NCBI RefSeq assembly: GCF_024199925.1
Contig: NZ_JANADR010000001.1
Location: 1-64,000, forward strand
DNA from: Bradyrhizobium sp. CCGUVB1N3
GTDB lineage: Bacteria > Pseudomonadota > Alphaproteobacteria > Rhizobiales > Xanthobacteraceae
Length of the DNA stretch: 64,000 bases
Direction: 5' to 3'
In this document: positions 1 to 64,000 of the stretch, piece by piece
Position numbering within the stretch: the stretch's first letter is position 1
Layout: each line of letters opens with the position of its first letter
Notes under the pieces: model-generated
The model's database searches: none
What the model saw: the letters and a program-made list of their open reading frames with translations, nothing else
Told to the model about the DNA's origin: nothing
Position numbers and translations under genes: made by a program

Positions 1-56
1 CTTAGTCGATTGTTACTCGTTAGCTCGACGGGGTAGGTCGGTTGTTTGTTGCTCAT
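1..56 (-). CDS. 5' end of a divergent small element gene (partial, off the left edge)
   Basis: On the minus strand an ATG at 56-54 opens a frame that stays open to the window edge (18 codons). Its first eight residues, MSNKQPTY, are identical to those of the gene starting at 285 on the plus strand. The DNA around both start codons forms the outer arms of one inverted repeat (33-57 against 284-308, one mismatch in 25). It is either a real divergent paralogue or a start region carried along by an inverted duplication. Nothing beyond residue 18 can be seen, so coding status is uncertain. Confidence 0.35.
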   Translation of the reverse strand, partial: MSNKQPTYPVELTSNNRL

Positions 57-308
57 GCCTTTCGTTCGGAAGCCCATAGGGGCTTGAAGTTGCGGTTTCT
101 ACGGCCGGACGCCGGCGCGAAGACCGTCAATCGCTTTTTCCCAAAACGCAGAGGCCGTTGCGCGAGGGCGCAGACGGCCTTGCGTTTCGGATCCACCAAA
201 AAGCGATTGACGCGCGCCTGGGCGACGGCCGTGACGAACCGCATCAAGCCCCGCAGTGGGGCTTCCAAACAGATAGGAAAGATCATGAGCAACAAACAAC
301 CTACCTAC
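33..308. repeat. Large imperfect inverted repeat between two divergent start codons
   Basis: The two halves (about 33-163 and 168-308) are inverted copies centred near 166. Paired blocks, from outside in: 33-57/284-308 (24 of 25 bp), 68-75/259-266, 79-87/244-252, 91-97/237-243, 101-107/226-232, 114-119/213-218, 126-139/198-211 (14 bp perfect), 144-150/181-187, 152-158/174-180 and 159-163/168-172, with a 4-nt loop. A second local hairpin (246-252/258-264) sits 20 nt before the ATG at 285. Both presumed promoters and leaders therefore lie in the repeat. It could form a cruciform or an extensive RNA hairpin. Confidence 0.9.
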
Positions 309-500
309 CTCGCGTTCAGCGTCAAAGAACGGGAAGGCAAACCAACAATCTGGACCAAGATCGGCGCGGCGTTTCCGCACGAGAAGGGCGACGGCCTGAA
401 CATTCAGCTCGACGCTCTCCCGGTTGGCGACCGGATCGTTCTGCGCGAGCCAAAGGAAAAGGCCTCCGAGGAAGGTGCTGAAAAAGGGGGCGCTCAATGA
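285..500 (+). CDS. Small conserved accessory-element protein, 71 aa
   Basis: The ATG at 285 is chosen because the upstream in-frame extension lies inside the inverted repeat and reads as non-coding. The product is small, soluble and without membrane segments. Its core has the pattern ...KPTIWTKIGAAFPHEKGDG...LPVGDRIVLREPKE, which resembles small proteins of unknown function that I associate with rhizobial plasmids and integrative elements near mobilization genes. The tail is rich in E, K and G. Its stop overlaps the next start (ATGA), so the two are translationally coupled. Function unknown. Confidence 0.7.
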   Translation: MSNKQPTYLAFSVKEREGKPTIWTKIGAAFPHEKGDGLNIQLDALPVGDRIVLREPKEKASEEGAEKGGAQ

Positions 501-871
501 GCGCCCCCTCACTCGGCGTGAGCCGCATGAAGAGCATGCTATCGCGGCTATTCCAACCCATGATGATGGACGAGGTGGATATGCCTACGACCTATTTGTG
601 GGTCGGCGATGAAAGCTACTCCGCCTGCATCAACCCCAACACGGGGAGGCTCTTTGCGACGCTCTGGCACGATGGTTACGGAAAGTTCGATCCGGTTCAT
701 TACGTGACCATCAGGCAAGCAAGGAGAGTCCTGTCGTATGATAGGCCCTTCAGGATCAGGCTCGGTAGCTTTCCAAGGCTGACATTCGAGTTCTTTCGCA
801 TCAAGTGTCATTCAATGAAAGAAGCCCAGGCCGAAGTCGAGCTCCTGCTCGATGCGTGGCAGATAACGTGA
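497..871 (+). CDS. Hypothetical protein, 124 aa, coupled to the preceding gene
   Basis: The ATG at 497 overlaps the TGA of the upstream gene by 4 bp. An alternative start is the internal Met at residue 11. There is no signal peptide or clear membrane segment. The protein has aromatic and basic patches (LWHDGYGKFDPVHYV, FEFFRIKCHSMKEAQAEVE) and does not match a family I recognise. A rho-independent terminator follows 30 bp downstream, so the pair 285-871 probably forms a transcript separate from the mobilization genes. Confidence 0.65.
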   Translation: MSAPSLGVSRMKSMLSRLFQPMMMDEVDMPTTYLWVGDESYSACINPNTGRLFATLWHDGYGKFDPVHYVTIRQARRVLSYDRPFRIRLGSFPRLTFEFFRIKCHSMKEAQAEVELLLDAWQIT

Positions 872-900
872 TGCCGCCATAGAAGATACAAAGGTCAACG

Positions 901-931
901 AAGAGCTCGCCTGACAAGCGGGCTCTTTTTT
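901..931 (+). terminator. Rho-independent terminator
   Basis: AAGAGCTCGC (901-910) pairs with GCGGGCTCTT (918-927), with one T-G wobble and a 7-nt loop. The 3' arm runs into six T residues (926-931). It is placed 30 bp after the stop at 871 and before the candidate oriT. Confidence 0.85.
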
Positions 932-1039
932 CATGAGAAGTAGGACGAGCGGAAATTGCAATCCAGTTTAGGAATGTTTGCGAATTACAAATGCTTCCGA
1001 TGGAGGTGAAAAGGTTCAAAGAATAAATTGGCGGAAAAG

Positions 1040-1110
1040 GTAGCGAGATGTCCGTTTGCCTAGGGCAAACGGTGCTCGTTGGGGACCGGTGAGGTGGTCC
1101 CCAAACCCCA
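1040..1110 (+). other. oriT: Candidate origin of transfer (oriT) upstream of mobC/relaxase
   Basis: Two consecutive perfect inverted repeats lie just upstream of mobC. CCGTTTGCC (1052-1060) pairs with GGCAAACGG (1064-1072) over a 3-nt loop. TTGGGGACC (1079-1087) pairs with GGTCCCCAA (1096-1104) over an 8-nt loop. Neither is followed by a T-run, so they are not typical terminators. A hairpin pair in the non-coding DNA beside a mobC-relaxase operon is the usual layout for an oriT, with the nick close to a repeat. The nick position cannot be read from sequence alone. Confidence 0.6.
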
Positions 1111-1141
1111 GGACGCATGCGCTCTGCCAAGGAAGGATGAC

Positions 1142-1477
1142 ATGGGCCGGCCAAGAAAAACTGAACCGCGTGATCGGCAGCTTAATTTGAGCCTCACTGC
1201 GACGGAATACGAAACCATCGTAAGGCGCGCGGCGGCTCTCGGGATGCGACCGGTGCATTTCGGGCGCGCCATTCTCTTGAGCAAGGAGCGAATTGCAGTT
1301 CCGAAGAGCGTGCCGACGGACAATGGCTGGCGGCTCTTGTTGGTGCAGTTGTCGAGGCTGGGAAACAACCTGAACCAGCTCTTGAAGGTTCTCCACACAA
1401 CTGGCGACCCCGTTCCGCCCGATCTCGAGCCCCTGCTCAAGGATATCCGCAGCCTGATCGCGAGGGTGCGCGGATGA
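1142..1477 (+). CDS. mobC: MobC-like relaxosome accessory protein, 111 aa
   Basis: The start at 1142 (MGRPRKTEP) is preferred over the longer frame because AAGGAAGGA lies directly upstream and the extension would run into the hairpins. The N-terminus is basic, followed by a ribbon-helix-helix-like segment (RQLNLSLTATEYETIVRRAAALG). The C-terminal part, with LVQLSRLGNNLNQLLKVLH and LLKDIRSLI, is the typical MobC/relaxosome helical region (G-N-N-L-N-Q). Such proteins bind oriT and help the relaxase nick it. The stop overlaps the relaxase start by 4 bp (ATGA). Confidence 0.85.
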   Translation: MGRPRKTEPRDRQLNLSLTATEYETIVRRAAALGMRPVHFGRAILLSKERIAVPKSVPTDNGWRLLLVQLSRLGNNLNQLLKVLHTTGDPVPPDLEPLLKDIRSLIARVRG

Positions 1478-2886
1478 TTGTCAAGAATTCCGGCGACGGA
1501 AAATCGTTTGCAGCGCGCGCCGACTATTTGACGCACGACAAGGATGCAAGGACCGACGAGCGCGTCGAATGGACGAAAACACTTAACCTTGCCAACGACG
1601 ACGTGCCGGCGGCTATTAAAGAAATGGAGCTAACCGCTGAAAATGCTGAATTGCTCAAGCAGGAAGCCGGAATCCGGGGGGGCGGCAGGCCAACGGAAAA
1701 GATCTCGAAGCACTACAGCCTGAATTGGGCGATATCCGACGACCCCACACAGGAGCACATGACCGAGGAGTCGCAGCGTTTTCTGCGCCACATGGGGTGG
1801 CATGAGCATCAGGCCGTTTTGATCGCCCACAACGACAAGGCCTACAAGCATGTGCATATTTTGGTGAATGCTGTGCACCCCGAGACGGGGCTTCGTCTCA
1901 ACGATGATTTTGAAAACGTGCGTGCGCAGGCTTGGGCGCTTCAATATGAGCGCGAGCAGAATCGTATTCATTGCGAGCAGCGGGAAAAGAACGCGAACGA
2001 GCGGGAAAAGAATATGCCGCGCAATGTCGCGATGGAATTCAAGGTCCAGGAACAGCAATTTTTTCGGGCCGAAGAAAAATTGGCGGAAAATACGCCGGAA
2101 ATTCCAGATGATCCCAAAAATAGGGACTGGAAAATTCTCAAGGAAATCCAGCGCATCGAGCGAATGGAATTTATTGAGAGCGGGAGATCGGAATTCAGGC
2201 AGCTAAAGACCGAAGTTTATCGCGAGGTGCGCGAAGAATTCCGGGACCGTTGGGCGAATTTCTACTCCTTTAAGAGGTCTTGCTTGGATGCGAAGACCCT
2301 TGCTGGGATGAAGGAGAGAATCCTGGCGGACCAAAAGACGACACTGGAGACCAGGCGTGACAAGGCCTGGAACGAGCTGCGGGCCGAGCGCGACGGCTGG
2401 TATCGCGACATATTGGACGACCAGAAAGAGGCCCGGGCCGAATTACGATATCTGCAGGGCGCAAGTCTTGATACCGAAGCATTCTTGACGGAGCAGCGTG
2501 GCCATGGCCAAGCCCTTAGGCTTGAGCGCAGCTTCCATGAGGCGGCACACGAGGTAGCCGGTGCGACGTTGGCCACACCGGCTATGGAGCCTACTGCGCG
2601 ACAAGAGGCTTCGTCAGGATGGATGGCCCGGGAGTCTGCCCATGATCCTGATCCCGCGTCGTATTCAGGTGACCGGATAGACAGGGGAATCGCTGCATCC
2701 GCCGACGTACTGCTCTCTTTTTTCGCGAATCTCGGCTCGGCTCGACCTGAGCCGATCTCACCGGAGGAGAGGGCGGACCTGTTTCGTGAAGCTGCCGAGA
2801 ATGTGACCAAACAGCAGCAGCACGCTGCCCGCGAAGAGGAGGATGCCATCTGGCGCGAGCGACAGAAGGATCTCTTTGGAGAATGA
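1474..2886 (+). CDS. Relaxase / mobilization nuclease, 470 aa
   Basis: PF03432-type relaxase that nicks oriT and pilots single-stranded DNA during conjugation. The N-terminal domain (about 1-150) carries the metal-binding three-His region: His119 in AHNDKAYKHVHILVN, with His126 and His128 as the HxH motif, followed by Asn132. An upstream HYSLNWAISDD (80-90) matches the conserved strand before it. The candidate catalytic Tyr is near the N-terminus (Tyr18). The rest (200-470) is charged and partly coiled-coil, with no primase or helicase domain. No type IV secretion genes are visible, so the element is probably mobilizable rather than self-transmissible within this view. Confidence 0.9.
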   Translation: MIVKNSGDGKSFAARADYLTHDKDARTDERVEWTKTLNLANDDVPAAIKEMELTAENAELLKQEAGIRGGGRPTEKISKHYSLNWAISDDPTQEHMTEESQRFLRHMGWHEHQAVLIAHNDKAYKHVHILVNAVHPETGLRLNDDFENVRAQAWALQYEREQNRIHCEQREKNANEREKNMPRNVAMEFKVQEQQFFRAEEKLAENTPEIPDDPKNRDWKILKEIQRIERMEFIESGRSEFRQLKTEVYREVREEFRDRWANFYSFKRSCLDAKTLAGMKERILADQKTTLETRRDKAWNELRAERDGWYRDILDDQKEARAELRYLQGASLDTEAFLTEQRGHGQALRLERSFHEAAHEVAGATLATPAMEPTARQEASSGWMARESAHDPDPASYSGDRIDRGIAASADVLLSFFANLGSARPEPISPEERADLFREAAENVTKQQQHAAREEEDAIWRERQKDLFGE

Positions 2887-3211
2887 TCCAGGGGCCGGCC
2901 CCGCCACGGCCGAGCCCCCATCCGCCACGGCAAACGAACTGACGGAGGACGCTGGCGGCAATCGGCTGGTAGAAGAAAGTGAAGCCGACGAACTCGCGCT
3001 GAAGTGCGAGTTCCGGCGAAAGCAGGCAAGCTTGCGTTGGCTTCCGCGGCGGGCCCGAGCAGGAGCGCGGCGTGAACTTTACGAATGGCTGAGGGCCGCA
3101 CTTAAGGCTCTACAGGAGCGGAAGGCCGCGCAGCGACACGCCGAATTGGAGCTTCGCCGAAAAAGGGTTGGACTCCGTATTGCCAAGCTGCGGTTCGGAC
3201 CGTCCATGTGA
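2843..3211 (+). CDS. Hypothetical basic protein after the relaxase, 122 aa
   Basis: The ATG at 2843 lies inside the relaxase 3' end (44-bp overlap, different frame). No better ATG start is visible in this frame. The first 55 residues are low-complexity and acidic. The C-terminal half is highly basic and helical (KALQERKAAQRHAELELRRKRVGLRIAK), which could bind nucleic acid. It may be a mobilization accessory protein. I do not recognise the family, and the large overlap leaves the start in doubt. Confidence 0.45.
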   Translation: MPSGASDRRISLENDPGAGPATAEPPSATANELTEDAGGNRLVEESEADELALKCEFRRKQASLRWLPRRARAGARRELYEWLRAALKALQERKAAQRHAELELRRKRVGLRIAKLRFGPSM

Positions 3212-3326
3212 TGGTGGCAAGGCCTGGCGCGGCCGCCTGAGATGAGCGATCAACAATCCATCCGTGCAGAACGATCAAGTTTCGCGCATTTTCCATTCGC
3301 GGGACGGGATGTTCTGTTAATGTTCC

Positions 3327-6300
3327 ATGATGAACGACGAATCGCCACCGCCGCCAGATTCAGTCCAGTCGGGCAAGCTCTCGCCCTCCGACTTCATGAG
3401 AAAGCTTCGGCCGGAGTATTACTCTGATTCCGAAGATCGGGCGGCCTACGTCCTCGACCAACCAACGCTTGAGTATCATCTCGACACAATAACCCGGCGT
3501 AACCAGACGCATGACTTCGAGATCTTCTGCCGCAAGTTGTGCGAGCGCACCATCTGTCCGAACTTGCGGCCCCAGACCGGGCCCGAGGGCGGGGGTGACA
3601 GCAAGGCGGACACTGAGACCTATCCCGTCACAGGGGACGTCGCTGCACTTACTTATGTGGGGCAGCCTCGGAGCGGAAGCGAAAGATGGGCTTTCGCTTT
3701 CAGCGCCAAGGAGAAGTGGGCTCCAAAAGTCCGCAGTGATGTCGAGGGTCTCGTTAAAACCGGTCGCGGTTATGATCGGATCATCTGCGTCACCAGCAGG
3801 TTTGCAAAAGCCAAAGATCGGGCACGCCTAGAAGATCAACTCTCCAGGCAATACGGTATCCCGATCACAATCCATGACCGATCCTGGATCGTCACCGAGA
3901 TCATCGAGAAGGACCGCAAGGATCTTGCATTCAACTATTTGGGGATTGGCCAGCAAAAGGACGATCCGCTTCGTCTCGGCCCAACGGACTATTCGCGAGC
4001 AAGGCAGTTGGCCGAGACCGAGAAGGCCCTCGATGATCCCGAAGCCTTTCGCGGCATGGAGCGGCAACGTGTCACCGAAGCCCTGATCGCCGCCAAACTC
4101 TCACGTAATCTGGAACGTCCACGCACCGAGACAGACGGTCGCTTCTTGCGCGCTATTCGGCTGGCAGTAGCCGATGGCTCGTATCGCCAGAAGCTTGAGG
4201 CAAGATACGAGCACATCTGGACAGCCTTCTGGTGGTTCGACGACGTTCCATTGGTCAATGATGCCTATACGGAATTCGAGAAGCTAGTGTTGGGCGCGAC
4301 GCACTCCAAGAACCTGGAGTTTCTGTGCAATCTCAACCAGCTTCTCGTTAACGCCATTGTACACAATCATCTGTCGCGCGAAGAATGCTTGTTCGACGAG
4401 CGTACAAAGCGCCTGAGGCAAGCTCTCGAATCTATCGCCGCTAACAGGGAACAACCCAATAACCGTTTGGAGGCTGTTACCTCCCTGCTCATTCTCCGGA
4501 TGAACGATGCCTGTTTACAGAAGAAACCGGAACTGTTCGCCGACATCTGGCAGGACTTCGGTTCTGTTCTCGACGAAGCGCGAGGATTGGGTGAGTTCGA
4601 CGCCGACCGCCTCGTAAGAATGATCGAGCTCGGTGGCGACATCGCGGGCAATGACCCGACTTACACCAGTCTCATTGAAAAGCTTGCAGACTTCGTTTCG
4701 GAACGAACGGGAGAGGCAGAAGGCGCTCTTATACTACTCAAGCGAGCTCAAAAGCTTGAATTCTCCGAAAACCTCGAAATGATCCGGTTGCTTGGAAAAG
4801 CCGCAATTGGTCTGACGAAGAAGGAATATGCGGAGAGCCTCATAGAGGCGATGCAACGTCTGACACTTGCGTACAGGAGCGCCGGACTACTATGGGCCGC
4901 GCGCTCTAGTTGCATCTTCGCTGCGGCAACCCTTTCCATTGAAGGCGAGGAGAACAGCCATCCTCCGGTTGGCATAATCCCCACTTTGAAGATTTGGGCG
5001 TGGATTGCGCTTGCGATGCGCCACGTACCCGACTTGCTGCATACCATTCAAATCCTGAGTGGCGCGCTTGAAGTTCTGCCTCTTGCGGACGAATCGAAGG
5101 CGAAGGTCAAGGAGGACCTGTTCGAGCTTGAAGTGGCACTAGGCAGCGTTCTTTTGAATTTGGAGGAGAACGATCTGCGTAAGCTGACTGGCTTGCCAGA
5201 TGTTCTGGAAGCGTTAGGGCTCTTCACAGCGCGAACGGCGCTACTCTATGCTCTCGGTTATGACGACGTATTGCGGGCTGACGGCAGCCTTCCCGAATCT
5301 GAAACTGATGAGGACGTAAGTCAGTTCCTCTCGATAGTTGCAAGCCAGCCGGTAGCCGATCAAACGCGCGGTCCGTTGATTCTGAACATAGTGGGGCAAC
5401 AGCAGAAACTTGCCACTCGAATCCTCGGTATGACGATTGAGATCGAGTTCGACGGAACCGATCAACTGATCAATGTTGCCGCAATGGTGCTTGGATCGGT
5501 GGAAGCCTTCTTCTCGACGTCGCTTGAACAGCGCATCATGCCTCACACCGAGCGCTTTCACATCAAGCTGAGGGAAAGCAGCGGACTATCGGACCCTGAA
5601 TTTGAGATCGACAACATCGCCATGTCCGCCGAGCTCGTCTGGCCGACGGGACTGTCTCCCGCGAGCTTTGATCGTCATGCCGATATTCAGCAATTCCTTG
5701 CTGTTGTTTCCGGACAGGTTCTCGTCACGACATGCATGTTCGACGATCCCAAAAGATTGCTTGATAAGCTCTTCGAAAACGAGGCTGTTCAGCAGCGCAT
5801 GGCGCTTATTGCCGCGAGCACCAACAGCTACCGCCGGCTCATGTCACAGGACGTGGCGAGGCTCTCGGATTGGAAAGAGGTTGTTCGGCGGAGCTATGAA
5901 CCGCGAACGAAGCGACCTGCATTGGAGCGTTTCCAATTCGAGACGAAGCCGTCAACGGATGGCCAAGAAGAGGACAGCCCGAAAGAACCGAAGAGTCACA
6001 CCAATCGCACAATTCGTTCCGTTATCGACCTACACGCCTGGAACAGCGCTCGATGGAAGGGCGTGGCCTATGCGGATTTAGGGGCTGTACGGGCCCCCGC
6101 GATGGCCTTCATGTTCGAAAATAGAGAGGCCGCCACCAAGATCTTCGAGCGTTGGCGTGCCCGCTTTGGCGAAAGGGATGTCGAAGAAGAAATCTACTTA
6201 ACGATAGTGCGGCAATTGCCGGGCCAGAACCCAAACCATTATCTTGTTTTCATTGCATCCAAACAGCCCGATCTGAGCACTCATCAGTCCGGCCAAGGGC

Positions 6301-6578
6301 TGGCGATTGCATCGAGATCCATGACGATGGAGCCGAATGACAGCATCAATATCGATCGCTTTCTGACTGGGTACCATCGCTGCGGTACTTACGTTCTGAT
6401 GCCCGCCATTTTGCAGGCTGGTCAACCACCCGAATTGCTATCCAATCTAGGGGTCATAAAGAGGGCGATCAATGTGAAGCTTGCCGCCCATGTCAGTCCT
6501 GAAGATATCGAGAGTTTGGCTCTTCGACAGCGAGGGATGATGGAGCCTTTGAAGCAAAGTCCGGACTTCGATGAATGA
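3327..6578 (+). CDS. Putative PD-(D/E)XK nuclease-like protein with long helical C-terminus, 1083 aa
   Basis: Residues 60-200 look like a restriction-endonuclase-fold module: HDFEIFCRKLCERTICPNL, then TGPEGGGDSKADTE (Asp91), then WAFAFSAKEKW (Ser126-x-Lys128), then RGYDRIICVTSRFAK and a downstream helix. This is the D...(S/Q)xK pattern of Mrr-like nucleases. Residues 200-1080 are mainly alpha-helical, possibly TPR-like in the middle, with no ATPase motif that I can see. The ATG at 3327 is followed by another at 3330; the ribosome site is weak. The stop overlaps the next gene (ATGA at 6575), so they are coupled. Its size, position on a mobile element and partners suggest defence or competition. 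Function is inference. Confidence 0.75.
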   Translation: MMNDESPPPPDSVQSGKLSPSDFMRKLRPEYYSDSEDRAAYVLDQPTLEYHLDTITRRNQTHDFEIFCRKLCERTICPNLRPQTGPEGGGDSKADTETYPVTGDVAALTYVGQPRSGSERWAFAFSAKEKWAPKVRSDVEGLVKTGRGYDRIICVTSRFAKAKDRARLEDQLSRQYGIPITIHDRSWIVTEIIEKDRKDLAFNYLGIGQQKDDPLRLGPTDYSRARQLAETEKALDDPEAFRGMERQRVTEALIAAKLSRNLERPRTETDGRFLRAIRLAVADGSYRQKLEARYEHIWTAFWWFDDVPLVNDAYTEFEKLVLGATHSKNLEFLCNLNQLLVNAIVHNHLSREECLFDERTKRLRQALESIAANREQPNNRLEAVTSLLILRMNDACLQKKPELFADIWQDFGSVLDEARGLGEFDADRLVRMIELGGDIAGNDPTYTSLIEKLADFVSERTGEAEGALILLKRAQKLEFSENLEMIRLLGKAAIGLTKKEYAESLIEAMQRLTLAYRSAGLLWAARSSCIFAAATLSIEGEENSHPPVGIIPTLKIWAWIALAMRHVPDLLHTIQILSGALEVLPLADESKAKVKEDLFELEVALGSVLLNLEENDLRKLTGLPDVLEALGLFTARTALLYALGYDDVLRADGSLPESETDEDVSQFLSIVASQPVADQTRGPLILNIVGQQQKLATRILGMTIEIEFDGTDQLINVAAMVLGSVEAFFSTSLEQRIMPHTERFHIKLRESSGLSDPEFEIDNIAMSAELVWPTGLSPASFDRHADIQQFLAVVSGQVLVTTCMFDDPKRLLDKLFENEAVQQRMALIAASTNSYRRLMSQDVARLSDWKEVVRRSYEPRTKRPALERFQFETKPSTDGQEEDSPKEPKSHTNRTIRSVIDLHAWNSARWKGVAYADLGAVRAPAMAFMFENREAATKIFERWRARFGERDVEEEIYLTIVRQLPGQNPNHYLVFIASKQPDLSTHQSGQGLAIASRSMTMEPNDSINIDRFLTGYHRCGTYVLMPAILQAGQPPELLSNLGVIKRAINVKLAAHVSPEDIESLALRQRGMMEPLKQSPDFDE

Positions 6579-7978
6579 TTCTAGATGATGACCAGATTCG
6601 GGCACTTGTCGCCCGCCCCGGCGAGGCCCTGAGCGTAGAGATCAAGCGGTGGATCGATCCGTCGCAGCCGGCCGGCATCGCCAAGATCGTGAAAGCAGCA
6701 TTTGCCCTACGCAACCGAAACGGCGGGTTCTTGGTCATTGGTTTTGATGACAAGACGCTACAACCGGACGCCGCCAACGCGCCTCCCGATATTCGGGCAA
6801 CGTTTCACCAGGATGTCATTCAGGGGTTGGTGTCGCGCTATGCGAACGAGCCTTTCGAGGTACATGTCGCTTTTGTTGAGCATGAAGGTGGTTCCTTTCC
6901 AGTCATCGCAATTCCTCCAGGGGTGCGGATACCTGTCGTCGTTAAGAACTCTCTGTCCGAGGGCACGGGCGACAAGTTATTGGCCGTCGGGGATGTCTAT
7001 TTTCGTACGTTGCATGCAAACGGAACGCCGAGCACGGCCGCGGCGCGACCGCATGATTGGCGAGACATCCTCGATATCTGCTTCGACAATCGCGAGGCGG
7101 ATATCGGCAGGTTTCTCCGTCGGCAGTTGGCGGGACAGGATGCATCGCGGCTGGTTGCCGCATTTCAAGGTGAGGCTGCGCCAGTCGACGTTTTGCGAGA
7201 ACGCTGTAACGCCCTTCTTCAGCAGGGTCAGGAGCGGTTCATTGGAGCACAGAAAGACCGCGGCCTTAGCATTGTCGAGCAGGTCCTTCTCGACCAATTG
7301 AGCTGGGAGATCGCGCTCGCGATCGATCCGCCGCGCCCAGACGCGCTACCAGACAAGGAGTTTTTAGCAACGATTGCCGCGAGCAATCCGAAATACACCG
7401 GTTGGCCTATCTGGCTCGATGCTCGAACTATGTCGGATGAACGCTCGCGGCCAGTTGTTCGGGGAGGTGCTTGGGAGGCCCTCATTGTCGGCCTCAGCGA
7501 CGACACCTCCAATCGCCTCGAATTCTCTCGGCTCGATCCCAAGGGTGAGTTCTATCTGAGGCGCTTGCTGCAAGACGATGCTGTGCCCCGGCGGATCGAG
7601 CCCGGTACTCGCCTCGATCCGGTGCTTATGATCTATCGAGTGACTGAGGCGATCGCAGTCGGTATCGCTGCCGCCAAAGGATTGGGTTGGTCTGAAACGG
7701 CTACTCTCGGCTTTATGTTCCGCTGGCGGAAGCTCGAGGGGCGCCGGCTCGATAGTTGGGCCAACCCCGTCATCTATGTTCCAGGCGGAGGCCCTTCGCG
7801 CGAAGACGTGATCACGACATTTGTCGAGGTGCCCCTGACTACAGCTCCGTCTGCTCTACCTGGCTTGGTCGAGGCGGCTACACGTGAGTTGTTCGTTGCT
7901 TTCGATGGCACCCGACTGTCTGCGGAGACGTACGAGGAGCAAGCGCGACGCTTGATTGAGCGCAGACTCACCTTTTGA
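6575..7978 (+). CDS. AlbA_2 / Schlafen-like domain protein, 467 aa
   Basis: The N-terminal 150 residues show the AlbA_2 (divergent AAA-4, Schlafen-type) signature: VEIKRWI (Glu22-x-Lys24), a helix ending in NRNGGFLVIGFDD (Gly50-Gly51...Gly56), and a strand PVIAIPPG followed by VYFRTLHANGTPSTA. This family binds nucleic acid, and some members cleave RNA. The remainder (170-467) has no motif I can name. It is translationally coupled to the upstream nuclease-like gene and 50 bp before the third cassette gene. I infer it is the nucleic-acid-recognition or effector part of a three-gene system. Confidence 0.8.
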   Translation: MILDDDQIRALVARPGEALSVEIKRWIDPSQPAGIAKIVKAAFALRNRNGGFLVIGFDDKTLQPDAANAPPDIRATFHQDVIQGLVSRYANEPFEVHVAFVEHEGGSFPVIAIPPGVRIPVVVKNSLSEGTGDKLLAVGDVYFRTLHANGTPSTAAARPHDWRDILDICFDNREADIGRFLRRQLAGQDASRLVAAFQGEAAPVDVLRERCNALLQQGQERFIGAQKDRGLSIVEQVLLDQLSWEIALAIDPPRPDALPDKEFLATIAASNPKYTGWPIWLDARTMSDERSRPVVRGGAWEALIVGLSDDTSNRLEFSRLDPKGEFYLRRLLQDDAVPRRIEPGTRLDPVLMIYRVTEAIAVGIAAAKGLGWSETATLGFMFRWRKLEGRRLDSWANPVIYVPGGGPSREDVITTFVEVPLTTAPSALPGLVEAATRELFVAFDGTRLSAETYEEQARRLIERRLTF

Positions 7979-8028
7979 AAGCCATGCTCTGGCCCAGGCT
8001 TAAGGCGGCGAAGGGGCGATCTCTCTAA

Positions 8029-8694
8029 ATGACAACCACGACCGAGGGACTTTTCGAAGAAAGTGAAGAGGAGCTGCTTCTCGAATTGGCACTTGCAATC
8101 GATGAGGAGGCCATCATCGTCTGCGGACGACACTACAAGAGTTATGCTCAGGAGCCCCCGGTAACCTCGAGGATCATTCAAGCAATCGAGACACGGCTTC
8201 GTCATCATCCTATCGTTGTTGGAGGATTGCGCGTGGAGGTCGCCTCGGTCGACATGCCCGATCGCCGAAATGACATGGAGCGGCTCACTGGTGCAGATCT
8301 CTATATTGCGCTCGTTCGGCGCGACAAAGAGCTTCCCGTAAGCAAGGGAATGCTTATTCAAGCGAAATGGGACAAGTCCGGCGGAAAGAATCGGATGCGG
8401 CAGCAAGCGCTCAACATGGGGCTGCTATCCAACGATGCCTACGTTTGGTTTTATGGAGCAACCGGCGTCACTTGTGTTCCCGCATTGGCGGTACTCAAGC
8501 CGTATGCTCGCCTCGATCACCTAAGCTCTAGGATGACATTAGGTGAACTGCTTTCTGATGGCTTGCGATGCAACAGGGGCGATCCGAAGATCGGTATCGA
8601 TCTTACGATACCAATGCCTGAAGCGATGAATATGGTACTTGATAGCCTGCGTGCAAAAGCTTTGCTCGGTTTGCAGATCGTGCGTGACGACTAA
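8029..8694 (+). CDS. Small PD-(D/E)XK-like protein of the same cassette, 221 aa
   Basis: Residues 85-115 read LTGADLYIALV...KGMLIQAKWDKSG, with Asp90 and Gln111-x-Lys113, the strand-D...QxK pattern of restriction-endonuclease-fold proteins. The N-terminus is acidic and helical (EESEEELLLELALAIDEE). A later GLLSNDAYVWFYGATGVTCVPALAVL segment resembles the strand after the active site. No ATPase or DNA-binding motif is obvious. It is the third and last gene of the cassette and is followed by hairpins and the 12-bp repeat array. Family-level identity is uncertain. Confidence 0.65.
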   Translation: MTTTTEGLFEESEEELLLELALAIDEEAIIVCGRHYKSYAQEPPVTSRIIQAIETRLRHHPIVVGGLRVEVASVDMPDRRNDMERLTGADLYIALVRRDKELPVSKGMLIQAKWDKSGGKNRMRQQALNMGLLSNDAYVWFYGATGVTCVPALAVLKPYARLDHLSSRMTLGELLSDGLRCNRGDPKIGIDLTIPMPEAMNMVLDSLRAKALLGLQIVRDD

Positions 8695-8980
8695 TCCGAA
8701 CTGGCCCCCGAGCGGGGATCGCGCGCTAAGTTGCGCGTTATTTGGCTAACCGCCGCGTGGCAAAAGACGTCCAACATCGCGTCCAACAATCCGTCCAACG
8801 AACCGTCCAACAATTTTTCTCATCGGCTCGTAAATATTTGATTTATATATGGTAATGAACCGTGTCGATGCACGTCGCCCGCTCCAACTACCCTCTTCAC
8901 CCGCTCCAATGTTTTCAATGGTTTAGCTCGCCGAGCCCGTCTCGTTCTGACAGGTCACGTTTTTTCATTCTGACAAACGT
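8695..8980. other. Intergenic region between cassette and recombinase tail
   Basis: No gene is seen. The region contains a short GC hairpin (CCCCGAGCGGGG, near 8706-8717), a second GC stem (GCGCG...GCGCG, near 8722-8738) that may terminate the cassette transcript, the tandem repeat array at 8768-8815, and an AT-rich stretch (8815-8850). Two related copies of TTCTGACA lie near 8945 and 8968. This is a plausible place for recombinase arm-type sites, but no core attachment site can be defined from one end. Confidence 0.5.
8768..8815 (+). repeat. Four tandem 12-bp repeats (iteron-like)
   Basis: Units CGTCCAACATCG, CGTCCAACAATC, CGTCCAACGAAC and CGTCCAACAATT follow each other with an exact 12-bp period. 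The CGTCCAAC core is invariant in all four. Helically phased (about one turn) direct repeats next to a recombinase gene are typical of protein-binding arrays such as integrase arm sites or iterons. The array can also be read as a VQxx peptide repeat, but no proper gene contains it. Confidence 0.85.
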
Positions 8981-9290
8981 TCACTTTCCCTTCGCTTGTC
9001 TGGCTCGGCGCTTGATGCGTTTCATTTGCGCATCCTGTTTGGCTTCATCGTCGTCGTGCAGATAGTTCGCCATTGCCGCAGTCGATGACCACTGGCCCTT
9101 CTTCATAAGTTGGGTCTCCGTGAGCCCCGACGCGCTCGCTTCTGTTGTGCCGCCATGCCGGCCGAAAGACGTAAACGTCAGTTCAGGCCGCAAGCCCGCA
9201 GCCAAGATAATCTTCTTCGTGATGCGCTGGACTTGCGTCAGCATTTCGCCCTTGCTGAACCAAGGTTTACCGCTGCCGTCACGCAGGCCG
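8981..9290 (-). pseudogene. C-terminal remnant of a tyrosine recombinase/integrase
   Basis: The minus-strand frame encodes a recombinase tail: KPWFSKGEMLTQVQRITKK, then AAGLRPELTFTSFGRHGGTTE, TETQLMKKGQWSS and AMANYLHDDDE. This contains the catalytic Arg/His-box region (FGRHGG), the later G-W position and the terminal active-site Tyr. The normal N-terminal two-thirds is absent: upstream of about 9290 the DNA is the coding sequence of a TctC gene on the other strand. The fragment therefore cannot be a working recombinase. It marks the right edge of the element and a recombination or deletion junction. Confidence 0.75.
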
Positions 9291-10009
9291 ACGCCGATGG
9301 TTACACGGTCTTTGTCACGACGAACTCGACACAATCGGCAAACGTCAATCTGTTTAGTGCAATGCCTTACGATCCGAAGGCGGATTTTGCGCCGGTGGCT
9401 GGCATCATGACCATTCCGATGATGCTGAGTGTCAGGCCCGACTTTCCCGCCAAGGACGTCAAGGAGTTCATCGCCATCGCCAAGCAGCGGCCAAAGCCGG
9501 TATCATTCGGGAGCGGCAACACCTCGAGCCGCGGTGCCGCGGAACTGTTTCGTTCCCGGGCCGGAATCGAGATGCAACACGTGCCCTATCGCGGCATGCC
9601 GCAGGCACTGACTGACGTGCTCGGCGGCGAAATCGATTGCGTCTTCGCCGATCCCGCCAGTGCGCAGGGCTTGATTCAGGATGGTCGGCTGCGGGTTCTT
9701 GCAGTGACGAGCAACGAACGGCTCAAAGGACTGCCTGATGTTCCGACACTCGCCGAGGCTGGGTTGCCGAAATCCGAGCTGACCGCTTGGGTCGGCGTTT
9801 TCGTGCGTGCGGGGACGCCGCCCGATATCGTCGCGAAGCTCAGACATCTCGTGCTGGCCTTCGTCAGCAGCGCGGAGACAGATGCCTATCTGCAATCCGT
9901 CGGCGCCAAGCCGTTCCCGGCGGGGCCGGATGAACTTGGGTCGTTCGAGGATGACGATACGCGTCGTTGGGCCGAAATTGCCGAGATCGCGAAGATCGAG
10001 AAGAAATAG
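9280..10009 (+). pseudogene. 5'-truncated TctC/Bug-family tricarboxylate receptor gene
   Basis: From about codon DADGYTVFVTTNSTQSAN onward the frame matches Bug receptors of tripartite tricarboxylate transporters (APDGYTL... region, YDPxxDFAPV, VPYRG, GEIDCVFADP, LRVLAVT, LPDVPTLAEAG). The usual first 70-80 residues (signal peptide and first lobe) are missing, replaced by sequence antisense to the recombinase tail. The apparent start at 9110 lies in that foreign DNA and gives no signal peptide. No tctA/tctB genes are nearby. Probably non-functional. Confidence 0.75.
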
Positions 10010-10010
10010 A

Positions 10011-10859
10011 TCACTGGCGCAGAGTGATCGCACCGCGGTCGAGCACGACGACATCCCGCTCGAGCGCCCGCGCGCGGAAGCGAATTTGGTGGCCCATTGC
10101 GAAGAACTCGGTTCGAATGGTCTCGCCGGGGAAAACCGGTTTGCTGAAACGGGCAGAAAGCGATCCCAATCGCTCGGGCATGCCGTCCGCAAAGGTCGCG
10201 AGCGCCGCTCGTGTCGCAATTCCGAGCGTGCACAGGCCGTGCAGGATCGGCCGTTCGAAACCAGCCTTGGCCGCGGCTGCGGGATCTGCGTGGATCGGAT
10301 TGTAGTCGCCGCTCAACCGGTAGATCAGTGCGCTCTGCGGCAACGTCGTGATCTGGCTGGTCTGCGATGGAAAGCCTTCCGACAATGGGGCGACCTCCGC
10401 CGGGACGGCGCCGAAACTGCCACAGCCGCCGTCGCCACGCAGAAAAAGCACGCTGCGGACCGTCGCCAGCTTGGCGTTCGCGTCGCTCAGCGTTTTGACG
10501 AGATGCAGAATGGCGCCTTTCCCGGCCCCTTTATCCACCACCGCAGAAATCTCGTACCGCGCCGTGACAGTGCCCTCAGCCGGAATCGGACTGTGGATTT
10601 CGAAACTTTGTTCGCCGTGCAGCAATCGGACCCAGTCTATGCCGAGTTCCGGTCGTTTCGCCCAGAAACCCGGATGGGCAAGCACGCAGCAGATGGAGGG
10701 GACTGCGCGAAGGTCGGCCTCATAGACAAAGTTGAGCTGCGATGGGTCAAGCGGATCTGATCCGTAGCCGAGCCCAAGTGCGTAGAGCATCGTGTCGCGG
10801 CGCGTGTATGTGTGCGAGACCGGCTCAAAACGAAAGTCTTGTATAGCTTCGAGGTTCAA
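10011..10859 (-). CDS. MaoC-family hydratase (2-enoyl-CoA hydratase 2 type), 282 aa
   Basis: Double hot-dog protein like the hydratase-2 domain of multifunctional enzyme 2. It hydrates trans-2-enoyl-CoA to (3R)-3-hydroxyacyl-CoA. The hydratase-2 signature is present in YRLSGDYNPIHADPAAA (catalytic Asp and His) followed by AGFERPILHGL. The N-terminal half has YALGLGYGSDPLD, typical of the family. It is read divergently from the binding-protein gene at 11080, with an 18-bp operator between. Its stop lies 1 bp from the truncated TctC stop. A second relative is at 39601-40476. Confidence 0.9.
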   Translation of the reverse strand: MNLEAIQDFRFEPVSHTYTRRDTMLYALGLGYGSDPLDPSQLNFVYEADLRAVPSICCVLAHPGFWAKRPELGIDWVRLLHGEQSFEIHSPIPAEGTVTARYEISAVVDKGAGKGAILHLVKTLSDANAKLATVRSVLFLRGDGGCGSFGAVPAEVAPLSEGFPSQTSQITTLPQSALIYRLSGDYNPIHADPAAAAKAGFERPILHGLCTLGIATRAALATFADGMPERLGSLSARFSKPVFPGETIRTEFFAMGHQIRFRARALERDVVVLDRGAITLRQ

Positions 10860-10952
10860 GATGTTCTCCGTGCGCTAAGACCCCTCGGTGTCCATGCCGA
10901 CCGGTGGGCATTCTCGATCGCGCCGAGGCTGTTGCAATCGTGCTCTATCATA

Positions 10953-10970
10953 TAGTACACAAGCGTACTA
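10953..10970. promoter_or_regulatory. 18-bp palindromic operator (site a)
   Basis: TAGTAC-ACAAGC-GTACTA: perfect 6-bp half-sites. It lies 94 bp before the MaoC gene (minus) and 110 bp before the chosen start of the binding-protein gene (plus). Best-conserved member of the island-wide motif, together with site i. Confidence 0.85.
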
Positions 10971-11079
10971 AATATAGACCGTCGGGCGCAAGGGCCGGAC
11001 GGCAGGGAGCTGCGCCGTGATTTCGAGCATCGGATGGTCAAACCATTGGATTCATGCCTGGGGATCGTCCAGGCGGACT

Positions 11080-12312
11080 ATGCTCCGACAGGCCGGCTTC
11101 GGCATCGCAAGAGTGTTCGCAGGGTTGCTGGTCAGTTTGCTTGCTGGTCAGGCGATCGCCGGCGAAAAAAAATATGGCCCCGGCGTCAGCGACACTGAAA
11201 TCAGGATCGGCAACACCTCGCCCTATAGCGGCCCGGCGTCTGCCTTCAGCATGGTTGCCAAGACCGAGGAGGCATATTTCCGCAAGGTCAATGCGGAGGG
11301 AGGCATCAACGGTCGACGCATCGTGTTCCTCTCCTACGATGACGCTTACTCGCCGCCCAAGGCCGTCGAGCAGACAAGACGGCTGGTTGAAAGCGAGGAA
11401 GTCCTGGTCGTCTTCAACGCTCTTGGCACCGCGTCGAATTCAGCCGTTCAGAAATACCTGAACGCCAAGAAGGTGCCTCAGCTGTTCGTGTCGAGTGGCG
11501 CTGCCAAATGGAACGATCCGAAGAACTTTCCATGGACGATGGGATTCACCCCGAGCTATGAGACCGAAGGCTACATCTACGCGAAATATCTTCTGCGCGA
11601 GCGCCCCGTTTCGAAGGTTGCGATATTCTTTCAGAATGATGACTTCGGCAAGGATTACCTGAAAGGAATCAAAGCTGGGCTCGGCGATAGGGCCACGTCC
11701 ATGATCGTTGCGGAGGAGGCGTTCGATGTGTCCGAGCCGACCATCGATTCCCATCTTGTGAAGCTCAAGGCGACCGGCGCTGACGTGCTGTTCGACGTCG
11801 CGACGCCAAAATTCGCGGCTCAGGCGATCAAAAAGGTGAGCGAGCTTGGCTGGAAGCCGCTGCATATTCTCAGCTACGTGTCGGCTTCGACCGGTAGTGT
11901 GATCAAACCGGCCGGGTTCGAGAATGCGCAAGGGTTGATCTCGGCAGCATATTTCAAGGACCCCAACGATCCGACCTGGAAAGACGATTTGGGGCTGAAG
12001 GAGCTCAACGGATTTCTTGACGGTTATTTTCCCGGCGCTGATCGGAGCGATACGCTGATCGTGAATGGCTACAACACAGCGCAGGCGCTCGTTTACCTCC
12101 TGAAGCAGTGTGGTGATGATCTGACGCGCGAGAATATCATGCGTCATGCTTCCAATCTCAAGCAGGTCGAGCTCGGAATGCTGCTGCCGGGTATCCGGCT
12201 GAACACCTCGCCTGGGGATTTCGCGCCGATCAAGCAATGGCAGTTGATGCGGTTCGAGGGGACGAATTGGCATCTGTTTGGCGACGTCATGAGTGGCGAC
12301 TCGAATAACTGA
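11080..12312 (+). CDS. Liv-type ABC transporter substrate-binding protein, 410 aa
   Basis: Periplasmic Peripla_BP_6 (LivK-like) receptor. The start at 11080 gives a clean signal peptide (basic MLRQAGFGIAR, hydrophobic core VFAGLLVSLLAG, cut near AIAG). Family features include YGPGVSDTEIRIGNTSPYSGP, GGINGRRI, DDAYSPPKAVEQTRRLV, and a FFQNDDFGKDYL lobe. It shares its layout with the protein at 32204-33397 and the stub at 54638. It is expressed with the SDR gene 15 bp downstream. No permease genes are adjacent, so it may feed the LivHMGF set at 40834-44111. The ligand is unknown; a carboxylate of the island's pathway is likely. Confidence 0.9.
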   Translation: MLRQAGFGIARVFAGLLVSLLAGQAIAGEKKYGPGVSDTEIRIGNTSPYSGPASAFSMVAKTEEAYFRKVNAEGGINGRRIVFLSYDDAYSPPKAVEQTRRLVESEEVLVVFNALGTASNSAVQKYLNAKKVPQLFVSSGAAKWNDPKNFPWTMGFTPSYETEGYIYAKYLLRERPVSKVAIFFQNDDFGKDYLKGIKAGLGDRATSMIVAEEAFDVSEPTIDSHLVKLKATGADVLFDVATPKFAAQAIKKVSELGWKPLHILSYVSASTGSVIKPAGFENAQGLISAAYFKDPNDPTWKDDLGLKELNGFLDGYFPGADRSDTLIVNGYNTAQALVYLLKQCGDDLTRENIMRHASNLKQVELGMLLPGIRLNTSPGDFAPIKQWQLMRFEGTNWHLFGDVMSGDSNN

Positions 12313-12327
12313 GGGAAAGGAAGGTTC

Positions 12328-13230
12328 ATGGGACAACTTTGTGTCGGGCGGGTTGCTATCGTGACCGGAGGTGGTCGTGGGCTGGGACGCGAGTATGCCT
12401 TGATGCTGGCTGAGCAGGGGGCCAAGGTCGTGGTCAACGATCTCGGCGCCACCGCAGCGGGCGAGGGAGCCGATCTTTCACCCGCCCGCGAGGTCGTCGA
12501 CGAGATCAAGCGCGCCGGCGGTGAGGCGATCGTCAACGGCAACGACGTCAGCGATTGGGCGGGCGCCAAGGCGCTGATCGATGACGCCGTCAATACGTTC
12601 GGGCGGCTCGATGTTCTCATCAACAATGCCGGCATCCTGCGGGACCGCATGATGGTCAATATGACCGAGGCGGAATGGGACGCTGTCATCAAGGTGCATC
12701 TGAAGGGCACCTTCGCGCCCTCTCATCATGCCGCGCAATATTGGCGCCAAGAGACCAAGAAGCGCGGTACACCGGTTGCCGCGCGCCTGATCAACACATC
12801 TTCGGCTTCAGGGCTGTTCGGCAATGTCGGTCAGAGCAACTATGGAGCCGCCAAGGCAGGCATCGCCGCCTTCACCGTTATCAGTGCCATGGAGCTTCGG
12901 CAGTACGGAATCACGGTGAACGCGATCGCGCCTAGGGCGCAAACCCGGATGACTGAAGGTCTGAGGGAGCGTAGTGAGGAGGATATCAAGCGCCGGAATC
13001 CACGCTGGGTTGCTCCAATTGTGGTCTGGCTTGCAAGCGAGCAGTCAGCCGACGTGACGGGCCGCGTGTTCGAAGCTGGCGATGGAATTCTCAAGGTCGC
13101 CGAAGGATGGCACGCCGGACCGGGAATCGACCCGGTCGAAGATCCCAACGCACTTGGCCCTCAGATCGCCGAGCTGATGCAGAAAGCGCGACCCAATGCT
13201 GACATCTGGGGGCGCGACATCGTCGCGTGA
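12328..13230 (+). CDS. Short-chain dehydrogenase, (3R)-hydroxyacyl-CoA dehydrogenase type, 300 aa
   Basis: Classical SDR resembling the dehydrogenase domain of multifunctional enzyme 2. It has the NAD-binding TGGGRGLGREYA, NNAG, catalytic Ser in NTSSASGLFGN and Tyr/Lys in NYGAAKAG. The 300-aa length with the NDLGATAAGEG loop is typical of that group. It likely oxidises the 3-hydroxyacyl-CoA formed by a MaoC hydratase such as 10011-10859. RBS GGAAAGGAAGG precedes the ATG. It follows the binding-protein gene by 15 bp. Confidence 0.88.
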   Translation: MGQLCVGRVAIVTGGGRGLGREYALMLAEQGAKVVVNDLGATAAGEGADLSPAREVVDEIKRAGGEAIVNGNDVSDWAGAKALIDDAVNTFGRLDVLINNAGILRDRMMVNMTEAEWDAVIKVHLKGTFAPSHHAAQYWRQETKKRGTPVAARLINTSSASGLFGNVGQSNYGAAKAGIAAFTVISAMELRQYGITVNAIAPRAQTRMTEGLRERSEEDIKRRNPRWVAPIVVWLASEQSADVTGRVFEAGDGILKVAEGWHAGPGIDPVEDPNALGPQIAELMQKARPNADIWGRDIVA

Positions 13231-13274
13231 GCCTGCGGAACTCCTCCCGGAGCACCTCAGGCGGGTGGTTGGTT

Positions 13275-13796
13275 TCAGGCCGCCGCCCGCCGCTTCTTCC
13301 GGGTTTTGGGCCGCGGCACGTCCTCCTCGTCCTCTTCGCCCTCGGCCTCAGTACCGTCGGACATGGCGAGGAGATTATGCTTCATGGCAAGGAGCGCTTC
13401 TGCTGCGCCTTCGAGCTCCTTTCGATCGATCCCGTTGACGATTCTTTCGTTGAACTTGTCGGTCTCTTTCCGCAGTTTCTCGAGGAAACCGCGTGCCTGC
13501 TTAGTGACATAGACGCGCTTGATGCGCCGGTCGACCGGATCGACCTGGCGTATCACGAACCCGGATGTTTCGAGGCGGTCAATCAGCGCGCCGACCGCAA
13601 CCTTGCCGACGTCGAGCTCGTTGGCGAGCTGCACTTGAGGAAGCCCGTCCTTGCGCGAAATGAACGCAAGGACCCACCACTGCGACCGGGTGATCCCAAG
13701 CGGTGCCAGCGCCCGATCGAACATCATCCTCCTGAGCCGTGACACGTCGTGAATGAGATATCCAAGCCGGAGATCCCAATCGGGCTGATCAGCCAT
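13275..13796 (-). CDS. MarR-family transcriptional repressor (BadR-like by context), 173 aa
   Basis: The start at 13796 (MADQPDWDLR) is chosen because of AGGGAAA just upstream; the longer frame would begin inside the operator. Winged helix: LGITRSQWWVLAFISRKDG, recognition region VQLANELDVGKVAVGALIDRLE, and wing DPVDRRIKRVYVT. The C-terminus is unusual, with an acidic run (EGEEDEED) then a basic tail (RPKTRKKRRAAA). In R. palustris the MarR protein BadR represses the badHI-aliAB-badK genes and responds to an alicyclic CoA ester. Here the gene has operator site b upstream of itself, so it is the likely reader of the repeated 18-bp palindrome and probably autoregulated. Confidence 0.88.
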   Translation of the reverse strand: MADQPDWDLRLGYLIHDVSRLRRMMFDRALAPLGITRSQWWVLAFISRKDGLPQVQLANELDVGKVAVGALIDRLETSGFVIRQVDPVDRRIKRVYVTKQARGFLEKLRKETDKFNERIVNGIDRKELEGAAEALLAMKHNLLAMSDGTEAEGEEDEEDVPRPKTRKKRRAAA

Positions 13797-13843
13797 TGAT
13801 GTTTCCCTAGAAAGTCGAGTCGGATTCGAGAGTTCAACTAATA

Positions 13844-13861
13844 CCATACACCAGCGTATTT
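13844..13861. promoter_or_regulatory. 18-bp palindromic operator (site b, marR promoter)
   Basis: CCATAC-ACCAGC-GTATTT, a degenerate member of the motif (core ATAC...GTAT). It lies 48 bp upstream of the marR start. Confidence 0.65.
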
Positions 13862-13928
13862 TAAAGGAAAGGGAGCAGAACTTGGCTAAAACCTCCGCTT
13901 TCTGGCTTGGACAGCGGATTTACAAAAT

Positions 13929-13946
13929 AAGTACGCTAGTGTATTA
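13929..13946. promoter_or_regulatory. 18-bp palindromic operator (site c)
   Basis: AAGTAC-GCTAGT-GTATTA. It lies 79 bp before the SDR start at 14025, with site b 68 bp away on the marR side of the same divergent region. Confidence 0.78.
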
Positions 13947-14024
13947 ATTGTGAGTTGGCTGGATCTGGTCCGCTGCAGAAGCCGCCGACCGCCGACCCAT
14001 TCGGCCATAGGAAGGAAGCCGCTC

Positions 14025-14906
14025 ATGTTCGACACGGCCGTGCTCAAGGGAAAGCGCATTCTGGTTACCGGTGGCGGAACCGGACTCGGCAAGGAAATGT
14101 CGGTGGGGTTCGCGGCGCACGGTGCTCATGTCTACATCTGCGGACGCAGGAAAGAGGTCCTGGACGCGGCAGTCCAGGAAATTCGTACGCGGTCTGGAGG
14201 ACAGGTATCTGCGCTGCTCGCCAATGTCCGCGATCCCGACAGCATCGAAGCGCTGATGAACACCATTTGGGCGGACGGACCGCTGACTGGGCTCGTCAAC
14301 AACGCCGGTGCCAACTTCCTGGCGCCGACCGAAAGCCTGTCGCCACGCGGATATGAGGCGGTCCGGTCCACGGTGATGGATGGCTCGTTCTACATGTCGC
14401 TTGCCTGCGGCAAGCGCTGGATCGCGGCGGGTGTGCCCGGCGTGATCATCAGCAATCTCGTCACCTGGGTGTGGACCGGATCGGCCTACGTGGTGCCGGC
14501 GGCGATGGCGAAGGCAGCCGTACACGCCATGACGATGTCGCTCGCTGTCGAGTGGGGACCCAGGAACATTCGCGTTAACGCGATCGCACCCGGGCCGTTT
14601 CCGACTGAGGGAGCCTGGGACAAGCTCAATCCGTTGGCTGAGACGGGTGTCGGCGCGACCCAGGCAGAAGAGGTCCCGCTCCGCCGCTTCGGCAAGATGG
14701 ATGAGCTGCGCAATCTCCTGATCTTCCTGATGTCGGATGGTTGCAGCTACATCACTGGCGATACCATCAGCATCGATGGCGGACACCATCTTGCCGCGCC
14801 CAGCACTTTTGCGGGGCTTTCGAAGCTGTCCGCGGCGGATTGGCAGCGTGCGCGCGAAGCCATTCAAGGCTCGGTGCAGAAAGAGAAGCAGGCACGTTCG
14901 ATCTGA
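14025..14906 (+). CDS. SDR, 2,4-dienoyl-CoA-reductase-like, 293 aa
   Basis: The ATG at 14025 has AGGAAGGA upstream. NADP-binding TGGGTGLGKEMS and NNAG are clear. The usual SDR YxxxK is replaced by VPAAMAKAAVHAMTMSLAVEWG, as in DECR1-type 2,4-dienoyl-CoA reductases (which have SASAKAGVEAM). GPFPTEGAWDKLNP also matches that family. It would reduce 2,4-dienoyl-CoA or related unsaturated thioesters using NADPH. It forms an operon with the crotonase gene 31 bp downstream and is preceded by operator site c. Confidence 0.85.
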   Translation: MFDTAVLKGKRILVTGGGTGLGKEMSVGFAAHGAHVYICGRRKEVLDAAVQEIRTRSGGQVSALLANVRDPDSIEALMNTIWADGPLTGLVNNAGANFLAPTESLSPRGYEAVRSTVMDGSFYMSLACGKRWIAAGVPGVIISNLVTWVWTGSAYVVPAAMAKAAVHAMTMSLAVEWGPRNIRVNAIAPGPFPTEGAWDKLNPLAETGVGATQAEEVPLRRFGKMDELRNLLIFLMSDGCSYITGDTISIDGGHHLAAPSTFAGLSKLSAADWQRAREAIQGSVQKEKQARSI

Positions 14907-14937
14907 TCCTTGAGCAAACTCTAACGAAGAGGCTTTG

Positions 14938-15738
14938 ATGGGACTGGCAGTACCGACAAAGAGCTTCGAGTGCACCATTGAGAATGGGCTTGCACACATC
15001 GATCTGGCCCAGCCCACGCGAGGTAATCCGATCGACGGGACATTCTGTCGCGAGTTCGGCCTTGCAATTTCGGAGTTGAGTGAGCGCGCGGACGTACGGG
15101 CGGTACTGCTTTCGGCGCGCGGACGCCTGTTCAGCGTCGGTGGCGATCTGATGTCGCTGGTGAGCCAGGGAGAGGCGCTGCCGGCGACGATCAAGGCTTG
15201 GACAGCGGACCTGCACGCGGCGATCGCAAGAATGGTCCGGATGCGGGCACCCGTCGTTGCGTCCGTTCACGGCAATGTCGCGGGTGGAAGCGTATCGCTC
15301 ATGGCAGCAGCAGATCTGGTGGTGATGGCAGAAACGGCGCGAATCTCCGCTGCGTTTTCCAAGATCGGGTTCAGCCCGGACAGCGGTTCGACGACGACCG
15401 TGACGCGCCGCATCGGCGTTGCCCGCGCGAGACGGTTCTTCCTGCTTGGCGAGGCCCTCGATGCCGGAACGGCGCTGTCGCTGGGCCTTGTCGATTTCGT
15501 CGTGCCTGATGACGCGGTGCAGTCCGAGGCCCTCCGGATCGCAAGGGAACTCGCCGCAGGGCCGACCGAAGCGTTTGGCGCGATCAAGCGACTGTTCTCC
15601 CAAACCAGCGATCGATCGTTCGAAAGCCAGCTCGAGGAGGAGGCCCAGACGCTCGCCGCGATTTCGCGGACCGCCGATGCCCGCGAAGGCGTCAGGGCCT
15701 TTACCGAGAAGCGCAAGCCAGTGTTCGAAGGAAAATGA
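14938..15738 (+). CDS. Crotonase-family isomerase/hydratase, 266 aa
   Basis: The ATG at 14938 follows GAAGAGG. Oxyanion-hole segments are present (ARGRLFSVGGDLM; GNVAGGSVSLMAAADLV). Neither catalytic Glu of true enoyl-CoA hydratases is present: the first site is GGSVSLM and the second is IGFSPDSGST, where the Asp of PDSG matches the catalytic Asp of PaaG-type isomerases. Double-bond isomerase activity is therefore more likely than hydration. Coupled to the dienoyl-CoA-reductase-like gene, which fits handling of misplaced double bonds. Confidence 0.85.
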   Translation: MGLAVPTKSFECTIENGLAHIDLAQPTRGNPIDGTFCREFGLAISELSERADVRAVLLSARGRLFSVGGDLMSLVSQGEALPATIKAWTADLHAAIARMVRMRAPVVASVHGNVAGGSVSLMAAADLVVMAETARISAAFSKIGFSPDSGSTTTVTRRIGVARARRFFLLGEALDAGTALSLGLVDFVVPDDAVQSEALRIARELAAGPTEAFGAIKRLFSQTSDRSFESQLEEEAQTLAAISRTADAREGVRAFTEKRKPVFEGK

Positions 15739-15741
15739 GCG

Positions 15742-15841
15742 CCGGCTTCGCGGTCGGAAGCGACAATCTGGACCATTGGCACGAGATCGTACTCCGCCAT
15801 AACGTACACACATTAACGATATAATCCGGCCGCGAAGCCGG
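15742..15841. repeat. 12-bp inverted repeat flanking the ligase promoter
   Basis: CCGGCTTCGCGG (15742-15753) and CCGCGAAGCCGG (15830-15841) are perfect inverted copies 76 bp apart. Between them lies weak operator d, and the second copy is 33 bp before the ligase start. The pair could form a large hairpin in read-through RNA from the upstream operon, or be two copies of a binding half-site. Confidence 0.6.
15802..15819. promoter_or_regulatory. Weak operator-like site (site d)
   Basis: ACGTAC-ACACAT-TAACGA. The left half-site matches the island motif (GTACAC) but the right half is poor. It lies 55 bp before the ligase start at 15875. Confidence 0.35.
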
Positions 15842-15874
15842 AAGGACACAGCGCTGCAAGAGGGAGAAATCACC

Positions 15875-17491
15875 GTGGCCTCGGCCCTTCAAGCTTCTCA
15901 CGCCGGCTTTCGTGAATCAGGCTATTGGCTCGACAAGACCGTCGATCAGTTATTGAGCGAAGCCGCCGCAAAAGCGCCGGACAAGATCGCCATCGTCGCA
16001 GACCGGGCAGATCGCGAGCAGGCTCGTCGCTTCACATATAGTGAATTGGTGAGGCTCGCGGATCGTGCGGCGAGTTCGCTCCTGCGGCTTGGTGTCGGCG
16101 CTGGCGACGTCGTGACCGTGCAGTTGCCCAACTGGTGGGAGTTCGTCGTCACCGCGTTTGCATGCAGCAAGATCGGCGCCGTGATGAATCCCGTGATGCC
16201 GATCCTGAGGGAGCGTGAGCTCGGCTACATCCTCAATTTCTGTCAGACCAAGGTCTTCATCGTTCCGAAGAGTTATCGCGGGTTCGACTACGCCGCGATG
16301 GCGCAAGGCATGCGCGCGGACCTGCCGCATCTCAAGCACGTGATCGTGGCGGATGGCGAGGGCGAAACGAGCTTTGACCGGATGCTGCTGTCGACCGAGG
16401 CCGACAAGCTTCCTTCGGGTTTGCGCCCGGACGACATGGCCGTCCTGATGTTCACATCAGGCACGACCGGCGAGCCCAAGGGGGTCATGCACACGTCGAA
16501 CTCACTGGTCGCCTGCTGCAAGGCGCTGACGGGGCGGTTCGGCCTCGACTCTACCGATGTGCTGCTGGTGGCTTCGCCGGTCGGTCATATGACAGGCTAT
16601 GCCGCGATCGTGCTGCTGTCGGTCCATCTCGGAGGAACGATGATCCTCCAGGACGTCTGGGAAGCCAGGCGTGGCGTCAATCTGATGGCCGGCGAAGGCG
16701 TGACCTATACCGCAGCCTCGACGCCATTCCTCGGCGATATCTGCGACGCCGTGAAGGCCGGGGCGCCACATCCGAAGAGTTTGCGCGCCTTCCTGTGCGG
16801 CGGCGCGCCGATTCCCTCGATCCTGATCGACCGCGCGGCCGCAGAACTCGGCCTCAAAGTTTGCTCACTCTGGGGCATGACCGAAGTCCTGTCTGGCACG
16901 CTCACCGAGCCGGCGCGAGCGGCCGAGAAATCGGCGCATACAGACGGCCGGGCGCAGGACGGGATGGAAGTCAGGATCGTCGACACCGATGGACGATTGG
17001 CCCCGACGGGAGAGTCGGGACGGCTGTTGGTTCGCGGCGCCCAGATGTTCAAGGGCTACTACAAGCGGCCGGAGCTGCCGACGTTTGACGGCGATGGTTG
17101 GTTCGACTCCGGCGATCTCGCCTACATGGACAAGGATGGATACATCCGCATTTCGGGCCGGGTGAAGGACATACTGATCCGAGGTGGCGAGAACGTGCCG
17201 GTCGTCGAGATCGAGGACCTGCTTTACAAACACCCGGCCGTCTCCGCCGTAGCGGTGGTGGGTTTTCCCGATGCGCGGCTCGGCGAGCGCGGCTGTGCCT
17301 TCATCGTGCCTCGCACTGGAAGCACGATCGATCTCGCTGCCGTACAGTCCTATCTAGGCGAAGCCAAGATGGCGAAACAGTTCTGGCCGGAACGTGTCGA
17401 ACTCGTGGCTGAACTCCCGCGCACCGCCAGTGGAAAGATCCAGAAGTTCAAGCTGCGCGAGCTTGCAACCGCGTTGCAGACCGAAGCGTAG
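15875..17491 (+). CDS. Acyl-CoA ligase, cyclohexanecarboxylate-CoA-ligase-like, 538 aa
   Basis: GTG start at 15875 with AGGGAGA upstream. ANL-superfamily ligase: P-loop-like FTSGTTGEPKG (A3), LWGMTE (A5), WFDSGDLAYMDKDGYI (A7), GRVKDILIRGGENV (A8) and catalytic Lys in PRTASGKIQKF (A10). It adenylates a carboxylic acid and forms the CoA thioester. Overall resemblance is to AliA of R. palustris, and a close relative is encoded at 46585-48243. Together they likely activate the entry substrate(s) of the island. It converges with the crotonase gene at 17493 (1 bp between stops). Confidence 0.88.
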   Translation: MASALQASHAGFRESGYWLDKTVDQLLSEAAAKAPDKIAIVADRADREQARRFTYSELVRLADRAASSLLRLGVGAGDVVTVQLPNWWEFVVTAFACSKIGAVMNPVMPILRERELGYILNFCQTKVFIVPKSYRGFDYAAMAQGMRADLPHLKHVIVADGEGETSFDRMLLSTEADKLPSGLRPDDMAVLMFTSGTTGEPKGVMHTSNSLVACCKALTGRFGLDSTDVLLVASPVGHMTGYAAIVLLSVHLGGTMILQDVWEARRGVNLMAGEGVTYTAASTPFLGDICDAVKAGAPHPKSLRAFLCGGAPIPSILIDRAAAELGLKVCSLWGMTEVLSGTLTEPARAAEKSAHTDGRAQDGMEVRIVDTDGRLAPTGESGRLLVRGAQMFKGYYKRPELPTFDGDGWFDSGDLAYMDKDGYIRISGRVKDILIRGGENVPVVEIEDLLYKHPAVSAVAVVGFPDARLGERGCAFIVPRTGSTIDLAAVQSYLGEAKMAKQFWPERVELVAELPRTASGKIQKFKLRELATALQTEA

Positions 17492-17492
17492 G

Positions 17493-18296
17493 TCACTGGT
17501 CAGAATAGGTGGGATCCCGCCGCTCGCGAAATGCGGCGACGGCTTCCGCGTGATCGTGCGTCTCCAGCAAGATAACCTGCTGCCGGTCCTCTATCATGAG
17601 AGCGGAATCGAGGCTGGGTGCGTCGATCAGCGTGTTGAGCGCCTGCTTGGTCATGCGCAAGCCCATGGGGGAGACCCGCAGCATCTCGTCGGCGAACGCT
17701 AACCCCTTTGCGAGCAGCTCGTCGAGCGGTGCGATGTCGCTGACGAGACCTATCGCTTTCGCGCGCTCAGCCTTGAGAAACCGTCCCGTCAGCAGCAGTT
17801 CGGAGGTTACGGAGAGGCCAACCAAGCGCGGCAGCAGGTAGCCCGAGCCCATGTCACAGCCGCCGACGCCGATGCGGATATAGGCCGCGTTCATCCGCGC
17901 GTCGGGTGCTGCAAACCGGACATCGCAGGCGAGCAGGAAGGAGAAGCCCGCACCGCAAGCCGCGCCGTGGACGAGCCCGATGATCGGCTGCGGGCACGAC
18001 CGCATCAACCGGATCACGCCCGAGTAATTCTGCTGCATTCTGAGCTGGCGCTGCGGTCGGCCCTTGCCGGGGGCGGCAAACGCGTCCGATCCAAGTTCTG
18101 CACCGGCCGAGAATTGAGGTCCATCGCCGCGCAGGATTACGACGCGCGTCGTCGGCCGATCGTGAAGCCCGGCGAAGTATTCGGTCAATTCGGCGATCAT
18201 GTCAGGCGACACGGCGTTGAGCTGGGCTGGTCGGTTCAACGTCAGGATCTCGATCGCGCCGCGGGTTTCGACGGCGATAGTGTTCGGGTGGGTCAC
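17493..18296 (-). CDS. Enoyl-CoA hydratase/isomerase family protein, 267 aa
   Basis: Crotonase fold: FSAGAELGSD and GLVHGAACGAGFSFLLACDVRF oxyanion regions. The hydratase Glu pair is not conserved (GAGFSFL; IGVGGCDMGSGYLLPRL), with Asp in CDMG instead, so isomerase or hydrolase-like chemistry is likely rather than hydration. Read from operator site e, divergent from the frameshifted SDR. Substrate unknown, presumably a cyclic or branched acyl-CoA of the pathway. Confidence 0.85.
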   Translation of the reverse strand: MTHPNTIAVETRGAIEILTLNRPAQLNAVSPDMIAELTEYFAGLHDRPTTRVVILRGDGPQFSAGAELGSDAFAAPGKGRPQRQLRMQQNYSGVIRLMRSCPQPIIGLVHGAACGAGFSFLLACDVRFAAPDARMNAAYIRIGVGGCDMGSGYLLPRLVGLSVTSELLLTGRFLKAERAKAIGLVSDIAPLDELLAKGLAFADEMLRVSPMGLRMTKQALNTLIDAPSLDSALMIEDRQQVILLETHDHAEAVAAFRERRDPTYSDQ

Positions 18297-18335
18297 AGGT
18301 GCGCTCCCATCGGTTCGTTTGTCCTTGATCGTAGA

Positions 18336-18353
18336 TAGTAATAAAGTGTACGA
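18336..18353. promoter_or_regulatory. 18-bp palindromic operator (site e)
   Basis: TAGTAA-TAAAGT-GTACGA. 40 bp before the crotonase gene (minus) and 73 bp before the SDR pseudogene (plus). Confidence 0.75.
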
Positions 18354-18425
18354 TATCTCCGTGCAATGCTCGTTGCGGCCCTGCGGACAAGTCGGGCGGC
18401 AGCGTCAGCAACAGGGAGCCAGGAG

Positions 18426-19291
18426 ATGCCATACCAGTCCGTGTTCAGGCCGGATCTGTTCAAGGGCCAGACGATCATCGTGACCGGCGGTGGCAGCGGG
18501 ATCGGGCGTTGCACCGCTCACGAACTCGCCGCCCTTGGCGCGAATGTGGCCATTCTCGGCAGGACCATGGAGAAGCTGACCGAAGTTCAGCATGAGATCG
18601 AAGAGGACGGCGGGCAGGCGATGAGCCATGCCTGTGATATCCGCGATGATGCGATGGTGATCGGCGCGATCGATGCAGTGTTGGCGCGATTTGGTCGTAT
18701 TGATGGATTGGTCAACAATGCCGGCGGGCAATTTCGCGCTCCATTAAAGGCGATCTCGACCAAAGGGTTCGACGCCGTCGTGCGCAACAACTTGACGGGC
18801 GGCTTCATTTTCATGCGGGAAGTCTACAATCGCTGGATGGAGGCCAATGGAGGGGCGATCGTCAACATCATCGCCGACATCTGGCATGGCTGGCCCGAGT
18901 TCGGCCATTCCGCGGCGGCATGCTGACCCTGACCGAGACCGCCGCCTGCGAATGGTCGGCGTCGGCCGTCCGCGTAAACGCGGTTGCTCCGGGCGGCATC
19001 GTGTCGAGCGGTTTCGATACCTACTCGCCGGAAATGCAGAAGAAGCTCTATGACTTCACCGAGCGGGTTCCGTTGCAGCGCTTTGGAACGGAAGCGGAGA
19101 TCTCGGCCGCAATCACCTACCTGCTTTCGCCGGCGGCTGCTTACATCACTGGCTCATGTATCCGTGTCGACGGTGGAACGCCGAATGCACGCACAACCTG
19201 GAAGCTGGAGCCGCACAGCCGCAGCATGCCATTCGAAGGTTTTCACCGGGTCAAGCTGCCCGAAGTGATGAAGCGCAAGGCCCGCGCCTAG
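18426..19291 (+). pseudogene. Frameshifted SDR, trans-2-enoyl-CoA-reductase-like
   Basis: Starts at ATG 18426 after AGGAG (MPYQSVFRPDLF). TGGGSGIGR and NNAGG are intact. The frame stops at 18926 just after FGHSAAA, while the next frame resumes with MLTLTETAACEWSASAVRVNAVAPGG at 18920 and runs to 19291. Relatives (PECR type) read HSGAARAG at this point, so a deletion of about 10 bp, removing roughly ARAG including the active-site region, explains the shift. The product is probably inactive unless the frameshift is a sequencing error. Confidence 0.85.
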
Positions 19292-19300
19292 CGGGTCTAC

Positions 19301-20314
19301 CTAATCGACCGCGATGATCAGCTTGCCGTGGTTATCGCCTCGGTAAAGCCGGGCAATTGCGCCGGGGGCGTGCTCGAGGCTTGGCAGGATCTCCTCGTCA
19401 TGGACGATCTTGCCGGCAAGTGCGAGTTCGGCCAGGCGCGCTGCGGCGCTCTCGAATTCGGCGAGATGATCGAAGATGATGAACCCGGACCATCGCAGGC
19501 GCCGGGTGAGAATTTCACGTTCGGGTCGCGGTCCGGTTGGGACAGGGGTCCATGACGCATTCGCCGCTGTGCCGCACTGAATGATGCGTCCGCGCAAACG
19601 CATGGTCCTGATGGCTGCATCGGCGATCGAGCCGCCGGTGTTGTCGAAGAAGATATCGTTGCCGTCGGGACACGCTGCACGGATGGCCTCGCCGAGGTCG
19701 GCGGCCCCCCGATAATTGATCATGTCCTGATAGCCGTAGCGCGCCTTCGCCAGCGCAGCCTTGTCGGCGGAGCTGGTCAGCCCGACCGCTCGGCACCCGG
19801 CAATTTGCGCGAGCTGGCCGACAAAGCTTCCCACGCTTCCCGCCGCCGTCGATACCAGGACATGTTCTCCTTGCTTTGGATCGCCGAGGCCGTGAAAGGC
19901 GAGATAGGCCGTGATGCCGTTCATTCCGAGTACGCTGAGATTTGCGCTCAGGGGCAGGGGCGATGGGGTGACGCGGCGAAGGATCGATTCCGGTGTGGTA
20001 ATGCAATAGCGCTGCCAGCCAAACCATCCGTAGACATGGTCGCCGGGTCGATACTCCTGAACGTTGCTCTCGAGAATCTCGCCGACCGCAAGCGCTCGCA
20101 TCGGCGAATCGAGAGGAACGGGCGCGCTATAGTTCCCCTCGTCATTGGCCCAGCCGCGCTGGGCGGGGTCGACGGAGAGAAAGTGGTTTTGGATCAGAAT
20201 CTCGCCCCTGCCGGGGGCGGATATCGGCTCCGCCACCAGCGAGAAATGTTCCGGCTGCGGTATCCCGCGCGGTCGCGCCGTGAGCCGTACCTGTCGATTT
20301 TCGCGAAGGGACAT
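19301..20314 (-). CDS. Zinc-independent MDR oxidoreductase (CurA/PTGR type), 337 aa
   Basis: NADPH-dependent medium-chain reductase. The features are FLSVDPAQRGWAND near the N-terminus, GMNGITAYLAFHGLGDPKQGEHVLVSTAAGSVGS (Rossmann glycine motif) and FDNTGGSIADAAI. No zinc-binding cysteines are present. Members of this group reduce alpha,beta-unsaturated ketones or enoyl thioesters. Read from operator site f, divergent from the MaoC-CitE-ACAD operon. Its role here is probably to reduce an activated double bond; the substrate is not known. Confidence 0.88.
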   Translation of the reverse strand: MSLRENRQVRLTARPRGIPQPEHFSLVAEPISAPGRGEILIQNHFLSVDPAQRGWANDEGNYSAPVPLDSPMRALAVGEILESNVQEYRPGDHVYGWFGWQRYCITTPESILRRVTPSPLPLSANLSVLGMNGITAYLAFHGLGDPKQGEHVLVSTAAGSVGSFVGQLAQIAGCRAVGLTSSADKAALAKARYGYQDMINYRGAADLGEAIRAACPDGNDIFFDNTGGSIADAAIRTMRLRGRIIQCGTAANASWTPVPTGPRPEREILTRRLRWSGFIIFDHLAEFESAAARLAELALAGKIVHDEEILPSLEHAPGAIARLYRGDNHGKLIIAVD

Positions 20315-20330
20315 GAGCGATCCTCACAAT

Positions 20331-20348
20331 TAGTACGCTTGTGTACGA
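20331..20348. promoter_or_regulatory. 18-bp palindromic operator (site f)
   Basis: TAGTAC-GCTTGT-GTACGA. 17 bp before the MDR gene (minus) and 93 bp before the MaoC gene (plus). Close enough to the minus-strand start to block transcription or early elongation. Confidence 0.82.
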
Positions 20349-20440
20349 TATGAGTATACGGTAGAAATCAAGCGGGAGACAAGGACATCGCGGCGGCTGT
20401 GGTCGCCGCTCCACCCTGCAAGAATGGCAAGAGGCAAACG

Positions 20441-20893
20441 ATGGCGGGGCTCTATTTCGAGCAGTTTTCGGTCGGGCAGACATTCATCCATGAGATCCGG
20501 CGCACGGTCACGGACATGGACAACATCCTGTTCTCGTCGCTGACCTACAATCCGGCGGCGGTTCACATCGACCACGAATATGCCAAGGGCACCGAGTTCG
20601 GAAAGCCTTTGATGAATTCGATCTTCACGCTTGGTCTGATCATCGGCTTATCGGTTCAAGACACGACGCTGGGAACCACGGTCGGCAATCTCGGCATGGA
20701 GGACACCAAGTTTCCGCGCCCGGTGTTTGCCGGAGATACGCTGCGCGCCGAGACCAAGGTGATCGCCGTGAGAGAAAGCAAGTCGCGTCCGACGCAGGGT
20801 ATCGTGACGTTCGAACATCGCGGTTTCAATCAGCGAGACGAGGAAGTGGTTTACTGCCGCCGAAGTGGGCTGATGATGCGGAGACCAGCATGA
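20441..20893 (+). CDS. MaoC-like dehydratase, single hot-dog, 150 aa
   Basis: Start ATG 20441 (MAGLYFEQFSVGQ) with AAGAGG upstream. The sequence resembles mesaconyl-/beta-methylmalyl-CoA dehydratase relatives: DNILFSSLTYNPAAVHIDHEYA (catalytic Asn/His region), GKPLMNSIFTLGLIIGLS and FPRPVFAGDTLRAETKV. Coupled (ATGA) to the CitE-like lyase gene, as seen in mesaconate/itaconate-type pathways. It probably adds water to an unsaturated dicarboxylic or methyl-branched CoA ester before lyase cleavage. Confidence 0.87.
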   Translation: MAGLYFEQFSVGQTFIHEIRRTVTDMDNILFSSLTYNPAAVHIDHEYAKGTEFGKPLMNSIFTLGLIIGLSVQDTTLGTTVGNLGMEDTKFPRPVFAGDTLRAETKVIAVRESKSRPTQGIVTFEHRGFNQRDEEVVYCRRSGLMMRRPA

Positions 20894-21774
20894 AGCTGCG
20901 CTCGCTTCTGTTTGTGCCGGCCGACAGCGAACGCAAGTTTGCCAAGGCCTCCAGTGTCGGCGCCGATGCACTGATCCTCGACCTCGAGGATTCGGTCGCC
21001 CCAGGGCGCAAGGCCTTTGCCCGGGACGCCGTCGAAGCGTTGTTGGGTGGCGCGACGCGCGACTGGTCGTTCCTGGTCCGGATCAATCCATTCGGCACGG
21101 GGCTCACGCTGGAGGATCTGGCGGCGGTGGTCCGTCCGGGCCTCGATGGCATTCTGATCCCGAAGGTCAACGGCATCGAGGACGTCGACCTCGTTTCGCA
21201 CTATGTGGACGTGCTCGAGGTCGCGACCGGAGTTTCGCCTGGACATGTCAAGCTGCTGGTTGTTGCGACCGAGACACCCGCTGCCATGATTGGCTTCAAC
21301 GGCTACGCGCGCAAAAACGAGCGACTGGTCGCGATGACCTGGGGCGCGGAAGATCTGAGCGCTGCCCTCGGTGCGCTCACCAACAAGGAGGCGGATGGGG
21401 CGTGGACCTTCCCATACCAGGTGGCGCGCGCCCAATGCCTGTTTGCGGCAGGCGCAGCCGGCGTTGCTGCGCTGGATACGCTCTATGCCGACTTCAAGGA
21501 TCAGGATGGTCTTGCGGAAAGCTGCCGCCTTGCGCGGCGTGACGGTTTCGTGGGGCGCGTAGCAATCCACCCGGATCAGGTTGCAACCATCAACACATGC
21601 TTCACGCCATCGGAGACTGATCTGGCGCATGCGCGCCGTGTCGTCGCGGCGTTCGCTGCGGCGCCGGATGTCGGTACCGTCGGGATCGATGGGAAGATGT
21701 ACGACATTCCGCACCTGGTTGCAGCGCGACGGACCTTGGCGTCGGTCGGGGAGGGACATTCGAATGGACAATAG
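20890..21774 (+). CDS. HpcH/HpaI (CitE-like) CoA-ester lyase, 294 aa
   Basis: TIM-barrel lyase of the CitE/malyl-CoA family. Signatures are LRSLLFVPADSERKFAKA, ALILDLEDSVAP (metal-ligand Glu/Asp), RINPFGT, ILIPKVNG, TETPAAM and WGAEDLSA. It splits beta-hydroxyacyl (malyl-type) CoA esters into two acyl units with Mg2+. The start overlaps the MaoC stop (ATGA) and the stop overlaps the next gene by 11 bp, so the three genes are a tight operon. Confidence 0.9.
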   Translation: MKLRSLLFVPADSERKFAKASSVGADALILDLEDSVAPGRKAFARDAVEALLGGATRDWSFLVRINPFGTGLTLEDLAAVVRPGLDGILIPKVNGIEDVDLVSHYVDVLEVATGVSPGHVKLLVVATETPAAMIGFNGYARKNERLVAMTWGAEDLSAALGALTNKEADGAWTFPYQVARAQCLFAAGAAGVAALDTLYADFKDQDGLAESCRLARRDGFVGRVAIHPDQVATINTCFTPSETDLAHARRVVAAFAAAPDVGTVGIDGKMYDIPHLVAARRTLASVGEGHSNGQ

Positions 21775-22951
21775 ATCGTTCTCCGACCAACTCGACGTGC
21801 CTGAAGATCATGCTGCGATCCGCGAGGGCGTGCGCGCGGTCGTTACGCGTTTCGACGACGAATATTGGTTGGCGCGCGATGACGACGGCGAGTTTCCGCG
21901 CGAATTCCACCGTGCGATGGCGGACGCTGGCTGGCTCGGCATTACCATGCCCGAAGAGTATGGCGGCTCCGGACTTGGTGTCACCGAGGCCGCGATCATG
22001 ATGCATGAGGTTGCCAGCCATGGCGGCGGCATGACGTCGGCATCCGCCGTTCACATTAACCTGTTCGGACCGCATCCAATCGTGGTGAAAGGATCGGACG
22101 ACCAGAAGCGGCGTTGGGTGCCGCGGCTCGTCTCGGGCGAAGACCAATGTTGTTTCGGCTTCACCGAGCCGGACGCTGGCTTGAACACCACGCGCATCAA
22201 GACATTTGCCGAGAAGGTCCCGGGCGGCTATCGCGTCCACGGCCAAAAGGTGTGGACGTCGACCGCTCAGGTCGCGAACAAGATCATGCTGCTGACCCGG
22301 ACCACGAAGTTCGAGGATTGCAAGCGGTCGACCGACGGCATCACCATCTTCTACACCGACCTCGATCGCTCTAAGATCGAGGTGCGCAGAATCCCAAAGA
22401 TGGGCCGAAAGGCGGTTGATTCGAATGCCATCTTCATCGACGGTCTCTTCATCCCCGAGTCAGACCGGATCGGCGAAGAAGGCAAGGGCTTCTCCTACAT
22501 CCTTCATAGTCTTAACCCGGAAAGGATCCTGATTGCCGTCGAGGCGATCGGAATTGGACAGGACGCGCTGCGCAGGGCAACACGATATGCCAAGGAGCGC
22601 GTCGTGTTCGATCGCCCAATCGGCCAAAATCAGGCGATCCAGCATCCGCTGGCAGAGAATTGGATGTATCTGGAGGCGGCATGGCTGATGGCGATGCGCG
22701 CAGCCTGGCTCTACGACTCCAACAAGCCATGCGGTGCAGAAGCCAACAGCGCCAAACTGCTCGGCGCACGAGCCGGTCACGACGCTGCCTGGCAGGCGAT
22801 CATGACACATGGCGGTTTCGGCTATGCCAAGGAGTACCACGTCGAGCGGTTGTTCCGGGAGGTCTCGATCACGCGCCTCGCACCGATCACCGAGCAGCTC
22901 ATCCTGAGCTTCATCGCCGAGAAGGTGCTCGACCTGCCGAAGAGCTACTGA
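21764..22951 (+). CDS. Acyl-CoA dehydrogenase, 395 aa
   Basis: Start ATG 21764 (MDNRSFSDQLDVPEDH), overlapping the lyase gene. FAD-binding features include CCFGFTEPDAGLNTTRIKTFAEK, KVWTSTAQVAN and ALRRATRYAKERVVFDRPIGQNQAIQHPLAE, plus MTHGGFGYAKEYHVERLFRE near the C-terminus. It introduces a double bond into an acyl-CoA and passes electrons to ETF. Substrate unknown; its partners suggest a methyl-branched or dicarboxylic thioester. It converges with the dehydrogenase gene at 22968 (16 bp between). Confidence 0.9.
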   Translation: MDNRSFSDQLDVPEDHAAIREGVRAVVTRFDDEYWLARDDDGEFPREFHRAMADAGWLGITMPEEYGGSGLGVTEAAIMMHEVASHGGGMTSASAVHINLFGPHPIVVKGSDDQKRRWVPRLVSGEDQCCFGFTEPDAGLNTTRIKTFAEKVPGGYRVHGQKVWTSTAQVANKIMLLTRTTKFEDCKRSTDGITIFYTDLDRSKIEVRRIPKMGRKAVDSNAIFIDGLFIPESDRIGEEGKGFSYILHSLNPERILIAVEAIGIGQDALRRATRYAKERVVFDRPIGQNQAIQHPLAENWMYLEAAWLMAMRAAWLYDSNKPCGAEANSAKLLGARAGHDAAWQAIMTHGGFGYAKEYHVERLFREVSITRLAPITEQLILSFIAEKVLDLPKSY

Positions 22952-22967
22952 TCCGCTCTTTTGTCTC

Positions 22968-24122
22968 TCAAAGACTGCGCGAGATCAGCTCGCGCATGAT
23001 CTCTGAGGTGCCGCCATAGATGCGTAGCACCCGTGCATCCGCGAACAGCCGGCAGATCTCGTACTCGCGCATAAAGCCGTAGCCGCCGAAGAACTGCAGG
23101 CACTGATCGACGAGCCTACCGTGCATCTCGGTAACCCAGAGCTTGGCCGTCGAGGCGCCATAGGTGGTCAGCTCACCACGAACATGCTGGCTCAGGCACT
23201 GATCGACATAGGCCCACCCGACCTGGAGATCCGATTTCAGATCGGCCAGCTTGAAGCGCGTGTTCTGATAGGTTCCGATCGCTTGTCCGAAGGCCTTGCG
23301 CTCCTGGACGTAGGTCTTGGTGATGTCGAATGCCTTCTGTGCCGATGCAATCGAGTGGAGGGCGATCGTCAGCCGCTCCTGTGGCAGCTCACTCATCAGC
23401 GCGCCCATAGCGCCGCCTTCCGAGCCCAAAAGGTTGCTGACGGGGACGCGGACCTGGTCGAAGAACAGCTCCGACGTATCGGAGGAGAGATGGCCGAGCT
23501 TGTCGAGATTGCGGCCGTGTCTGAAGCCCGCGCGGCTGGTCTCGACGATAATCAGGCTCATGCCGCGTGATCCGCCCTCGGGATTGGTACGGGTGACGGC
23601 AATGACCAGATCGCACATCTGGCCGTTGGAGATGAAAGTCTTCTGGCCGGAGATAACGTACTCATCTCCTTCGCGAACGGCGCGGGTGCGGATGCCCTGC
23701 AGGTCGCTGCCGGTCCCAGGCTCGGTCATGGCTATCGCGCACACGGTCTTGCCGGAGACCATCCCTGGCAGCCATTTCCGTTTCTGCTCTTCCGTGCCGT
23801 AGCTCAGCAGATAGCCACAGCAGACGTCGTTATGAACCGAGAAATCGGTTGCCGGACCTGCGAAGCCCGAATAGGCGAGCTCTTCGATCACGACGGCGTT
23901 GTGGCGAAAGTCGCCGCCGATGCCGCCATATTGTTCCGGCACTTGCGGGCAGAGCAGGCCGGCATCGCCGGCTGCGGGCCACAGCGCGCGGTCGATGATC
24001 CCGGCCTTTTCCCATTCCTGGAAGTGTGGCGCTATCTTCGCAGCGGCAAAGCGCCGGACGCTTTCTCGCAGGAGGGTGTGCTCTTCGTCGTAGACCGGGC
24101 GATTTGGCAGCATGTCTGTCAA
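22968..24122 (-). CDS. Acyl-CoA dehydrogenase, 384 aa
   Basis: Standard ACAD: CAIAMTEPGTGSDLQGIRTRA, GQKTFISNGQMCDLVI, ERKAFGQAIGTYQNTRFKLADLKSDLQ and QFFGGYGFMREYEICRLFADARVLRIYGGTSEIMRE. Closely similar in layout to the AliB-like protein at 26744. Last gene of a five-gene minus-strand operon (ACAD-badH-badI-BKACE-ACAD). The final FAD-adjacent GGTSEI loop is complete, so the enzyme looks functional. Confidence 0.9.
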   Translation of the reverse strand: MTDMLPNRPVYDEEHTLLRESVRRFAAAKIAPHFQEWEKAGIIDRALWPAAGDAGLLCPQVPEQYGGIGGDFRHNAVVIEELAYSGFAGPATDFSVHNDVCCGYLLSYGTEEQKRKWLPGMVSGKTVCAIAMTEPGTGSDLQGIRTRAVREGDEYVISGQKTFISNGQMCDLVIAVTRTNPEGGSRGMSLIIVETSRAGFRHGRNLDKLGHLSSDTSELFFDQVRVPVSNLLGSEGGAMGALMSELPQERLTIALHSIASAQKAFDITKTYVQERKAFGQAIGTYQNTRFKLADLKSDLQVGWAYVDQCLSQHVRGELTTYGASTAKLWVTEMHGRLVDQCLQFFGGYGFMREYEICRLFADARVLRIYGGTSEIMRELISRSL

Positions 24123-24136
24123 CCGTAAGCTGAGCG

Positions 24137-25066
24137 CTAGAAGGCGACCTTGTCGCCGCCCTTGAGCTGGAGGATTTCACGTGCTTCGTCGGGGCTTGCG
24201 ATCTCGAGCCCGAGGCCCTCGATGATCTTGCGTACCTGCGTCACCTGCGCCGCATTGGTTTCGGCAAGGCGGCCCGAGCCGATCCACAGGCTGTCCTCTA
24301 GTCCAACCCTGACATGGCCGCCCATTGCCGCCGCCATTGCGGCCACCTGCATCTGCGCGCGGCCGGCGCCGAGCACCGACCAGCGATATTTGTCGCCGAA
24401 CAGGCGATCCGCCGTTCGCTTCATATGCATGACGTCATCGGGATGCGAGCCGATGCCGCCGAGCAGTCCAAAGCAGGTCTGGATGAAGAGGGGCGCCTTG
24501 ACCAGTCCTTCGGTCAAGAAATAGTGCAAGTTGTAGAGATGGCTGGTGTCGTAACACTCGAACTCGTACCGAGCGCCAGAGCTGTTCAGCGTCTCCAGCG
24601 CGTAGCGAATATCCTTGAACGAGTTGCGGAAGACGAGATCGTGGGAACCTTCGAGCATCTGAGGCTCCCAGTCATGCTTGAAGGTCTTGTAACGCTTCAG
24701 CATCGGGAACAGGCCGAAATTCATCGATCCCATATTGAGGCTCGCGACCTCCGGCTTCCAGCTCGCTGCCGGACGGACGCGCTCCTCCACGGTCATGTAG
24801 GGCGACCCGCCTGTCGTCAGGTTCACGACGACGTTGGAGCTCTGCTTGATCACCCGGAGGAAAGGTTCAAAGGCCTCCGGGGATTGATCCGGCCTTCCGT
24901 CGACCGGATTTCGCGCGTGCAGATGCACGATGGCGGCGCCAGCTGCCGCAGCGCCGAGTGCGGACTCGGCGATCTCCGCCGATGTCACCGGCAAATGCGG
25001 CGACATCGAGGGGGTGTGGATCGATCCCGTGACCGCGCAGGAGATGATCACCTTTTGCGACGCCAT
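24137..25066 (-). CDS. BKACE-family beta-keto acid cleavage enzyme (DUF849), 309 aa
   Basis: Family signatures: IISCAVTGSIHTPSMSPHLP, AGAAIVHLHARNPVDGRP (HxH metal ligands), LTTGGSPYMTVEERV, and GLEDSLWIGSG near the C-terminus. Members condense a beta-keto acid with acetyl-CoA to give acetoacetate and a new CoA ester, using Zn2+. Its place in the bad-type operon is unusual for classical cyclohexanecarboxylate routes and hints that a beta-keto acid intermediate is cleaved with CoA transfer. Neighbours are 44 bp (badI) and 14 bp (ACAD) away. Confidence 0.9.
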   Translation of the reverse strand: MASQKVIISCAVTGSIHTPSMSPHLPVTSAEIAESALGAAAAGAAIVHLHARNPVDGRPDQSPEAFEPFLRVIKQSSNVVVNLTTGGSPYMTVEERVRPAASWKPEVASLNMGSMNFGLFPMLKRYKTFKHDWEPQMLEGSHDLVFRNSFKDIRYALETLNSSGARYEFECYDTSHLYNLHYFLTEGLVKAPLFIQTCFGLLGGIGSHPDDVMHMKRTADRLFGDKYRWSVLGAGRAQMQVAAMAAAMGGHVRVGLEDSLWIGSGRLAETNAAQVTQVRKIIEGLGLEIASPDEAREILQLKGGDKVAF

Positions 25067-25110
25067 GGCTTGGTCTTCCTGCTGGCTTGGTCTTCCTGGG
25101 CCCGCGCCGC

Positions 25111-25905
25111 TCAGCGCGTGAACTTGTGAAAGTCCGGATCGCGCTTCTCGTTGAAGGCCGCGACGCCTTCCTTCGATTCCGCAGTGTCGTAGAACAATTT
25201 CACGGCGTGAAGCGCAAAATTGCTGATGCCGCGGATATTGTCGGAATCGGCGTTGAAGGATCGCTTTGCGAGTGCAATGGCGGTCGGCGAGCGCTGCGCG
25301 AGCTTGTCGGTCCAGTCCTTCACGGCCGCGTCGAGTTGCGCCATCGGCACCACCTTATTGACCAGACCCATCTCGCGGGCCTGCTCAGCGGTGTAGCGTT
25401 CATTGAGGTACCATATTTCGCGGGCCTTCTTGTCGCCGACGTGGCGGGCCAGGAATGCGGTGCCCCAGCCGGCGTCGACGGAGCCGACCTTGGGACCGAC
25501 CTGACCGAACTGAGCCGTATCGGCAGCGATTGTGAGGTCGCAAAGCGTAGCGAGGACGTTGCCGCCGCCAATCGCAAATCCGTTGACCCGGGCGATGACC
25601 GGCTTCGGGACATCGCGGATCAGGCCCTGGATCTCGTCGATCGGCAACCCGACCACGCCGCGGCCGTCATACTGACCCTCATGGGCGGATTGATCGCCGC
25701 CGGTGCAGAAGGCTTTCTCGCCTGCACCCGTGAGTACGATGCTGGCGACATTGCGATCGTTGCCGGCAATCTGAAAGGCCTGGATCAGCTCGTCTAGCGT
25801 GCGTGCACGGAAGGCGTTGTATACCTTTGGCCGGTTGATGATGATCCACGCGGCGCGGTCGCGCACTTCATAGATGACGTCGGTGAATTGCTTGGGATCG
25901 GTCAT
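25111..25905 (-). CDS. badI: 2-ketocyclohexanecarboxyl-CoA hydrolase-like protein (BadI), 264 aa
   Basis: Crotonase of the BadI/MenB branch. Diagnostic segments are FCTGGDQSAHEGQYDGRG, DVPKPVIARVNGFAIGGGNV, FGQVGPKVGSVDAGWGTAFL and KKAREIWYLNERYTAEQA, all very like R. palustris BadI. BadI opens the ring of 2-ketocyclohexanecarboxyl-CoA by hydrolytic C-C cleavage to pimelyl-CoA. The Asp in SVDAG and the GGGNV loop are retained. It follows badH by 16 bp in the same order as in R. palustris. A different ring-cleaving substrate is possible. Confidence 0.88.
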   Translation of the reverse strand: MTDPKQFTDVIYEVRDRAAWIIINRPKVYNAFRARTLDELIQAFQIAGNDRNVASIVLTGAGEKAFCTGGDQSAHEGQYDGRGVVGLPIDEIQGLIRDVPKPVIARVNGFAIGGGNVLATLCDLTIAADTAQFGQVGPKVGSVDAGWGTAFLARHVGDKKAREIWYLNERYTAEQAREMGLVNKVVPMAQLDAAVKDWTDKLAQRSPTAIALAKRSFNADSDNIRGISNFALHAVKLFYDTAESKEGVAAFNEKRDPDFHKFTR

Positions 25906-25921
25906 GGCAGGTCCTCGCGCG

Positions 25922-26680
25922 TTAGATCATGTTCATTCCGCCGGAGACGGAGATGGTTTGCCCGGTGATGAATTTGCCGTCGTCGGAAGCGAGCATCGCA
26001 ACAATCCCGCCGTAATCGTCGGGTTCACCCATCCGCTTGAGCGGGATGCCCCGAACCATCGCGTCTTTCCATTTCACGGCGTGCTCACCCTCGCCAAGCA
26101 CGGATGCCATCATCGGCGTGTTGGTTGGACCTGGGCAGACGGCATTGAGCAGGACGTTCTTGCGTGCCAGCTCGCGCGCCAGCGATTTCGTGAACGAGAT
26201 AAGGCCACCCTTGCAGGCCGAGTAGACGGCCTCGTCGCTGGTGCCAACGCGGGCGGCGTCGGAAGCGATGTTGACGATGCGGCCGCCGCCGCGCTCGGCC
26301 ATCAGCGGCGCAATCGCCTTGTGGGTATTGAGCGGTCCGTAGAGATTGATGCGGATGATCTTGTCCCAGAGCTCCCGATCGGTCTTCAGGAATGGCATCG
26401 GACGGTCCCAGCCGGCATTGTTGACCAGAAGCCAGATCGGGCCGAGCTCGGCCTCGACCTTGCCGACCGCGGCATCGACGGAGGCGGCATCGCCGACGTC
26501 GACCGCATAGGTCTTGATGACGGCCTGCGGCGCGAGTTTTGCGGTGTCTTCGCCGCCTTGCGGATTGATGTCGAAGATCGCGATCTTGCAGCCTTCTTCA
26601 GCCAAACGCAGCGTCAATCCTCTTCCGATGCCTTGTCCGCCGCCGGTCACGACGGCCACTTTTCCCGATAGGCCCTTCAA
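25922..26680 (-). CDS. badH: 2-hydroxycyclohexanecarboxyl-CoA dehydrogenase-like SDR (BadH), 252 aa
   Basis: SDR with TGGGQGIGRGL, NNAGWD, IVNIASDAARVGTSDEAVYSACKGGL (Ser, Tyr, Lys) and the C-terminal GQTISVSGG. NNAGWD and IASDAARVG are shared with R. palustris BadH, which oxidises 2-hydroxy- to 2-ketocyclohexanecarboxyl-CoA with NAD+. It lies directly upstream of the badI-like gene. It is the second gene of the operon driven from operator site g. Confidence 0.87.
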   Translation of the reverse strand: MKGLSGKVAVVTGGGQGIGRGLTLRLAEEGCKIAIFDINPQGGEDTAKLAPQAVIKTYAVDVGDAASVDAAVGKVEAELGPIWLLVNNAGWDRPMPFLKTDRELWDKIIRINLYGPLNTHKAIAPLMAERGGGRIVNIASDAARVGTSDEAVYSACKGGLISFTKSLARELARKNVLLNAVCPGPTNTPMMASVLGEGEHAVKWKDAMVRGIPLKRMGEPDDYGGIVAMLASDDGKFITGQTISVSGGMNMI

Positions 26681-26743
26681 CGTCGATCTCCCTTGTGGTT
26701 TGTCGTTTCTTTGGCAGCCTTCGATGGAGCGAAGGCGAGGGGG

Positions 26744-27931
26744 CTATGAGGCCGCCCCGTTCCTTTGAATGTCATATCCGCGCTGCGAGTACATTTGGCG
26801 CGCAATGATCGTCTTCATGATCTCGATCGAGCCGCCTGCGATCTTCACCACCCGAGCGTCGGCATAGGCCCGGGCGATCGGGTACTCCCACATGTAACCC
26901 CAGCCACCGAAGAGCTGGAGGCATTCATCGACGGTCTCGCAGTGCAGCTCCGAGGTGAACATCTTTGCCATGGCGGCGTCGACCGGATCGAGCTTTCCTT
27001 CCATGAATAGGGCGATGCACTTGTCGGTGAAGACGCGTGCGACGGTGGCCTTGGTTCGGAGCTCGGCCAACTTGAATTGCGTGTTTTGGAAGTCGGCGAG
27101 CTTCTGGCCGAAGGCGCTTCGTTCGGATGTGTATTGCAGCGTCCAGTCGATCACTGTCTCGATGACGGTCGCAGACCGAATGGCCTGTGCGAGTCGCTCC
27201 TGCGACAGTTTGGTCATCATTTGGGCGAAGCCGCGCCCCTCCGTACCGAGCATGTTGCTCGCGGGAATACGAACATTGTCGAAAAAGAGCTCGGACGTAT
27301 CTTGTGCCCTCATGCCGAGCTTCTCTAGATTCCGGCCGCGCTTGAAGCCGGGCCGATTGCTCTCGACGATGAAAAGAGTCACGCCCTTGGCGCCTGCCTT
27401 GCTGTCGGTCTTGGTCGCGAGCACAATGAAGTCGCAAAGCTGCCCGTTTGAGATGAACACTTTCTGGCCGTTGATGACGAAGTCGTCACCGTCGCGCGCG
27501 GCCCGCGTGCGGATCGCCTTGAGGTCGCTCCCGGCGTGAGGTTCCGTCATACCCAGGGAGCCGATCGCTTCGCCGGACACCATCTTGGGTAACCATTTGC
27601 GTTTCTGAGCCTCGCTCCCGAAGGACAGAAGATAGGTGGCGACCAGGTCGGTGTGGATCAAAAAGCCAGGACCGCTGGCTCCCGCCCGCCAGAGCTCTTC
27701 GAACACAACAACGTCGAAGAGATAGTCGAGGCCCATGCCGCCATATTCTTCTGGCACGGTGCAGCAGAGGAGGCCAGCCGCGCCGGCCTTCAGCCACAGG
27801 TCTCGCGGAACGATGCCCTCTTCTTCCCACTGGGCATGAAAGGGTACGATTTCGCTCTCGACGAAGCGACGGACCGTCTGCCGGAAAATCTCGTGTTCCT
27901 CGCGAAAGATCGTGCGTTCGATCATTGTCAA
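26744..27931 (-). CDS. Acyl-CoA dehydrogenase, AliB-like by context, 395 aa
   Basis: ACAD fold: GSLGMTEPHAGSDLKAIRTRA, GQKVFISNGQLCDFIVLATK, SAFGQKLADFQNTQFKLAELRTKATVA and QLFGGWGYMWEYPIARAYADARVVKIAGGSIEIMK. The last motif has GGSIEI instead of GGTSEI. As first gene before badH and badI it fits the role of AliB (cyclohexanecarboxyl-CoA dehydrogenase), but homology alone cannot separate it from the ACAD at 22968. An alternative start is Met3 (27925). Operator site g begins 19 bp upstream. Confidence 0.88.
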   Translation of the reverse strand: MTMIERTIFREEHEIFRQTVRRFVESEIVPFHAQWEEEGIVPRDLWLKAGAAGLLCCTVPEEYGGMGLDYLFDVVVFEELWRAGASGPGFLIHTDLVATYLLSFGSEAQKRKWLPKMVSGEAIGSLGMTEPHAGSDLKAIRTRAARDGDDFVINGQKVFISNGQLCDFIVLATKTDSKAGAKGVTLFIVESNRPGFKRGRNLEKLGMRAQDTSELFFDNVRIPASNMLGTEGRGFAQMMTKLSQERLAQAIRSATVIETVIDWTLQYTSERSAFGQKLADFQNTQFKLAELRTKATVARVFTDKCIALFMEGKLDPVDAAMAKMFTSELHCETVDECLQLFGGWGYMWEYPIARAYADARVVKIAGGSIEIMKTIIARQMYSQRGYDIQRNGAAS

Positions 27932-27949
27932 ATGTCGCCTCGTCTGATT

Positions 27950-27967
27950 TAGTTCGCTAGTGTACAG
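27950..27967. promoter_or_regulatory. 18-bp palindromic operator (site g)
   Basis: TAGTTC-GCTAGT-GTACAG. 19 bp before the ACAD-badHI operon (minus) and 84 bp before the crotonase gene (plus). A further half-site, TCGTACACCA, lies near 28014-28023. Confidence 0.78.
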
Positions 27968-28050
27968 TATTTGATTGGGGTATACAACCCGAAACGATAC
28001 GCAGGCAATATCGATCGTACACCAATGAACGGTAGCGGGGAGAGCAAGCG

Positions 28051-29349
28051 ATGACAGTCGGGCCGGTGCTCAAGCAGTTTCGCCTCGAACTGACCGAGCA
28101 ACACGTCGTGCACCTCATCTTCGACATGCCGGGACGAACGATGAACGTGTTCTCGAATGCTGCGATCGAGGAGCTTGGGTTGTTTGCGGACTGGCTCAAG
28201 CAAAGCGACGTGGCCGGGGTCGTCATTCGTTCCGGTAAGTCGATTGCCTTCTGCGCTGGCGCCGATTTGGCTGAGTTGGAGACTGCCTACGACATGATCA
28301 TGGCCGCGGCGCCCGCCGACCGCGACCGCCTGGCTTTCAATCATTTCTTTCGATTGAGTCATGGGTTGCGAAAGCTGGAGACGGCCGGCAAGCCGGTCGC
28401 AGTGGCAATCGCTGGTCTTGCTTTGGGGGGCGGCTGCGAGTTTGCCCTTGCAGCGCATCATAGAGTGCTTGCCGATCATCCCCAAGCGACATTTGGTTTG
28501 CCGGAATCGCTTGTCGGACTATTGCCGGGCGGCGGCGGAACTCAGCGCCTGCCGCGTCTGATTGGCATAGAGGCGGCGCTGCCCGTCTTGCTTGATGGCG
28601 CCCGACTCAAAGGACAAGAGGCTGTTTCAGCCGGACTTGCGCATGAACTGACGGCGCCCGGCGAAGAAGTTGCGGCGGCTGAGCGCTGGGTGCTGTCGCG
28701 TCCACTCGCGGCACAGCCTTGGGATCGGCTAGCTTGGCACGCGTCGGATGCGCCGCGCGTGAGTGTAGAAATTGCAGAGAAACGGAGCAAAATGCTGGCC
28801 GAAACGCTCGGCCACTATCCGGCCCCAACAGCCATTCTCGACTGCGTCGAACAGGGCCTCCCGCAGGACTTCGATACGGCGATCCGAACGGAGATGCAGA
28901 TCTTCGCAAAGCTGATCCAGAGGCGAGAGCCCCGCAACATGATCAGGACCTTGTTTCTCGGCCGGCTGGATCACGAGCGGCAGAAGAAGGTCGGTATGAA
29001 TCCCAAGATCGCCGCGGCGGTCGCCGAAGTTTCGAAAGCGGTGGGCGTTCAATCCGAGTGTGGCAAAGAGCTTGTCGAGGCGTTCGCGCGGGCGGGCTTT
29101 CGTGTCGAGCGGCCGTGCAAGGTCGAGTTCGATGGGCGAATTGCGGGCGCGGTCTATTGGCATGACGATGAGCCGCGAACTTGGGGCAAGGAGCTATTGC
29201 GGGCGCGGTTGGCGGATGCCGAAATCGCGGCCGCAAGCTGGCGAACGCAACTCGATGATTCCGAGCGTCGAGCTGCCGACTATGTGCTGGTCACGCAGGC
29301 GGGCTTTCCCGCCTACCTAGGTGGCCTGTTTGCTGCCGGGCTCAGCTAG
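28051..29349 (+). CDS. Enoyl-CoA hydratase with a remnant FadJ-type C-terminus, 432 aa
   Basis: Residues 1-240 are a true hydratase: AFCAGADLAELE, GLALGGGCEFALAAHHRV with the first catalytic Glu, and FGLPESLVGLLPGGGGTQRLP with the second. Residues 280-432 resemble the linker and tail of FadB/FadJ fusions (IRTLFLGRLDHERQKK; final ADYVLVTQAGFPAYLGGLF like the GFP-x-GG motif of 3-hydroxyacyl-CoA dehydrogenase). However, the NAD-binding Rossmann domain (GxGxxG) is missing. It could serve as the BadK-type hydratase of the ring pathway. Transcribed with the CaiB gene 25 bp downstream. Confidence 0.85.
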   Translation: MTVGPVLKQFRLELTEQHVVHLIFDMPGRTMNVFSNAAIEELGLFADWLKQSDVAGVVIRSGKSIAFCAGADLAELETAYDMIMAAAPADRDRLAFNHFFRLSHGLRKLETAGKPVAVAIAGLALGGGCEFALAAHHRVLADHPQATFGLPESLVGLLPGGGGTQRLPRLIGIEAALPVLLDGARLKGQEAVSAGLAHELTAPGEEVAAAERWVLSRPLAAQPWDRLAWHASDAPRVSVEIAEKRSKMLAETLGHYPAPTAILDCVEQGLPQDFDTAIRTEMQIFAKLIQRREPRNMIRTLFLGRLDHERQKKVGMNPKIAAAVAEVSKAVGVQSECGKELVEAFARAGFRVERPCKVEFDGRIAGAVYWHDDEPRTWGKELLRARLADAEIAAASWRTQLDDSERRAADYVLVTQAGFPAYLGGLFAAGLS

Positions 29350-29374
29350 TCGAGCCCGAGGAAGGAGATAAGTC

Positions 29375-30565
29375 GTGTCCAGGCCTCTCGAAGGTATTAG
29401 GGTTCTCGATCTCTCGAAGGTGCTCGCAGGTCCGCTTTGCGCCCAATATCTCGGCGATCTCGGTGCCGAGGTGATCAAGGTTGAAGCGGTGGGGCAGGGT
29501 GATGAGACGCGGGGATGGCCGCCGTTCCCTGCGCCCGGCCTTGGCACAGTGTTTCTGAGCGCCAACCGGAACAAGCGAAGCATTGCCATCAATATGAAAT
29601 CCGACAAGGGGCGGAAGCTTGTGCATGAGCTCGCAAAATCAGCCGACGTCGCGATCGAGAGTTTCGGCACCGGCGTTGCGGAGCGGCTGGGCATCGACGC
29701 GGCAAGCCTCTGCGCGCTCAACGATCGTCTGGTTCATTGCAGCATCTCCGGCTTCGGCCGGACGGGGCCGCTTAAGAACTCCCCAGGCTACGACGTGATC
29801 CTGCAAGCCTTCAGCGGCATCATGTCGATGACGGGCGACGAGGGCGGCGGCTACATCCGTAGCCCGATCTCGCCGATCGACCAGATGACCGGTGTCCATG
29901 CCTTCAGCGGCATCCTGGCTTGTCTCTTTGCACGCGAGAAGTCGGGCAAGGGCGCCGCGATCCAGGTATCGCTGTTCGACACGGCACTTGGACTCCTCGG
30001 CTACAATCTACAGACGTTCTGGGAGCGGGGGACGCAGCCGGCCAAGTGCGGATCGAGCCACGAATCGTTATGTCCGTACCAAGCATTCGAGGGCACGGAC
30101 GGGCCGATCATGATCGGAGTGGCCAACGACAACCTCTGGCGCAAGTTCTGCGGCGTCGCCGGCCTGAATGCAATCGTGGATGATCCGAAATTCCGGACCA
30201 ACGCGGAACGGGTGAAGCATCGTGCCGAGACGTTGCGCCACGTTCAGTCAGTGATTGCTACCAAGTCTGTCGAGCATTGGAATGCGGCCCTGAACGAGGT
30301 TGGCATTCCCTGTTCACCGATCAACACGCTCGCCCAGCTTCTTGAGCATCCCCACACGAAGGCAGATAAGCTCATCATGCAGTACGACCATCCCGCGGTT
30401 GGCCCTTTGAACTGCGTGGGTCATCCCGTCACGTTCGTTGGGCAAGAGCGTGATCCCGGCCTTCCTCCGCCAACGATCGGGCAGCACACCGACGACGTCC
30501 TGACCGAGCTCGGACTATCTGCTGCCAGCATCGCGGAGCTGCGCCGCGATGAGGTCGTGAGTTGA
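29375..30565 (+). CDS. CaiB/BaiF family CoA-transferase, 396 aa
   Basis: GTG start with GAAGGAG 6-12 bp upstream. Class III CoA-transferase: LEGIRVLDLSKVLAGPLCAQYLGDLGAEVIKVE, GDETRGWPPF, NRNKRSIAINMKSDKG, GYDVILQAFSGIMSMTG with the catalytic Asp region (GYD), and SPISPIDQMTG. It moves CoA between acyl donors and acids through an acyl-aspartyl intermediate. Likely activates a pathway acid, or salvages CoA, without ATP. A second, more divergent relative is at 52846. Confidence 0.9.
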   Translation: MSRPLEGIRVLDLSKVLAGPLCAQYLGDLGAEVIKVEAVGQGDETRGWPPFPAPGLGTVFLSANRNKRSIAINMKSDKGRKLVHELAKSADVAIESFGTGVAERLGIDAASLCALNDRLVHCSISGFGRTGPLKNSPGYDVILQAFSGIMSMTGDEGGGYIRSPISPIDQMTGVHAFSGILACLFAREKSGKGAAIQVSLFDTALGLLGYNLQTFWERGTQPAKCGSSHESLCPYQAFEGTDGPIMIGVANDNLWRKFCGVAGLNAIVDDPKFRTNAERVKHRAETLRHVQSVIATKSVEHWNAALNEVGIPCSPINTLAQLLEHPHTKADKLIMQYDHPAVGPLNCVGHPVTFVGQERDPGLPPPTIGQHTDDVLTELGLSAASIAELRRDEVVS

Positions 30566-30597
30566 CTGGTGTCCATGCCGCACGCGATGCGATGGCA

Positions 30598-30987
30598 TCA
30601 GATGGGCGTGAAGAACGGTAGCGGGGCGCCGTCGGTCGGCTTGAACACCACCTTCACCTTCTGGCCGATCTTGAGCTTCTCGAGATCGCAGTCGACGAAG
30701 TTGGTCTGGACCGACGGGCCTTCCTTCAGCGTGACGTAGCCGATGGAATAAGGACCGGTCGGCGACTTCCGCATCAGGCTGTACGTGTAGATCGTGCCCT
30801 CGCCCGAAGCCTCCTCCCACACCGTTTTGTCGGAATAGCAGAACGGGCAGATCGAGCGCGGGAAGTAGTGCGCTTCGCCGCAAGCGGTACAGCGCTTGAT
30901 CATGAACTTGCCGCGGCTGGCCGCGTCCCAGAATGCTGCGGTCTCCGGATTGGTCACCGGAGCCGGATACTTTTTTGCATCTACCAT
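30598..30987 (-). CDS. DUF35 OB-fold/zinc-ribbon protein, 129 aa
   Basis: Start 30987 (MVDAKKYPAP), overlapping the thiolase stop by 1 bp (TGATG). Zinc ribbon CTACGEAHYFPRSICPFC (CxxC...CxxC) and an OB-fold with GTIYTYSLM and PYSIGYVTLKEGPSVQTNFV. DUF35 proteins pair with SCP2-type thiolases and form stable complexes with them (known for steroid side-chain enzymes). The pairing here supports a joint retro-aldol or thiolytic step. Long acyl or ring-derived thioesters are possible substrates. Confidence 0.9.
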   Translation of the reverse strand: MVDAKKYPAPVTNPETAAFWDAASRGKFMIKRCTACGEAHYFPRSICPFCYSDKTVWEEASGEGTIYTYSLMRKSPTGPYSIGYVTLKEGPSVQTNFVDCDLEKLKIGQKVKVVFKPTDGAPLPFFTPI

Positions 30988-32135
30988 CACACGCGCTCCA
31001 GAATGGCCGTCGAGGCGGCATGGCGAACGCCCAAAAGGCCGCCGGTGCCGTGAGCGATGGCGAGATCGCAATTTTTCACCTGCACCTTCGGATGCGCCTC
31101 GCCGCGCAGTTGCCTGACAGCCTCGATGATCTTGGTCATGCCGCCGCGGTTGACGGGATGGTTGCTGCAGAGGCCGCCGCCATCGGTGTTGAACGGCAGC
31201 TTGCCGACGCCCGAGATCAGATTGCCGTCGGCGACGAACTTGCCGCCCTCGCCCTTCTTGCAGAAGCCGAGGTCTTCGAGCTGCATCAGCACCGTGATGG
31301 TGAAGCTGTCATAGATCGAGGCGTATTTGATGTCCTTCGGCGTGATGCCCGCTTCCTCGAACGCGCGCGGGCCAGACCAGACGCCGGCAGAGTAGGTGAG
31401 GTCGAGATCCTTGCCGCCGCGTGGACCCTTCATCGCTTCTCCATGACCGATGAGACGCACCAGCGGCTTCTTCAGGCTCCTGGCGATCTCCGGAGAGGTC
31501 ACGATCAGCGCACCGCCGCCGTCAGTGACGACGCAGCAGTCAAGCCTGCGCAGGGGGTCGGAGATCATCGGCGAGTTCAGGACATCCTCGACGGTCACGA
31601 CATCCTTGAGCATCGCATGCGGGTTGTATTGCGCATGATGCGAGGCCGCGACCTTGATCCAGGCAAGCTGCTCGCTCGTAGTGCCGTAATCGTGCATGTG
31701 GCGCATGGCACACATGCCATACGCATTATGGGTCGTCGCGCCATAGGCGGTTTCGAAGTCGGCCTCGGCGCCCGGTGTGCGCACCTGCGGCGGCCCGGTG
31801 CGCGGCTTGCCCGCCAGCGTAATCAGCGCGATCGAGCATTTGCCGGCGGCGATCGCTTCGGCGGCATGGCCGAGCTGAATGATGTAGGAACAGCCGCCCG
31901 TGTCGGTGCTGTCGACGTGGCGTACCTTCAGGCCGAGATAATCGACCATAGGCCAGGCGCCTCCGGGCGCATCGCCGGACAGAAAGTAGCCGTCGATGTC
32001 ATCCTTGGAGAGCCCCGCATCTTCGATCGCGCCCTTGGCGACCTCGGCGTGGAGCTGCGCGGTGGATTTGTCCGGCGCATGCCGGGTCGGGTGTTCGTAG
32101 ATTCCGGCAATGTAGGCCTTGGCCTTGATGGTCAA
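30987..32135 (-). CDS. SCP2-type thiolase / lipid-transfer-like protein, 382 aa
   Basis: A TTG start at 32135 (reads MTIKAKAYIAGIYEHPTR) is chosen for the GGAG 8 bp upstream; a GTG at 32174 would add 13 residues. Thiolase fold: TGGCSYIIQLGHAAEAIAAGK with the candidate nucleophilic Cys, SIYDSFTITVLMQLEDLGFC and NHPVNRGG. The C-terminal AHGTGGLLGVRHAA lacks the second Cys of classic thiolases, as in the lipid-transfer subgroup. Couples with the DUF35 partner. Probably performs a retro-Claisen or aldol cleavage on a pathway thioester. Confidence 0.87.
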   Translation of the reverse strand: MTIKAKAYIAGIYEHPTRHAPDKSTAQLHAEVAKGAIEDAGLSKDDIDGYFLSGDAPGGAWPMVDYLGLKVRHVDSTDTGGCSYIIQLGHAAEAIAAGKCSIALITLAGKPRTGPPQVRTPGAEADFETAYGATTHNAYGMCAMRHMHDYGTTSEQLAWIKVAASHHAQYNPHAMLKDVVTVEDVLNSPMISDPLRRLDCCVVTDGGGALIVTSPEIARSLKKPLVRLIGHGEAMKGPRGGKDLDLTYSAGVWSGPRAFEEAGITPKDIKYASIYDSFTITVLMQLEDLGFCKKGEGGKFVADGNLISGVGKLPFNTDGGGLCSNHPVNRGGMTKIIEAVRQLRGEAHPKVQVKNCDLAIAHGTGGLLGVRHAASTAILERV

Positions 32136-32162
32136 CGAAGGTCTCCGTTCGTGTGTTTCTGG

Positions 32163-32200
32163 CTTGAGGCCCACCGAGGCGACGTTCGGTGGGCCTCAAG
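32163..32200 (-). terminator. Perfect 15-bp stem-loop after the binding-protein gene
   Basis: CTTGAGGCCCACCGA (32163-32177) pairs perfectly with TCGGTGGGCCTCAAG (32186-32200), loop 8 nt. Just beyond the stop at 32204 on the minus strand and before the thiolase start. There is no T-run, so it may attenuate or protect the upstream mRNA (strong binding-protein expression, weaker thiolase) rather than fully terminate. Confidence 0.7.
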
Positions 32201-32203
32201 GGA

Positions 32204-33397
32204 CTATTCGTCGAGTAGCTTCCAGGACGCTTTGTCGAAGATGGCCATGCGCAAGGAGCGGTAGGGGGCGTAATTTTCCTTGGAGTTGGACAGTTCGATC
32301 CCGGGAAGAAGCATGCCCACCCGTTCCTTGTTGAAGCTGGTTGCCTGCGCCAGAAGGTTTTCACGCGTCAAATTGTCACCGCAGCGCTGCAACCCTTTCG
32401 CAATGGCTTGCGCATTGATGTAGCCGGACAGTGCAATGAAGTCGTTCGGACTGTCGTTCGGTGCCCATTTCTTCATAAAGGCGACGTAATCCTTTACCTC
32501 GCCGTCTTCCGCCCAGGCAGGATCGCCGGCCTGCTTGGCGAATTGAGTCGTATAGGCGCCCTGAGCGTTGTCGAGCCCGGCAGGAGTCAGCACGCCTTGG
32601 ATCGAGTTGACCGGACTTGCGAGGAACTGGACCGGTTTCCAGTTCAGCTCGTTGGCCTTCTTGATCGCCTGCGCCGCAAACTTGGGCGTCGTAAAATAGA
32701 CCAGCGTATCGGCGCCCGAAGCCTTCAGCTTGAGGACTTCAGAGTCGACGGTCGGATAGCTCAATTCGTAGCTTGCTTCAGCTACGATTTTCGCGGTGCC
32801 GTCAGACCCCAGGCCTGCCTTGAGGCCCGTAAGGTAGTCCTTGCCGTAATCGTCATTCTGATAGAGCACCGCGATTTTTGCGTTTGGAAACTTCTTGATA
32901 ATGAACTTACCGAACGTGCCCTCCATTTCGAACGGAGGATAGAATGGGACGGTCCACGGGAAGGCTTGCGGGTCGTTGAAGCGGCGTCCGCCGGCCGAAA
33001 TGAAGACCTGGGGAACCTTGTTCTGATTGAGATACTTTTGAACGGCGATGTTCGGCACCGTGCCTACGGTCCCGACCTCGGCCAGGACACCATCGTCATC
33101 GACCAACTTGCGGGTTTGTTCAATGGCCTTGGGCGGGCTGAAGGCGTTGTCGACGGAGATCAGGTTGATCTTCCTGCCGTTAATTCCACCTGCTTCGTTC
33201 AGCATCTGGAAATAGCCGGTCATGACCCGACCGTAGCTCGAGAAGCCGGACGCTGGCCCGCTATAGGGGACGGTCTGGCCGATCTTGATCTCGGTGTCGG
33301 TTACGCCTGGGCCATATTGCTTGTCGGCCGCGCCGGCCTCGAGGAGGGCGCCCAGCGTGAAAAGAGCCGAAGCGCTGACCAAAATCGGAATTCTCAT
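32204..33397 (-). CDS. Liv-type ABC substrate-binding protein, 397 aa
   Basis: Start 33397 (MRIPILVSASALFTLGALLEAGA) chosen for the signal peptide and GGGAGAAAG upstream. Same family and layout as 11080-12312: YGPGVTDTEIKIGQTVPYSGP, GGINGRKI, DNAFSPPKAIEQTRKLVDD, LYQNDDYGKDYL, CGDNLTRENLL. It probably delivers a related substrate to the LivHMGF channel at 40834-44111. First gene of the minus-strand unit with thiolase and DUF35, read from operator site h. Confidence 0.9.
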   Translation of the reverse strand: MRIPILVSASALFTLGALLEAGAADKQYGPGVTDTEIKIGQTVPYSGPASGFSSYGRVMTGYFQMLNEAGGINGRKINLISVDNAFSPPKAIEQTRKLVDDDGVLAEVGTVGTVPNIAVQKYLNQNKVPQVFISAGGRRFNDPQAFPWTVPFYPPFEMEGTFGKFIIKKFPNAKIAVLYQNDDYGKDYLTGLKAGLGSDGTAKIVAEASYELSYPTVDSEVLKLKASGADTLVYFTTPKFAAQAIKKANELNWKPVQFLASPVNSIQGVLTPAGLDNAQGAYTTQFAKQAGDPAWAEDGEVKDYVAFMKKWAPNDSPNDFIALSGYINAQAIAKGLQRCGDNLTRENLLAQATSFNKERVGMLLPGIELSNSKENYAPYRSLRMAIFDKASWKLLDE

Positions 33398-33449
33398 GCT
33401 TTCTCCCATATTTGTTTTTGCAGACGCTGGCGCGGCTGATGCATTAAAG

Positions 33450-33467
33450 AAGTACACTACTATACCA
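33450..33467. promoter_or_regulatory. 18-bp palindromic operator (site h)
   Basis: AAGTAC-ACTACT-ATACCA. 53 bp before the binding-protein start at 33397 (minus). A separate copy (site i) serves the plus-strand gene in the same 274-bp divergent region. Confidence 0.72.
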
Positions 33468-33603
33468 AATTTTCGGAAATGGAAATATGGCGCATGCGAG
33501 CTCATAGGCTTTCAATCTTACTTGCTGCGTTGCGGGTGAAGCCTTGCGCCTATGCCTGTCTCTATGCCGACTTTCCTTGACGCCGCCGGGATTGTGGGTC
33601 AAA

Positions 33604-33621
33604 TAGTACTAAAGTGTACTA
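33604..33621. promoter_or_regulatory. 18-bp palindromic operator (site i)
   Basis: TAGTAC-TAAAGT-GTACTA: perfect 6-bp half-sites. 51 bp before the phosphotransferase-like gene at 33672 (plus). Confidence 0.85.
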
Positions 33622-33671
33622 ACGGTTCGCCGGGCGGCGCGTGACGATTGCCACTGGCGCAGGGAGGGATC

Positions 33672-34841
33672 ATGGCAGCCTCAGGCGCAACGGCACTGGC
33701 CGCACTCAAGATTGGCGGGCGCGTTGCCTTCGAACGACTGGTTCGGCCCAAGGCGCGACGGCCTGAAGATGTTCCGTGCTCACCCGACGCCATTACGCCC
33801 GAGTGGCTAACGGCTGTACTCTGTAAAAATGTCCCTGAGGCGATCGTAACGGCCGTCGTCGTCAAGCCCGCAAGCGCGGGGACCCACGAACGCCACCAGT
33901 TGATTGTCAGTTACAACGAAGCCGGAGAGCGCGCGGGCCTGCCGAAGTCGATGTTTACGAAATCGTTGCCCAGTGTCGTTACGCGCATGATCGGCGGCTT
34001 CAACGGTACCGCGCGGGTCGAGGGGCGGTTCTATATGCAACTGCGGCCGCAGCTCGAGATCGAGGCGCCGATCGGCTATCACGCCGCGTTCGATCGCAAG
34101 ACCTACGCTTCGATTCTGCTCCTGGAGGACATGGTCGCAACGAAGTCTGCTACGTTTTGCAACTCCAAGACTTACGTCGATCGTACGATGGCGGAAGACA
34201 TGGTCGATGTCCTGGCTGCCCTGCACGCGCGCTTCTACGGCAGTGGCGAACTCGCTGCGCGCTATCCCTGGATCGCCAGCTATCCGCGATGGTTCACCAT
34301 CGGCGCTGAAAAGATGAGCCTCGAGCACTACACCCGAAAGGCGTTCGATGCCGCAGCGCACGTCATCCCGAAGAGCGTGCTCGCGCGGCGCGAAGCGGTC
34401 TGGCCGGCCGCCGTGCAAGCGCTTGCGGTCCACGACAACGAGCCGCAGGGACTGATCCATTCCGACGTGCATATCGGCAATTGGTATCGCACGGGGGTGG
34501 GGAAGATGGGCTTGTGCGACTGGCAGTGCCTCGCGCGCGGTCACTGGTCGCGGGACTTTTCGTATGCCGTCACGGCCGGGCTGACGCCCGACGATCGCCG
34601 CAATTGGGAAAAGGATCTGCTCCGTCGCTACATCGACCGGTTCGCCGAATTGACGGGGACCAGGCCGGACTTCGACCGGAGCTTCCTGCATTATCGCCAA
34701 CAGATGGTGCACGCGCTCCTGATGTGGACGATTACCTTGTGCCATTCGCCCTTGTTGCCGGCCATGCAGTCAGAGGAAACGACGTTGGCGATGATCGGAC
34801 GCATTGCAACGGCAATGGCCGATCTGGACTCGCTCGGCTGA
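33672..34841 (+). CDS. APH-fold phosphotransferase-like protein, 389 aa
   Basis: Start 33672 (MAASGATALAALKIGG) with AGGGAGGG upstream. Aminoglycoside phosphotransferase/EcKinase fold: GLIHSDVHIGNWY (catalytic HxD...N) and GLCDWQ (metal-binding Asp). In acyl-CoA clusters this fold often phosphorylates hydroxyacyl-CoAs so that a dehydrogenase partner can eliminate phosphate (ACAD10/ACAD11 type), and that is the likely role rather than antibiotic resistance. Two relatives are encoded at 35987 and 51093. Single-gene unit under operator site i. Confidence 0.85.
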   Translation: MAASGATALAALKIGGRVAFERLVRPKARRPEDVPCSPDAITPEWLTAVLCKNVPEAIVTAVVVKPASAGTHERHQLIVSYNEAGERAGLPKSMFTKSLPSVVTRMIGGFNGTARVEGRFYMQLRPQLEIEAPIGYHAAFDRKTYASILLLEDMVATKSATFCNSKTYVDRTMAEDMVDVLAALHARFYGSGELAARYPWIASYPRWFTIGAEKMSLEHYTRKAFDAAAHVIPKSVLARREAVWPAAVQALAVHDNEPQGLIHSDVHIGNWYRTGVGKMGLCDWQCLARGHWSRDFSYAVTAGLTPDDRRNWEKDLLRRYIDRFAELTGTRPDFDRSFLHYRQQMVHALLMWTITLCHSPLLPAMQSEETTLAMIGRIATAMADLDSLG

Positions 34842-34907
34842 TCGATCTCGCCAACGGAAATCGCGAAGTATAGTCGTATCGAGGCACTGGACGTGCGGCG
34901 AGCGTCT

Positions 34908-35846
34908 TCACGCAGACGAGATCGCCATCGTGCTCCCGGACGCTAGTTTATCGGCTTGCCCGACAGTTTCGCGCGCGATCGCGACGAAGCGTTCGACGAC
35001 GCAATTGGCTGGATCGTTCCGCCATACCAACGAAAAGGGGATGGTCAAAGGCGGGTTGGCAAATGGTCGAACTCCCACGCCATCCGGTACCAGGCCGACA
35101 AGGGACAGCGGAATGAACCCAATTCCAGCCTCGGCAGCGACGAGCGTCAGGATCGCAGATGCACGGGACATTCGGGCGGCGATCTTTGGCCGGACGTCCG
35201 CGCGCGCAAATGCGGCCATTATTCGATCACCGAAGCGGCTCCCTTCCTCGGGTAGAATGATGGACTCCTCTCGGAACTGTTCAGGGCATACCGAAGGGCT
35301 ATCGAGCAGGCGGCAGGAGTCGGGCATGCATGCAAGTACCGTGTCATTGCCAATGCCCAAGCTCGAAATCCTTGGGTGCGCCTGCAAGTCTGGCACGAAC
35401 AGACAATCAAAGGTGCCGTGCAACAATGCGCGTTCAGAGCCATTGGACGACTGCTCAAGCAGAATGGTATCCGTGTCGGGGTAGCGATGCCGAAAGTTCT
35501 GGATGATCCGCGGCATGGGCGAACTGAGAGCCATCTCGGAGTAGCCGATCCGCAATCGCTCCCTGGAAATGCCACCCGCCGCACGCGTCTTCTCGGCCAA
35601 TGCTTCGATCCGCTCGAGCAAATCCTGGCCTTCTCGCCTTAAAACGCTTCCAGCGGGTGTCAGGCAAACGTTGCGCCTGTTCCGATCGACAAGGCGTACG
35701 CCCAAGACATCCTCGAGCCGCTGCAATTGGTCGGTCATCGACGATTGCGAAATATTCGCCTTCCGAGCTGCTCGACTGAAGCTCAGCTCGTCCGCCAGAT
35801 ACATGAAATAGCGGAGTTGACGTGACTCGATGGGTGGCATCCTCAC
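34908..35846 (-). CDS. LysR-family transcriptional regulator, 312 aa
   Basis: N-terminal winged HTH: LRYFMYLADELSFSRAARKANISQSSMTDQLQRLEDVLG, followed by RLVDRNRRNVCLTPAG. The effector domain has RLRIGYSEMALSS and a GIGFIPLSLVG segment. An alternative start is Met3 (35840). Divergent from the APH-MFS operon with a palindrome at 35858-35878. Probably an independent regulator of that operon, which lacks the MarR-type operator. Confidence 0.9.
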   Translation of the reverse strand: MRMPPIESRQLRYFMYLADELSFSRAARKANISQSSMTDQLQRLEDVLGVRLVDRNRRNVCLTPAGSVLRREGQDLLERIEALAEKTRAAGGISRERLRIGYSEMALSSPMPRIIQNFRHRYPDTDTILLEQSSNGSERALLHGTFDCLFVPDLQAHPRISSLGIGNDTVLACMPDSCRLLDSPSVCPEQFREESIILPEEGSRFGDRIMAAFARADVRPKIAARMSRASAILTLVAAEAGIGFIPLSLVGLVPDGVGVRPFANPPLTIPFSLVWRNDPANCVVERFVAIARETVGQADKLASGSTMAISSA

Positions 35847-35857
35847 CTTGCAAACGT

Positions 35858-35878
35858 CTTATCGGATTGGCCGATAAG
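35858..35878. promoter_or_regulatory. LysR-box-like palindrome
   Basis: CTTATCGG-ATTGG-CCGATAAG: 8-bp perfect arms, 12 bp upstream of the LysR start and 109 bp before the divergent gene. Fits a LysR autoregulatory T-N11-A site (TTATCGG...CCGATAA). Confidence 0.75.
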
Positions 35879-35986
35879 TCTATCACCGCAGATTCGAACG
35901 CGTCAACTTTGAGCGGCGTGCTACCTCTGACGACAAGAAGACAATTTGCAGGACGGAATACAGCACCGTCGCCTGCGGGAGGAACG

Positions 35987-37072
35987 ATGAGCGCTGCTTT
36001 TCCTGTTTCGTTAGGGGAAGTCGATCCTGCGTGGTTGACGAACGTCTTGCGAGCGAACCGGCTGATAGCGCCAAGCGAAAGGGTCGATGGCTTCGAGGCT
36101 ACCCCGATCGGACTTGGTTTCGGGCAAACGGGCGAATCTGCGCGCTTGACGTTGCGCTATGCACAATCGGGAACACCGACGAAGGGACCGGCCAGCCTGT
36201 TTGTGAAATTCGCAACGACTGATCCGGTGAGGCGGAAGGCGTCGAAGGCGATCGGCCTCTATCAGAGAGAAATTGATTGTTACAATGTCCTGTTGAAGGC
36301 CGCGAGCGTTCGTGCGCCGGGATGTTACTTCGCCGAGACGACGTGCGACGGCGAATTCTTTGCGCTTCTTCTCGAGGATCTTCCCAACCACCGCCCTGGC
36401 GACGAAACGGTCGGCCTCAAGGTCGAAGAGGCCCGCCTTGCTATCGATCTCATGGCTCAATTGCACGGTCCATATTGGGGCAAGATGGCGAAGGTGGATC
36501 TCGCACCGCTCGTGATGCCGTCGCGCGACCGGTATGTCACCGCCTGGACTGAGATGGAGGCGCGGTTCGGAGAGCATGTGCCAGATCGCTTCCGTTCCGC
36601 GCGCGAAGCCTATCTCGACGCCATCGTCCCGCTTCAGAAATGGCTTACCTCCCAGCCGTCAACGTTGGGGCACGGCGATCTTCGTCTCGACAATCTGTTG
36701 TTTGGGCAAAACGGCAAAGACCCGATCGTCGCGGTCGATTGGCAAGCCGTGCGTCCGTCAAAGGGGATGCGGGATTTCGCCTATCTGGTCAGTCACAGCA
36801 TGAACGTGGACGACAGGCGTGCCAACGAGCACGAGCTGCTGCGGCGTTACGTCGAACGTATCGGATCGTTCGGGATACGATATTCGTTAGAAGATGCGCG
36901 CGAAGACTACCGCAAGGCGATGCTGTTCGACTTTTGCACGGTTTTGTACATCGTTGGCATCAACATCAACACCCACGAACGAGCATTGAGGCGCAAGCAC
37001 GCGCTAATGAACCGTGCCGTCACGGCCATGCTGGATTGGAACGTGCTCGATCTGCTCCCGGAATTCCGATGA
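35987..37072 (+). CDS. APH-fold phosphotransferase-like protein, 361 aa
   Basis: Start 35987 (MSAAFPVSLGEV), GGGAGG upstream; a longer frame would run through the operator. EcKinase/DUF1679-like: GLGFGQTGESARLTLRY nucleotide-binding segment, ASLFVKFA, LLLEDL, TLGHGDLRLDNLLF (HGD...N) and VAVDWQ. Expressed with the MFS transporter 120 bp downstream and the following gene. The substrate is not clear; a hydroxylated acyl compound imported by the MFS protein is possible. Confidence 0.85.
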   Translation: MSAAFPVSLGEVDPAWLTNVLRANRLIAPSERVDGFEATPIGLGFGQTGESARLTLRYAQSGTPTKGPASLFVKFATTDPVRRKASKAIGLYQREIDCYNVLLKAASVRAPGCYFAETTCDGEFFALLLEDLPNHRPGDETVGLKVEEARLAIDLMAQLHGPYWGKMAKVDLAPLVMPSRDRYVTAWTEMEARFGEHVPDRFRSAREAYLDAIVPLQKWLTSQPSTLGHGDLRLDNLLFGQNGKDPIVAVDWQAVRPSKGMRDFAYLVSHSMNVDDRRANEHELLRRYVERIGSFGIRYSLEDAREDYRKAMLFDFCTVLYIVGININTHERALRRKHALMNRAVTAMLDWNVLDLLPEFR

Positions 37073-37192
37073 ATGCGAAGCCTCAAAGCTAAGGCCGCAG
37101 GTTCGAAGCGCCTGCATTCCAGCTGCTGCGGGAACCGGCCAGGAAACTAGCAAGGCGAATTGTCGACCAACAAAGCTTCGTGGGGGAAACAG

Positions 37193-38485
37193 ATGACGAC
37201 GACAACTGACGTAAGTCCAATCGTAGCCGTAGACCGCCTCTACACCAAGATCGCTTGGCGGATCGTCCCGATCCTTATTCTGATCTTCCTCTTTGCCAAT
37301 CTCGACCGGGCCAACGTCGGATTTGCGGCCCTGCAAATGCGTCAGGAGCTGGGTTTCAGCAATGCTGCGTACGGCCTCGGCGCCGGCATCTTTTTTATTG
37401 GTTATTTCCTGTTCGAGATTCCAAGCAACGTTGCGCTGCAAAAAGTGGGCGCCAAGATCTGGTTTGCCCGCATTGTTCTGACTTGGGGCATGGCCACAAT
37501 CGGATTGGCTTTCGTGACGGATACGACCTGGTTCTACGTTCTACGCTTCGTCATCGGCGCCGCGGAGGCCGGGACCGCACCGGGTGTCATGCTGTACCTG
37601 TCGCAATGGGTCCCAGACAGCCAACGCGGCCGCTTCAACTCTCTTTATTGGGTCTCCGTGCCGATTGCATTCGTTGCGGCGGGGCCGCTTTCGGGTCTGA
37701 TCATGACGCAGTTCCACGGCGCGGCCGGATACTCCGGCTGGCAATGGCTGTTTGCGATCGAGGGCGGTCTGACAGTGCTTGTCGCGCCACTTATTCTGTT
37801 CGGCCTGGCGAACGACATCAAGGATGCCAATTGGTTGACCAACGATGAAAAGCGGGTGGCACAGGATGCCGTCACGACGCTTGCAAGGACAGCCGATGCG
37901 CACACCTATAGGGATGCGCTACGGAAGCCGGAGACGCTGCTGGCCTGCCTGGCCTATTTCTTCCTCCTGATTGGCTATTATGGCATCGCGTTCTGGCTGC
38001 CACAGTTGATCAAGCAGGCCGGGATTTCGGACACGATGACGATCGGCTGGCTGTCCGCGCTGCCGTGGTTGGCGGCTGGTCTCTCAGTCGTTTTTGTCGG
38101 CCCGTTTTCGGATGGCCCCGGACGAAGAGGTGCGGTGCGGACGATTGCCATTCTGGGGACTGCGATCGGGTTCGGGATGAGCGCCTATTTCAGCACCAGC
38201 ATTCCGTTATCGCTGTTCGGCCTGACGATGGCGGCAGTCGGTATCCTGTCCGCCTCGACGGTGTTTTGGGCCAACCTCGCGCGAATCTACATCGGTGGGG
38301 CGGCCGCGGTTGGCTTCGCAACCATCAACTCGATCGGAAATCTTGGCGGCTTTGTCAGCCCTTACATGCTTGGCCTGATCACTGACGCAACCGGTTCGAC
38401 CGTCCTTGGCATGTACGCCATCGCGGCCAGTGTCGCGATCTCAGGCGTGCTCATGTCGATCTGTTTCAAAAAATCCGATGCGTGA
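37193..38485 (+). CDS. MFS transporter, anion:cation symporter type, 430 aa
   Basis: Start 37193 with GGGGGAAAC upstream. Twelve predicted membrane helices. TM1 is followed by NLDRANVGFAALQM (ACS-family motif); GAAEAGTAPGVMLYLSQWVP matches the conserved TM4 region of phthalate/tartrate-type ACS permeases; VGPFSDGPGRRG is the loop-8/9 motif. ACS members import organic anions with H+ or Na+. Probably brings in a carboxylate that feeds this island, controlled by the nearby LysR protein. Confidence 0.9.
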   Translation: MTTTTDVSPIVAVDRLYTKIAWRIVPILILIFLFANLDRANVGFAALQMRQELGFSNAAYGLGAGIFFIGYFLFEIPSNVALQKVGAKIWFARIVLTWGMATIGLAFVTDTTWFYVLRFVIGAAEAGTAPGVMLYLSQWVPDSQRGRFNSLYWVSVPIAFVAAGPLSGLIMTQFHGAAGYSGWQWLFAIEGGLTVLVAPLILFGLANDIKDANWLTNDEKRVAQDAVTTLARTADAHTYRDALRKPETLLACLAYFFLLIGYYGIAFWLPQLIKQAGISDTMTIGWLSALPWLAAGLSVVFVGPFSDGPGRRGAVRTIAILGTAIGFGMSAYFSTSIPLSLFGLTMAAVGILSASTVFWANLARIYIGGAAAVGFATINSIGNLGGFVSPYMLGLITDATGSTVLGMYAIAASVAISGVLMSICFKKSDA

Positions 38486-38532
38486 ATCCGGGGCCGTGCG
38501 ACCGAACGGGCCGAAAGCGAAGGGCGAATCTA

Positions 38533-39537
38533 ATGATCACTGCGCAAGATCTCGAATATCACTTCACAGACAAGGACGATTACACCTGGGGAGAGACCTA
38601 CTACCTGCCCGTATCTATTCCCGAGGAGCGCATCTTCGGTCACATTTATGTCTGCGTTCGCCCTGTCCTTGGATGCATGCAGAACGACGTCCGTTTCATC
38701 GGAGCCGTCAGTGAGACCGAATTCGAAGCGTTGTATGTCGACACTCGCTTCCATCTTCCGGCGCCGGAACGGTTTTCACACATTCACGGTCCGAACGGAC
38801 TGAGCATAAAGGCCGTCAAGCCGCCCCACGACTATCGCATCGACTATGTCGGTCGTGAGGGCACCGAACTGCATATGGACATTATAGGAATCATGGATCC
38901 GTTCGACATCCACGATCCGAACCAGAATCAGCTAGCCGGCAAAACCGAGCAGGAGCGGCTGGCGCGCACGTCGATGGGCAGCGGTTACAAAGGTCACTAC
39001 GACATGCATGGCCGCTTCAGGGGTACCCTGAGACTGCGAGGCAAGGAGTACGCGATCGATATCGTCGACAGAATGAACCATAGCTGGGGTCCTCGGCCGG
39101 AACTGGAGATCCCGCCGATGAACTCTCTTTGGGCTCAATTTGGCGAAGCCTTGGGATTTCGTTTCCATATGCATCTCGATCCCGAGAAGCCGGCTGGTGA
39201 AGATCAGCGCTTTGCCCATGGCTATCTGCTCGACAATGGCGAGGTGATGGCGATCATGAACGTCGAGATGACGATGACGCGGCTCGGCATTACGCCGATT
39301 GTCATTGATGCCCTCGTCACGGATCAGCGGGGCCGGAAACATCAGTTGCGCGGCGTTCCTCTCGCCGGCGCCCCGTGGCGCGCTTACGGCAATGCGATCT
39401 GCTGGATCGGTCTGATCAGGTGGGAGCTCGGCGGTAGGATTGGTCATGGCTCCGCGCAGGAAAACCATTCGCTTGCGGTAGAAGCGAGATTGCGTGGGCG
39501 ACGTTGGACCGACCGTATTCCTGCGATCACGAGTTGA
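38533..39537 (+). CDS. Lipocalin/AttH-like protein (DUF7064-type), 334 aa
   Basis: Start 38533 (MITAQDLEYHFTDKD). An earlier GTG at 38482 overlaps the MFS stop but gives an unlikely N-terminus. Beta-rich protein with ETYYLPVSIPEERIFGHIY, RFIGAVSETEFE, GHYDMHGRFRGTLRLRG and DRMNHSWGPR (conserved HSWG). This resembles the two-barrel AttH/carotenoid-hydratase-like proteins often found with steroid or terpenoid catabolism genes. The catalytic role is unknown. Confidence 0.7.
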   Translation: MITAQDLEYHFTDKDDYTWGETYYLPVSIPEERIFGHIYVCVRPVLGCMQNDVRFIGAVSETEFEALYVDTRFHLPAPERFSHIHGPNGLSIKAVKPPHDYRIDYVGREGTELHMDIIGIMDPFDIHDPNQNQLAGKTEQERLARTSMGSGYKGHYDMHGRFRGTLRLRGKEYAIDIVDRMNHSWGPRPELEIPPMNSLWAQFGEALGFRFHMHLDPEKPAGEDQRFAHGYLLDNGEVMAIMNVEMTMTRLGITPIVIDALVTDQRGRKHQLRGVPLAGAPWRAYGNAICWIGLIRWELGGRIGHGSAQENHSLAVEARLRGRRWTDRIPAITS

Positions 39538-39600
39538 TGAGGAGGCGGACGTTCCGTGTGCCGCGGGGCCCATGGACCGTCTGAGTGCCCGAGGTGTGGA

Positions 39601-40476
39601 CTAAGCTCGTGAAGGATCGAGGAGCCGGCATTCGCCTCGATCGAGCAACATCACTTGTCTTTCGAGCGCCCACGCCTGAAACCGAATTGCCTCGTCTGTT
39701 TCGAACAGGTCGAACCGGATCGTATCGCCGGGATAGGCTGGCGCGATAAATCTCGCTGCCAGCGTGTCGATCAACTCTGGGCGGCCCGGCGCGTGCCTCT
39801 TTAGGATCGCGCGGCAGGCGAGGCCCAGCGTATTCAAGCCGTGCGAGATTGGTCGATCAAAGCCTGCGTCGCGGGCGACCGAGGGGTCGGCGTGGATAGG
39901 CATGTAGTCGCGGCTGACGAGGCGATAAAGTAGCGCCGCCTGATGCGGAGTCCGGTAAGTGATACTGGTGCTGGATCTTGCCTCGTCAGCTATTCGTGTG
40001 ATCGCGACGGGCGGCGAACCAAAATTGCCGCAGCCACCATCGCCACGCAGGAAATCCGTCGCGCAGAGGGTGGCCAGTCGCTCGCCGCTGGTAGCGTCGA
40101 ACAGCTCGGTATCGAGGTAGAGCAGGGCGCCGCGCATCGGCCCCTTGTCTTCGACAGCACTGACGCGGTGTTCGGCACGAATGGATCCGCTGACCGGCAG
40201 TGGGCGGTGCAGCGTGAGACGCTGTTCGCCATGTAAGGCCTTGGTCCAGGCAATGCCGGTCTCGGGCTCGGCGATCCAGAGAGGCGGCCAGCCGAGCGTT
40301 ACGCTCATGCTTGGGACGGCACGTTGATCGCGGCCCTCGTAGACGTAAGGCAATTCGTCCTCGTCCAAGGGGTCGTCGCCCATGCCGAGGCCGAGCGCGT
40401 AAAGCGCGCAATCGCGCCAATCGTAGGATTGATGGTTCGGCGCAAAACGCCGCGCGACAACATGATCAAGGTTCAT
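39601..40476 (-). CDS. MaoC-family hydratase (hydratase-2 type), 291 aa
   Basis: Paralogue of 10011-10859: YALGLGMGDDPLDEDELPYVYEG, DFLRGDGGCGNFG, and hydratase-2 signature LVSRDYMPIHADPSVAR followed by AGFDRPISHGLNTLG. SRDYMPIH has Met-Pro where the paralogue has Asn-Pro before Ile-His; the catalytic Asp and His remain. It would hydrate a 2-enoyl-CoA to the 3R-hydroxy form. It is read from operator site j, divergent from the liv operon. Confidence 0.88.
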   Translation of the reverse strand: MNLDHVVARRFAPNHQSYDWRDCALYALGLGMGDDPLDEDELPYVYEGRDQRAVPSMSVTLGWPPLWIAEPETGIAWTKALHGEQRLTLHRPLPVSGSIRAEHRVSAVEDKGPMRGALLYLDTELFDATSGERLATLCATDFLRGDGGCGNFGSPPVAITRIADEARSSTSITYRTPHQAALLYRLVSRDYMPIHADPSVARDAGFDRPISHGLNTLGLACRAILKRHAPGRPELIDTLAARFIAPAYPGDTIRFDLFETDEAIRFQAWALERQVMLLDRGECRLLDPSRA

Positions 40477-40833
40477 CGGGTCCCCTTAGCGTGCACGACG
40501 CGATACTTTAAATCGTTGAGCTGCGTACGAGTGTCGGCAATCGGATCTCTGTGCAAACCGCCCATTGCGCGAGATGCCGCAGCGCACGGCTTCCATTTGG
40601 ATTTGCGTCGAACACCAGTATATGATAAGCCAGTGTACTAATCGAGCATTGAACTCGAGATTGTCCGACAGGACAAGGGGAATGCTGAAGGCCGGCACGC
40701 AGCGCGATCGGATATCCGCTGCGGATGCCGCGTGGTGGCAGGAGGGCCGTTTGCGAGGTCGAGCGCCTAGGCTGGCGGCGCATCGGAAAAGCGTGTGCAG
40801 CGCATCGATGCATCGTGACAAGGTCATACCGTC
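40477..40833. other. Long divergent promoter region (no gene seen)
   Basis: 357 bp between the MaoC gene and livH. It contains operator site j (40623-40640) preceded by the AT-rich stretch TATATGATAA. The remaining ORFs are short, overlap on both strands and show no family resemblance. The 194-bp leader before livH may hold regulatory structure, but no riboswitch pattern was recognised. Confidence 0.6.
40623..40640. promoter_or_regulatory. 18-bp palindromic operator (site j)
   Basis: TGATAA-GCCAGT-GTACTA: right half-site perfect, left half degenerate. 147 bp before the MaoC gene and 194 bp before livH. Confidence 0.65.
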
Positions 40834-41691
40834 GTGATCGCGCTCTTGATCGCGAATTCGCTGGCGCTCGCCTCCTTGCTGATCATGCTGTCGAGCGGGC
40901 TTGCCTTGATCTACGGTCTGCGCGACGTCATCAATTTCGGGCATGGCGCGATCTACATGCTCGGTGCCTATCTTGGCTATACGATAGCCACCGTCGGGGG
41001 ATTCTGGCTGGCACTGCTGCTGGTCCCGATCCTGCTGGCGTTGCTTGGGATCGCATTCGAGTATCTGGCCCTGCGGCCGTTGCAGAGGCGCTCGCACATC
41101 GAAGTCGCGCTGGTCACGCTGGGTCTTGGCATCATCGTAGGTCAAATCATCATCTACATCTACGGTGGCGAGGCGCGCAGCGTCGACGCCCCGAAGATCC
41201 TTTCGGGATCGGTCACCATTCTCCACCTTTCTTACCCCGTATACCGCCTCTTCCTCATTGTGATGGGGCTCGGCTCCTGTGCGCTGCTCGCGCTATGGCT
41301 GCGCTCGACCTCGTCGGGACTGTATGTGCGGGCGGTTAGCCAAGACCCCTCGGTCGCGCGCATGATGGGAATCAATGCCGACCGCCTCAGTCTGCTGGTC
41401 ACCAGCCTCAGCACGGCCTTTGCCGGCATCGCCGGTGTGCTGGCCGGGCCCTATCTGTCGGTCGATCCCGGAATGGACGTCGTCATGATCGTGAACTGCC
41501 TGATCATCGTTGTGATCGGTGGTACCGGCAGTATTGGCGGCGCAATCGTTGCGGCGCTGCTGTTCGGCTTTGTTCAGGTCGCGGGATCGGTTTTTCTGCC
41601 CAATCTCGCGGCGCTCGTGCCCTACATCTTGCTGATGGTCGTTCTGCTGATCGCACCGGGCGGCATTGGGCGCGGGAGGGTGCTGGGTTGA
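40834..41691 (+). CDS. livH: Branched-chain-type ABC permease LivH, 285 aa
   Basis: GTG start at 40834. Polytopic membrane protein with the LivH signature LSSGLALIYGLRDVINFGHGAIYMLGAYL and C-terminal VIGGTGSIGGAIVAALLFGFVQ. Forms the inner-membrane channel with LivM. First of five genes in the order H-M-G-F-K. Given the island, the importer probably carries an aromatic or alicyclic carboxylate rather than an amino acid. Confidence 0.93.
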   Translation: MIALLIANSLALASLLIMLSSGLALIYGLRDVINFGHGAIYMLGAYLGYTIATVGGFWLALLLVPILLALLGIAFEYLALRPLQRRSHIEVALVTLGLGIIVGQIIIYIYGGEARSVDAPKILSGSVTILHLSYPVYRLFLIVMGLGSCALLALWLRSTSSGLYVRAVSQDPSVARMMGINADRLSLLVTSLSTAFAGIAGVLAGPYLSVDPGMDVVMIVNCLIIVVIGGTGSIGGAIVAALLFGFVQVAGSVFLPNLAALVPYILLMVVLLIAPGGIGRGRVLG

Positions 41692-42719
41692 GCAACGATG
41701 CGATGATGGGAGGCCTGCACGAACCTGCGGCTGCTACATTTGGTGGCTCGATTTCCCGGAGGCCGCTGGCAATCATCGTCGGACTGATCGGGCTAGCCAC
41801 GGGCGCAGTCGTTCCGACCTATCTCGCCAGCGATTTTGTACTCCGACTTGGTGGTGAGGGCTTGCTGTTGGGTTTACTAGCCCTAAGTGTCGCCTTCCTG
41901 ATGAATCAAGCTGGGCTCGTGGCGCTTGGGGCTGCCAGTATCTATGGCGGCGCCGGATATCTTTTCGCGATCGGCATGAGCGATTGGGGCCTCACACCGA
42001 CGGTGGCATTGGGTGTCGCATTCCTGCTTCTTCTTGTCTATTCGGCCATGCTCGGCGCATTGATCGTCCGAACGAACCCGCTTGCTTTCATGATGCTGAC
42101 ACTCGCCGCCGGCGAGATGGTGAGCCACGCAGTGCTGCTTGAGGGATTGCGCGACTATACCGGCGGCGCCGACGGACTCGTGGTGCGGATCAATGGATCG
42201 GTTCTCGGCGTCGACGCAGCTCGCTTTACGGATCCGGCGCAGTTCTGGTCACTCGCCTTCGTCGTGACCGCGCTGGTCGGACTAGCATTTTGGGGGATCG
42301 GACGGTCCCGTCTCGGTGCCATGCTCCGCGCTATCAGGGAGAACGAGGAGCGGATGCGCTTTTCCGGATTCAATACCTTCCTGCCGCGGCTGATCGGATA
42401 TGTCCTCGTCAACGTCGTGGCCGCGATTGCGGGCTTTCTGCATGTACTCAATGCCGGCTTCGTATCGCCGGAGAGCTTGGGCCTGTTTGTCAGCACCAAT
42501 ACGTTGGTCGCCGCGCTGATCGGCGGCATCTCCGGTTCGCTCGGGCCGATCCTCGGCGGGCTGATCTTCTCCTTTGCACAGGATGAGTTCGGCGCGCGCG
42601 GGCTAACGCAATTGCTGACCGGCATCGCCATCGTCGTGTTCATCGTCGTGTTCCCGCGCGGTGTCGTCGGTGGGCTATCCGGTCTATCGAAGCGGCTCGG
42701 CTGGCGGCGGGAGACCTGA
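41688..42719 (+). CDS. livM: Branched-chain-type ABC permease LivM, 343 aa
   Basis: TTG start at 41688 overlapping the livH stop by 4 bp. LivM features: AFLMNQAGLVALGAASIYGGAGYL, IRENEERMRFSGFNTFLPRLIGYV (cytoplasmic coupling loop) and AALIGGISGSLGPILGGLIF. About eight or more hydrophobic segments. A first Met in frame appears only a few residues in (SNDAMMGG), so the exact start could shift. Confidence 0.92.
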   Translation: MSNDAMMGGLHEPAAATFGGSISRRPLAIIVGLIGLATGAVVPTYLASDFVLRLGGEGLLLGLLALSVAFLMNQAGLVALGAASIYGGAGYLFAIGMSDWGLTPTVALGVAFLLLLVYSAMLGALIVRTNPLAFMMLTLAAGEMVSHAVLLEGLRDYTGGADGLVVRINGSVLGVDAARFTDPAQFWSLAFVVTALVGLAFWGIGRSRLGAMLRAIRENEERMRFSGFNTFLPRLIGYVLVNVVAAIAGFLHVLNAGFVSPESLGLFVSTNTLVAALIGGISGSLGPILGGLIFSFAQDEFGARGLTQLLTGIAIVVFIVVFPRGVVGGLSGLSKRLGWRRET

Positions 42720-42720
42720 C

Positions 42721-43419
42721 ATGCTCGCGATCGAGAAACTATCGGTGAGTTATGGCTCGGTGCGCGCGCTGAGTGACGTCGATCTCGAGGTTCACGGTGA
42801 TGGCGTCCTGCACGGGGTCATCGGCCCCAATGGGGCGGGCAAGTCCACCTTGCTTGATGCGATCTGCGGCCGCCGGCGTCCGAGCTCTGGACGCGTCCGC
42901 TATTGCGGCGAGGATATCACGCGCCGATCGATCAGCTGGCGTCGCCGGCAGGGCATGGCGCGATCGTTTCAGCGCACCAGCATCTTCCAGGATCTGACTG
43001 TGCATGACCAACTCAAGCTGGTCGCGCAGCATCTTGGCGACGATCGACTCGACGATGTCATCGAGGTCATGGATCTCGGCGGCTATCTCGACCAGAAAGC
43101 GGGGCGCATCGCCTACGGCGTTCAGCGCCGGGTCGACGTCGCGCTAGCACTGATCGGTCGTCCCCGTCTGCTGTTGATGGACGAGCCGGGGGCCGGCCTG
43201 TCAGCCACGGAGACGCTGCGTCTGTTCGAGCATGTCCGCGATCTCGTCCGCGAGCGGCGGATTGCAGCCGTCGTGGTCGAGCACGATGTCGATGCGGTGT
43301 TCGCCTGCTGCGGTATGGTCACCGTGCTGGATCTCGGGCGACATCTCGCCACAGGGGCACCCGAAGCAATTCGCGCCGACCATCGCGTGATCGCGGCGTA
43401 TCTGGGGACGGCGGCATGA
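42721..43419 (+). CDS. livG: ABC ATPase LivG, 232 aa
   Basis: ATG at 42721, 1 bp after the livM stop. Walker A GPNGAGKST, Q-loop region RSFQRTSIF, a signature that is degenerate (IAYGVQRRVDVALAL instead of LSGGQ), Walker B RLLLMDEPGAGLS and H-loop VVEHD. LivG proteins normally have YGxQR in the signature, so it is the family pattern, not damage. 4-bp overlap with livF. Confidence 0.93.
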   Translation: MLAIEKLSVSYGSVRALSDVDLEVHGDGVLHGVIGPNGAGKSTLLDAICGRRRPSSGRVRYCGEDITRRSISWRRRQGMARSFQRTSIFQDLTVHDQLKLVAQHLGDDRLDDVIEVMDLGGYLDQKAGRIAYGVQRRVDVALALIGRPRLLLMDEPGAGLSATETLRLFEHVRDLVRERRIAAVVVEHDVDAVFACCGMVTVLDLGRHLATGAPEAIRADHRVIAAYLGTAA

Positions 43420-44111
43420 GCGCGCTGCGAATCCAGTCGCTGTTTGCGGGCTATGGCGCATCCACCGTATTGCGCGGCATAGACCTCACGGTCGAGGAGG
43501 GAGAATCGGTCGCGCTGGTCGGCCGCAACGGCGCCGGCAAGTCGACTCTGCTCCTCTCTGTGTTTCGCGAGACCACTATCTCGTCCGGCGAGATCTGGGT
43601 TCGCGGCCGCCGGATCGACAGCCTGCCGGGTTACACGGCTGCGAAACTTGGTGTGTCGATTGCACCGCAGGGACGGCGCATCCTGCCGAACCTGACGGTC
43701 AAGGAGAACCTGCTGCTGGGCCGGTCGACCGGCCGGGCAGGGCATTGGATCTTGAAGACCATCTACGAGCTGTTTCCGGTGCTCGAGGAGCGCGCCGATC
43801 GGCCCGGCACCATGCTGAGCGGCGGCCAGCAGCAGATGCTGGCGATCGGCCGCGCCCTGATGGCCAATCCTAGCCTCATCCTGCTCGATGAGCCCTCGGA
43901 AGGTCTTTCACCAGTGCTGATCGACGGGTTGGTCGACACGCTCAACGCAATCCGCAGCGGCGGGACCGGCGTGCTTGTAGTCGAGCAGCATCTCAGCCTC
44001 GTCAGGCGCGCAACCGATCGGTTTGTCATTCTGGCGAAAGGGGAAGTCGTCGGGACAGGCGCGATTGACGCCATCGGGGCACCGGAGAACCAGGCTTTGA
44101 TGGCGCTCTAG
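43416..44111 (+). CDS. livF: ABC ATPase LivF, 231 aa
   Basis: ATGA overlap with livG. Walker A GRNGAGKST, signature MLSGGQQQMLAIGRALM, Walker B LILLDEPSEGLSP, H-loop VVEQHL. Completes the two-ATPase set of a Liv-type importer. Followed 25 bp later by the binding-protein gene. Confidence 0.93.
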   Translation: MSALRIQSLFAGYGASTVLRGIDLTVEEGESVALVGRNGAGKSTLLLSVFRETTISSGEIWVRGRRIDSLPGYTAAKLGVSIAPQGRRILPNLTVKENLLLGRSTGRAGHWILKTIYELFPVLEERADRPGTMLSGGQQQMLAIGRALMANPSLILLDEPSEGLSPVLIDGLVDTLNAIRSGGTGVLVVEQHLSLVRRATDRFVILAKGEVVGTGAIDAIGAPENQALMAL

Positions 44112-44136
44112 CAAAAACAAGCAGAGGAGGGAGGAA

Positions 44137-45354
44137 ATGAAGATATCATCCACAGGGCCGGCTTTCGGGGCGCTGCGCACGGCGACCATCGGCGCTGCGC
44201 TGGCGTTCACCGTCGCGACGACCGCCATTGCCGAGGATACGGTCAAGATCGGCGTACTCCTGATCGACAGTGGACCGCTCGCAGGGCTGAAGGACACCCA
44301 GGTCAAGGCTGTGAACCTCGCGATCGAGCAGATCAACGCCGCCGGCGGCGCGGCAGGCAAGAAGCTGGAAGCGACCTTCATCTCCTATCCCGGCACGCCC
44401 GATACCGCGGTGGATGGCGCCACCCGCGCAGTCCAGAAGGACGGTGCGATGTTCATCACCGGCATGGACACATCGGCGGTGACGCCTGCACTGCAGGCCA
44501 AGCTGCCGGCGCTGAAGGCCATCATGCTGGAAGTCATGGCCAATGCCGACGGCCTCACCGGAAAGAACTGCACGCCGAACTATTTCCGGGTCAATGCAAA
44601 CGACTCCATGATCATGGGAGCCTTCAGGGAGTTCTTGAAGGACCAGGGTATCAAGAAGTGGGACATCATCGCGGTCGACTATGCAGCCGGGCGTGATTCT
44701 GCGGACAAGTTCAAGGCGCTGGTGACCTCACAGGGCGGAACCATTGGCAAGACCCTGTTCTCGCCCAACGGCACGCCGGATTTCGGTACCAAGATTTCGG
44801 AGCTCGGCGCCGATCCGGCAGACGGCCTGTTTGTGACGATCTTCGGCAGCGATGCGATCAATCTCGCCAAGCAGCAGCAACAGTTCGGCCTGTTCAAGAA
44901 GTACAAGATGGTACTGGGCAATTCCTTCGTGATCCCGCAGACGTTACCAGCGCAGGGCGAGACCGTGCTGGGCGTCTACCAGAACATCGGCTTCGTGGCC
45001 GGCTTCCCCGGCGCGAAAGCCGAAGCCTTCGTGAAGGCCTACAAGGACAAGTACAACGGCGAGCTCCCGCCCTACACCAGCGCCGACCAGTATGCTGCAA
45101 TCGAATTGATCGCAGCGGGGCTTCAGAAAGCGAACTCGACCGACATCGACGCGGTTCGCGCGGCGCTGTCCGGCCTCAAGACAGAGACGGTGCTGGGGGA
45201 TGTGGAGGTCCGCGCGGGTGATCATCAGACGGCGCGGCGGATGGCGATCAGTCAGATCGCGATGGGTCCGGAGGGCAAGCCGGCCTACCAGATCAAGAAG
45301 ATCGAGCCGGGAGCTGACATTATTCCGCCAGTGGATCCCGCCTGCAAGATGTGA
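44137..45354 (+). CDS. Liv-type ABC substrate-binding protein, 405 aa
   Basis: GAGGAGGGAGG precedes the ATG. Signal peptide with core ATIGAALAFTVATTAIA, cut near AIAED. Peripla_BP_6 features: VKIGVLLIDSGPLAGLKDTQ, AINQ-like AIEQINAAGGAAGKKLE and TSADQYAAIELIAAGLQKA. It belongs to a different branch from the two binding proteins at 11080 and 32204 (no YGPGVTD motif). It is the dedicated receptor of this operon. A strong terminator follows. Confidence 0.92.
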   Translation: MKISSTGPAFGALRTATIGAALAFTVATTAIAEDTVKIGVLLIDSGPLAGLKDTQVKAVNLAIEQINAAGGAAGKKLEATFISYPGTPDTAVDGATRAVQKDGAMFITGMDTSAVTPALQAKLPALKAIMLEVMANADGLTGKNCTPNYFRVNANDSMIMGAFREFLKDQGIKKWDIIAVDYAAGRDSADKFKALVTSQGGTIGKTLFSPNGTPDFGTKISELGADPADGLFVTIFGSDAINLAKQQQQFGLFKKYKMVLGNSFVIPQTLPAQGETVLGVYQNIGFVAGFPGAKAEAFVKAYKDKYNGELPPYTSADQYAAIELIAAGLQKANSTDIDAVRAALSGLKTETVLGDVEVRAGDHQTARRMAISQIAMGPEGKPAYQIKKIEPGADIIPPVDPACKM

Positions 45355-45364
45355 CGCTGATCTC

Positions 45365-45395
45365 GTTTCGCTCGTGGCTAAGCCACGAGCGAAAC
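45365..45395. terminator. Perfect 14-bp stem-loop, bidirectional
   Basis: GTTTCGCTCGTGGC (45365-45378) pairs with GCCACGAGCGAAAC (45382-45395), loop TAA. It lies 10 bp after the binding-protein stop and encodes the last codons of the convergent oxidoreductase (stop at 45378-45380), so it can serve both operons. Confidence 0.82.
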
Positions 45396-46397
45396 CTTGC
45401 CGAACTGCGCTCCGGAGGCGAGTCGTGCAAGGGCCGAAGGGGTGTCCGCCATCTTGAAGGAGGAGTCGATCACCGGCTTGACCAAGCCGCGATTGAACAC
45501 ATCGAGCAGCTGTCGGAATTCCCCGACGCTGCCGCCGGTCGAGCCATATATCTCCAGCTGACGGATGAACACCCGCTGCAGATCGGCCGGCGGGTTGGAA
45601 CCCGTGGTCGCACCGCAGGTGACGAGGCGGCCGCCGCGACGTAGGGAACGCAGCGATTCACCCCAGCTCGCTTCTCCGACGCTGTCGATCACCATGTCGA
45701 CACCGCCACCGCTCATCTGCTGGATCGCGGCCGATACCCTGTCTTTCCGATAGTTGACGCCACCATCCGCGCCCAGTTTGATGGCCCTGGCGATTTTCTC
45801 GTCGCTGGAGGAGGTGACTAAGACGCGGGCACCGACCAGCTTTGCAAGCTGAAGGCAGGCGACCGCGACACCCCCGCCGATGCCGACGATCATGACGCTT
45901 TCGCCGGGTTGCAGCGCACGTTTGCCGAACAGCATGCGCCAGGCGGTAAGATGGCCGGTCATCAAAGCGCCCGCAGCCACCAAATCCGTATCGTCGGGAA
46001 GAGGGAAAAAGCAAGCGCTGGGCATTGCGATGTAGTCTGCGAAGCCGCCGTGGCGATGCTCACCCATGATCTTGACGTTCTCGCAAAGCGACTGATCGCC
46101 CGCCAGGCAGTAACGGCATTTGCCGCAAAAAGCTTCGGAGAAGAGCACCGCCTTCGCACCCACCTTCAGCCCGCTTCCCGGGGCGGCCTCGACGATCTCG
46201 CCAGCCGCTTCGACGCCCATCACTTGTGGCAATTGATGGGTGATGCCGTTGCCATTGTCGCGCATGTAGAGATCGACGCGATTGACCGATGCCGCCGCAA
46301 CCTTCAGCACGGACTCGCCTGCAGCCGGCAGGGGATCGGGGAAATCGCGCCAGACCACGCCGTCCGCGCCGCGTCGTTCCAGGACTGCCGCCTTCAT
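45378..46397 (-). CDS. Zinc-type alcohol dehydrogenase-like oxidoreductase, 339 aa
   Basis: MDR superfamily with GroES-like N-terminus: NRVDLYMRDNG, GVEAAGEIVE, structural zinc loop FCGKCRYCLAGDQSLC (four Cys), GIGGGVAVACLQLAKLVGARV Rossmann motif and DMVIDSVGEASW. It probably oxidises an alcohol or reduces an unsaturated carbonyl with NAD(P)H. Read from operator site k, divergent from the second ligase operon. The substrate is not evident. Confidence 0.88.
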   Translation of the reverse strand: MKAAVLERRGADGVVWRDFPDPLPAAGESVLKVAAASVNRVDLYMRDNGNGITHQLPQVMGVEAAGEIVEAAPGSGLKVGAKAVLFSEAFCGKCRYCLAGDQSLCENVKIMGEHRHGGFADYIAMPSACFFPLPDDTDLVAAGALMTGHLTAWRMLFGKRALQPGESVMIVGIGGGVAVACLQLAKLVGARVLVTSSSDEKIARAIKLGADGGVNYRKDRVSAAIQQMSGGGVDMVIDSVGEASWGESLRSLRRGGRLVTCGATTGSNPPADLQRVFIRQLEIYGSTGGSVGEFRQLLDVFNRGLVKPVIDSSFKMADTPSALARLASGAQFGKVSLVA

Positions 46398-46522
46398 GCT
46401 TGCCTCCCTCTTTGCTTCCGCCGCAGGTCACGAAACTGATGCACTAGATCACGAAACAGGAATCAGAAGATCCAGCACGAAGCTGGAACTGGCCAAATTG
46501 CTGTTGCAGTCCGTTTCAAATA

Positions 46523-46540
46523 TAATACACTAGCGAACTA
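46523..46540. promoter_or_regulatory. 18-bp palindromic operator (site k)
   Basis: TAATAC-ACTAGC-GAACTA. 126 bp before the oxidoreductase gene (minus) and 45 bp before the ligase start at 46585 (plus). Confidence 0.74.
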
Positions 46541-46584
46541 ATATGCCGTCAAGTGCATCGATCAATCGTCATGGAGGCAACGTC

Positions 46585-48243
46585 ATGAGCGAGCATCGTT
46601 TCGATCCCGTGGCGCATGCGCGCGCAATGCGTGCCAGCGGATTCTGGGTCGACAAGAGTTTCGACGAGTTCCTGCAGCAGACGATCGCCGCCACGCCCGA
46701 CAAGCTCGCTTTGATGGCGGATCGTGCCGATCGCGACACGGCCAAACGCCTGAGTTATGCCGAACTCGGCGACCTGATCTCCTGCGCGGCCGCATCGCTG
46801 CGACGTCTGGGCGTTGGTCCAGGCGATGTCGTATCGGTTCAGTTGCCGAACTGGTGGCAATTCGCGGTCATTGCGCTGGCAGCGTTCCGCGTCGGCGCGG
46901 TCGTCAATCCTCTGATGCCGATCTTCCGCGAGCACGAGCTGAACTACATGCTCGGCTTTGCCGAGACAAAGCTGCTGGTCGTCCCCAAACTGTTCCGCGG
47001 GTTTGATCACGAGGCGATGGCGCGTTCTCTGCAGCCAGGGCTGCCGAAGCTCGCGCAGGTTATCGTCGTCGATGGCGAGGGATCAAATGGCTTCGAGCAA
47101 GTCTTGCTGTCTGGCAGTGAGCGCCTTGGGCCGCCGCCGGTCGGCGAGATCGGCGCCCTGCCGGCCGATCGGATGGCCGTGCTGATGTTCACCTCGGGAA
47201 CTACCGGTTCGCCGAAGGGCGTCATGCACTGCCTCAACACACTGATGGGCTGTTGCATCGGACTCGGCGGGCGCTTCCGCCTTGATGCCTCCGATACGAT
47301 GCTGGTCTGCTCGCCGCTCGGACACATGACTGGTTTTGCCGCTGGCATGCTGCTCGGTCTGAAGATTGGCGCCACCGTCATCTTCCAGGACATCTGGGAG
47401 CCAAAGCGTGGCGTCTCTATCATGGCGAAGGAGGGCGTGACCTATTCGGCCGGTGCTGCGACGTTCCTGGCCGACATGTGTGAGGCCGTTGCGGCGGGCG
47501 CGGCGAAGCCCGCCGAGCTGCGTAAGTTTCTTTGCGCGGGTGCGCCGATCCCACCAGCATTGATCGATCGCGCCTATCGAGAGCTCGACCTCAAAGTCTG
47601 CTCGCTCTGGGGCATGACGGAATCGCTCTCCAGCACGTTGACCGAGCCCGAGCGTGCGCTGGAGAAATCCTCGAAAACAGATGGGCGTCCCGTTGAGGGC
47701 GTGGCGGTCAAGGTGTTGCGCATGGACGGCACTCCGGCTGCGGTCGGAGAGCGCGGTTTGCTCAAGGTCCGCGGCGCTCAGATGTTCCTCGGCTACTACA
47801 AGAGGGGGGACATGGAGCCGTTCGACGCCGACGGCTGGTTCGATACCGGCGACATGGCTTATATGGACGATGAGGGCTACATCCGGATTGACGGCCGCAT
47901 CAAGGACATCATCATTCGCGGCGGCGAAAACGTTCCCGTCTTCGATATCGAAAACTTGATGTTCAAGCTGCCGTCCGTGCTCTCCGTCGCGATCGTCGGC
48001 TATCCGGATCAGCGGCTCGGGGAGCGCGCTTGCGCATTCGTGGTTCTGCGCCCCGGCATGGCGCTCGACCTGGCGACCGTGCAGGCCCATATGGCCGAGC
48101 ACAAGGTCGCCAAGCAATATTGGCCGGAGCGCATTGAAATCGTCGCCGATCTCCCGAAGACGCCGGCTGGAAAAGTGCAAAAATATCAGCTTCGCGAGAT
48201 CGCCAAGGCATTCGCCGAGGCGGCCCAGAAAGCGAGCGCATGA
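46585..48243 (+). CDS. Acyl-CoA ligase, cyclohexanecarboxylate-CoA-ligase-like, 552 aa
   Basis: Start 46585 (MSEHRFDPVAHARAMRASGFW) with GGAGG upstream; a frame start at 46543 lies by the operator. ANL ligase: FTSGTTGSPKG, LWGMTE, WFDTGDMAYMDDEGYI, GRIKDIIIRGGENV, KTPAGKVQKY with the catalytic Lys. AliA-like and clearly paralogous to 15875-17491. First gene of an eight-gene unit that runs to 54641. The two ligases may act on different ring acids. Confidence 0.9.
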   Translation: MSEHRFDPVAHARAMRASGFWVDKSFDEFLQQTIAATPDKLALMADRADRDTAKRLSYAELGDLISCAAASLRRLGVGPGDVVSVQLPNWWQFAVIALAAFRVGAVVNPLMPIFREHELNYMLGFAETKLLVVPKLFRGFDHEAMARSLQPGLPKLAQVIVVDGEGSNGFEQVLLSGSERLGPPPVGEIGALPADRMAVLMFTSGTTGSPKGVMHCLNTLMGCCIGLGGRFRLDASDTMLVCSPLGHMTGFAAGMLLGLKIGATVIFQDIWEPKRGVSIMAKEGVTYSAGAATFLADMCEAVAAGAAKPAELRKFLCAGAPIPPALIDRAYRELDLKVCSLWGMTESLSSTLTEPERALEKSSKTDGRPVEGVAVKVLRMDGTPAAVGERGLLKVRGAQMFLGYYKRGDMEPFDADGWFDTGDMAYMDDEGYIRIDGRIKDIIIRGGENVPVFDIENLMFKLPSVLSVAIVGYPDQRLGERACAFVVLRPGMALDLATVQAHMAEHKVAKQYWPERIEIVADLPKTPAGKVQKYQLREIAKAFAEAAQKASA

Positions 48244-49001
48244 ACGCACGTCTCAAGGACCGAGTCTGCGTCGTCACGGGCGCAGCGCGCGGCATCGGCC
48301 TCTCGATCGCAGAGCGGTTCGGCCAGGAGGGCGGGCGACTGGCCTGTGTCGATATCAGCGCGCGCCGCCTCGAGCCGGCGGTCGGCCGTCTGAAAGACAT
48401 GGGGTTCGATGCGCGAGGTTACGAGGTCGATATCGGACAGCGCGAGGCCGTTCACGCGATGTTCGGCCGCATCGAACGCGAGTTCGATGCGCCGGTGGCC
48501 GTACTCGTGAACAACGCCGTGTTTGCGCGCTTCGAGCCGCTATCGGAGATCTCGGTCGACACGGTAGAGCGGATGTTTGCCGTCGGCGTGTATGGCCTGA
48601 TCTGGGCGACGCAGGCCGTGGTTCCGCAGATGGTGCGACGCGGCGGCGGCTCGATCGTCAATCTAAGCTCGGTGTCGGCGTTTCATCCGGCGAAGGACTC
48701 TATCGCCTATTCCGCGCTGAAGGCCGGCGTCGTCGGACTATCCCGTGCCTCAGCCATCGAGCTTGCGGCGAAGAAGATCCGCGTCAATGTGATCGCGCCG
48801 GGCATGATCGGAACGCCAGCCTCGATCGCGCAGTTCGACGAGGCGACGATCGCCGCGCGGCAGGCCGAGATGCCGGCCGGGCGCTTCGGTGCGCCCGAGG
48901 AAATCGCCGCTCTGGCAGCGTTCCTTGCCAGCGACGACGCAAGCTACATCCAGGGCGCGGTCATCACCGCAGATGGTGGTTGGACCGTTCCTGCAAAATA
49001 G
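48240..49001 (+). CDS. Short-chain dehydrogenase, 253 aa
   Basis: ATGA overlap with the ligase stop. Classical SDR: TGAARGIGLSIAERFG, NNAVF (variant of NNAG), NLSSVSAFHPAKD, catalytic YSALKAG, C-terminal GAVITADGGW. NAD-dependent oxidation of a hydroxyacyl-CoA or ring alcohol is likely. Eleven bp before another SDR gene. Confidence 0.88.
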   Translation: MNARLKDRVCVVTGAARGIGLSIAERFGQEGGRLACVDISARRLEPAVGRLKDMGFDARGYEVDIGQREAVHAMFGRIEREFDAPVAVLVNNAVFARFEPLSEISVDTVERMFAVGVYGLIWATQAVVPQMVRRGGGSIVNLSSVSAFHPAKDSIAYSALKAGVVGLSRASAIELAAKKIRVNVIAPGMIGTPASIAQFDEATIAARQAEMPAGRFGAPEEIAALAAFLASDDASYIQGAVITADGGWTVPAK

Positions 49002-49011
49002 GAGAAAGCGC

Positions 49012-49797
49012 ATGAAGCGTCTCGAAGGCAAGCGCGCGGTCGTCACCGGCGGCGGAAGCGGCATCGGCCGCGCCAGTGCCATCCGTTTCGCGCGCGAAGG
49101 TGCAGCCGTGCTCGTTGTCGGCCGCGCGGGTAATGCGGAGGAGACGGCTGCGGCGATCCGCAGCGAAGGCGGGATCGCCTCTGCCATGATCACGGATGCC
49201 GCAGTCGAGGAGAACGTGGCTGCGATCGTGTCGCATTGCGTTTCGGAGCTCGGCGGGCTGGAGATCTTCTTCGCCAATATCGGTGTGACCGGGACCAATA
49301 CGCCACTGCTGGAGCAGACGGTGGAGGAATGGTCCGAGGTCTATCGTATCAACACGATCAGTTGCTTCCTCGCTATCAAATACGCCGGTCGCCACATGAC
49401 GGCGCAAGGCTATGGCTCGATCATTCTGACTTCGTCGGCAGCATCATCGCGCGCCAATGCCGGCGCAATCTCCTACAGCGCAAGCAAGGCTGCGGTGAAC
49501 AATCTGGCGCAGACGGCGGCCAATGCCTTTGCCGGCACCGGCGTCCGCGTGAATGCCGTTTTGCCGGGTCTCGTCGAGACCCAGCTGACGCGCAAGGTTT
49601 TCGAGGATGCGCGCGCGCGCGGCGTCGAATCCAAGCTCGGCCACGTTACGCCGCTGAAGCGCCCGGGCCGTTCCGAGGAAATCGCGGCGGCGGCCGCGTT
49701 TCTGGCGAGTGACGATTCCTCGTATGTGGATGGGCAACTGCTGTCGGTCGACGGTGGCGTCAGCAGCACGCACCCCTATGCTTGGATTGCGCTCTAG
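49012..49797 (+). CDS. Short-chain dehydrogenase, 261 aa
   Basis: Start 49012 (MKRLEGKRAVVTGG) after AGGAGAAAG; a longer frame lies in the upstream SDR. TGGGSGIGRASA, FANIGVTG in the NNAG position, LTSSAASSRAN, catalytic YSASKAAVN, and SVDGGVSSTHP. The ANIG variant at the adenine-ring loop is unusual but tolerated in the family. Probably a second hydroxy/keto interconversion in the pathway. Confidence 0.88.
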   Translation: MKRLEGKRAVVTGGGSGIGRASAIRFAREGAAVLVVGRAGNAEETAAAIRSEGGIASAMITDAAVEENVAAIVSHCVSELGGLEIFFANIGVTGTNTPLLEQTVEEWSEVYRINTISCFLAIKYAGRHMTAQGYGSIILTSSAASSRANAGAISYSASKAAVNNLAQTAANAFAGTGVRVNAVLPGLVETQLTRKVFEDARARGVESKLGHVTPLKRPGRSEEIAAAAAFLASDDSSYVDGQLLSVDGGVSSTHPYAWIAL

Positions 49798-49842
49798 CGG
49801 CGCGGGCGGCTCAACAAGAACAACAGAGACAGGAGAGGCGCC

Positions 49843-51087
49843 GTGGATTTCGAACTCCCGAAGGAGATCACCGATAAGCTCGCTGAGCTCGATGCGTTCA
49901 TTGAAGCCGAGATCAAGCCGCTTGAGCGCGACAACATCAAGTTCTTCGATCACCGTCGCGAGAATGCGCGCACCGATTGGGACAATGACGGCCGTCCCCG
50001 GGATGAATGGCGGGCATTGATCAGCGAGATGGAGCGTCGTGCCGACAAGGCCGGGCATCTGCGTTACGGCCTGCCCAAATCGTGCGGTGGACAAGGTGCT
50101 TCAAATCTCGCGATCGCCGCAATCCGCGAGCATCTGGCGGCCAAAGGCCTTGGTCTGCACAATGATCTGCAGGATGAATCGTCGATCGTCGGCAATTTTC
50201 CGATCATCCCGGCACTGGCTGATTATGGGACCGAAGAGCAGAAAACCTATATCGAAGGCATCATCACGGGAAAGAAGCATCTCTCTTTTGGCCTGACCGA
50301 ACCGGGACACGGCAGCGATGCGACCTGGCTCGAGACATCAGGTGTGCGCGACGGCAATCATTGGGTCATCAACGGCCGCAAGCGCTGGAACAGCCAGGTC
50401 GCGCGGGCGCATGCCAATCTCGTGTTCGCCCGGACCTCTGGCAAGCCGGGGGAGGCCAAAGGCATCACGGCGTTCATCGTGCCGACCGACACGACCGGCC
50501 ATAACGTGTTGTACAATCACTGGACCTTCAACATGCCGAGCGATCACGCAGAGACGGAGCTCGTCAATGTGCGGGTGCCCGACAGCGCGATCCTGCACAG
50601 GGAGGGCGAGGGCCTCGTCGTCGCCCAACGCTTCGTGCACGAGAACCGCATCCGGCAAGCGGCGGCCAGCGCGGGTGCCGCGCGCTACTGCATCCAGGAG
50701 GCCGTCAAATACGCGAGATCGCGTGTCGCGTTCGGCGAGCCGCTTGCCAAGAAGCAGGCCGTGCAGTTTCCGCTGGTCGAGCTTTGGGCGGAATACCAGA
50801 TGCTGCGAAATTTCATCTTCCGAACTGCGTGGCAGATGGATCGGCAGAACCCGCTCACGATCAGCGATATGGTTTCGATTTGTAATTTCCGTGCCAACCG
50901 GTTGTGTTGTGAGGCTGCCGATCGCGCGATGCAGGTGCATGGCGGCATGGGCTACAGCCGCGCGCTACCTTTCGAGCATATCTACCGCCACCATCGCCGC
51001 TACCGCATTACGGAGGGAACCGAGGAAGTACAGATGCGCCGAGTGGCGCAATATCTGTTCGGCTTCAGCGGCAAGAGCGCGAGCTGA
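49843..51087 (+). CDS. Acyl-CoA dehydrogenase, ACAD10/11-like, 414 aa
   Basis: GTG start 49843 after AGACAGGAGAGG. ACAD with SFGLTEPGHGSDATWLETSGV, GRKRWNSQVARAHANLVFART, QVHGGMGYSRALPFEHIYRHHRRYRITEGTEEVQMRRVA (GTEE-type C-terminal glutamate region). It is followed directly by an APH-fold gene. The pair mimics mammalian ACAD10/11, where a kinase phosphorylates a 4-hydroxyacyl-CoA and the dehydrogenase domain removes phosphate. I infer hydroxyacyl-CoA processing. Confidence 0.9.
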   Translation: MDFELPKEITDKLAELDAFIEAEIKPLERDNIKFFDHRRENARTDWDNDGRPRDEWRALISEMERRADKAGHLRYGLPKSCGGQGASNLAIAAIREHLAAKGLGLHNDLQDESSIVGNFPIIPALADYGTEEQKTYIEGIITGKKHLSFGLTEPGHGSDATWLETSGVRDGNHWVINGRKRWNSQVARAHANLVFARTSGKPGEAKGITAFIVPTDTTGHNVLYNHWTFNMPSDHAETELVNVRVPDSAILHREGEGLVVAQRFVHENRIRQAAASAGAARYCIQEAVKYARSRVAFGEPLAKKQAVQFPLVELWAEYQMLRNFIFRTAWQMDRQNPLTISDMVSICNFRANRLCCEAADRAMQVHGGMGYSRALPFEHIYRHHRRYRITEGTEEVQMRRVAQYLFGFSGKSAS

Positions 51088-51092
51088 ACGTG

Positions 51093-52130
51093 ATGAACGC
51101 ACACGTCAGCGATGGCCCGGATTTCGACCTGCGAAGGCTGGATTCCTATCTGAGGGACTGGCTGGGCGGATCTGCCACCACGGATGTCACACGCACCACC
51201 GGCGGAATGTCGAATCCCACCTATTTCGTGACGCGTGGCGATTGGCGTGCCGTGCTGCGCAAGCAGCCCAACAGTGTCCTGATGCCGTCGGCTCACGCCA
51301 TCGACCGCGAATATCGCGTACTTGCAGCCCTCCAGGATAGCGCAGTCCCGACCCCCAAACCGCTTCGGTACTGCGAGGATCGGGAGATCCTTGGTACGCC
51401 CTTCTATCTCATGGAATGGCTGGAGGGACGGGTCGTCTATGACTATGCGTTGCCGGGATTCTCGCGCGAGGAGCGCACAGCTTGCTATCGCTCGATGTGT
51501 ATGACCCTGGCGGAGATTCACAAGCTGGATTTCGCCGGTCTGGGCCTCGGCGACTACGGCAGACCTGGAAACTATTTTGCGCGCCAGCTCAATCGCTGGT
51601 CCAAGCTGTGGAGCGAATATCGCAAGGGCGATGAGGACAATCCGGCGCTGGACAAAATGGTGCTTTGGCTCGGCGAGCGCGTGCCCGTGAGCGAGACCCT
51701 GACATTGTGCCACGGGGATTTCCGCATGGCGAATGTCGTCTTCCATCCGCTCGAGCCTCGGGTCATCGGTGTGCTCGACTGGGAATTGTCGACACTCGGT
51801 CATCCGCTCGTGGATCTCGCCTTCAACAGTCAGGCCTGGCGTATGGCACCGGATGAGAACGGAGGCTTGCTCGGGTTGCCGCTCGAAGAGATGGGTATTC
51901 CAAACGAGCGGGAGTATCTTGAATGCTATTACGAATGCGCGGCGGCGACCGAGCGCCTGACGGTCTTCCACCAGGTCTTTGCGATGTTCCGCGGCGCTGT
52001 TGGCAGCGCTGGCGTAGCTGCGCGTGGCGATCTCGGTAACAACGTTTTGCCCGATGCAACGAATGTGGGACGACGTCTCGCGCGCGCCTATGCGACGCGG
52101 GGGATGGCGTTGATCGAGAGCGACCGATGA
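51093..52130 (+). CDS. APH-fold kinase-like protein, ACAD10/11 kinase type, 345 aa
   Basis: ATG 51093 (a GTG 3 bp earlier is also possible). N-terminal YLRDWLGGSA, TGGMSNPTYFVTRGDWRAVLRKQP (nucleotide-binding strand and Lys), MEWLEGRVVYD, TLCHGDFRMANVVF (HGD...N catalytic) and GVLDWELSTLGHPLVDLA. Closer to the ACAD10/11 kinase domain than the APH-like proteins at 33672 and 35987. Separate from, but adjacent to, its dehydrogenase partner at 49843-51087. Confidence 0.89.
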   Translation: MNAHVSDGPDFDLRRLDSYLRDWLGGSATTDVTRTTGGMSNPTYFVTRGDWRAVLRKQPNSVLMPSAHAIDREYRVLAALQDSAVPTPKPLRYCEDREILGTPFYLMEWLEGRVVYDYALPGFSREERTACYRSMCMTLAEIHKLDFAGLGLGDYGRPGNYFARQLNRWSKLWSEYRKGDEDNPALDKMVLWLGERVPVSETLTLCHGDFRMANVVFHPLEPRVIGVLDWELSTLGHPLVDLAFNSQAWRMAPDENGGLLGLPLEEMGIPNEREYLECYYECAAATERLTVFHQVFAMFRGAVGSAGVAARGDLGNNVLPDATNVGRRLARAYATRGMALIESDR

Positions 52131-52813
52131 GCATCGCGGAGCGGCCAACGATGAATCTCGACGAGGCGATCCGCCTTCGGCGGTCCGTTCGCGGGTTCCT
52201 TCCGCGAGAGGTGCCACAAGAGACCCTGCGCGAGGTTTTCGCGCTTGCACAGTTCGCGCCGTCGAACTGCAATGTTCAGCCCTGGACGCCGCATGTCGTA
52301 TCCGGCGACAAGCTGAGGCGCCTTCGCGAAGCGCTGGTTGCCGCCGGAATGCGCGACGAGCCGATCAAGCCGGACTGGCCGGCCGACGGCAAGTTTGTTG
52401 GAATCTATCGCGAACGCCAAGTTGGGGCGGCGCAGGCGCTTTACGGGGCGATGGGAGTGGTGCGGAACGATACGGTGGGGCGGAAGCTCGCCTATATTCG
52501 CAACCACGCGTTCTTCGACGCGCCCCACGCCGTGCTCATCTTCATGCAGGAGCCGTTCGACACGCGTGAGGCAACCGATATCGGAATGTATGCGCAGACG
52601 CTGATGCTGGCCCTGACTGCACGAGGGATCGGTTCCTGCGCGCAGGGCGCGCTGGGCCTGTTTCCAGACATCGTCCGCGAGCAGCTCGCAATTCCCAGCA
52701 ATTTCAAGCTGCTGTTCGGCATCTCGTTTGGCTATGAGGACAACGAGGTTAAAGCCAACGGGGCGCGCGTCGAGCGGGCCCAGGTGGATGACGTCGTGCA
52801 CTTTCACCGCTGA
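52127..52813 (+). CDS. Nitroreductase-family flavoprotein, 228 aa
   Basis: ATGA overlap with the upstream stop. FMN-binding RRSVRGFLPREVP, FAPSNCNVQPWTP, ARGIGSCAQGALGLFP and GISFGYEDNEVKANGARVERA. Family members reduce nitro groups or, in catabolic operons, enones and other flavin substrates. Its role here is not clear; it sits among acyl-CoA genes and may reduce a conjugated double bond. Confidence 0.88.
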   Translation: MSIAERPTMNLDEAIRLRRSVRGFLPREVPQETLREVFALAQFAPSNCNVQPWTPHVVSGDKLRRLREALVAAGMRDEPIKPDWPADGKFVGIYRERQVGAAQALYGAMGVVRNDTVGRKLAYIRNHAFFDAPHAVLIFMQEPFDTREATDIGMYAQTLMLALTARGIGSCAQGALGLFPDIVREQLAIPSNFKLLFGISFGYEDNEVKANGARVERAQVDDVVHFHR

Positions 52814-52845
52814 GCCGATCAGCAGAGTATCGAACGGAGTTCGTC

Positions 52846-54000
52846 TTGACTGGTCCCTTGCAAGGCTTTCGTGTCATCGAGATGGGAGGTATCGGACCGG
52901 CACCCTTTGCCGGGGCGCTGCTCGGCGACCTCGGGGCGGATGTGGTGCGCATTGACCGCATCGCGAAACCGGGCGTTGAACCGGAACTGCCCGCCCAATT
53001 TGACTTCTACAATCGCAACAAGCGCTCAGTGGCACTCGATCTCAAGAAGCCGGAGGCGATTGCAACGGTGCTGAAACTTGTGGCGCAGGCGGATGCGCTG
53101 ATTGAGGGGTTTCGTCCAACGGTGATGGAGCGATTAGGGTTGGGTCCGGAGGCGTGCCACGCGGCTAATCCTCGGCTCGTTTATGCCCGCATGACAGGCT
53201 GGGGGCAGGAGGGGCCGCTGGCGCAGGAGGCGGGACACGACATCAACTACCTCGCGTTAACTGGCGCCCTACACAGCCTAGGCGATAGCGATCGGCCGCC
53301 GCCGCCTCCACTCAATCTCGTTGCTGACCTTGGCGGTGGCGCGCTCTATCTGGTGGTCGGGTTGCTCTCGGCAGCAATGGAGGCGGGTAGATCGGGGCAG
53401 GGGCAGACAGTCGACGTCGCCATGATCGATGGCGTGACTCATTTGATGTCGGCGTTTCAGGCATTCCGCCAGCAGGGAAGCTGGACCGCGGAGCGGACGA
53501 ACAACATCGTCGACGGTGGGGCGCCATTTTATCGTACCTACGCGACAAATGACGCAAAATTCGTCGCTGTCGGAGCGATAGAGCCGCACTTCTACGCCAA
53601 TCTGTTGAACGTTATGGGCCTCAGCACCGAAAAACTGCCCGATCAGAACGATCGTTCAGCATGGCCACACATGCGTGAGCGCTTTGCCGGCATTTTCGCT
53701 CAGCGAACGCGCGATGAGTGGGTCGCTGCAGCGATGGGCCGCGATGCCTGTCTCGCGCCGGTGCTGACGGTCGACGAGGCGCCGTCGCATCGGCAGATGA
53801 AAGCGCGAAACGCATATGCGACATTCGACGGCGTGCGGCACCCGAGCCCTGCACCGCGTTTCTCCCGCACACATTCCGAACTTCACCGGCCACCTCCGAC
53901 GCCGGGCCGTGACAGCCGTAGTGCCTTGGCCGATTGGGGGCTTGCTGAGCATGAGATCGGCGCACTCGAGCGCAGCGGAGCAATAGCGCAGGCCAAATAG
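52846..54000 (+). CDS. CaiB-family CoA-transferase / alpha-methylacyl-CoA racemase-like, 384 aa
   Basis: TTG start at 52846 with CGGAG upstream; the first internal Met is at 52882. PLQGFRVIEMGGIGPAPFAGALLGDLGADVVRID and NRNKRSVALDLKKPEA are the family N-terminus. AGHDINYLALTGALHSLG carries His-Asp at the position of the catalytic pair in racemases (AGHDINY is the AMACR motif), so alpha-methylacyl-CoA epimerisation is more likely than CoA transfer. This fits 2-methyl-branched substrates. Confidence 0.88.
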   Translation: MTGPLQGFRVIEMGGIGPAPFAGALLGDLGADVVRIDRIAKPGVEPELPAQFDFYNRNKRSVALDLKKPEAIATVLKLVAQADALIEGFRPTVMERLGLGPEACHAANPRLVYARMTGWGQEGPLAQEAGHDINYLALTGALHSLGDSDRPPPPPLNLVADLGGGALYLVVGLLSAAMEAGRSGQGQTVDVAMIDGVTHLMSAFQAFRQQGSWTAERTNNIVDGGAPFYRTYATNDAKFVAVGAIEPHFYANLLNVMGLSTEKLPDQNDRSAWPHMRERFAGIFAQRTRDEWVAAAMGRDACLAPVLTVDEAPSHRQMKARNAYATFDGVRHPSPAPRFSRTHSELHRPPPTPGRDSRSALADWGLAEHEIGALERSGAIAQAK

Positions 54001-54026
54001 CCGGACCTTTGCGGGGAGAGCATACA

Positions 54027-54641
54027 GTGACTAGCAGGCGCACAGGCGAGACAAAGCTGATCATTGTCAGGCATGGTGCTCCGCACGAGGATCACCCCGT
54101 CGAGCCTGCCGATCCGCCCCTCACGATGGAAGGCCGCCAACAAGCGGCCAGGCTGGCCACACAGCTTATTGCCGAGGGCATCGACCGCATTGTGTCAAGC
54201 CCACAGCAGCGCGCCTACGAGACCGCGCAACCGTTGGCGGATCGGCTTCGCCTGCCAATTGAAGTTCTGGATGGTCTTGCCGAAGTGGACCGCGGCACCG
54301 ACCGCTATCGTTCCCCTGAGACGATCAAACGCGAGACGCCAGAACGCTGGCATGAATTCCTCGCATCACCCATCGCCTATTTTGGACTGAGCGAGGAGAG
54401 ATTCCGCGCGACCGTCCTCAGGGCGTTCGCCGAGTTATTGGCGTCCGATACGGGTACCATCGCTGTTTTCAGCCATGGCACGCCAATCAAGGTGATCCTT
54501 CAACACGCACTCGGGCTGAAGGATCGTGCGACGCTCGTGATCGGCCATTGCTCAGTGACAAGCATCTCTGGCACGTCCATCGACAAGATGACTGTCGAAT
54601 GCGTGGCCGACCAGCGAATTCAGTCCGGAGCGGGGTGCTAA
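54027..54641 (+). CDS. Histidine phosphatase (phosphoglycerate-mutase-like), 204 aa
   Basis: GTG at 54027 chosen after GGGGAGAG; a TTG at 54009 would add six residues. RHG motif in LIIVRHGAPHED, SSPQQRAYETAQPLADRL, GLAEVDRGTDRY and second catalytic His in FSHGTPIKVIL. It dephosphorylates small phosphoesters; it could act on a phospho-CoA intermediate left by the APH-fold kinases, which is speculative. Last gene of the operon begun at 46585. Confidence 0.85.
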   Translation: MTSRRTGETKLIIVRHGAPHEDHPVEPADPPLTMEGRQQAARLATQLIAEGIDRIVSSPQQRAYETAQPLADRLRLPIEVLDGLAEVDRGTDRYRSPETIKRETPERWHEFLASPIAYFGLSEERFRATVLRAFAELLASDTGTIAVFSHGTPIKVILQHALGLKDRATLVIGHCSVTSISGTSIDKMTVECVADQRIQSGAGC

Positions 54642-54862
54642 TCCGCCGAGATGGGATCGCCGGACAGCGCCCAGCTCGTTCCGTCGAACTTGGCGATACG
54701 GAGGATCTTGAACGGCGTGTGGTCTCCGGGCGCGGTGCTGATCGAGACGCCGGGGAGCATCAGCGGCATTCTTGTGCCGTGAAGCGAGGTCGCCTGGCGG
54801 ATGGGGTTCTCCCGGGTCAGTTCGTCCCCACATTTCTTCAGCACCGCGGTTACGCTCGGCAT
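54638..54862 (-). pseudogene. C-terminal stub of a Liv-type substrate-binding protein
   Basis: A 74-codon minus-strand frame reads VLKKCGDELTRENPIRQA, then MLPGVSISTAPGDHTPF and ALSGDPISAD. It matches the last 70 residues of the receptors at 11080 and 32204 (CGDxLTREN, MLPGIxLxTSPGD). No signal peptide or receptor body precedes it; upstream codons do not align. It is a remnant of a third gene copy and overlaps the phosphatase stop by 4 bp. Confidence 0.75.
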
Positions 54863-55004
54863 CGGCGAGCTGAATTCGAAACATTGCCATTGGGAGCTCC
54901 CTCGTTTGGGGGCAGGTTGGCGTCGCGTGGTTAATGGAAGGTTGATGGCAATCCCGCGACCATTCTGACAATCGAAAAGTCTCCAATAATCTCAAAGGGA
55001 GACT

Positions 55005-56141
55005 CTATGCTGAGTTCATGGCGCAAATGATGCGCTCAACCTCATCGACCGTGTTGTAATAGTGCATCGAGACCCTGATCGCGCCGTTGCGAATACTGGC
55101 GTAGATGCGGTCCTTGTTGAGCGCTGCGAGCATGGAGGAAGCTGCAATGTCGGGCTTCTCAAGAAGCACTATTCCCGATCGTGATCGTCGTTCGAATCGG
55201 TAGACCGGCAAGATGCTCTGCCGAAGGGCACGTTCCGAGAGCAACTCGTTGAGCTGGAGAACTCTGTCCTCGATCCATTCGATCCCAAGCTCGTCGATCT
55301 CTGCCAGGCGCTCCGCAAGTCCGAAGATGCCGGCTGCATTCGGAGTGCCCGACTCGAAACGTCGCGCATCAGGCAAGTAGTCAAGCGTCCGCTTGAACTC
55401 GAACGGATCGTTCACGCTCATCCAGCCAACGATCGCCGGCGTAATCGCTTCGAGTGCGCGGCTGGAGAAGCTGGCAAAGCCAATCCCGCGAGGACCCATC
55501 AGCCACTTGTGTGCACTCGCCACAAGGACGTCGATCCCCATTGCTTCAACATCGAGCTTGAGAGCGCCAACCGACTGGGTGCCGTCGACAATCAGCAGAG
55601 CGCCGTATTCAGAACAGAGGTCTCGAAACGAAGCTAGATCAGCCCGGAAACCGCTAAAGAATTGCACGTGACTCACTGCGACGAGCCGAGTCCGGCGATC
55701 CATTGCCTGCCGAAAATGGTCCGGGGATAAGGTCCCGTCAGGTGAAGATATCTGACGGACTTCAACACCCTTCGCGGCCAACCGTGTCCAGCAGAGATAG
55801 TTTGACGGGAACTCCTGCGCGCAAACGACCAGATTGTCTCCGGGTCGCCAATCAAGACCGAGCGCTACAAGGGATAGGCCGTGAGACGTGTTTTGCACAT
55901 AAGCAATGTTCTGCGCCGTGGAGCCGACCAGCTTCGCTGCGAGCGCGCGCCCCTTTTCGAAATGCGGTTGTGCAATCGTCCTGGCATCGCGCAGCTGTTC
56001 CGCGATGATATTGTTGTACTGCTCGCTTGCGATTTGAACGCGCCTTGAAATCGGTGAAACCGACGCATTGTCAACGTAGATGCCCTTCGCAAGGAATGGA
56101 AGGTCGCTTCGGATGCTGCTTAGCTTCTGATCATCAATCAC
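55005..56141 (-). CDS. Class V PLP-dependent aminotransferase/lyase, 378 aa
   Basis: Cysteine-desulfurase/isopenicillin-N-epimerase-like fold: IYVDNASVSPISRRV, VQNTSHGLSLVALGLDW, GDNLVVCAQEFPSN, LIVDGTQSVGALKLD (Asp binding PLP) and ASAHKWLMGPRGIGF with the Schiff-base Lys. GTPNAAGIFGL near the C-terminal part is typical. Substrate unknown. Lies next to the DinB and ABC-importer genes on the same strand, possibly one physiological unit for a nitrogen- or sulfur-containing compound. Confidence 0.88.
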   Translation of the reverse strand: MIDDQKLSSIRSDLPFLAKGIYVDNASVSPISRRVQIASEQYNNIIAEQLRDARTIAQPHFEKGRALAAKLVGSTAQNIAYVQNTSHGLSLVALGLDWRPGDNLVVCAQEFPSNYLCWTRLAAKGVEVRQISSPDGTLSPDHFRQAMDRRTRLVAVSHVQFFSGFRADLASFRDLCSEYGALLIVDGTQSVGALKLDVEAMGIDVLVASAHKWLMGPRGIGFASFSSRALEAITPAIVGWMSVNDPFEFKRTLDYLPDARRFESGTPNAAGIFGLAERLAEIDELGIEWIEDRVLQLNELLSERALRQSILPVYRFERRSRSGIVLLEKPDIAASSMLAALNKDRIYASIRNGAIRVSMHYYNTVDEVERIICAMNSA

Positions 56142-56255
56142 GTGGAAGTCCCGCTTCGAGCAACGACTGGTTGGTGACCTCTAGGGCTTTCGGGATGGAG
56201 GAAGCCAGTTCACTCGGACAATTGGCAAACGCAACGCCAAGCCGTGCCCGAACCA

Positions 56256-56753
56256 TCAATTTTCGCACAGAAAGACACATAGGTCGGTTTCTGGCGGATT
56301 GACGTTCGAGTCAAAAAACATCTCGCTCACCCAGCCGCGATGATAGGTTTTGTGGTTGACGACATGCAAGAACATGCCGACACGCGTCATCTCCGCGGCT
56401 TTGCCCGACACAAACTTGAACTTCAAGCGTTCGTTCAGGCTGTCGACGTTCTGGCCTTTGGCCCAGTCGATGTACCAGCGATTGATTTCGGTTTGCGCTT
56501 TTATCAGCTCGCCCAGGTCTGGATGCAGCATGTCGCGGCGGGTCGAAAAGCCGTGCTCCTCGCCCAAGAGATGGGCGCGCCATATCAAATCCACCACATA
56601 GTTGTGGTTGAGCGTGCCGATCATTGAGCCAAAAAGGGTTTGGCGTTTCCGGCTGACAGCACCTTCCGGCAGTTCAGCCATTGCCCTAAACAACACCTGA
56701 TCAGCCCAATCGCCGTAGTTTGCCAGCATTACAGCAGTTTCAGTCGTCAACAT
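56256..56753 (-). CDS. DinB-family four-helix protein, 165 aa
   Basis: Start 56753 (MLTTETAVMLANYGDWAD) with GAGGAC upstream. DinB/YfiT fold signs: N-terminal helix, MIGTLNHNYVVDLIWRAHLLG with metal His, and VVNHKTYHRGWVSEMFF with the conserved His pair. Such proteins bind a metal and often act as thiol-S-transferases or in stress responses. Between the aminotransferase and the ABC genes; exact role unknown. Confidence 0.85.
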   Translation of the reverse strand: MLTTETAVMLANYGDWADQVLFRAMAELPEGAVSRKRQTLFGSMIGTLNHNYVVDLIWRAHLLGEEHGFSTRRDMLHPDLGELIKAQTEINRWYIDWAKGQNVDSLNERLKFKFVSGKAAEMTRVGMFLHVVNHKTYHRGWVSEMFFDSNVNPPETDLCVFLCEN

Positions 56754-56845
56754 ATTGGATGGTCCTCGTTCAGTCGAGGCCTGCGGCCTCGCGAGCGGCC
56801 CCCAGGAAGCATCGGAGGACAAGCCGGGATGTTCAATGCGATCGG

Positions 56846-57625
56846 CTACGCGACTTTCCGGCCGTGATGGCTGTGAAGCTTGCTCGACAAAATGCCACGC
56901 CATTGGTTGAATTCCGGGCTCGCGATTTCTCGGGGTCTTTGCAAGTCAATGACATACTCGTTGTCTATCCGGCCCGGACCGGGCGACATGACGACGACCC
57001 TGTCCGCGAGAAAAATCGCTTCCTCGATGGCATGGGTGACGAACAGTACCGTCAGCTTGGTGCGCGACCAGAGTTCCACCAACTCATCCTGCAAGCGTTC
57101 GCGAGTCATCGCATCGAGGGCGCCAAACGGCTCATCCATCAGCACCACTTCCGCGTCATTGGCCAAAACGCGGGCAATCGCCACGCGTTGCTTCATGCCG
57201 CCGGAAAGCTGGTGAGGGTAAGCGTTAGCAAAGCGCTGCAGGCCGACCAGCTCGATGAACTTCTCCGTCGTCTCCTTGATTTCTTTGGTGGCGAGCCCCC
57301 GCGATTTTGGTCCGAAACCGATGTTGTCCCGAACAGTGAGCCACGGAAAAAGCCCGTAATCTTGAAACACCATCCCGCGAGATGGGTCGGGGCCGGCTAC
57401 CGGCATGCTCCACATGAGGACATCGCCACTGGTCGGCGTTTCAAATCCAGCCACCATGCGCAGCAAGGTCGACTTGCCGCAGCCGGACGCGCCGATGAGG
57501 CAAATGAACTCACCTTTGCGAACCGTCAGGTTGGCATTGCGCAATGCTTCGATCGATTGACCGTTGAGGGCAAACGTCTTGTTGACGTTCTTGATTTCGA
57601 GAATGGGAAGCGCGCTGTTAGACAC
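56846..57625 (-). CDS. ABC ATPase, SsuB/TauB type, 259 aa
   Basis: GTG start at 57625 (reads MSNSALPILEIKNV) with GGAG upstream, overlapping the permease stop by 8 bp. Walker A IGASGCGKST, Q-loop MVFQDYGLFPW, signature LSGGMKQRVAIARVLA, Walker B VVLMDEPFGALDA, H-loop VTHAIEEA. Energises an import system with the permease and binding protein upstream. This group imports sulfonates, taurine, nitrate or hydroxymethylpyrimidine-like compounds. Confidence 0.92.
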   Translation of the reverse strand: MSNSALPILEIKNVNKTFALNGQSIEALRNANLTVRKGEFICLIGASGCGKSTLLRMVAGFETPTSGDVLMWSMPVAGPDPSRGMVFQDYGLFPWLTVRDNIGFGPKSRGLATKEIKETTEKFIELVGLQRFANAYPHQLSGGMKQRVAIARVLANDAEVVLMDEPFGALDAMTRERLQDELVELWSRTKLTVLFVTHAIEEAIFLADRVVVMSPGPGRIDNEYVIDLQRPREIASPEFNQWRGILSSKLHSHHGRKVA

Positions 57626-58472
57626 GAGAAGGGCTCCAAGCAAGCAAGCGTCGGCCGATGAGCATGACGATTTGATCGGACAGGAAGCCAAAGACGCCGA
57701 TAACAAGCATTCCGCAGATGACGATTTCGGTCCGAGATAGTTGACGCGCTTCCATGATGATGGCGCCCAAGCCCGTGGGTACACCCGTCATTTCGCCGAC
57801 AACGATGACCACCCATGAAAAGCCCAGGCCTAAGCGGAGACCCGCAAAGATCGAGGGCAGGGCGGCCGGCAGGACAACACGGAAGAACTGCGCCGTTCCC
57901 TGACAACCCAACATGGACGCCGCTTCGAAGAGACGAGGCTCGACCGAACGCACACCAAAGACGGTATTCAACAAGATGGGATAGAACGCGCCGAGGAACA
58001 CCAGGAAGAATGCTGAGCGAGGTCCCAGTCCAAAAATGATCATCGCGAGCGGCAGCCACGCTGTGACCGGAATAGGGCGCAAGATTTGCAGCAGCGGTTC
58101 GACGAAGCGCCGGACAAGCTCTATGCGTCCGATCAGCATCCCAAGCGGAAGCGCGACGATGAGCGCGAGGTTGAATCCGCCGAGCACCCGGCTAACCGAT
58201 GCGATAAGGTGGGTCATGAGCGTGCCGCTGTAGGCGTCGTCATTGATTCCGCCGACGGCAAGATCTCGAAGTTCCAGCCAAACCTCCGTAGGCGGCGGGA
58301 CGAGGCTTGCTGGGCGCCCGACCGTCACGAAATGCCAGATCGCAAGAAGCACGATAGGTAAGACCAGCGCTTGTGCGAACGTCTTGACGCGCCCCAAGAC
58401 CGCAGGTGGCATAATTCGCTGGCGCTGCTGTCCGGCTGCCTTCTCAGAAATCGACATGACGATGCTGCTCAT
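57618..58472 (-). CDS. ABC permease, SsuC/TauC type, 284 aa
   Basis: Six membrane helices. The coupling-loop signature is in EAASMLGCQGTAQFFRVVLPAALPSIFAGLRLGLGFSW (EAA motif), with RPIPVTAWLPLAMIIFG before it. The start overlaps the binding-protein stop (ATGA at 58472-58469). Part of the importer 56846-59428. An earlier in-frame Met at residue 6 would also work. Confidence 0.91.
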   Translation of the reverse strand: MSSIVMSISEKAAGQQRQRIMPPAVLGRVKTFAQALVLPIVLLAIWHFVTVGRPASLVPPPTEVWLELRDLAVGGINDDAYSGTLMTHLIASVSRVLGGFNLALIVALPLGMLIGRIELVRRFVEPLLQILRPIPVTAWLPLAMIIFGLGPRSAFFLVFLGAFYPILLNTVFGVRSVEPRLFEAASMLGCQGTAQFFRVVLPAALPSIFAGLRLGLGFSWVVIVVGEMTGVPTGLGAIIMEARQLSRTEIVICGMLVIGVFGFLSDQIVMLIGRRLLAWSPSRV

Positions 58473-59428
58473 AGGGGCCTCAATGCGTCAACGAAGCTGG
58501 TATCGATGAAGGTGCCGAAGTCGGGCAGCCGCTTGATCTGCTTGAGCGCTAACATGTGCTCAGCATAGATTTTCGCCTGCTGGATTTGCGTTGGACCAAA
58601 TCGCCAAGTCAGCTCTACGTTAGGTATGGAGGCTTCGATCGCCTCCTTCTTCTGACCCAGTTTGGCGGAAGCCATTGCGACCATTTCATCCTTGTTCTTG
58701 GTCGCAAAATCCGTTGCCTGCTGATGGATACTCAGCATCGTACGAACAAGATCAGGCTTGTTGCTGATGATGTCGCGATGGGTGCCGAACACAATGTTCA
58801 ACGCCCCCATGGCGGTTGAATACGGATACTCGACGAGCTGACCAATGCCGGTGGACAACGAAACGCCAGGTCCTGGTTCAGCGCCGACATATGCATCGAT
58901 GTCGCCGCGCGCGAGTGCGATATGCATTTCGCTAAAGGAGACCCGGACCGGTTCGACGTCCTTGATGGACATGCCTTCCATACGCAAGCGCTCGAGGAAA
59001 AACACTTCCTGCGTTGTTCCTGGGAAGACCGCCACGCGCTTGCCCTTGAGGTCCTTGAGCGCGAGGATTGAGCTGTCCTTTTTCGAAATGATGGCCATGC
59101 CGCGATTGCACGTCGACGCAATCAACACGATTGGTTCGCCGGCCGCGGCGCCAAGTTCGCCGGCAGCAATACCGAAGTTGCCGAAATCCACGGACCGCGT
59201 GACGACGGCGGTCTTGCATTCGGTCGGCGTTTCAAAAGGAAGGACCTCAATTTTGAAGCCGGCCGGTGCAAAGCGCTCATAGAAGTACGGAGCGATCGAA
59301 TGAATCAATTTGAGCGCGCCCACCCGAATTACGGTGGCGTCTTGAGCACGAACAACGGCAGGAGTTGCAAGCACTGCACCTAACCCAGCAAGAATTTGTC
59401 GGCGGTGAAGAACGCTTCGCATAGCCAC
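58469..59428 (-). CDS. NMT1/SsuA-type ABC substrate-binding protein, 319 aa
   Basis: Tat-like or Sec signal: RRQILAGLGAVLATPAVVRAQD. SsuA/TauA fold with VDFGNFGIAAGELGAAAGEPIVLIAS, LKDLKGKRVAVFPGTTQEVFF and ALARGDIDAYVGAEPG. The ligand cannot be read from the sequence. First gene of the importer operon, divergent from the LysR gene at 59587. Confidence 0.9.
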   Translation of the reverse strand: MAMRSVLHRRQILAGLGAVLATPAVVRAQDATVIRVGALKLIHSIAPYFYERFAPAGFKIEVLPFETPTECKTAVVTRSVDFGNFGIAAGELGAAAGEPIVLIASTCNRGMAIISKKDSSILALKDLKGKRVAVFPGTTQEVFFLERLRMEGMSIKDVEPVRVSFSEMHIALARGDIDAYVGAEPGPGVSLSTGIGQLVEYPYSTAMGALNIVFGTHRDIISNKPDLVRTMLSIHQQATDFATKNKDEMVAMASAKLGQKKEAIEASIPNVELTWRFGPTQIQQAKIYAEHMLALKQIKRLPDFGTFIDTSFVDALRPL

Positions 59429-59549
59429 TTTCCTTTGATGAAGGCGCCAGCCGCCGGAACGCAGGGAGTGGCGGGTTTCGTCGGGCGTTTGGAGTTGGCT
59501 GGACGATAGCTATTGCGCCGTTGCAAACCAGTGCTTGATTCTGACCGTT

Positions 59550-59570
59550 CTGTTGCTAAAAATGCAACAG
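59550..59570. promoter_or_regulatory. LysR-box-like palindrome
   Basis: CTGTTGC-TAAAAAT-GCAACAG: 7-bp perfect arms, 16 bp before the LysR start at 59587 and 121 bp before the binding-protein start at 59428. Likely binding site of the LysR protein. Confidence 0.78.
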
Positions 59571-59586
59571 GGGGCTAGTTGGGCCG

Positions 59587-60501
59587 ATGGCGTTCATGCG
59601 TCACCAGAAGATTCACCGATATATTGCCGAGGTTGCTCGCCGCAGCTCGATCCGGGGTGCTGCCGAGCATTTGAACATCACGCCATCGGCGTTAACCCGG
59701 CAAATTCAAGACTTTGAGGATGAACTGGGCACGCCCATATTTGAGCGGCTCTCCCAGGGAATGCGGTTGAATTCCGCCGGGGAGCTGCTGATCCGACACA
59801 TCCGCGATCAGAGCGCGGACTTTGAACGGCTGAAATCTCAGATTGCAGACCTTTCCGGGATTCGACGGGGGCACGTGGCGGTAGCTTGCAGCCAGGCCTT
59901 CGTGGACAACGTTCTTCCCGATGAGGTCGCTGGCTATCGCGCCAAATTCCCGCAGGTGACGTTCTCGATCGTCGTTCGCGACCATATACTTGGAGCTACT
60001 GCCCTCAGCACTTTTGAGGCGGACCTTGCGCTTCTACTGAATCCGCCGCTGGTGGCGGACATGCGCGTTTTGCTCGCGACCGACCAGCCGCTTTGCGCAG
60101 TTTTTCGTGCCGACCACCCCTTGGCACGTCCCGGCTCAGTACGCTTGCGAGATTGTCTTGCCTTTCCCGCAGCGATGCCAGACCAGACTCTGGCCATCCG
60201 TCACATGTTGGACCAGGCGATATCTCGGCGGCAGATCTCTACCAACGTGCAGATCGAGTCAGGTTCATTGGAGTTCCTGCGCAACTACATCATGCGTGAG
60301 CAAGCCGTGACCTTTCATGCCTTGAGCGCCGTCCCGCGGGACGACCGCCGCATCTACGCCAGGCCAATAGATACGCGGGATCTCCCGCTCATTCAGATCG
60401 TGCTCTGGCAACTGCGAGGGCGCGCGCTGTCGGTGGCTGCCGCAAAGTTTGCGGACCAGCTTTGCAATCATTTGGCGCGGCATGATCCCGTCGTCGAATA
60501 G
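59587..60501 (+). CDS. LysR-family transcriptional regulator, 304 aa
   Basis: N-terminal HTH: RSSIRGAAEHLNITPSALTRQIQDFEDELGTPIFERL then GMRLNSAGELL. Effector domain begins GIRRGHVAVACSQAFVDNV. Divergent from the SsuABC-type importer and separated by a palindrome, so it very likely controls it and itself. GGGGG lies upstream of the start. Confidence 0.92.
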   Translation: MAFMRHQKIHRYIAEVARRSSIRGAAEHLNITPSALTRQIQDFEDELGTPIFERLSQGMRLNSAGELLIRHIRDQSADFERLKSQIADLSGIRRGHVAVACSQAFVDNVLPDEVAGYRAKFPQVTFSIVVRDHILGATALSTFEADLALLLNPPLVADMRVLLATDQPLCAVFRADHPLARPGSVRLRDCLAFPAAMPDQTLAIRHMLDQAISRRQISTNVQIESGSLEFLRNYIMREQAVTFHALSAVPRDDRRIYARPIDTRDLPLIQIVLWQLRGRALSVAAAKFADQLCNHLARHDPVVE

Positions 60502-60574
60502 AACGCTTAGGTGGTGGTCGTAATTCCGACCAAGAGAAATTACTGAATAGCTAAATCGTAACGCCGCATTGCTC

Positions 60575-60616
60575 CTGCGGCACGGCCGCAGCTCAGGCCT
60601 GCCGAAAAAGGCAGGC
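60575..60616. other. Two tandem GC hairpins in the LysR / small-peptide intergenic region
   Basis: CTGCGGC (60575-60581) pairs with GCCGCAG (60585-60591), and GCCTGCC (60597-60603) pairs with GGCAGGC (60610-60616) over a GAAAAA loop. Neither has a T-run. They may end the LysR transcript or structure the leader of the small membrane peptides. Confidence 0.55.
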
Positions 60617-60690
60617 TCTGCCGATTCACATACACTAATGCGCGGAACGTTTCAGCCCGTCACACTGACCCGGCTGGAAAGGGGGCTGCC

Positions 60691-60786
60691 ATGGCGATGG
60701 ATCGCGTGGAACAGGCCTTCGTCGCGACTGCAATCACGGGTTTTCTCGTGATGACGGGCGCGATTGTCTGGATGATGTTGAGCTGA
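60691..60786 (+). CDS. Small membrane peptide, 31 aa
   Basis: ATG at 60691 after GGGGG. Reads MAMDRVEQAFVATAITG then FLVMTGAIVWMMLS: a short polar head and one hydrophobic helix. The stop overlaps the next start (TGATG), a classic coupling signal, which supports translation of both. Function unknown; too short for family assignment by eye. Confidence 0.5.
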   Translation: MAMDRVEQAFVATAITGFLVMTGAIVWMMLS

Positions 60787-60884
60787 TGGGTCCGGAGGCA
60801 ATCTTGCGCGCTGCGCTGCCTTACGCCGCGGTTGTTCTGTGCCTGGCGGTGACCGCCTGGCTCGCCTTCGCTCACCTGCTATAG
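60786..60884 (+). CDS. Small membrane peptide, 32 aa, coupled to the preceding one
   Basis: ATG at 60786 within the TGA of the upstream peptide. Reads MGPEAILRAALPYAAVVL and ends CLAVTAWLAFAHLL: a single hydrophobic helix. The pair may form a small membrane complex or modulate a partner. Coding is inferred from the start/stop coupling and membrane pattern only. Confidence 0.5.
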   Translation: MGPEAILRAALPYAAVVLCLAVTAWLAFAHLL

Positions 60885-60910
60885 CTGTCAACTTGCCGTG
60901 AGTGCTCAGG

Positions 60911-61108
60911 TCAGGCGTTACCGGACGGCTGACCTTCGCTGCGCGGAAGTGCAGGGCGCCCCACCTCATCACGCAGGCGCAGGCGACTTACGAGGTGATC
61001 GCTGTTGCGCAGCAGGGCGAGCGCCTCGCGAACCAGCTCGCGCGAACTCGCCAGGATTTTCGTGTCCAGCGCGTGGTTAGGTGCGTAGATCATCGGATGT
61101 CTCTTCAT
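60911..61108 (-). CDS. Hypothetical protein, 65 aa
   Basis: Reads MKRHPMIYAPNHALDTKIL, SSRELVREALALLRNSDHLV; Met6 (61093) is an alternative start. Mostly helical and soluble, with a charged middle. It lies 42 bp after the response-regulator gene on the same strand and may share its transcript. Function unknown. Confidence 0.5.
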   Translation of the reverse strand: MKRHPMIYAPNHALDTKILASSRELVREALALLRNSDHLVSRLRLRDEVGRPALPRSEGQPSGNA

Positions 61109-61150
61109 GTCGTGGCGATCAGCGGTCCGGGCATCATGCGTCGTTGCATG

Positions 61151-61555
61151 TCAGCTCCTCGCTCCGTCAATGAGCGCAGCCAGCTTCCGGGCCATCGCCG
61201 CGAGATCGATCGGCTTCTCCAGGAGCAGCACGTCCTGGAACTCGGAAATGATCGAGATCCTGTCGTAGCCCGTGGTGAACACGAACGGCACGTGGCGCGC
61301 TCTGAGCGCACGGGCAACGGGATAGATCATCCCGGTGCGAAGGTTCACGTCGAGCACCGCGGCATCCACGGCGCTGCCGTCGTACAGAATCTCGACTGCA
61401 TCCTCGATGTAACCCACCGGCCCCGCGATCTCCGCGCCGAGCGCGCGCAGCGTCTTGCCGATGTCATCGGCGAGGAAATATTCGTCCTCGACGACGAGAA
61501 TCCGTCGGCTCGCCAGCGGAGCGCGCTGACGGGACAAGGTTGGCGATTCCGACAT
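61151..61555 (-). CDS. Receiver-only response regulator, 134 aa
   Basis: CheY-like single domain: RRILVVEDEYFLADD with the acidic pair, phosphoacceptor Asp in AAVLDVNLRTG, conserved Thr in FVFTTGYD and Lys in LLEKPIDL. No output domain. Probably relays phosphate from a histidine kinase in a stress or chemosensory path. Divergent from the CheB-type gene at 61609 (53 bp). Confidence 0.9.
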   Translation of the reverse strand: MSESPTLSRQRAPLASRRILVVEDEYFLADDIGKTLRALGAEIAGPVGYIEDAVEILYDGSAVDAAVLDVNLRTGMIYPVARALRARHVPFVFTTGYDRISIISEFQDVLLLEKPIDLAAMARKLAALIDGARS

Positions 61556-61608
61556 GATGCCTCCAGCGCTCCCTCCAGGCCATTAGGAACATAAAGCAGG
61601 GAGCCGCC

Positions 61609-62649
61609 TTGATCCAAACGATGCAATCGAAGATGGGTTCCATGAGCAACCGCGACATCGTCGTCATCGGGGGCTCGGCGGGGGCAACCGCACCATTGAA
61701 ACAAATCCTGGGCCGCCTCCCTGTGGACCTGCCGGCCGCCATATTCATCGTACTGCACATACCGCCGCAGGGCATCGGGATCCTGTCCACGGTCGCGAGC
61801 AGCGCCGGCAAGCTCCCGGTCCGTCAGGCCGAGAACGGCATGAGGATCGAGCCCGGCCACGTCTATATTGCCGCGCCGGACCACCATCTGCTGCTGTCCG
61901 GAGATCATGTCCTGCTCGGGCGCGGTCCGCGCGAAAACATGGCGCGGCCGGCGATCGATGCCCTGTTTCGCTCCGCCGCCTTGCATCACGGTCCGCGTGT
62001 GATCGGCGTCGTCCTGAGCGGCCTGTTGTCGGACGGTGCGGCTGGCCTCAATGCCATCAAGCGCTGTGGCGGGATCACTCTCGTGCAGGAGCCGTCGGAT
62101 GCGATTGCCGACGAAATGCCAAGGCGCGCTCTGGTGGCGACCACCATCGATCTCTGCATGGCCGGTACAGCGATTGGCGACGTCCTGTCGGATCTCGTCA
62201 GAGAACCTGCCGGAGTGGCGCTGCCGATCCCGGCGGACATCAGGCTCGAGGTCGAGATTGCGGCCGGTAATCGGATCGGCACTAACAGCCTTGCCACAAT
62301 GGCCGATCCCGTCGCGCTGACCTGCCCGGGCTGCGGTGACGTTCTGTCCGAGGTGAAGGGATCACGCCCGATGCGCTTCCGCTGCCAGGTCGGTCATGCC
62401 TACATCGCCGACACCCTTGCCAGGGAGCAGGAGGGGCGCGTGGATGAAGCCTTGCGGGTTGCGCTACGCATCATCGAGGAGCGGGCGGAGCTGGTGCAGC
62501 GCATGGCCTCCGATGGCCGGCGAGGCGGCCGGTCTGCGGTCGCCGAGATGTACGACACGCGGGCTGCCGAATATCGCGAATATGCCGACCTGATCCGCCG
62601 CGTCGTGCTACAGTCGCTTGGCCCTCCGGCTCGCAAGCGGAAGGCTTAA
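61609..62649 (+). CDS. CheB-type methylesterase, 346 aa
   Basis: TTG start 61609 after GGGAG; Mets at 61621, 61633 and 61642 are alternatives. Methylesterase domain (about 15-195) with Ser in VVIGGSAGATAPL, His in FIVLHIPPQG and Asp in SGLLSDGAAGL (catalytic triad), but no N-terminal receiver domain. The C-terminal part has a zinc-ribbon-like CPGCGDVLSEV...FRCQVGHAY and a helical tail. Orphan relatives deamidate or demethylate sensor proteins; no cheA/cheW is visible. Confidence 0.88.
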   Translation: MIQTMQSKMGSMSNRDIVVIGGSAGATAPLKQILGRLPVDLPAAIFIVLHIPPQGIGILSTVASSAGKLPVRQAENGMRIEPGHVYIAAPDHHLLLSGDHVLLGRGPRENMARPAIDALFRSAALHHGPRVIGVVLSGLLSDGAAGLNAIKRCGGITLVQEPSDAIADEMPRRALVATTIDLCMAGTAIGDVLSDLVREPAGVALPIPADIRLEVEIAAGNRIGTNSLATMADPVALTCPGCGDVLSEVKGSRPMRFRCQVGHAYIADTLAREQEGRVDEALRVALRIIEERAELVQRMASDGRRGGRSAVAEMYDTRAAEYREYADLIRRVVLQSLGPPARKRKA

Positions 62650-62658
62650 AGGCATCCC

Positions 62659-62955
62659 ATGGCCCTGACCCTCGCCGAGTGTACCGAGCAGCTCAACGCT
62701 GAGCAGCGTCTTCTCGTCAAGGCCGATCGGGACATTGAGGAGGGCTGGCAGAGGATCCGCGACCAGGAAGACCGGGTGCGCTACCTTCAGGCTGGCGGCC
62801 ACGATATCTGCCAGGCCGAGCGGCTCGTTGACCTCCTCAAGCAGACCGTGGTCGAGTGGGAGCGCCACCGCACCCTGATCGAGCAGCGGGTCATCTATCT
62901 TCGTGAGCAGGTCGATCCGGAGTCGCCAGGGGGAGGCCGACGCGCGGTTTTCTGA
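62659..62955 (+). CDS. Coiled-coil hypothetical protein, 98 aa
   Basis: Nine bp after the CheB-type gene. Reads LAECTEQLNAEQRLLVKADRDI and continues as heptad-rich charged helix (EGWQRIRDQEDRVRYLQ). It may be an adaptor for the neighbouring signalling proteins. Its 3' end overlaps the convergent small gene by 65 bp. Confidence 0.7.
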   Translation: MALTLAECTEQLNAEQRLLVKADRDIEEGWQRIRDQEDRVRYLQAGGHDICQAERLVDLLKQTVVEWERHRTLIEQRVIYLREQVDPESPGGGRRAVF

Positions 62956-63100
62956 ATTCGGCGCCGAGCTCGAACATGTAGGCGAGCTTCCGCACCACGC
63001 TTTGGCGCCACCGGTCGTTCTCGTCGAGCAGCCGGAGGGCGGTCGCGGTAGCTCCCTCGGCCCGCTTGATCAGGGCGGCGAGTTCTTCGGATATTTGCAT
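62891..63100 (-). CDS. Small hypothetical helical protein, 69 aa
   Basis: Start at 63100 (MQISEELAALIKRAEGA), with Met 63118 as alternative. Helical with a basic end (WRQSVVRKLAYMFELGAEFRKP). Convergent overlap with 62659-62955 makes one of the two C-termini suspect. Function unknown. Confidence 0.45.
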   Translation of the reverse strand: MQISEELAALIKRAEGATATALRLLDENDRWRQSVVRKLAYMFELGAEFRKPRVGLPLATPDRPAHEDR

Positions 63101-63285
63101 CGTCGGTTCCAGCGCCACCGGGCGAGTATGACCCGCCTCATGGAGCCAGACAACGGTTGCGCTGCGGGATTGAACGGCGCAAGCGACGTTTCTGCCTTTG
63201 AGCTGTTGGGGTAAGATTGGTTTCTGCTATTTGCAGGGGCCGGGCGCCCGTCGCTCCCGGCTAGCCAACGAGAGCTACCAGAGCC

Positions 63286-64000
63286 ATGAATGAAGTCGGC
63301 GACCAGCCGGTCGAGGGAGAGCGTCAGGCCAAGGCCCCGCTGATCATCGGGGTGGGCGCATCGCCCGGCGCTCTGGACAGCATTGAGCGTTTCTTTGCCA
63401 AGCTGACGGTGGCGAACGATCAGGTTATCGTGCTGGCGCTTCAGCATCACGAGGCATTCGACCCGGCCCGGCTGCGCGAGATCGTGCGGGGATCCAATGG
63501 CGCCAAGGTCACCGACATCGGTGAGGCCGCGGCAATCGAGGGGGGCACGATCTATCTGTGCCCGCCGGCGATGATCACCACCATCCAGGGCGACCGTTTC
63601 GCGATCCGCAAGGCCGAGCAGGCACCCGGCGAGCGCGCCACGATCGACAGTTTTCTGGTGTCGCTCGCCGAAGAGCGCGCCGAGCAGTCGATCGGCGTGA
63701 TCCTCGCCGGCACCGGCGGCGACGGCACGCTCGGCACTGCGACGCTCAAGGACCACGGCGGTCTTGCCATCGCCGAGAAGGCCGTGAGTCCCGGGCCCGA
63801 GCATCTGCTTGACGGCAACACGCCTGCCTCCATTGCCGACTACGTGCTACCGCCGGAGGATATCCCCGAGCACATCCAGGTCTATGCCCGTCACCTGCGG
63901 CGCCTCGAGGAGAAGCAGGGTTTCGACGAGGTGCTGGCCGCGGCTGCGACCTCGCTCTCGCGCATCGCCGACATCCTGCGCAACAAGACCGGCAACGATT
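63286..64000 (+). CDS. CheB-type methylesterase domain, likely CheB/CheR hybrid, 5' part
   Basis: ATG at 63286; the frame stays open to the window end (238 codons). Residues 20-195 form a methylesterase domain: IIGVGASPGALDSIERFF (Ser), VIVLALQHHEAFD (His) and GVILAGTGGDGTLGT (Asp). After it comes ILRNKTGND, a typical opening of a CheR domain, so a CheB-CheR (often plus PAS/kinase) fusion is likely beyond the edge. With 61151-62649 it points to a small sensory module. Confidence 0.85.
   Translation, partial: MNEVGDQPVEGERQAKAPLIIGVGASPGALDSIERFFAKLTVANDQVIVLALQHHEAFDPARLREIVRGSNGAKVTDIGEAAAIEGGTIYLCPPAMITTIQGDRFAIRKAEQAPGERATIDSFLVSLAEERAEQSIGVILAGTGGDGTLGTATLKDHGGLAIAEKAVSPGPEHLLDGNTPASIADYVLPPEDIPEHIQVYARHLRRLEEKQGFDEVLAAAATSLSRIADILRNKTGND

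Follow-up and report, generated by a model that had tools for sequence, protein, structure and literature searches.

The question raised by this locus is whether a large catabolic gene island can be switched by one regulator encoded within it. The window analysed is a stretch of 64,000 nt (contig NZ_JANADR010000001.1) from the soil bacterium Bradyrhizobium sp. CCGUVB1N3, and it carries a degradation island in which a near-ubiquitous palindrome lies before the gene groups, which suggests that a ring-degrading pathway is switched on together. MarR-family proteins usually control few units and an island of about 38 genes exceeds that; one local MarR seems to govern it. The best explanation, which we regard as highly probable, is that the gene at 13275-13796 encodes an autoregulated MarR-family repressor acting locally on a bad/mrc-type island through TAGTACRCYWGYGTACTA and probably released by an acyl-CoA. 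A MarR dimer would bind TAGTACRCYWGYGTACTA at at least 12 operators across eight divergent promoter regions, presumably controlling both units in each, and would keep some 38 genes in about 16 transcription units off until a pathway intermediate, probably the acyl-CoA thioester of an alicyclic substrate, releases it, whereupon uptake, activation, ring opening and chain degradation would begin jointly.

The palindrome and its positions

The earlier note on this DNA gave the palindrome the form TAGTAC-N6-GTACTA and counted eleven sites, ten clear or moderate and one weak. The palindrome is real and was located, site by site, in all eight divergent promoter regions that had been named, but its spacer is not free, reading RCYWGY in the matrix, and the refined form is TAGTACRCYWGYGTACTA. 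Eleven sites fit the earlier description (10953, 13844, 13929, 18336, 20331, 27950, 28015, 33604, 40608, 40623 and 46523); with the addition of 33450 the count becomes 12, and there is a weak thirteenth at 46437 (Table 1). The added site lies 55 bp within the longest SBP2 ORF (32204-33505), and its counterpart in relatives falls outside the aligned protein in four of eight cases and inside it in the other four. No site is claimed before ACS1 (~15.8 kb), where the window reaches only 12/18, though 11 of 24 comparable regions reach at least 14/18.

Table 1. Genes and predicted operators of the island. Scores are matches to the refined consensus; conservation refers to orthologous promoter regions that were comparable in relatives, scored against the same consensus.
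Feature	Position	Strand	Basis or score
MaoC1 (-), SBP1 (+), SDR1 (+)	10011..13230		Pfam
MarR-family regulator, proposed local repressor	13275..13796	-	173 aa; Pfam
SDR2, ECH1, ACS1 (+); ECH2 (-); SDR3 (+, split); MDR (-)	13950..20314		Pfam, NCBIfam
MaoC2-HpcH-ACD1 unit	20399..22951	+	Pfam; top NCBIfam matches RipB, RipC, below cut-off
ACD2, BKACE, ECH3 (badI-like), SDR4 (badH-like), ACD3	22968..27931	-	Pfam, NCBIfam
ECH4 (432 aa hydratase), CoAT1 (CoA-transferase III)	28051..30565	+	Pfam
THL (-), SBP2 (-), APH1 (+)	30987..34841		Pfam
LysR, APH2, MFS, DUF7064: operator-less module	34908..39537		Pfam
MaoC3 (-), LivHMGF-SBP3 (+), ADH (-)	39601..46397		Pfam
ACS2, SDR5, SDR6, ACD4, APH3, nitroreductase, CoAT2, phosphatase	46543..54641	+	Pfam
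Putative operator, MaoC1/SBP1 divergent promoter	10953..10970		18/18; best site 17-18/18 in 12/12 regions
Putative operator before MarR	13844..13861		13/18; region's second site at least 12/18 in 31/31 regions
Putative operator before SDR2-ECH1	13929..13946		16/18; at least 13/18 in 31/31 regions
Putative operator, ECH2/SDR3 divergent promoter (earlier note's weak site)	18336..18353		14/18; at least 13/18 in 31/31 regions
Putative operator, MDR / MaoC2-HpcH-ACD1 divergent promoter	20331..20348		17/18; at least 16/18 in 25/25 regions
Putative operator before ACD3-SDR4-ECH3-BKACE-ACD2 unit	27950..27967		15/18; best site at least 14/18 in 11/11 regions
Weaker putative operator before ECH4-CoAT1	28015..28032		13/18; second site at least 12/18 in 11/11 regions
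Putative operator near SBP2 start, absent from earlier list	33450..33467		14/18; rank 9 by relatives' matrix
Putative operator before APH1	33604..33621		16/18; best site at least 14/18 in 9/9 regions
Two overlapping palindromes (putative operators), MaoC3 / LivH divergent promoter	40608..40640		40608-40625 weak, 13/18, at least 12/18 in 3/4 regions; 40623-40640 15/18, 15/18 in 4/4 regions
Weak possible operator, ADH side	46437..46454		rank 14 by both matrices; relatives 12-13/18 there
Putative operator before ACS2-SDR5-SDR6-ACD4-APH3-NTR-CoAT2-PGM unit	46523..46540		16/18; best site at least 15/18 in 6/6 regions

Within the window, TAGTAC-N6-GTACTA with at most three mismatches gave 12 matches against an expected 2.47 +/- 1.59, a count reached in 0 of 100 shuffles. 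These matches comprise eight of the eleven sites, the new site at 33450 and three non-members (9355, 15777 and 44899), the weak sites 13844, 28015 and 40608 being more than three mismatches away from this form. The refined consensus was found at seven positions at 15/18 or better, all intergenic, at nine positions at 14/18 or better, all in the island and eight with an intergenic centre, and at 19 positions at 13/18 or better, with 15 in the island and 12 intergenic; intergenic DNA makes up 2438 of the 44631 bases of the island. None of 300 trials with permuted half-sites equalled the window count at 13/16 or at 14/16, but at 12/16 the control was not passed, 46 of 300 trials reaching it, so that the weak sites are individually non-significant within the window; their constant position in relatives supports them as candidate operators. 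When a matrix was built from relatives only, with the window excluded, the 12 sites took ranks 1-12 of all window positions. That matrix uses one best site per region and omits the ECH1/ACS1 and LysR/APH2 regions and sites below 13/18, and a second one was built from sites preselected by consensus (at least 15/18) and is hence not fully independent.

A scan of the whole genome had been proposed as a check, an equal frequency of the motif in unrelated promoters elsewhere being what would count against the regulon. Carried out to three mismatches on the 10.44 Mb genome, it found nine places, seven of them inside the island, and equal frequency elsewhere was not seen. The two outside places, 3304136 and 4695284, were treated as chance, and no homologue of the island genes was found within 1.5 kb of either (E 1e-10). 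The reversed-pattern control gave more genome matches than the motif (40 vs 16), as was often the case in relatives' genomes, so that totals carry no proof and only positions do.

Conservation in relatives

Orthologues of MarR (at least 78%) occur in 34 of 265 same-genus genomes, and a palindrome match with at most two mismatches was found in 32 of these 34, compared with 15 of the 231 genomes that have no orthologue. Four of the latter 15 were inspected: in one (G136, a 70%-complete genome) the match belongs to the island's own cluster on a 4.2-kb contig, and in the other three (G032, G033 and G145) the matches look like chance, nearby similarity being weak (27-37%, with single SDR, ECH, ACD or ACS queries). 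The comparison of promoters drew on 13 regions of 60-64 kb plus the 22 loci L084-L105, making 35 sources; L085 is the same record as G119, a strain therefore counted twice. A promoter entered the comparison if its two neighbouring genes could be aligned with at least 60% identity, in the correct orientation and within 900 bp, so that n varies by promoter; the shuffles preserved single-base composition only, and SDR6 identities, whose query started out of frame, were excluded from the island comparison. Every comparable orthologous promoter region retains a site, and sites are retained also where gene order has changed (G234, G089 and G034).

Beyond these relatives, 57 more distant MarR loci were compared: 35 have a site of at least 15/18 and the other 22 have none at this score. 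One of the 57, L153, belongs to Bradyrhizobium barranii, where MarR has diverged. At 13/16 and 14/16 the distant loci exceeded all 300 permuted half-sites; the control at 12/16 was not passed (14/300). Operator, regulator and core genes were found together in other alpha- and betaproteobacteria too, 80 of 237 confirmed relatives being kept in the wider survey. We incline slightly to the view that an undescribed repressor and its operator are an ancient master switch common to alpha- and betaproteobacterial alicyclic (probably terpenoid-acid) islands, with more than 12 transcription units per local MarR, the operator staying near-constant while the regulators are at about 50% identity and gene order is reshuffled.

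The regulator

The MarR winged-helix domain is clearly present (PF12802, MarR_2, 53.9 bits vs a cut-off of 27; PF01047, 44.4 bits vs 24.6, for the ORF read from the longer start at 13847), and the best solved relatives of the MarR alignment are SlyA chains. The start at 13796 was chosen because the longer one falls within operator 13844. The palindrome at 13844 occupies an autoregulatory position: the claim that a site lies in front of MarR itself was borne out.

Could the palindrome be bound by another regulator, the island LysR or a protein encoded elsewhere, with MarR a bystander? The matches in genomes that lack a MarR orthologue, and the further regulators close to the islands of some relatives, a TetR in G219 for example, speak for it, but the skewed co-occurrence given above, the retention of both sites before MarR in 31 of 31 comparable regions and the absence of LysR from 10 of 12 site-bearing islands, together with a LysR promoter that is itself free of the site, make it quite improbable. 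Among the 60 window ORFs scanned, the sole regulator besides the island's MarR and LysR was a LysR at 59587. The single local MarR regulon that had been proposed is strongly favoured on sequence grounds, MarR being the only regulator found to track the sites.

As to the direction of control, activation is known for some MarR-family proteins, and MarR might bind as an activator, or act both ways, rather than as a plain repressor. A crude scan found no -35/-10 boxes at 10953 or 33450, as this would allow, but the putative operators before MarR and SDR2 coincide with such boxes, the 13844 site sitting between TTTAAA and TATTAG and the 13929 site overlapping TTTACA-N17-TATTAA. BadR, the nearest known protein in role, is moreover a MarR repressor, of the bad-ali genes in Rhodopseudomonas palustris and Aromatoleum sp. 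CIB, whose repression is lifted by CHC-CoA, according to the sections of PMC9795900 consulted. An activating role is judged a shade less probable still than the bystander one, and repression by MarR is the reading kept below.

Comparison with BadR

The likeness to BadR that had been suggested holds for role and fails for sequence and operator. As far as the consulted sections of PMC9795900 go, both regulators belong to the MarR family and are associated with divergent promoters and with badH/badI-type genes of alicyclic ring cleavage, and the island MarR is likely, by analogy, to be released by a CoA ester. The BadR operator is CAATnnATTG in the same sections, in contrast to TAGTACRCYWGYGTACTA, and far more units are concerned in the island. 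CAATnnATTG has 0 occurrences in the 64 kb; the same-genus bad clusters L175 and L176, which carry a CAATATATTG box, each contain a single copy. Across 96 residues the island MarR is 31% identical to the MarR that neighbours the L175 bad cluster, a partner which is not a published BadR; identity of the island MarR with BadR was rejected on these two counts. No account of the island's MarR was found in the PMC literature searched.

In actinobacterial sterol catabolism the KstR/KstR2-type local regulons, like the regulon proposed here, place a large CoA-thioester pathway of many units under one repressor and one palindrome, but these regulators are of the TetR family, in a different phylum and with a different operator.

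The pathway

The top NCBIfam matches include badI-, badH- and cyclohexanecarboxylate-ligase-like enzymes, but apart from BKACE and a broad thiolase subfamily model the enzyme families fall under the curated cut-offs, so that the substrate is uncertain. A BadI above its curated cut-off, as expected of the bad/ali cyclohexanecarboxylate pathway, was not found, the score being 420.3 bits vs a cut-off of 467.6; BadI exceeds the cut-off in 4 of 117 same-genus genomes searched. The best 120 of 2633 ECH4 homologues were Bradyrhizobium, other MAG and metagenome entries, and do not name the pathway.

A closer counterpart is the monoterpene ring-cleavage (mrc) island of the betaproteobacterium Castellaniella defragrans 65Phen (PMC4109377, consulted in part), which at the level of annotation shares the gene set: MrcB-F-like enzymes, a hydratase-lyase-dehydrogenase trio and a ligase, with MarR genes present also. 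From this match the substrate is likely to be a 4-substituted cyclohexane(ene)carboxylate, e.g. perillate, and the route would be of the bad/mrc type for such compounds, perhaps monoterpenoid acids. That the substrate is instead a different alicyclic or branched, non-monoterpenoid acid (e.g. a naphthenic acid), with the regulator unchanged, is a substantial possibility, if somewhat the less probable one. The Castellaniella-type initial monoterpene-oxidising enzyme was not identified in the window, nor were genes for limonene dehydrogenase, LDI or RND recognised there; the Castellaniella table of the part consulted lists no BKACE, and a Rieske oxygenase unit stands under a similar site in one relative's island. 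Against this, order and set agree by annotation with the mrc island as the consulted part describes it (badH-like, badI-like, long hydratase, 2,4-dienoyl reductase, acyl-CoA dehydrogenase, (R)-hydratase, citrate-lyase-like, acyl-CoA dehydrogenase), and the 4-substituted cyclohexane(ene)carboxylate remains preferred. Regulation of the mrc island was not found in that part of PMC4109377.

The candidate regulator-operator pair offers a means of delimiting the full gene set of a widespread, little-studied soil pathway; the operator may flag missing pathway genes, such as the relative's Rieske oxygenase unit, and may aid the search for the inducer.

A unit outside the proposed common switch

The LysR/APH promoter had been described as lacking the shared palindrome, and no site of 12/18 or more was present there in two of two regions; its own inverted repeat at 35858-35878 is as described. 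LysR occurs in two of the 12 islands bearing sites, those of the window and G126, and the LysR-APH2-MFS-DUF7064 module is likewise confined to these two. The LysR unit is probably a later insertion and provides an example of an island unit kept outside the common switch.

The palindrome and its position

The window covers the opening 64 kb of contig 1 in a genome of 10.44 Mb; acyl-CoA and transport genes form an island within it, extending from approximately 10.0 to 54.6 kb. Eleven palindromes that fit the description in the earlier note were located there; its list lacked a twelfth site, 33450 (sites are named by start coordinate). The palindromic form was also upheld, but its centre is constrained rather than a free N6, and the refined form is TAGTACRCYWGYGTACTA. 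Nine window positions match this form at 14 or more of 18 bases; all are inside the island and eight have intergenic centres, the intergenic share of the island being 2438 of 44631 bases by our gene list. Genome-wide, allowing up to three mismatches, there are nine distinct places, seven of them within the island, so that the motif is not equally frequent elsewhere. A reversed-pattern control is nevertheless commoner than the motif across the genome (40 vs 16 matches) and the case for the motif therefore rests on place, not number. With permuted half-sites the window count was reached in 0 of 300 permutations at both 13/16 and 14/16, and in 46 of 300 at 12/16.

A matrix built from 47 distinct sites in relatives, with the window left out, scored the 12 sites above every other position of the window. 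A second matrix, from 46 distinct sites at more distant loci chosen with our consensus and so not fully independent, placed all 12 inside the top 13, the extra position being 27119, inside the gene ACD3. By both matrices 46437 ranked 14, and is a weak, possible thirteenth site. Site 33450 lies 55 bp within the longest SBP2 ORF; its counterpart was outside the aligned protein in four of eight relatives and inside it in the other four.

Conservation at orthologous promoters

Comparisons drew on sixty-kb regions around the MarR relative in 12 same-genus genomes, together with 20-kb loci from named genomes. The island was present in 11 of the 12, and in G218 (MarR identity 63%) the region around the MarR relative was without it. 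Scoring the best site and counting the window in, every comparable promoter region has a site.

Sites in the divergent promoters of the island and their occurrence in comparable regions
Promoter	Site start(s) in window	Comparable regions with site
MaoC1/SBP1	10953	12/12
MarR/SDR2	13844, 13929	31/31 (two sites per region)
ECH2/SDR3	18336	31/31
MDR/MaoC2	20331	25/25
ACD3/ECH4	27950, 28015	11/11
SBP2/APH1	33450, 33604	9/9
MaoC3/LivH	40608, 40623	4/4
ADH/ACS2	46523	6/6

Shuffled regions gave mean best scores of 10.8 to 12.0, so the weakest sites (12-13/18) are distinguished by their fixed place and not by score. Gene order is rearranged in G234, G089 and G034, yet sites precede the same genes. The ECH1/ACS1 region has a site of at least 14/18 in 11 of 24 comparable regions; that of the window has none at this threshold.

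The LysR/APH2 promoter, which the earlier note had set apart as lacking the palindrome, indeed has none in either of the two comparable regions. The LysR-APH2-MFS-DUF7064 module occurs only in the window and in G126, and in G219, G008 and G194 MaoC3 directly follows APH1; the favoured reading is that the module was inserted later and has its own control.

The predicted regulator

Three regulators were found among the 60 window ORFs scanned: MarR, LysR 34908 and a LysR at 59587. LysR 34908 is absent from 10 of 12 islands that retain sites. In a survey of 265 genomes of the genus (MarR ortholog, at least 78% identity; motif, up to two mismatches) the motif occurred in 32 of 34 genomes with the ortholog vs 15 of 231 without it (Fisher p 2e-27, related genomes not being independent). 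The two ortholog-bearing exceptions have sites of 13-15/18, G140 in its own island and G170 near MarR (L032). Of the motif-bearing genomes without the ortholog, G136 is a fragment of the same cluster and, from inspection of 4 of the 15, the matches in G032, G033 and G145 look like chance. The observation and the interpretation, a single local MarR regulon, are both judged sound; MarR is the predicted regulator, and its binding predicted, from site placement, conservation and co-occurrence.

A crude promoter-box scan places operator 13844 between TTTAAA and TATTAG, and 13929 overlapping TTTACA-N17-TATTAA, positions consistent with steric repression; the same scan found no box pair at 10953 and 33450. 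By analogy with the MarR family and BadR, a MarR dimer would bind and repress, and the inducer would be a CoA ester. PMC9795900 gives the BadR operator as CAATnnATTG. Two same-genus bad clusters carry the published BadR box, CAATATATTG, once each (L175:11445-11454; L176:5916-5925). In L175 the box has the BadH gene on one side and a divergently oriented MarR gene on the other; no MarR gene was seen in the L176 cluster. The identity of the window MarR with BadR was rejected, the 64-kb window being without such a box and its MarR sharing 31% identity over 96 residues with that of L175.

The kind of system is ordinary, a local repressor regulon, and large for a MarR as proposed. It is widely conserved, and no description of it was found in the papers searched.

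Island edges and wider spread

The TctC-type binding protein (9110-10009) aligns to its G219 relative only from residue 56 onward (79% identity), and the stretch upstream of it (1474-8694) has relaxase-like ORFs and others that look foreign. An insertion appears to have truncated the island on its left and to have removed an operator that relatives keep there. SDR3 (18366-19291), two ORFs in the window, is a single open stretch of 311-316 aa in all five relatives checked; the split is a frameshift or sequence error. G219 has a 14/18 site (L042:11411-15078) with genes for a Rieske oxygenase, a reductase and a divergent amidohydrolase on its two sides; these would be a further regulon unit, missing from the window.

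MarR relatives at 50-77% identity occur in Mesorhizobium, Reyranella, Rhodobacter relatives, Variovorax, Paraburkholderia, Rubrivivax, Aromatoleum and others, mostly surrounded by homologs of the same core genes. The distant set kept 80 of 237 relatives. Among 57 distant MarR loci 35 have a site of at least 15/18 and 22 do not; totals at 13/16 and 14/16 exceed those of all 300 permuted half-sites, 14 of which reach the total at 12/16. With the 13 alphaproteobacterial loci taken alone, the 13/16 count was attained by two of 300 permuted half-sites. In L080, from another genus of the family (MarR 47%), sites scoring 17 and 16 precede the MaoC1 homolog; L078, L079, L082 and L083 are without any site of at least 13/18. 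Some islands (L063, in G034; L082, in G425) have a second MarR paralog (47-49% identity) about 11 kb away.

The predicted pathway

The top match of ECH3 is badI (420 bits, cut-off 467.6), that of SDR4 is BadH (308, cut-off 431) and that of both ligases is cyclohexanecarboxylate-CoA ligase (697 and 663, cut-off 792), all below cut-off; BKACE is above it as a 3,5-dioxohexanoate cleavage enzyme (545 vs 430). Among 117 genus members searched, badI exceeds its cut-off in four (540-544 bits) and a badI-like protein scores 413-422 bits in 17, every one of them MarR-bearing. G028 and G178, without the MarR ortholog, have badI-like proteins at 445-452 bits.

At the level of annotation the gene set agrees with the mrc set of Castellaniella defragrans as listed in Table 1 of PMC4109377: MrcD, MrcE, a long MrcF, MrcC and MrcB, then hydratase, citrate lyase and acyl-CoA dehydrogenase. 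A 4-substituted ring, once opened and passed through one round of beta-oxidation, would yield a 3-substituted glutaryl-CoA, which ACD1 and MaoC2 could convert to a tertiary 3-hydroxyacyl-CoA. The HpcH-type lyase would split this into acetyl-CoA and a beta-keto acid, to be cleaved in turn by BKACE. Such a route would account for the association of lyase and BKACE with the ring genes.

Within 49843-52130 an acyl-CoA dehydrogenase gene adjoins that of an APH-type kinase, and upstream of them are genes for a ligase and for dehydrogenases. The arrangement resembles a module for hydroxyacyl-CoA phosphorylation and elimination, and ACS2-SDR5-SDR6-ACD4-APH3 presumably resembles the levulinate-type hydroxyacyl-CoA kinase route.
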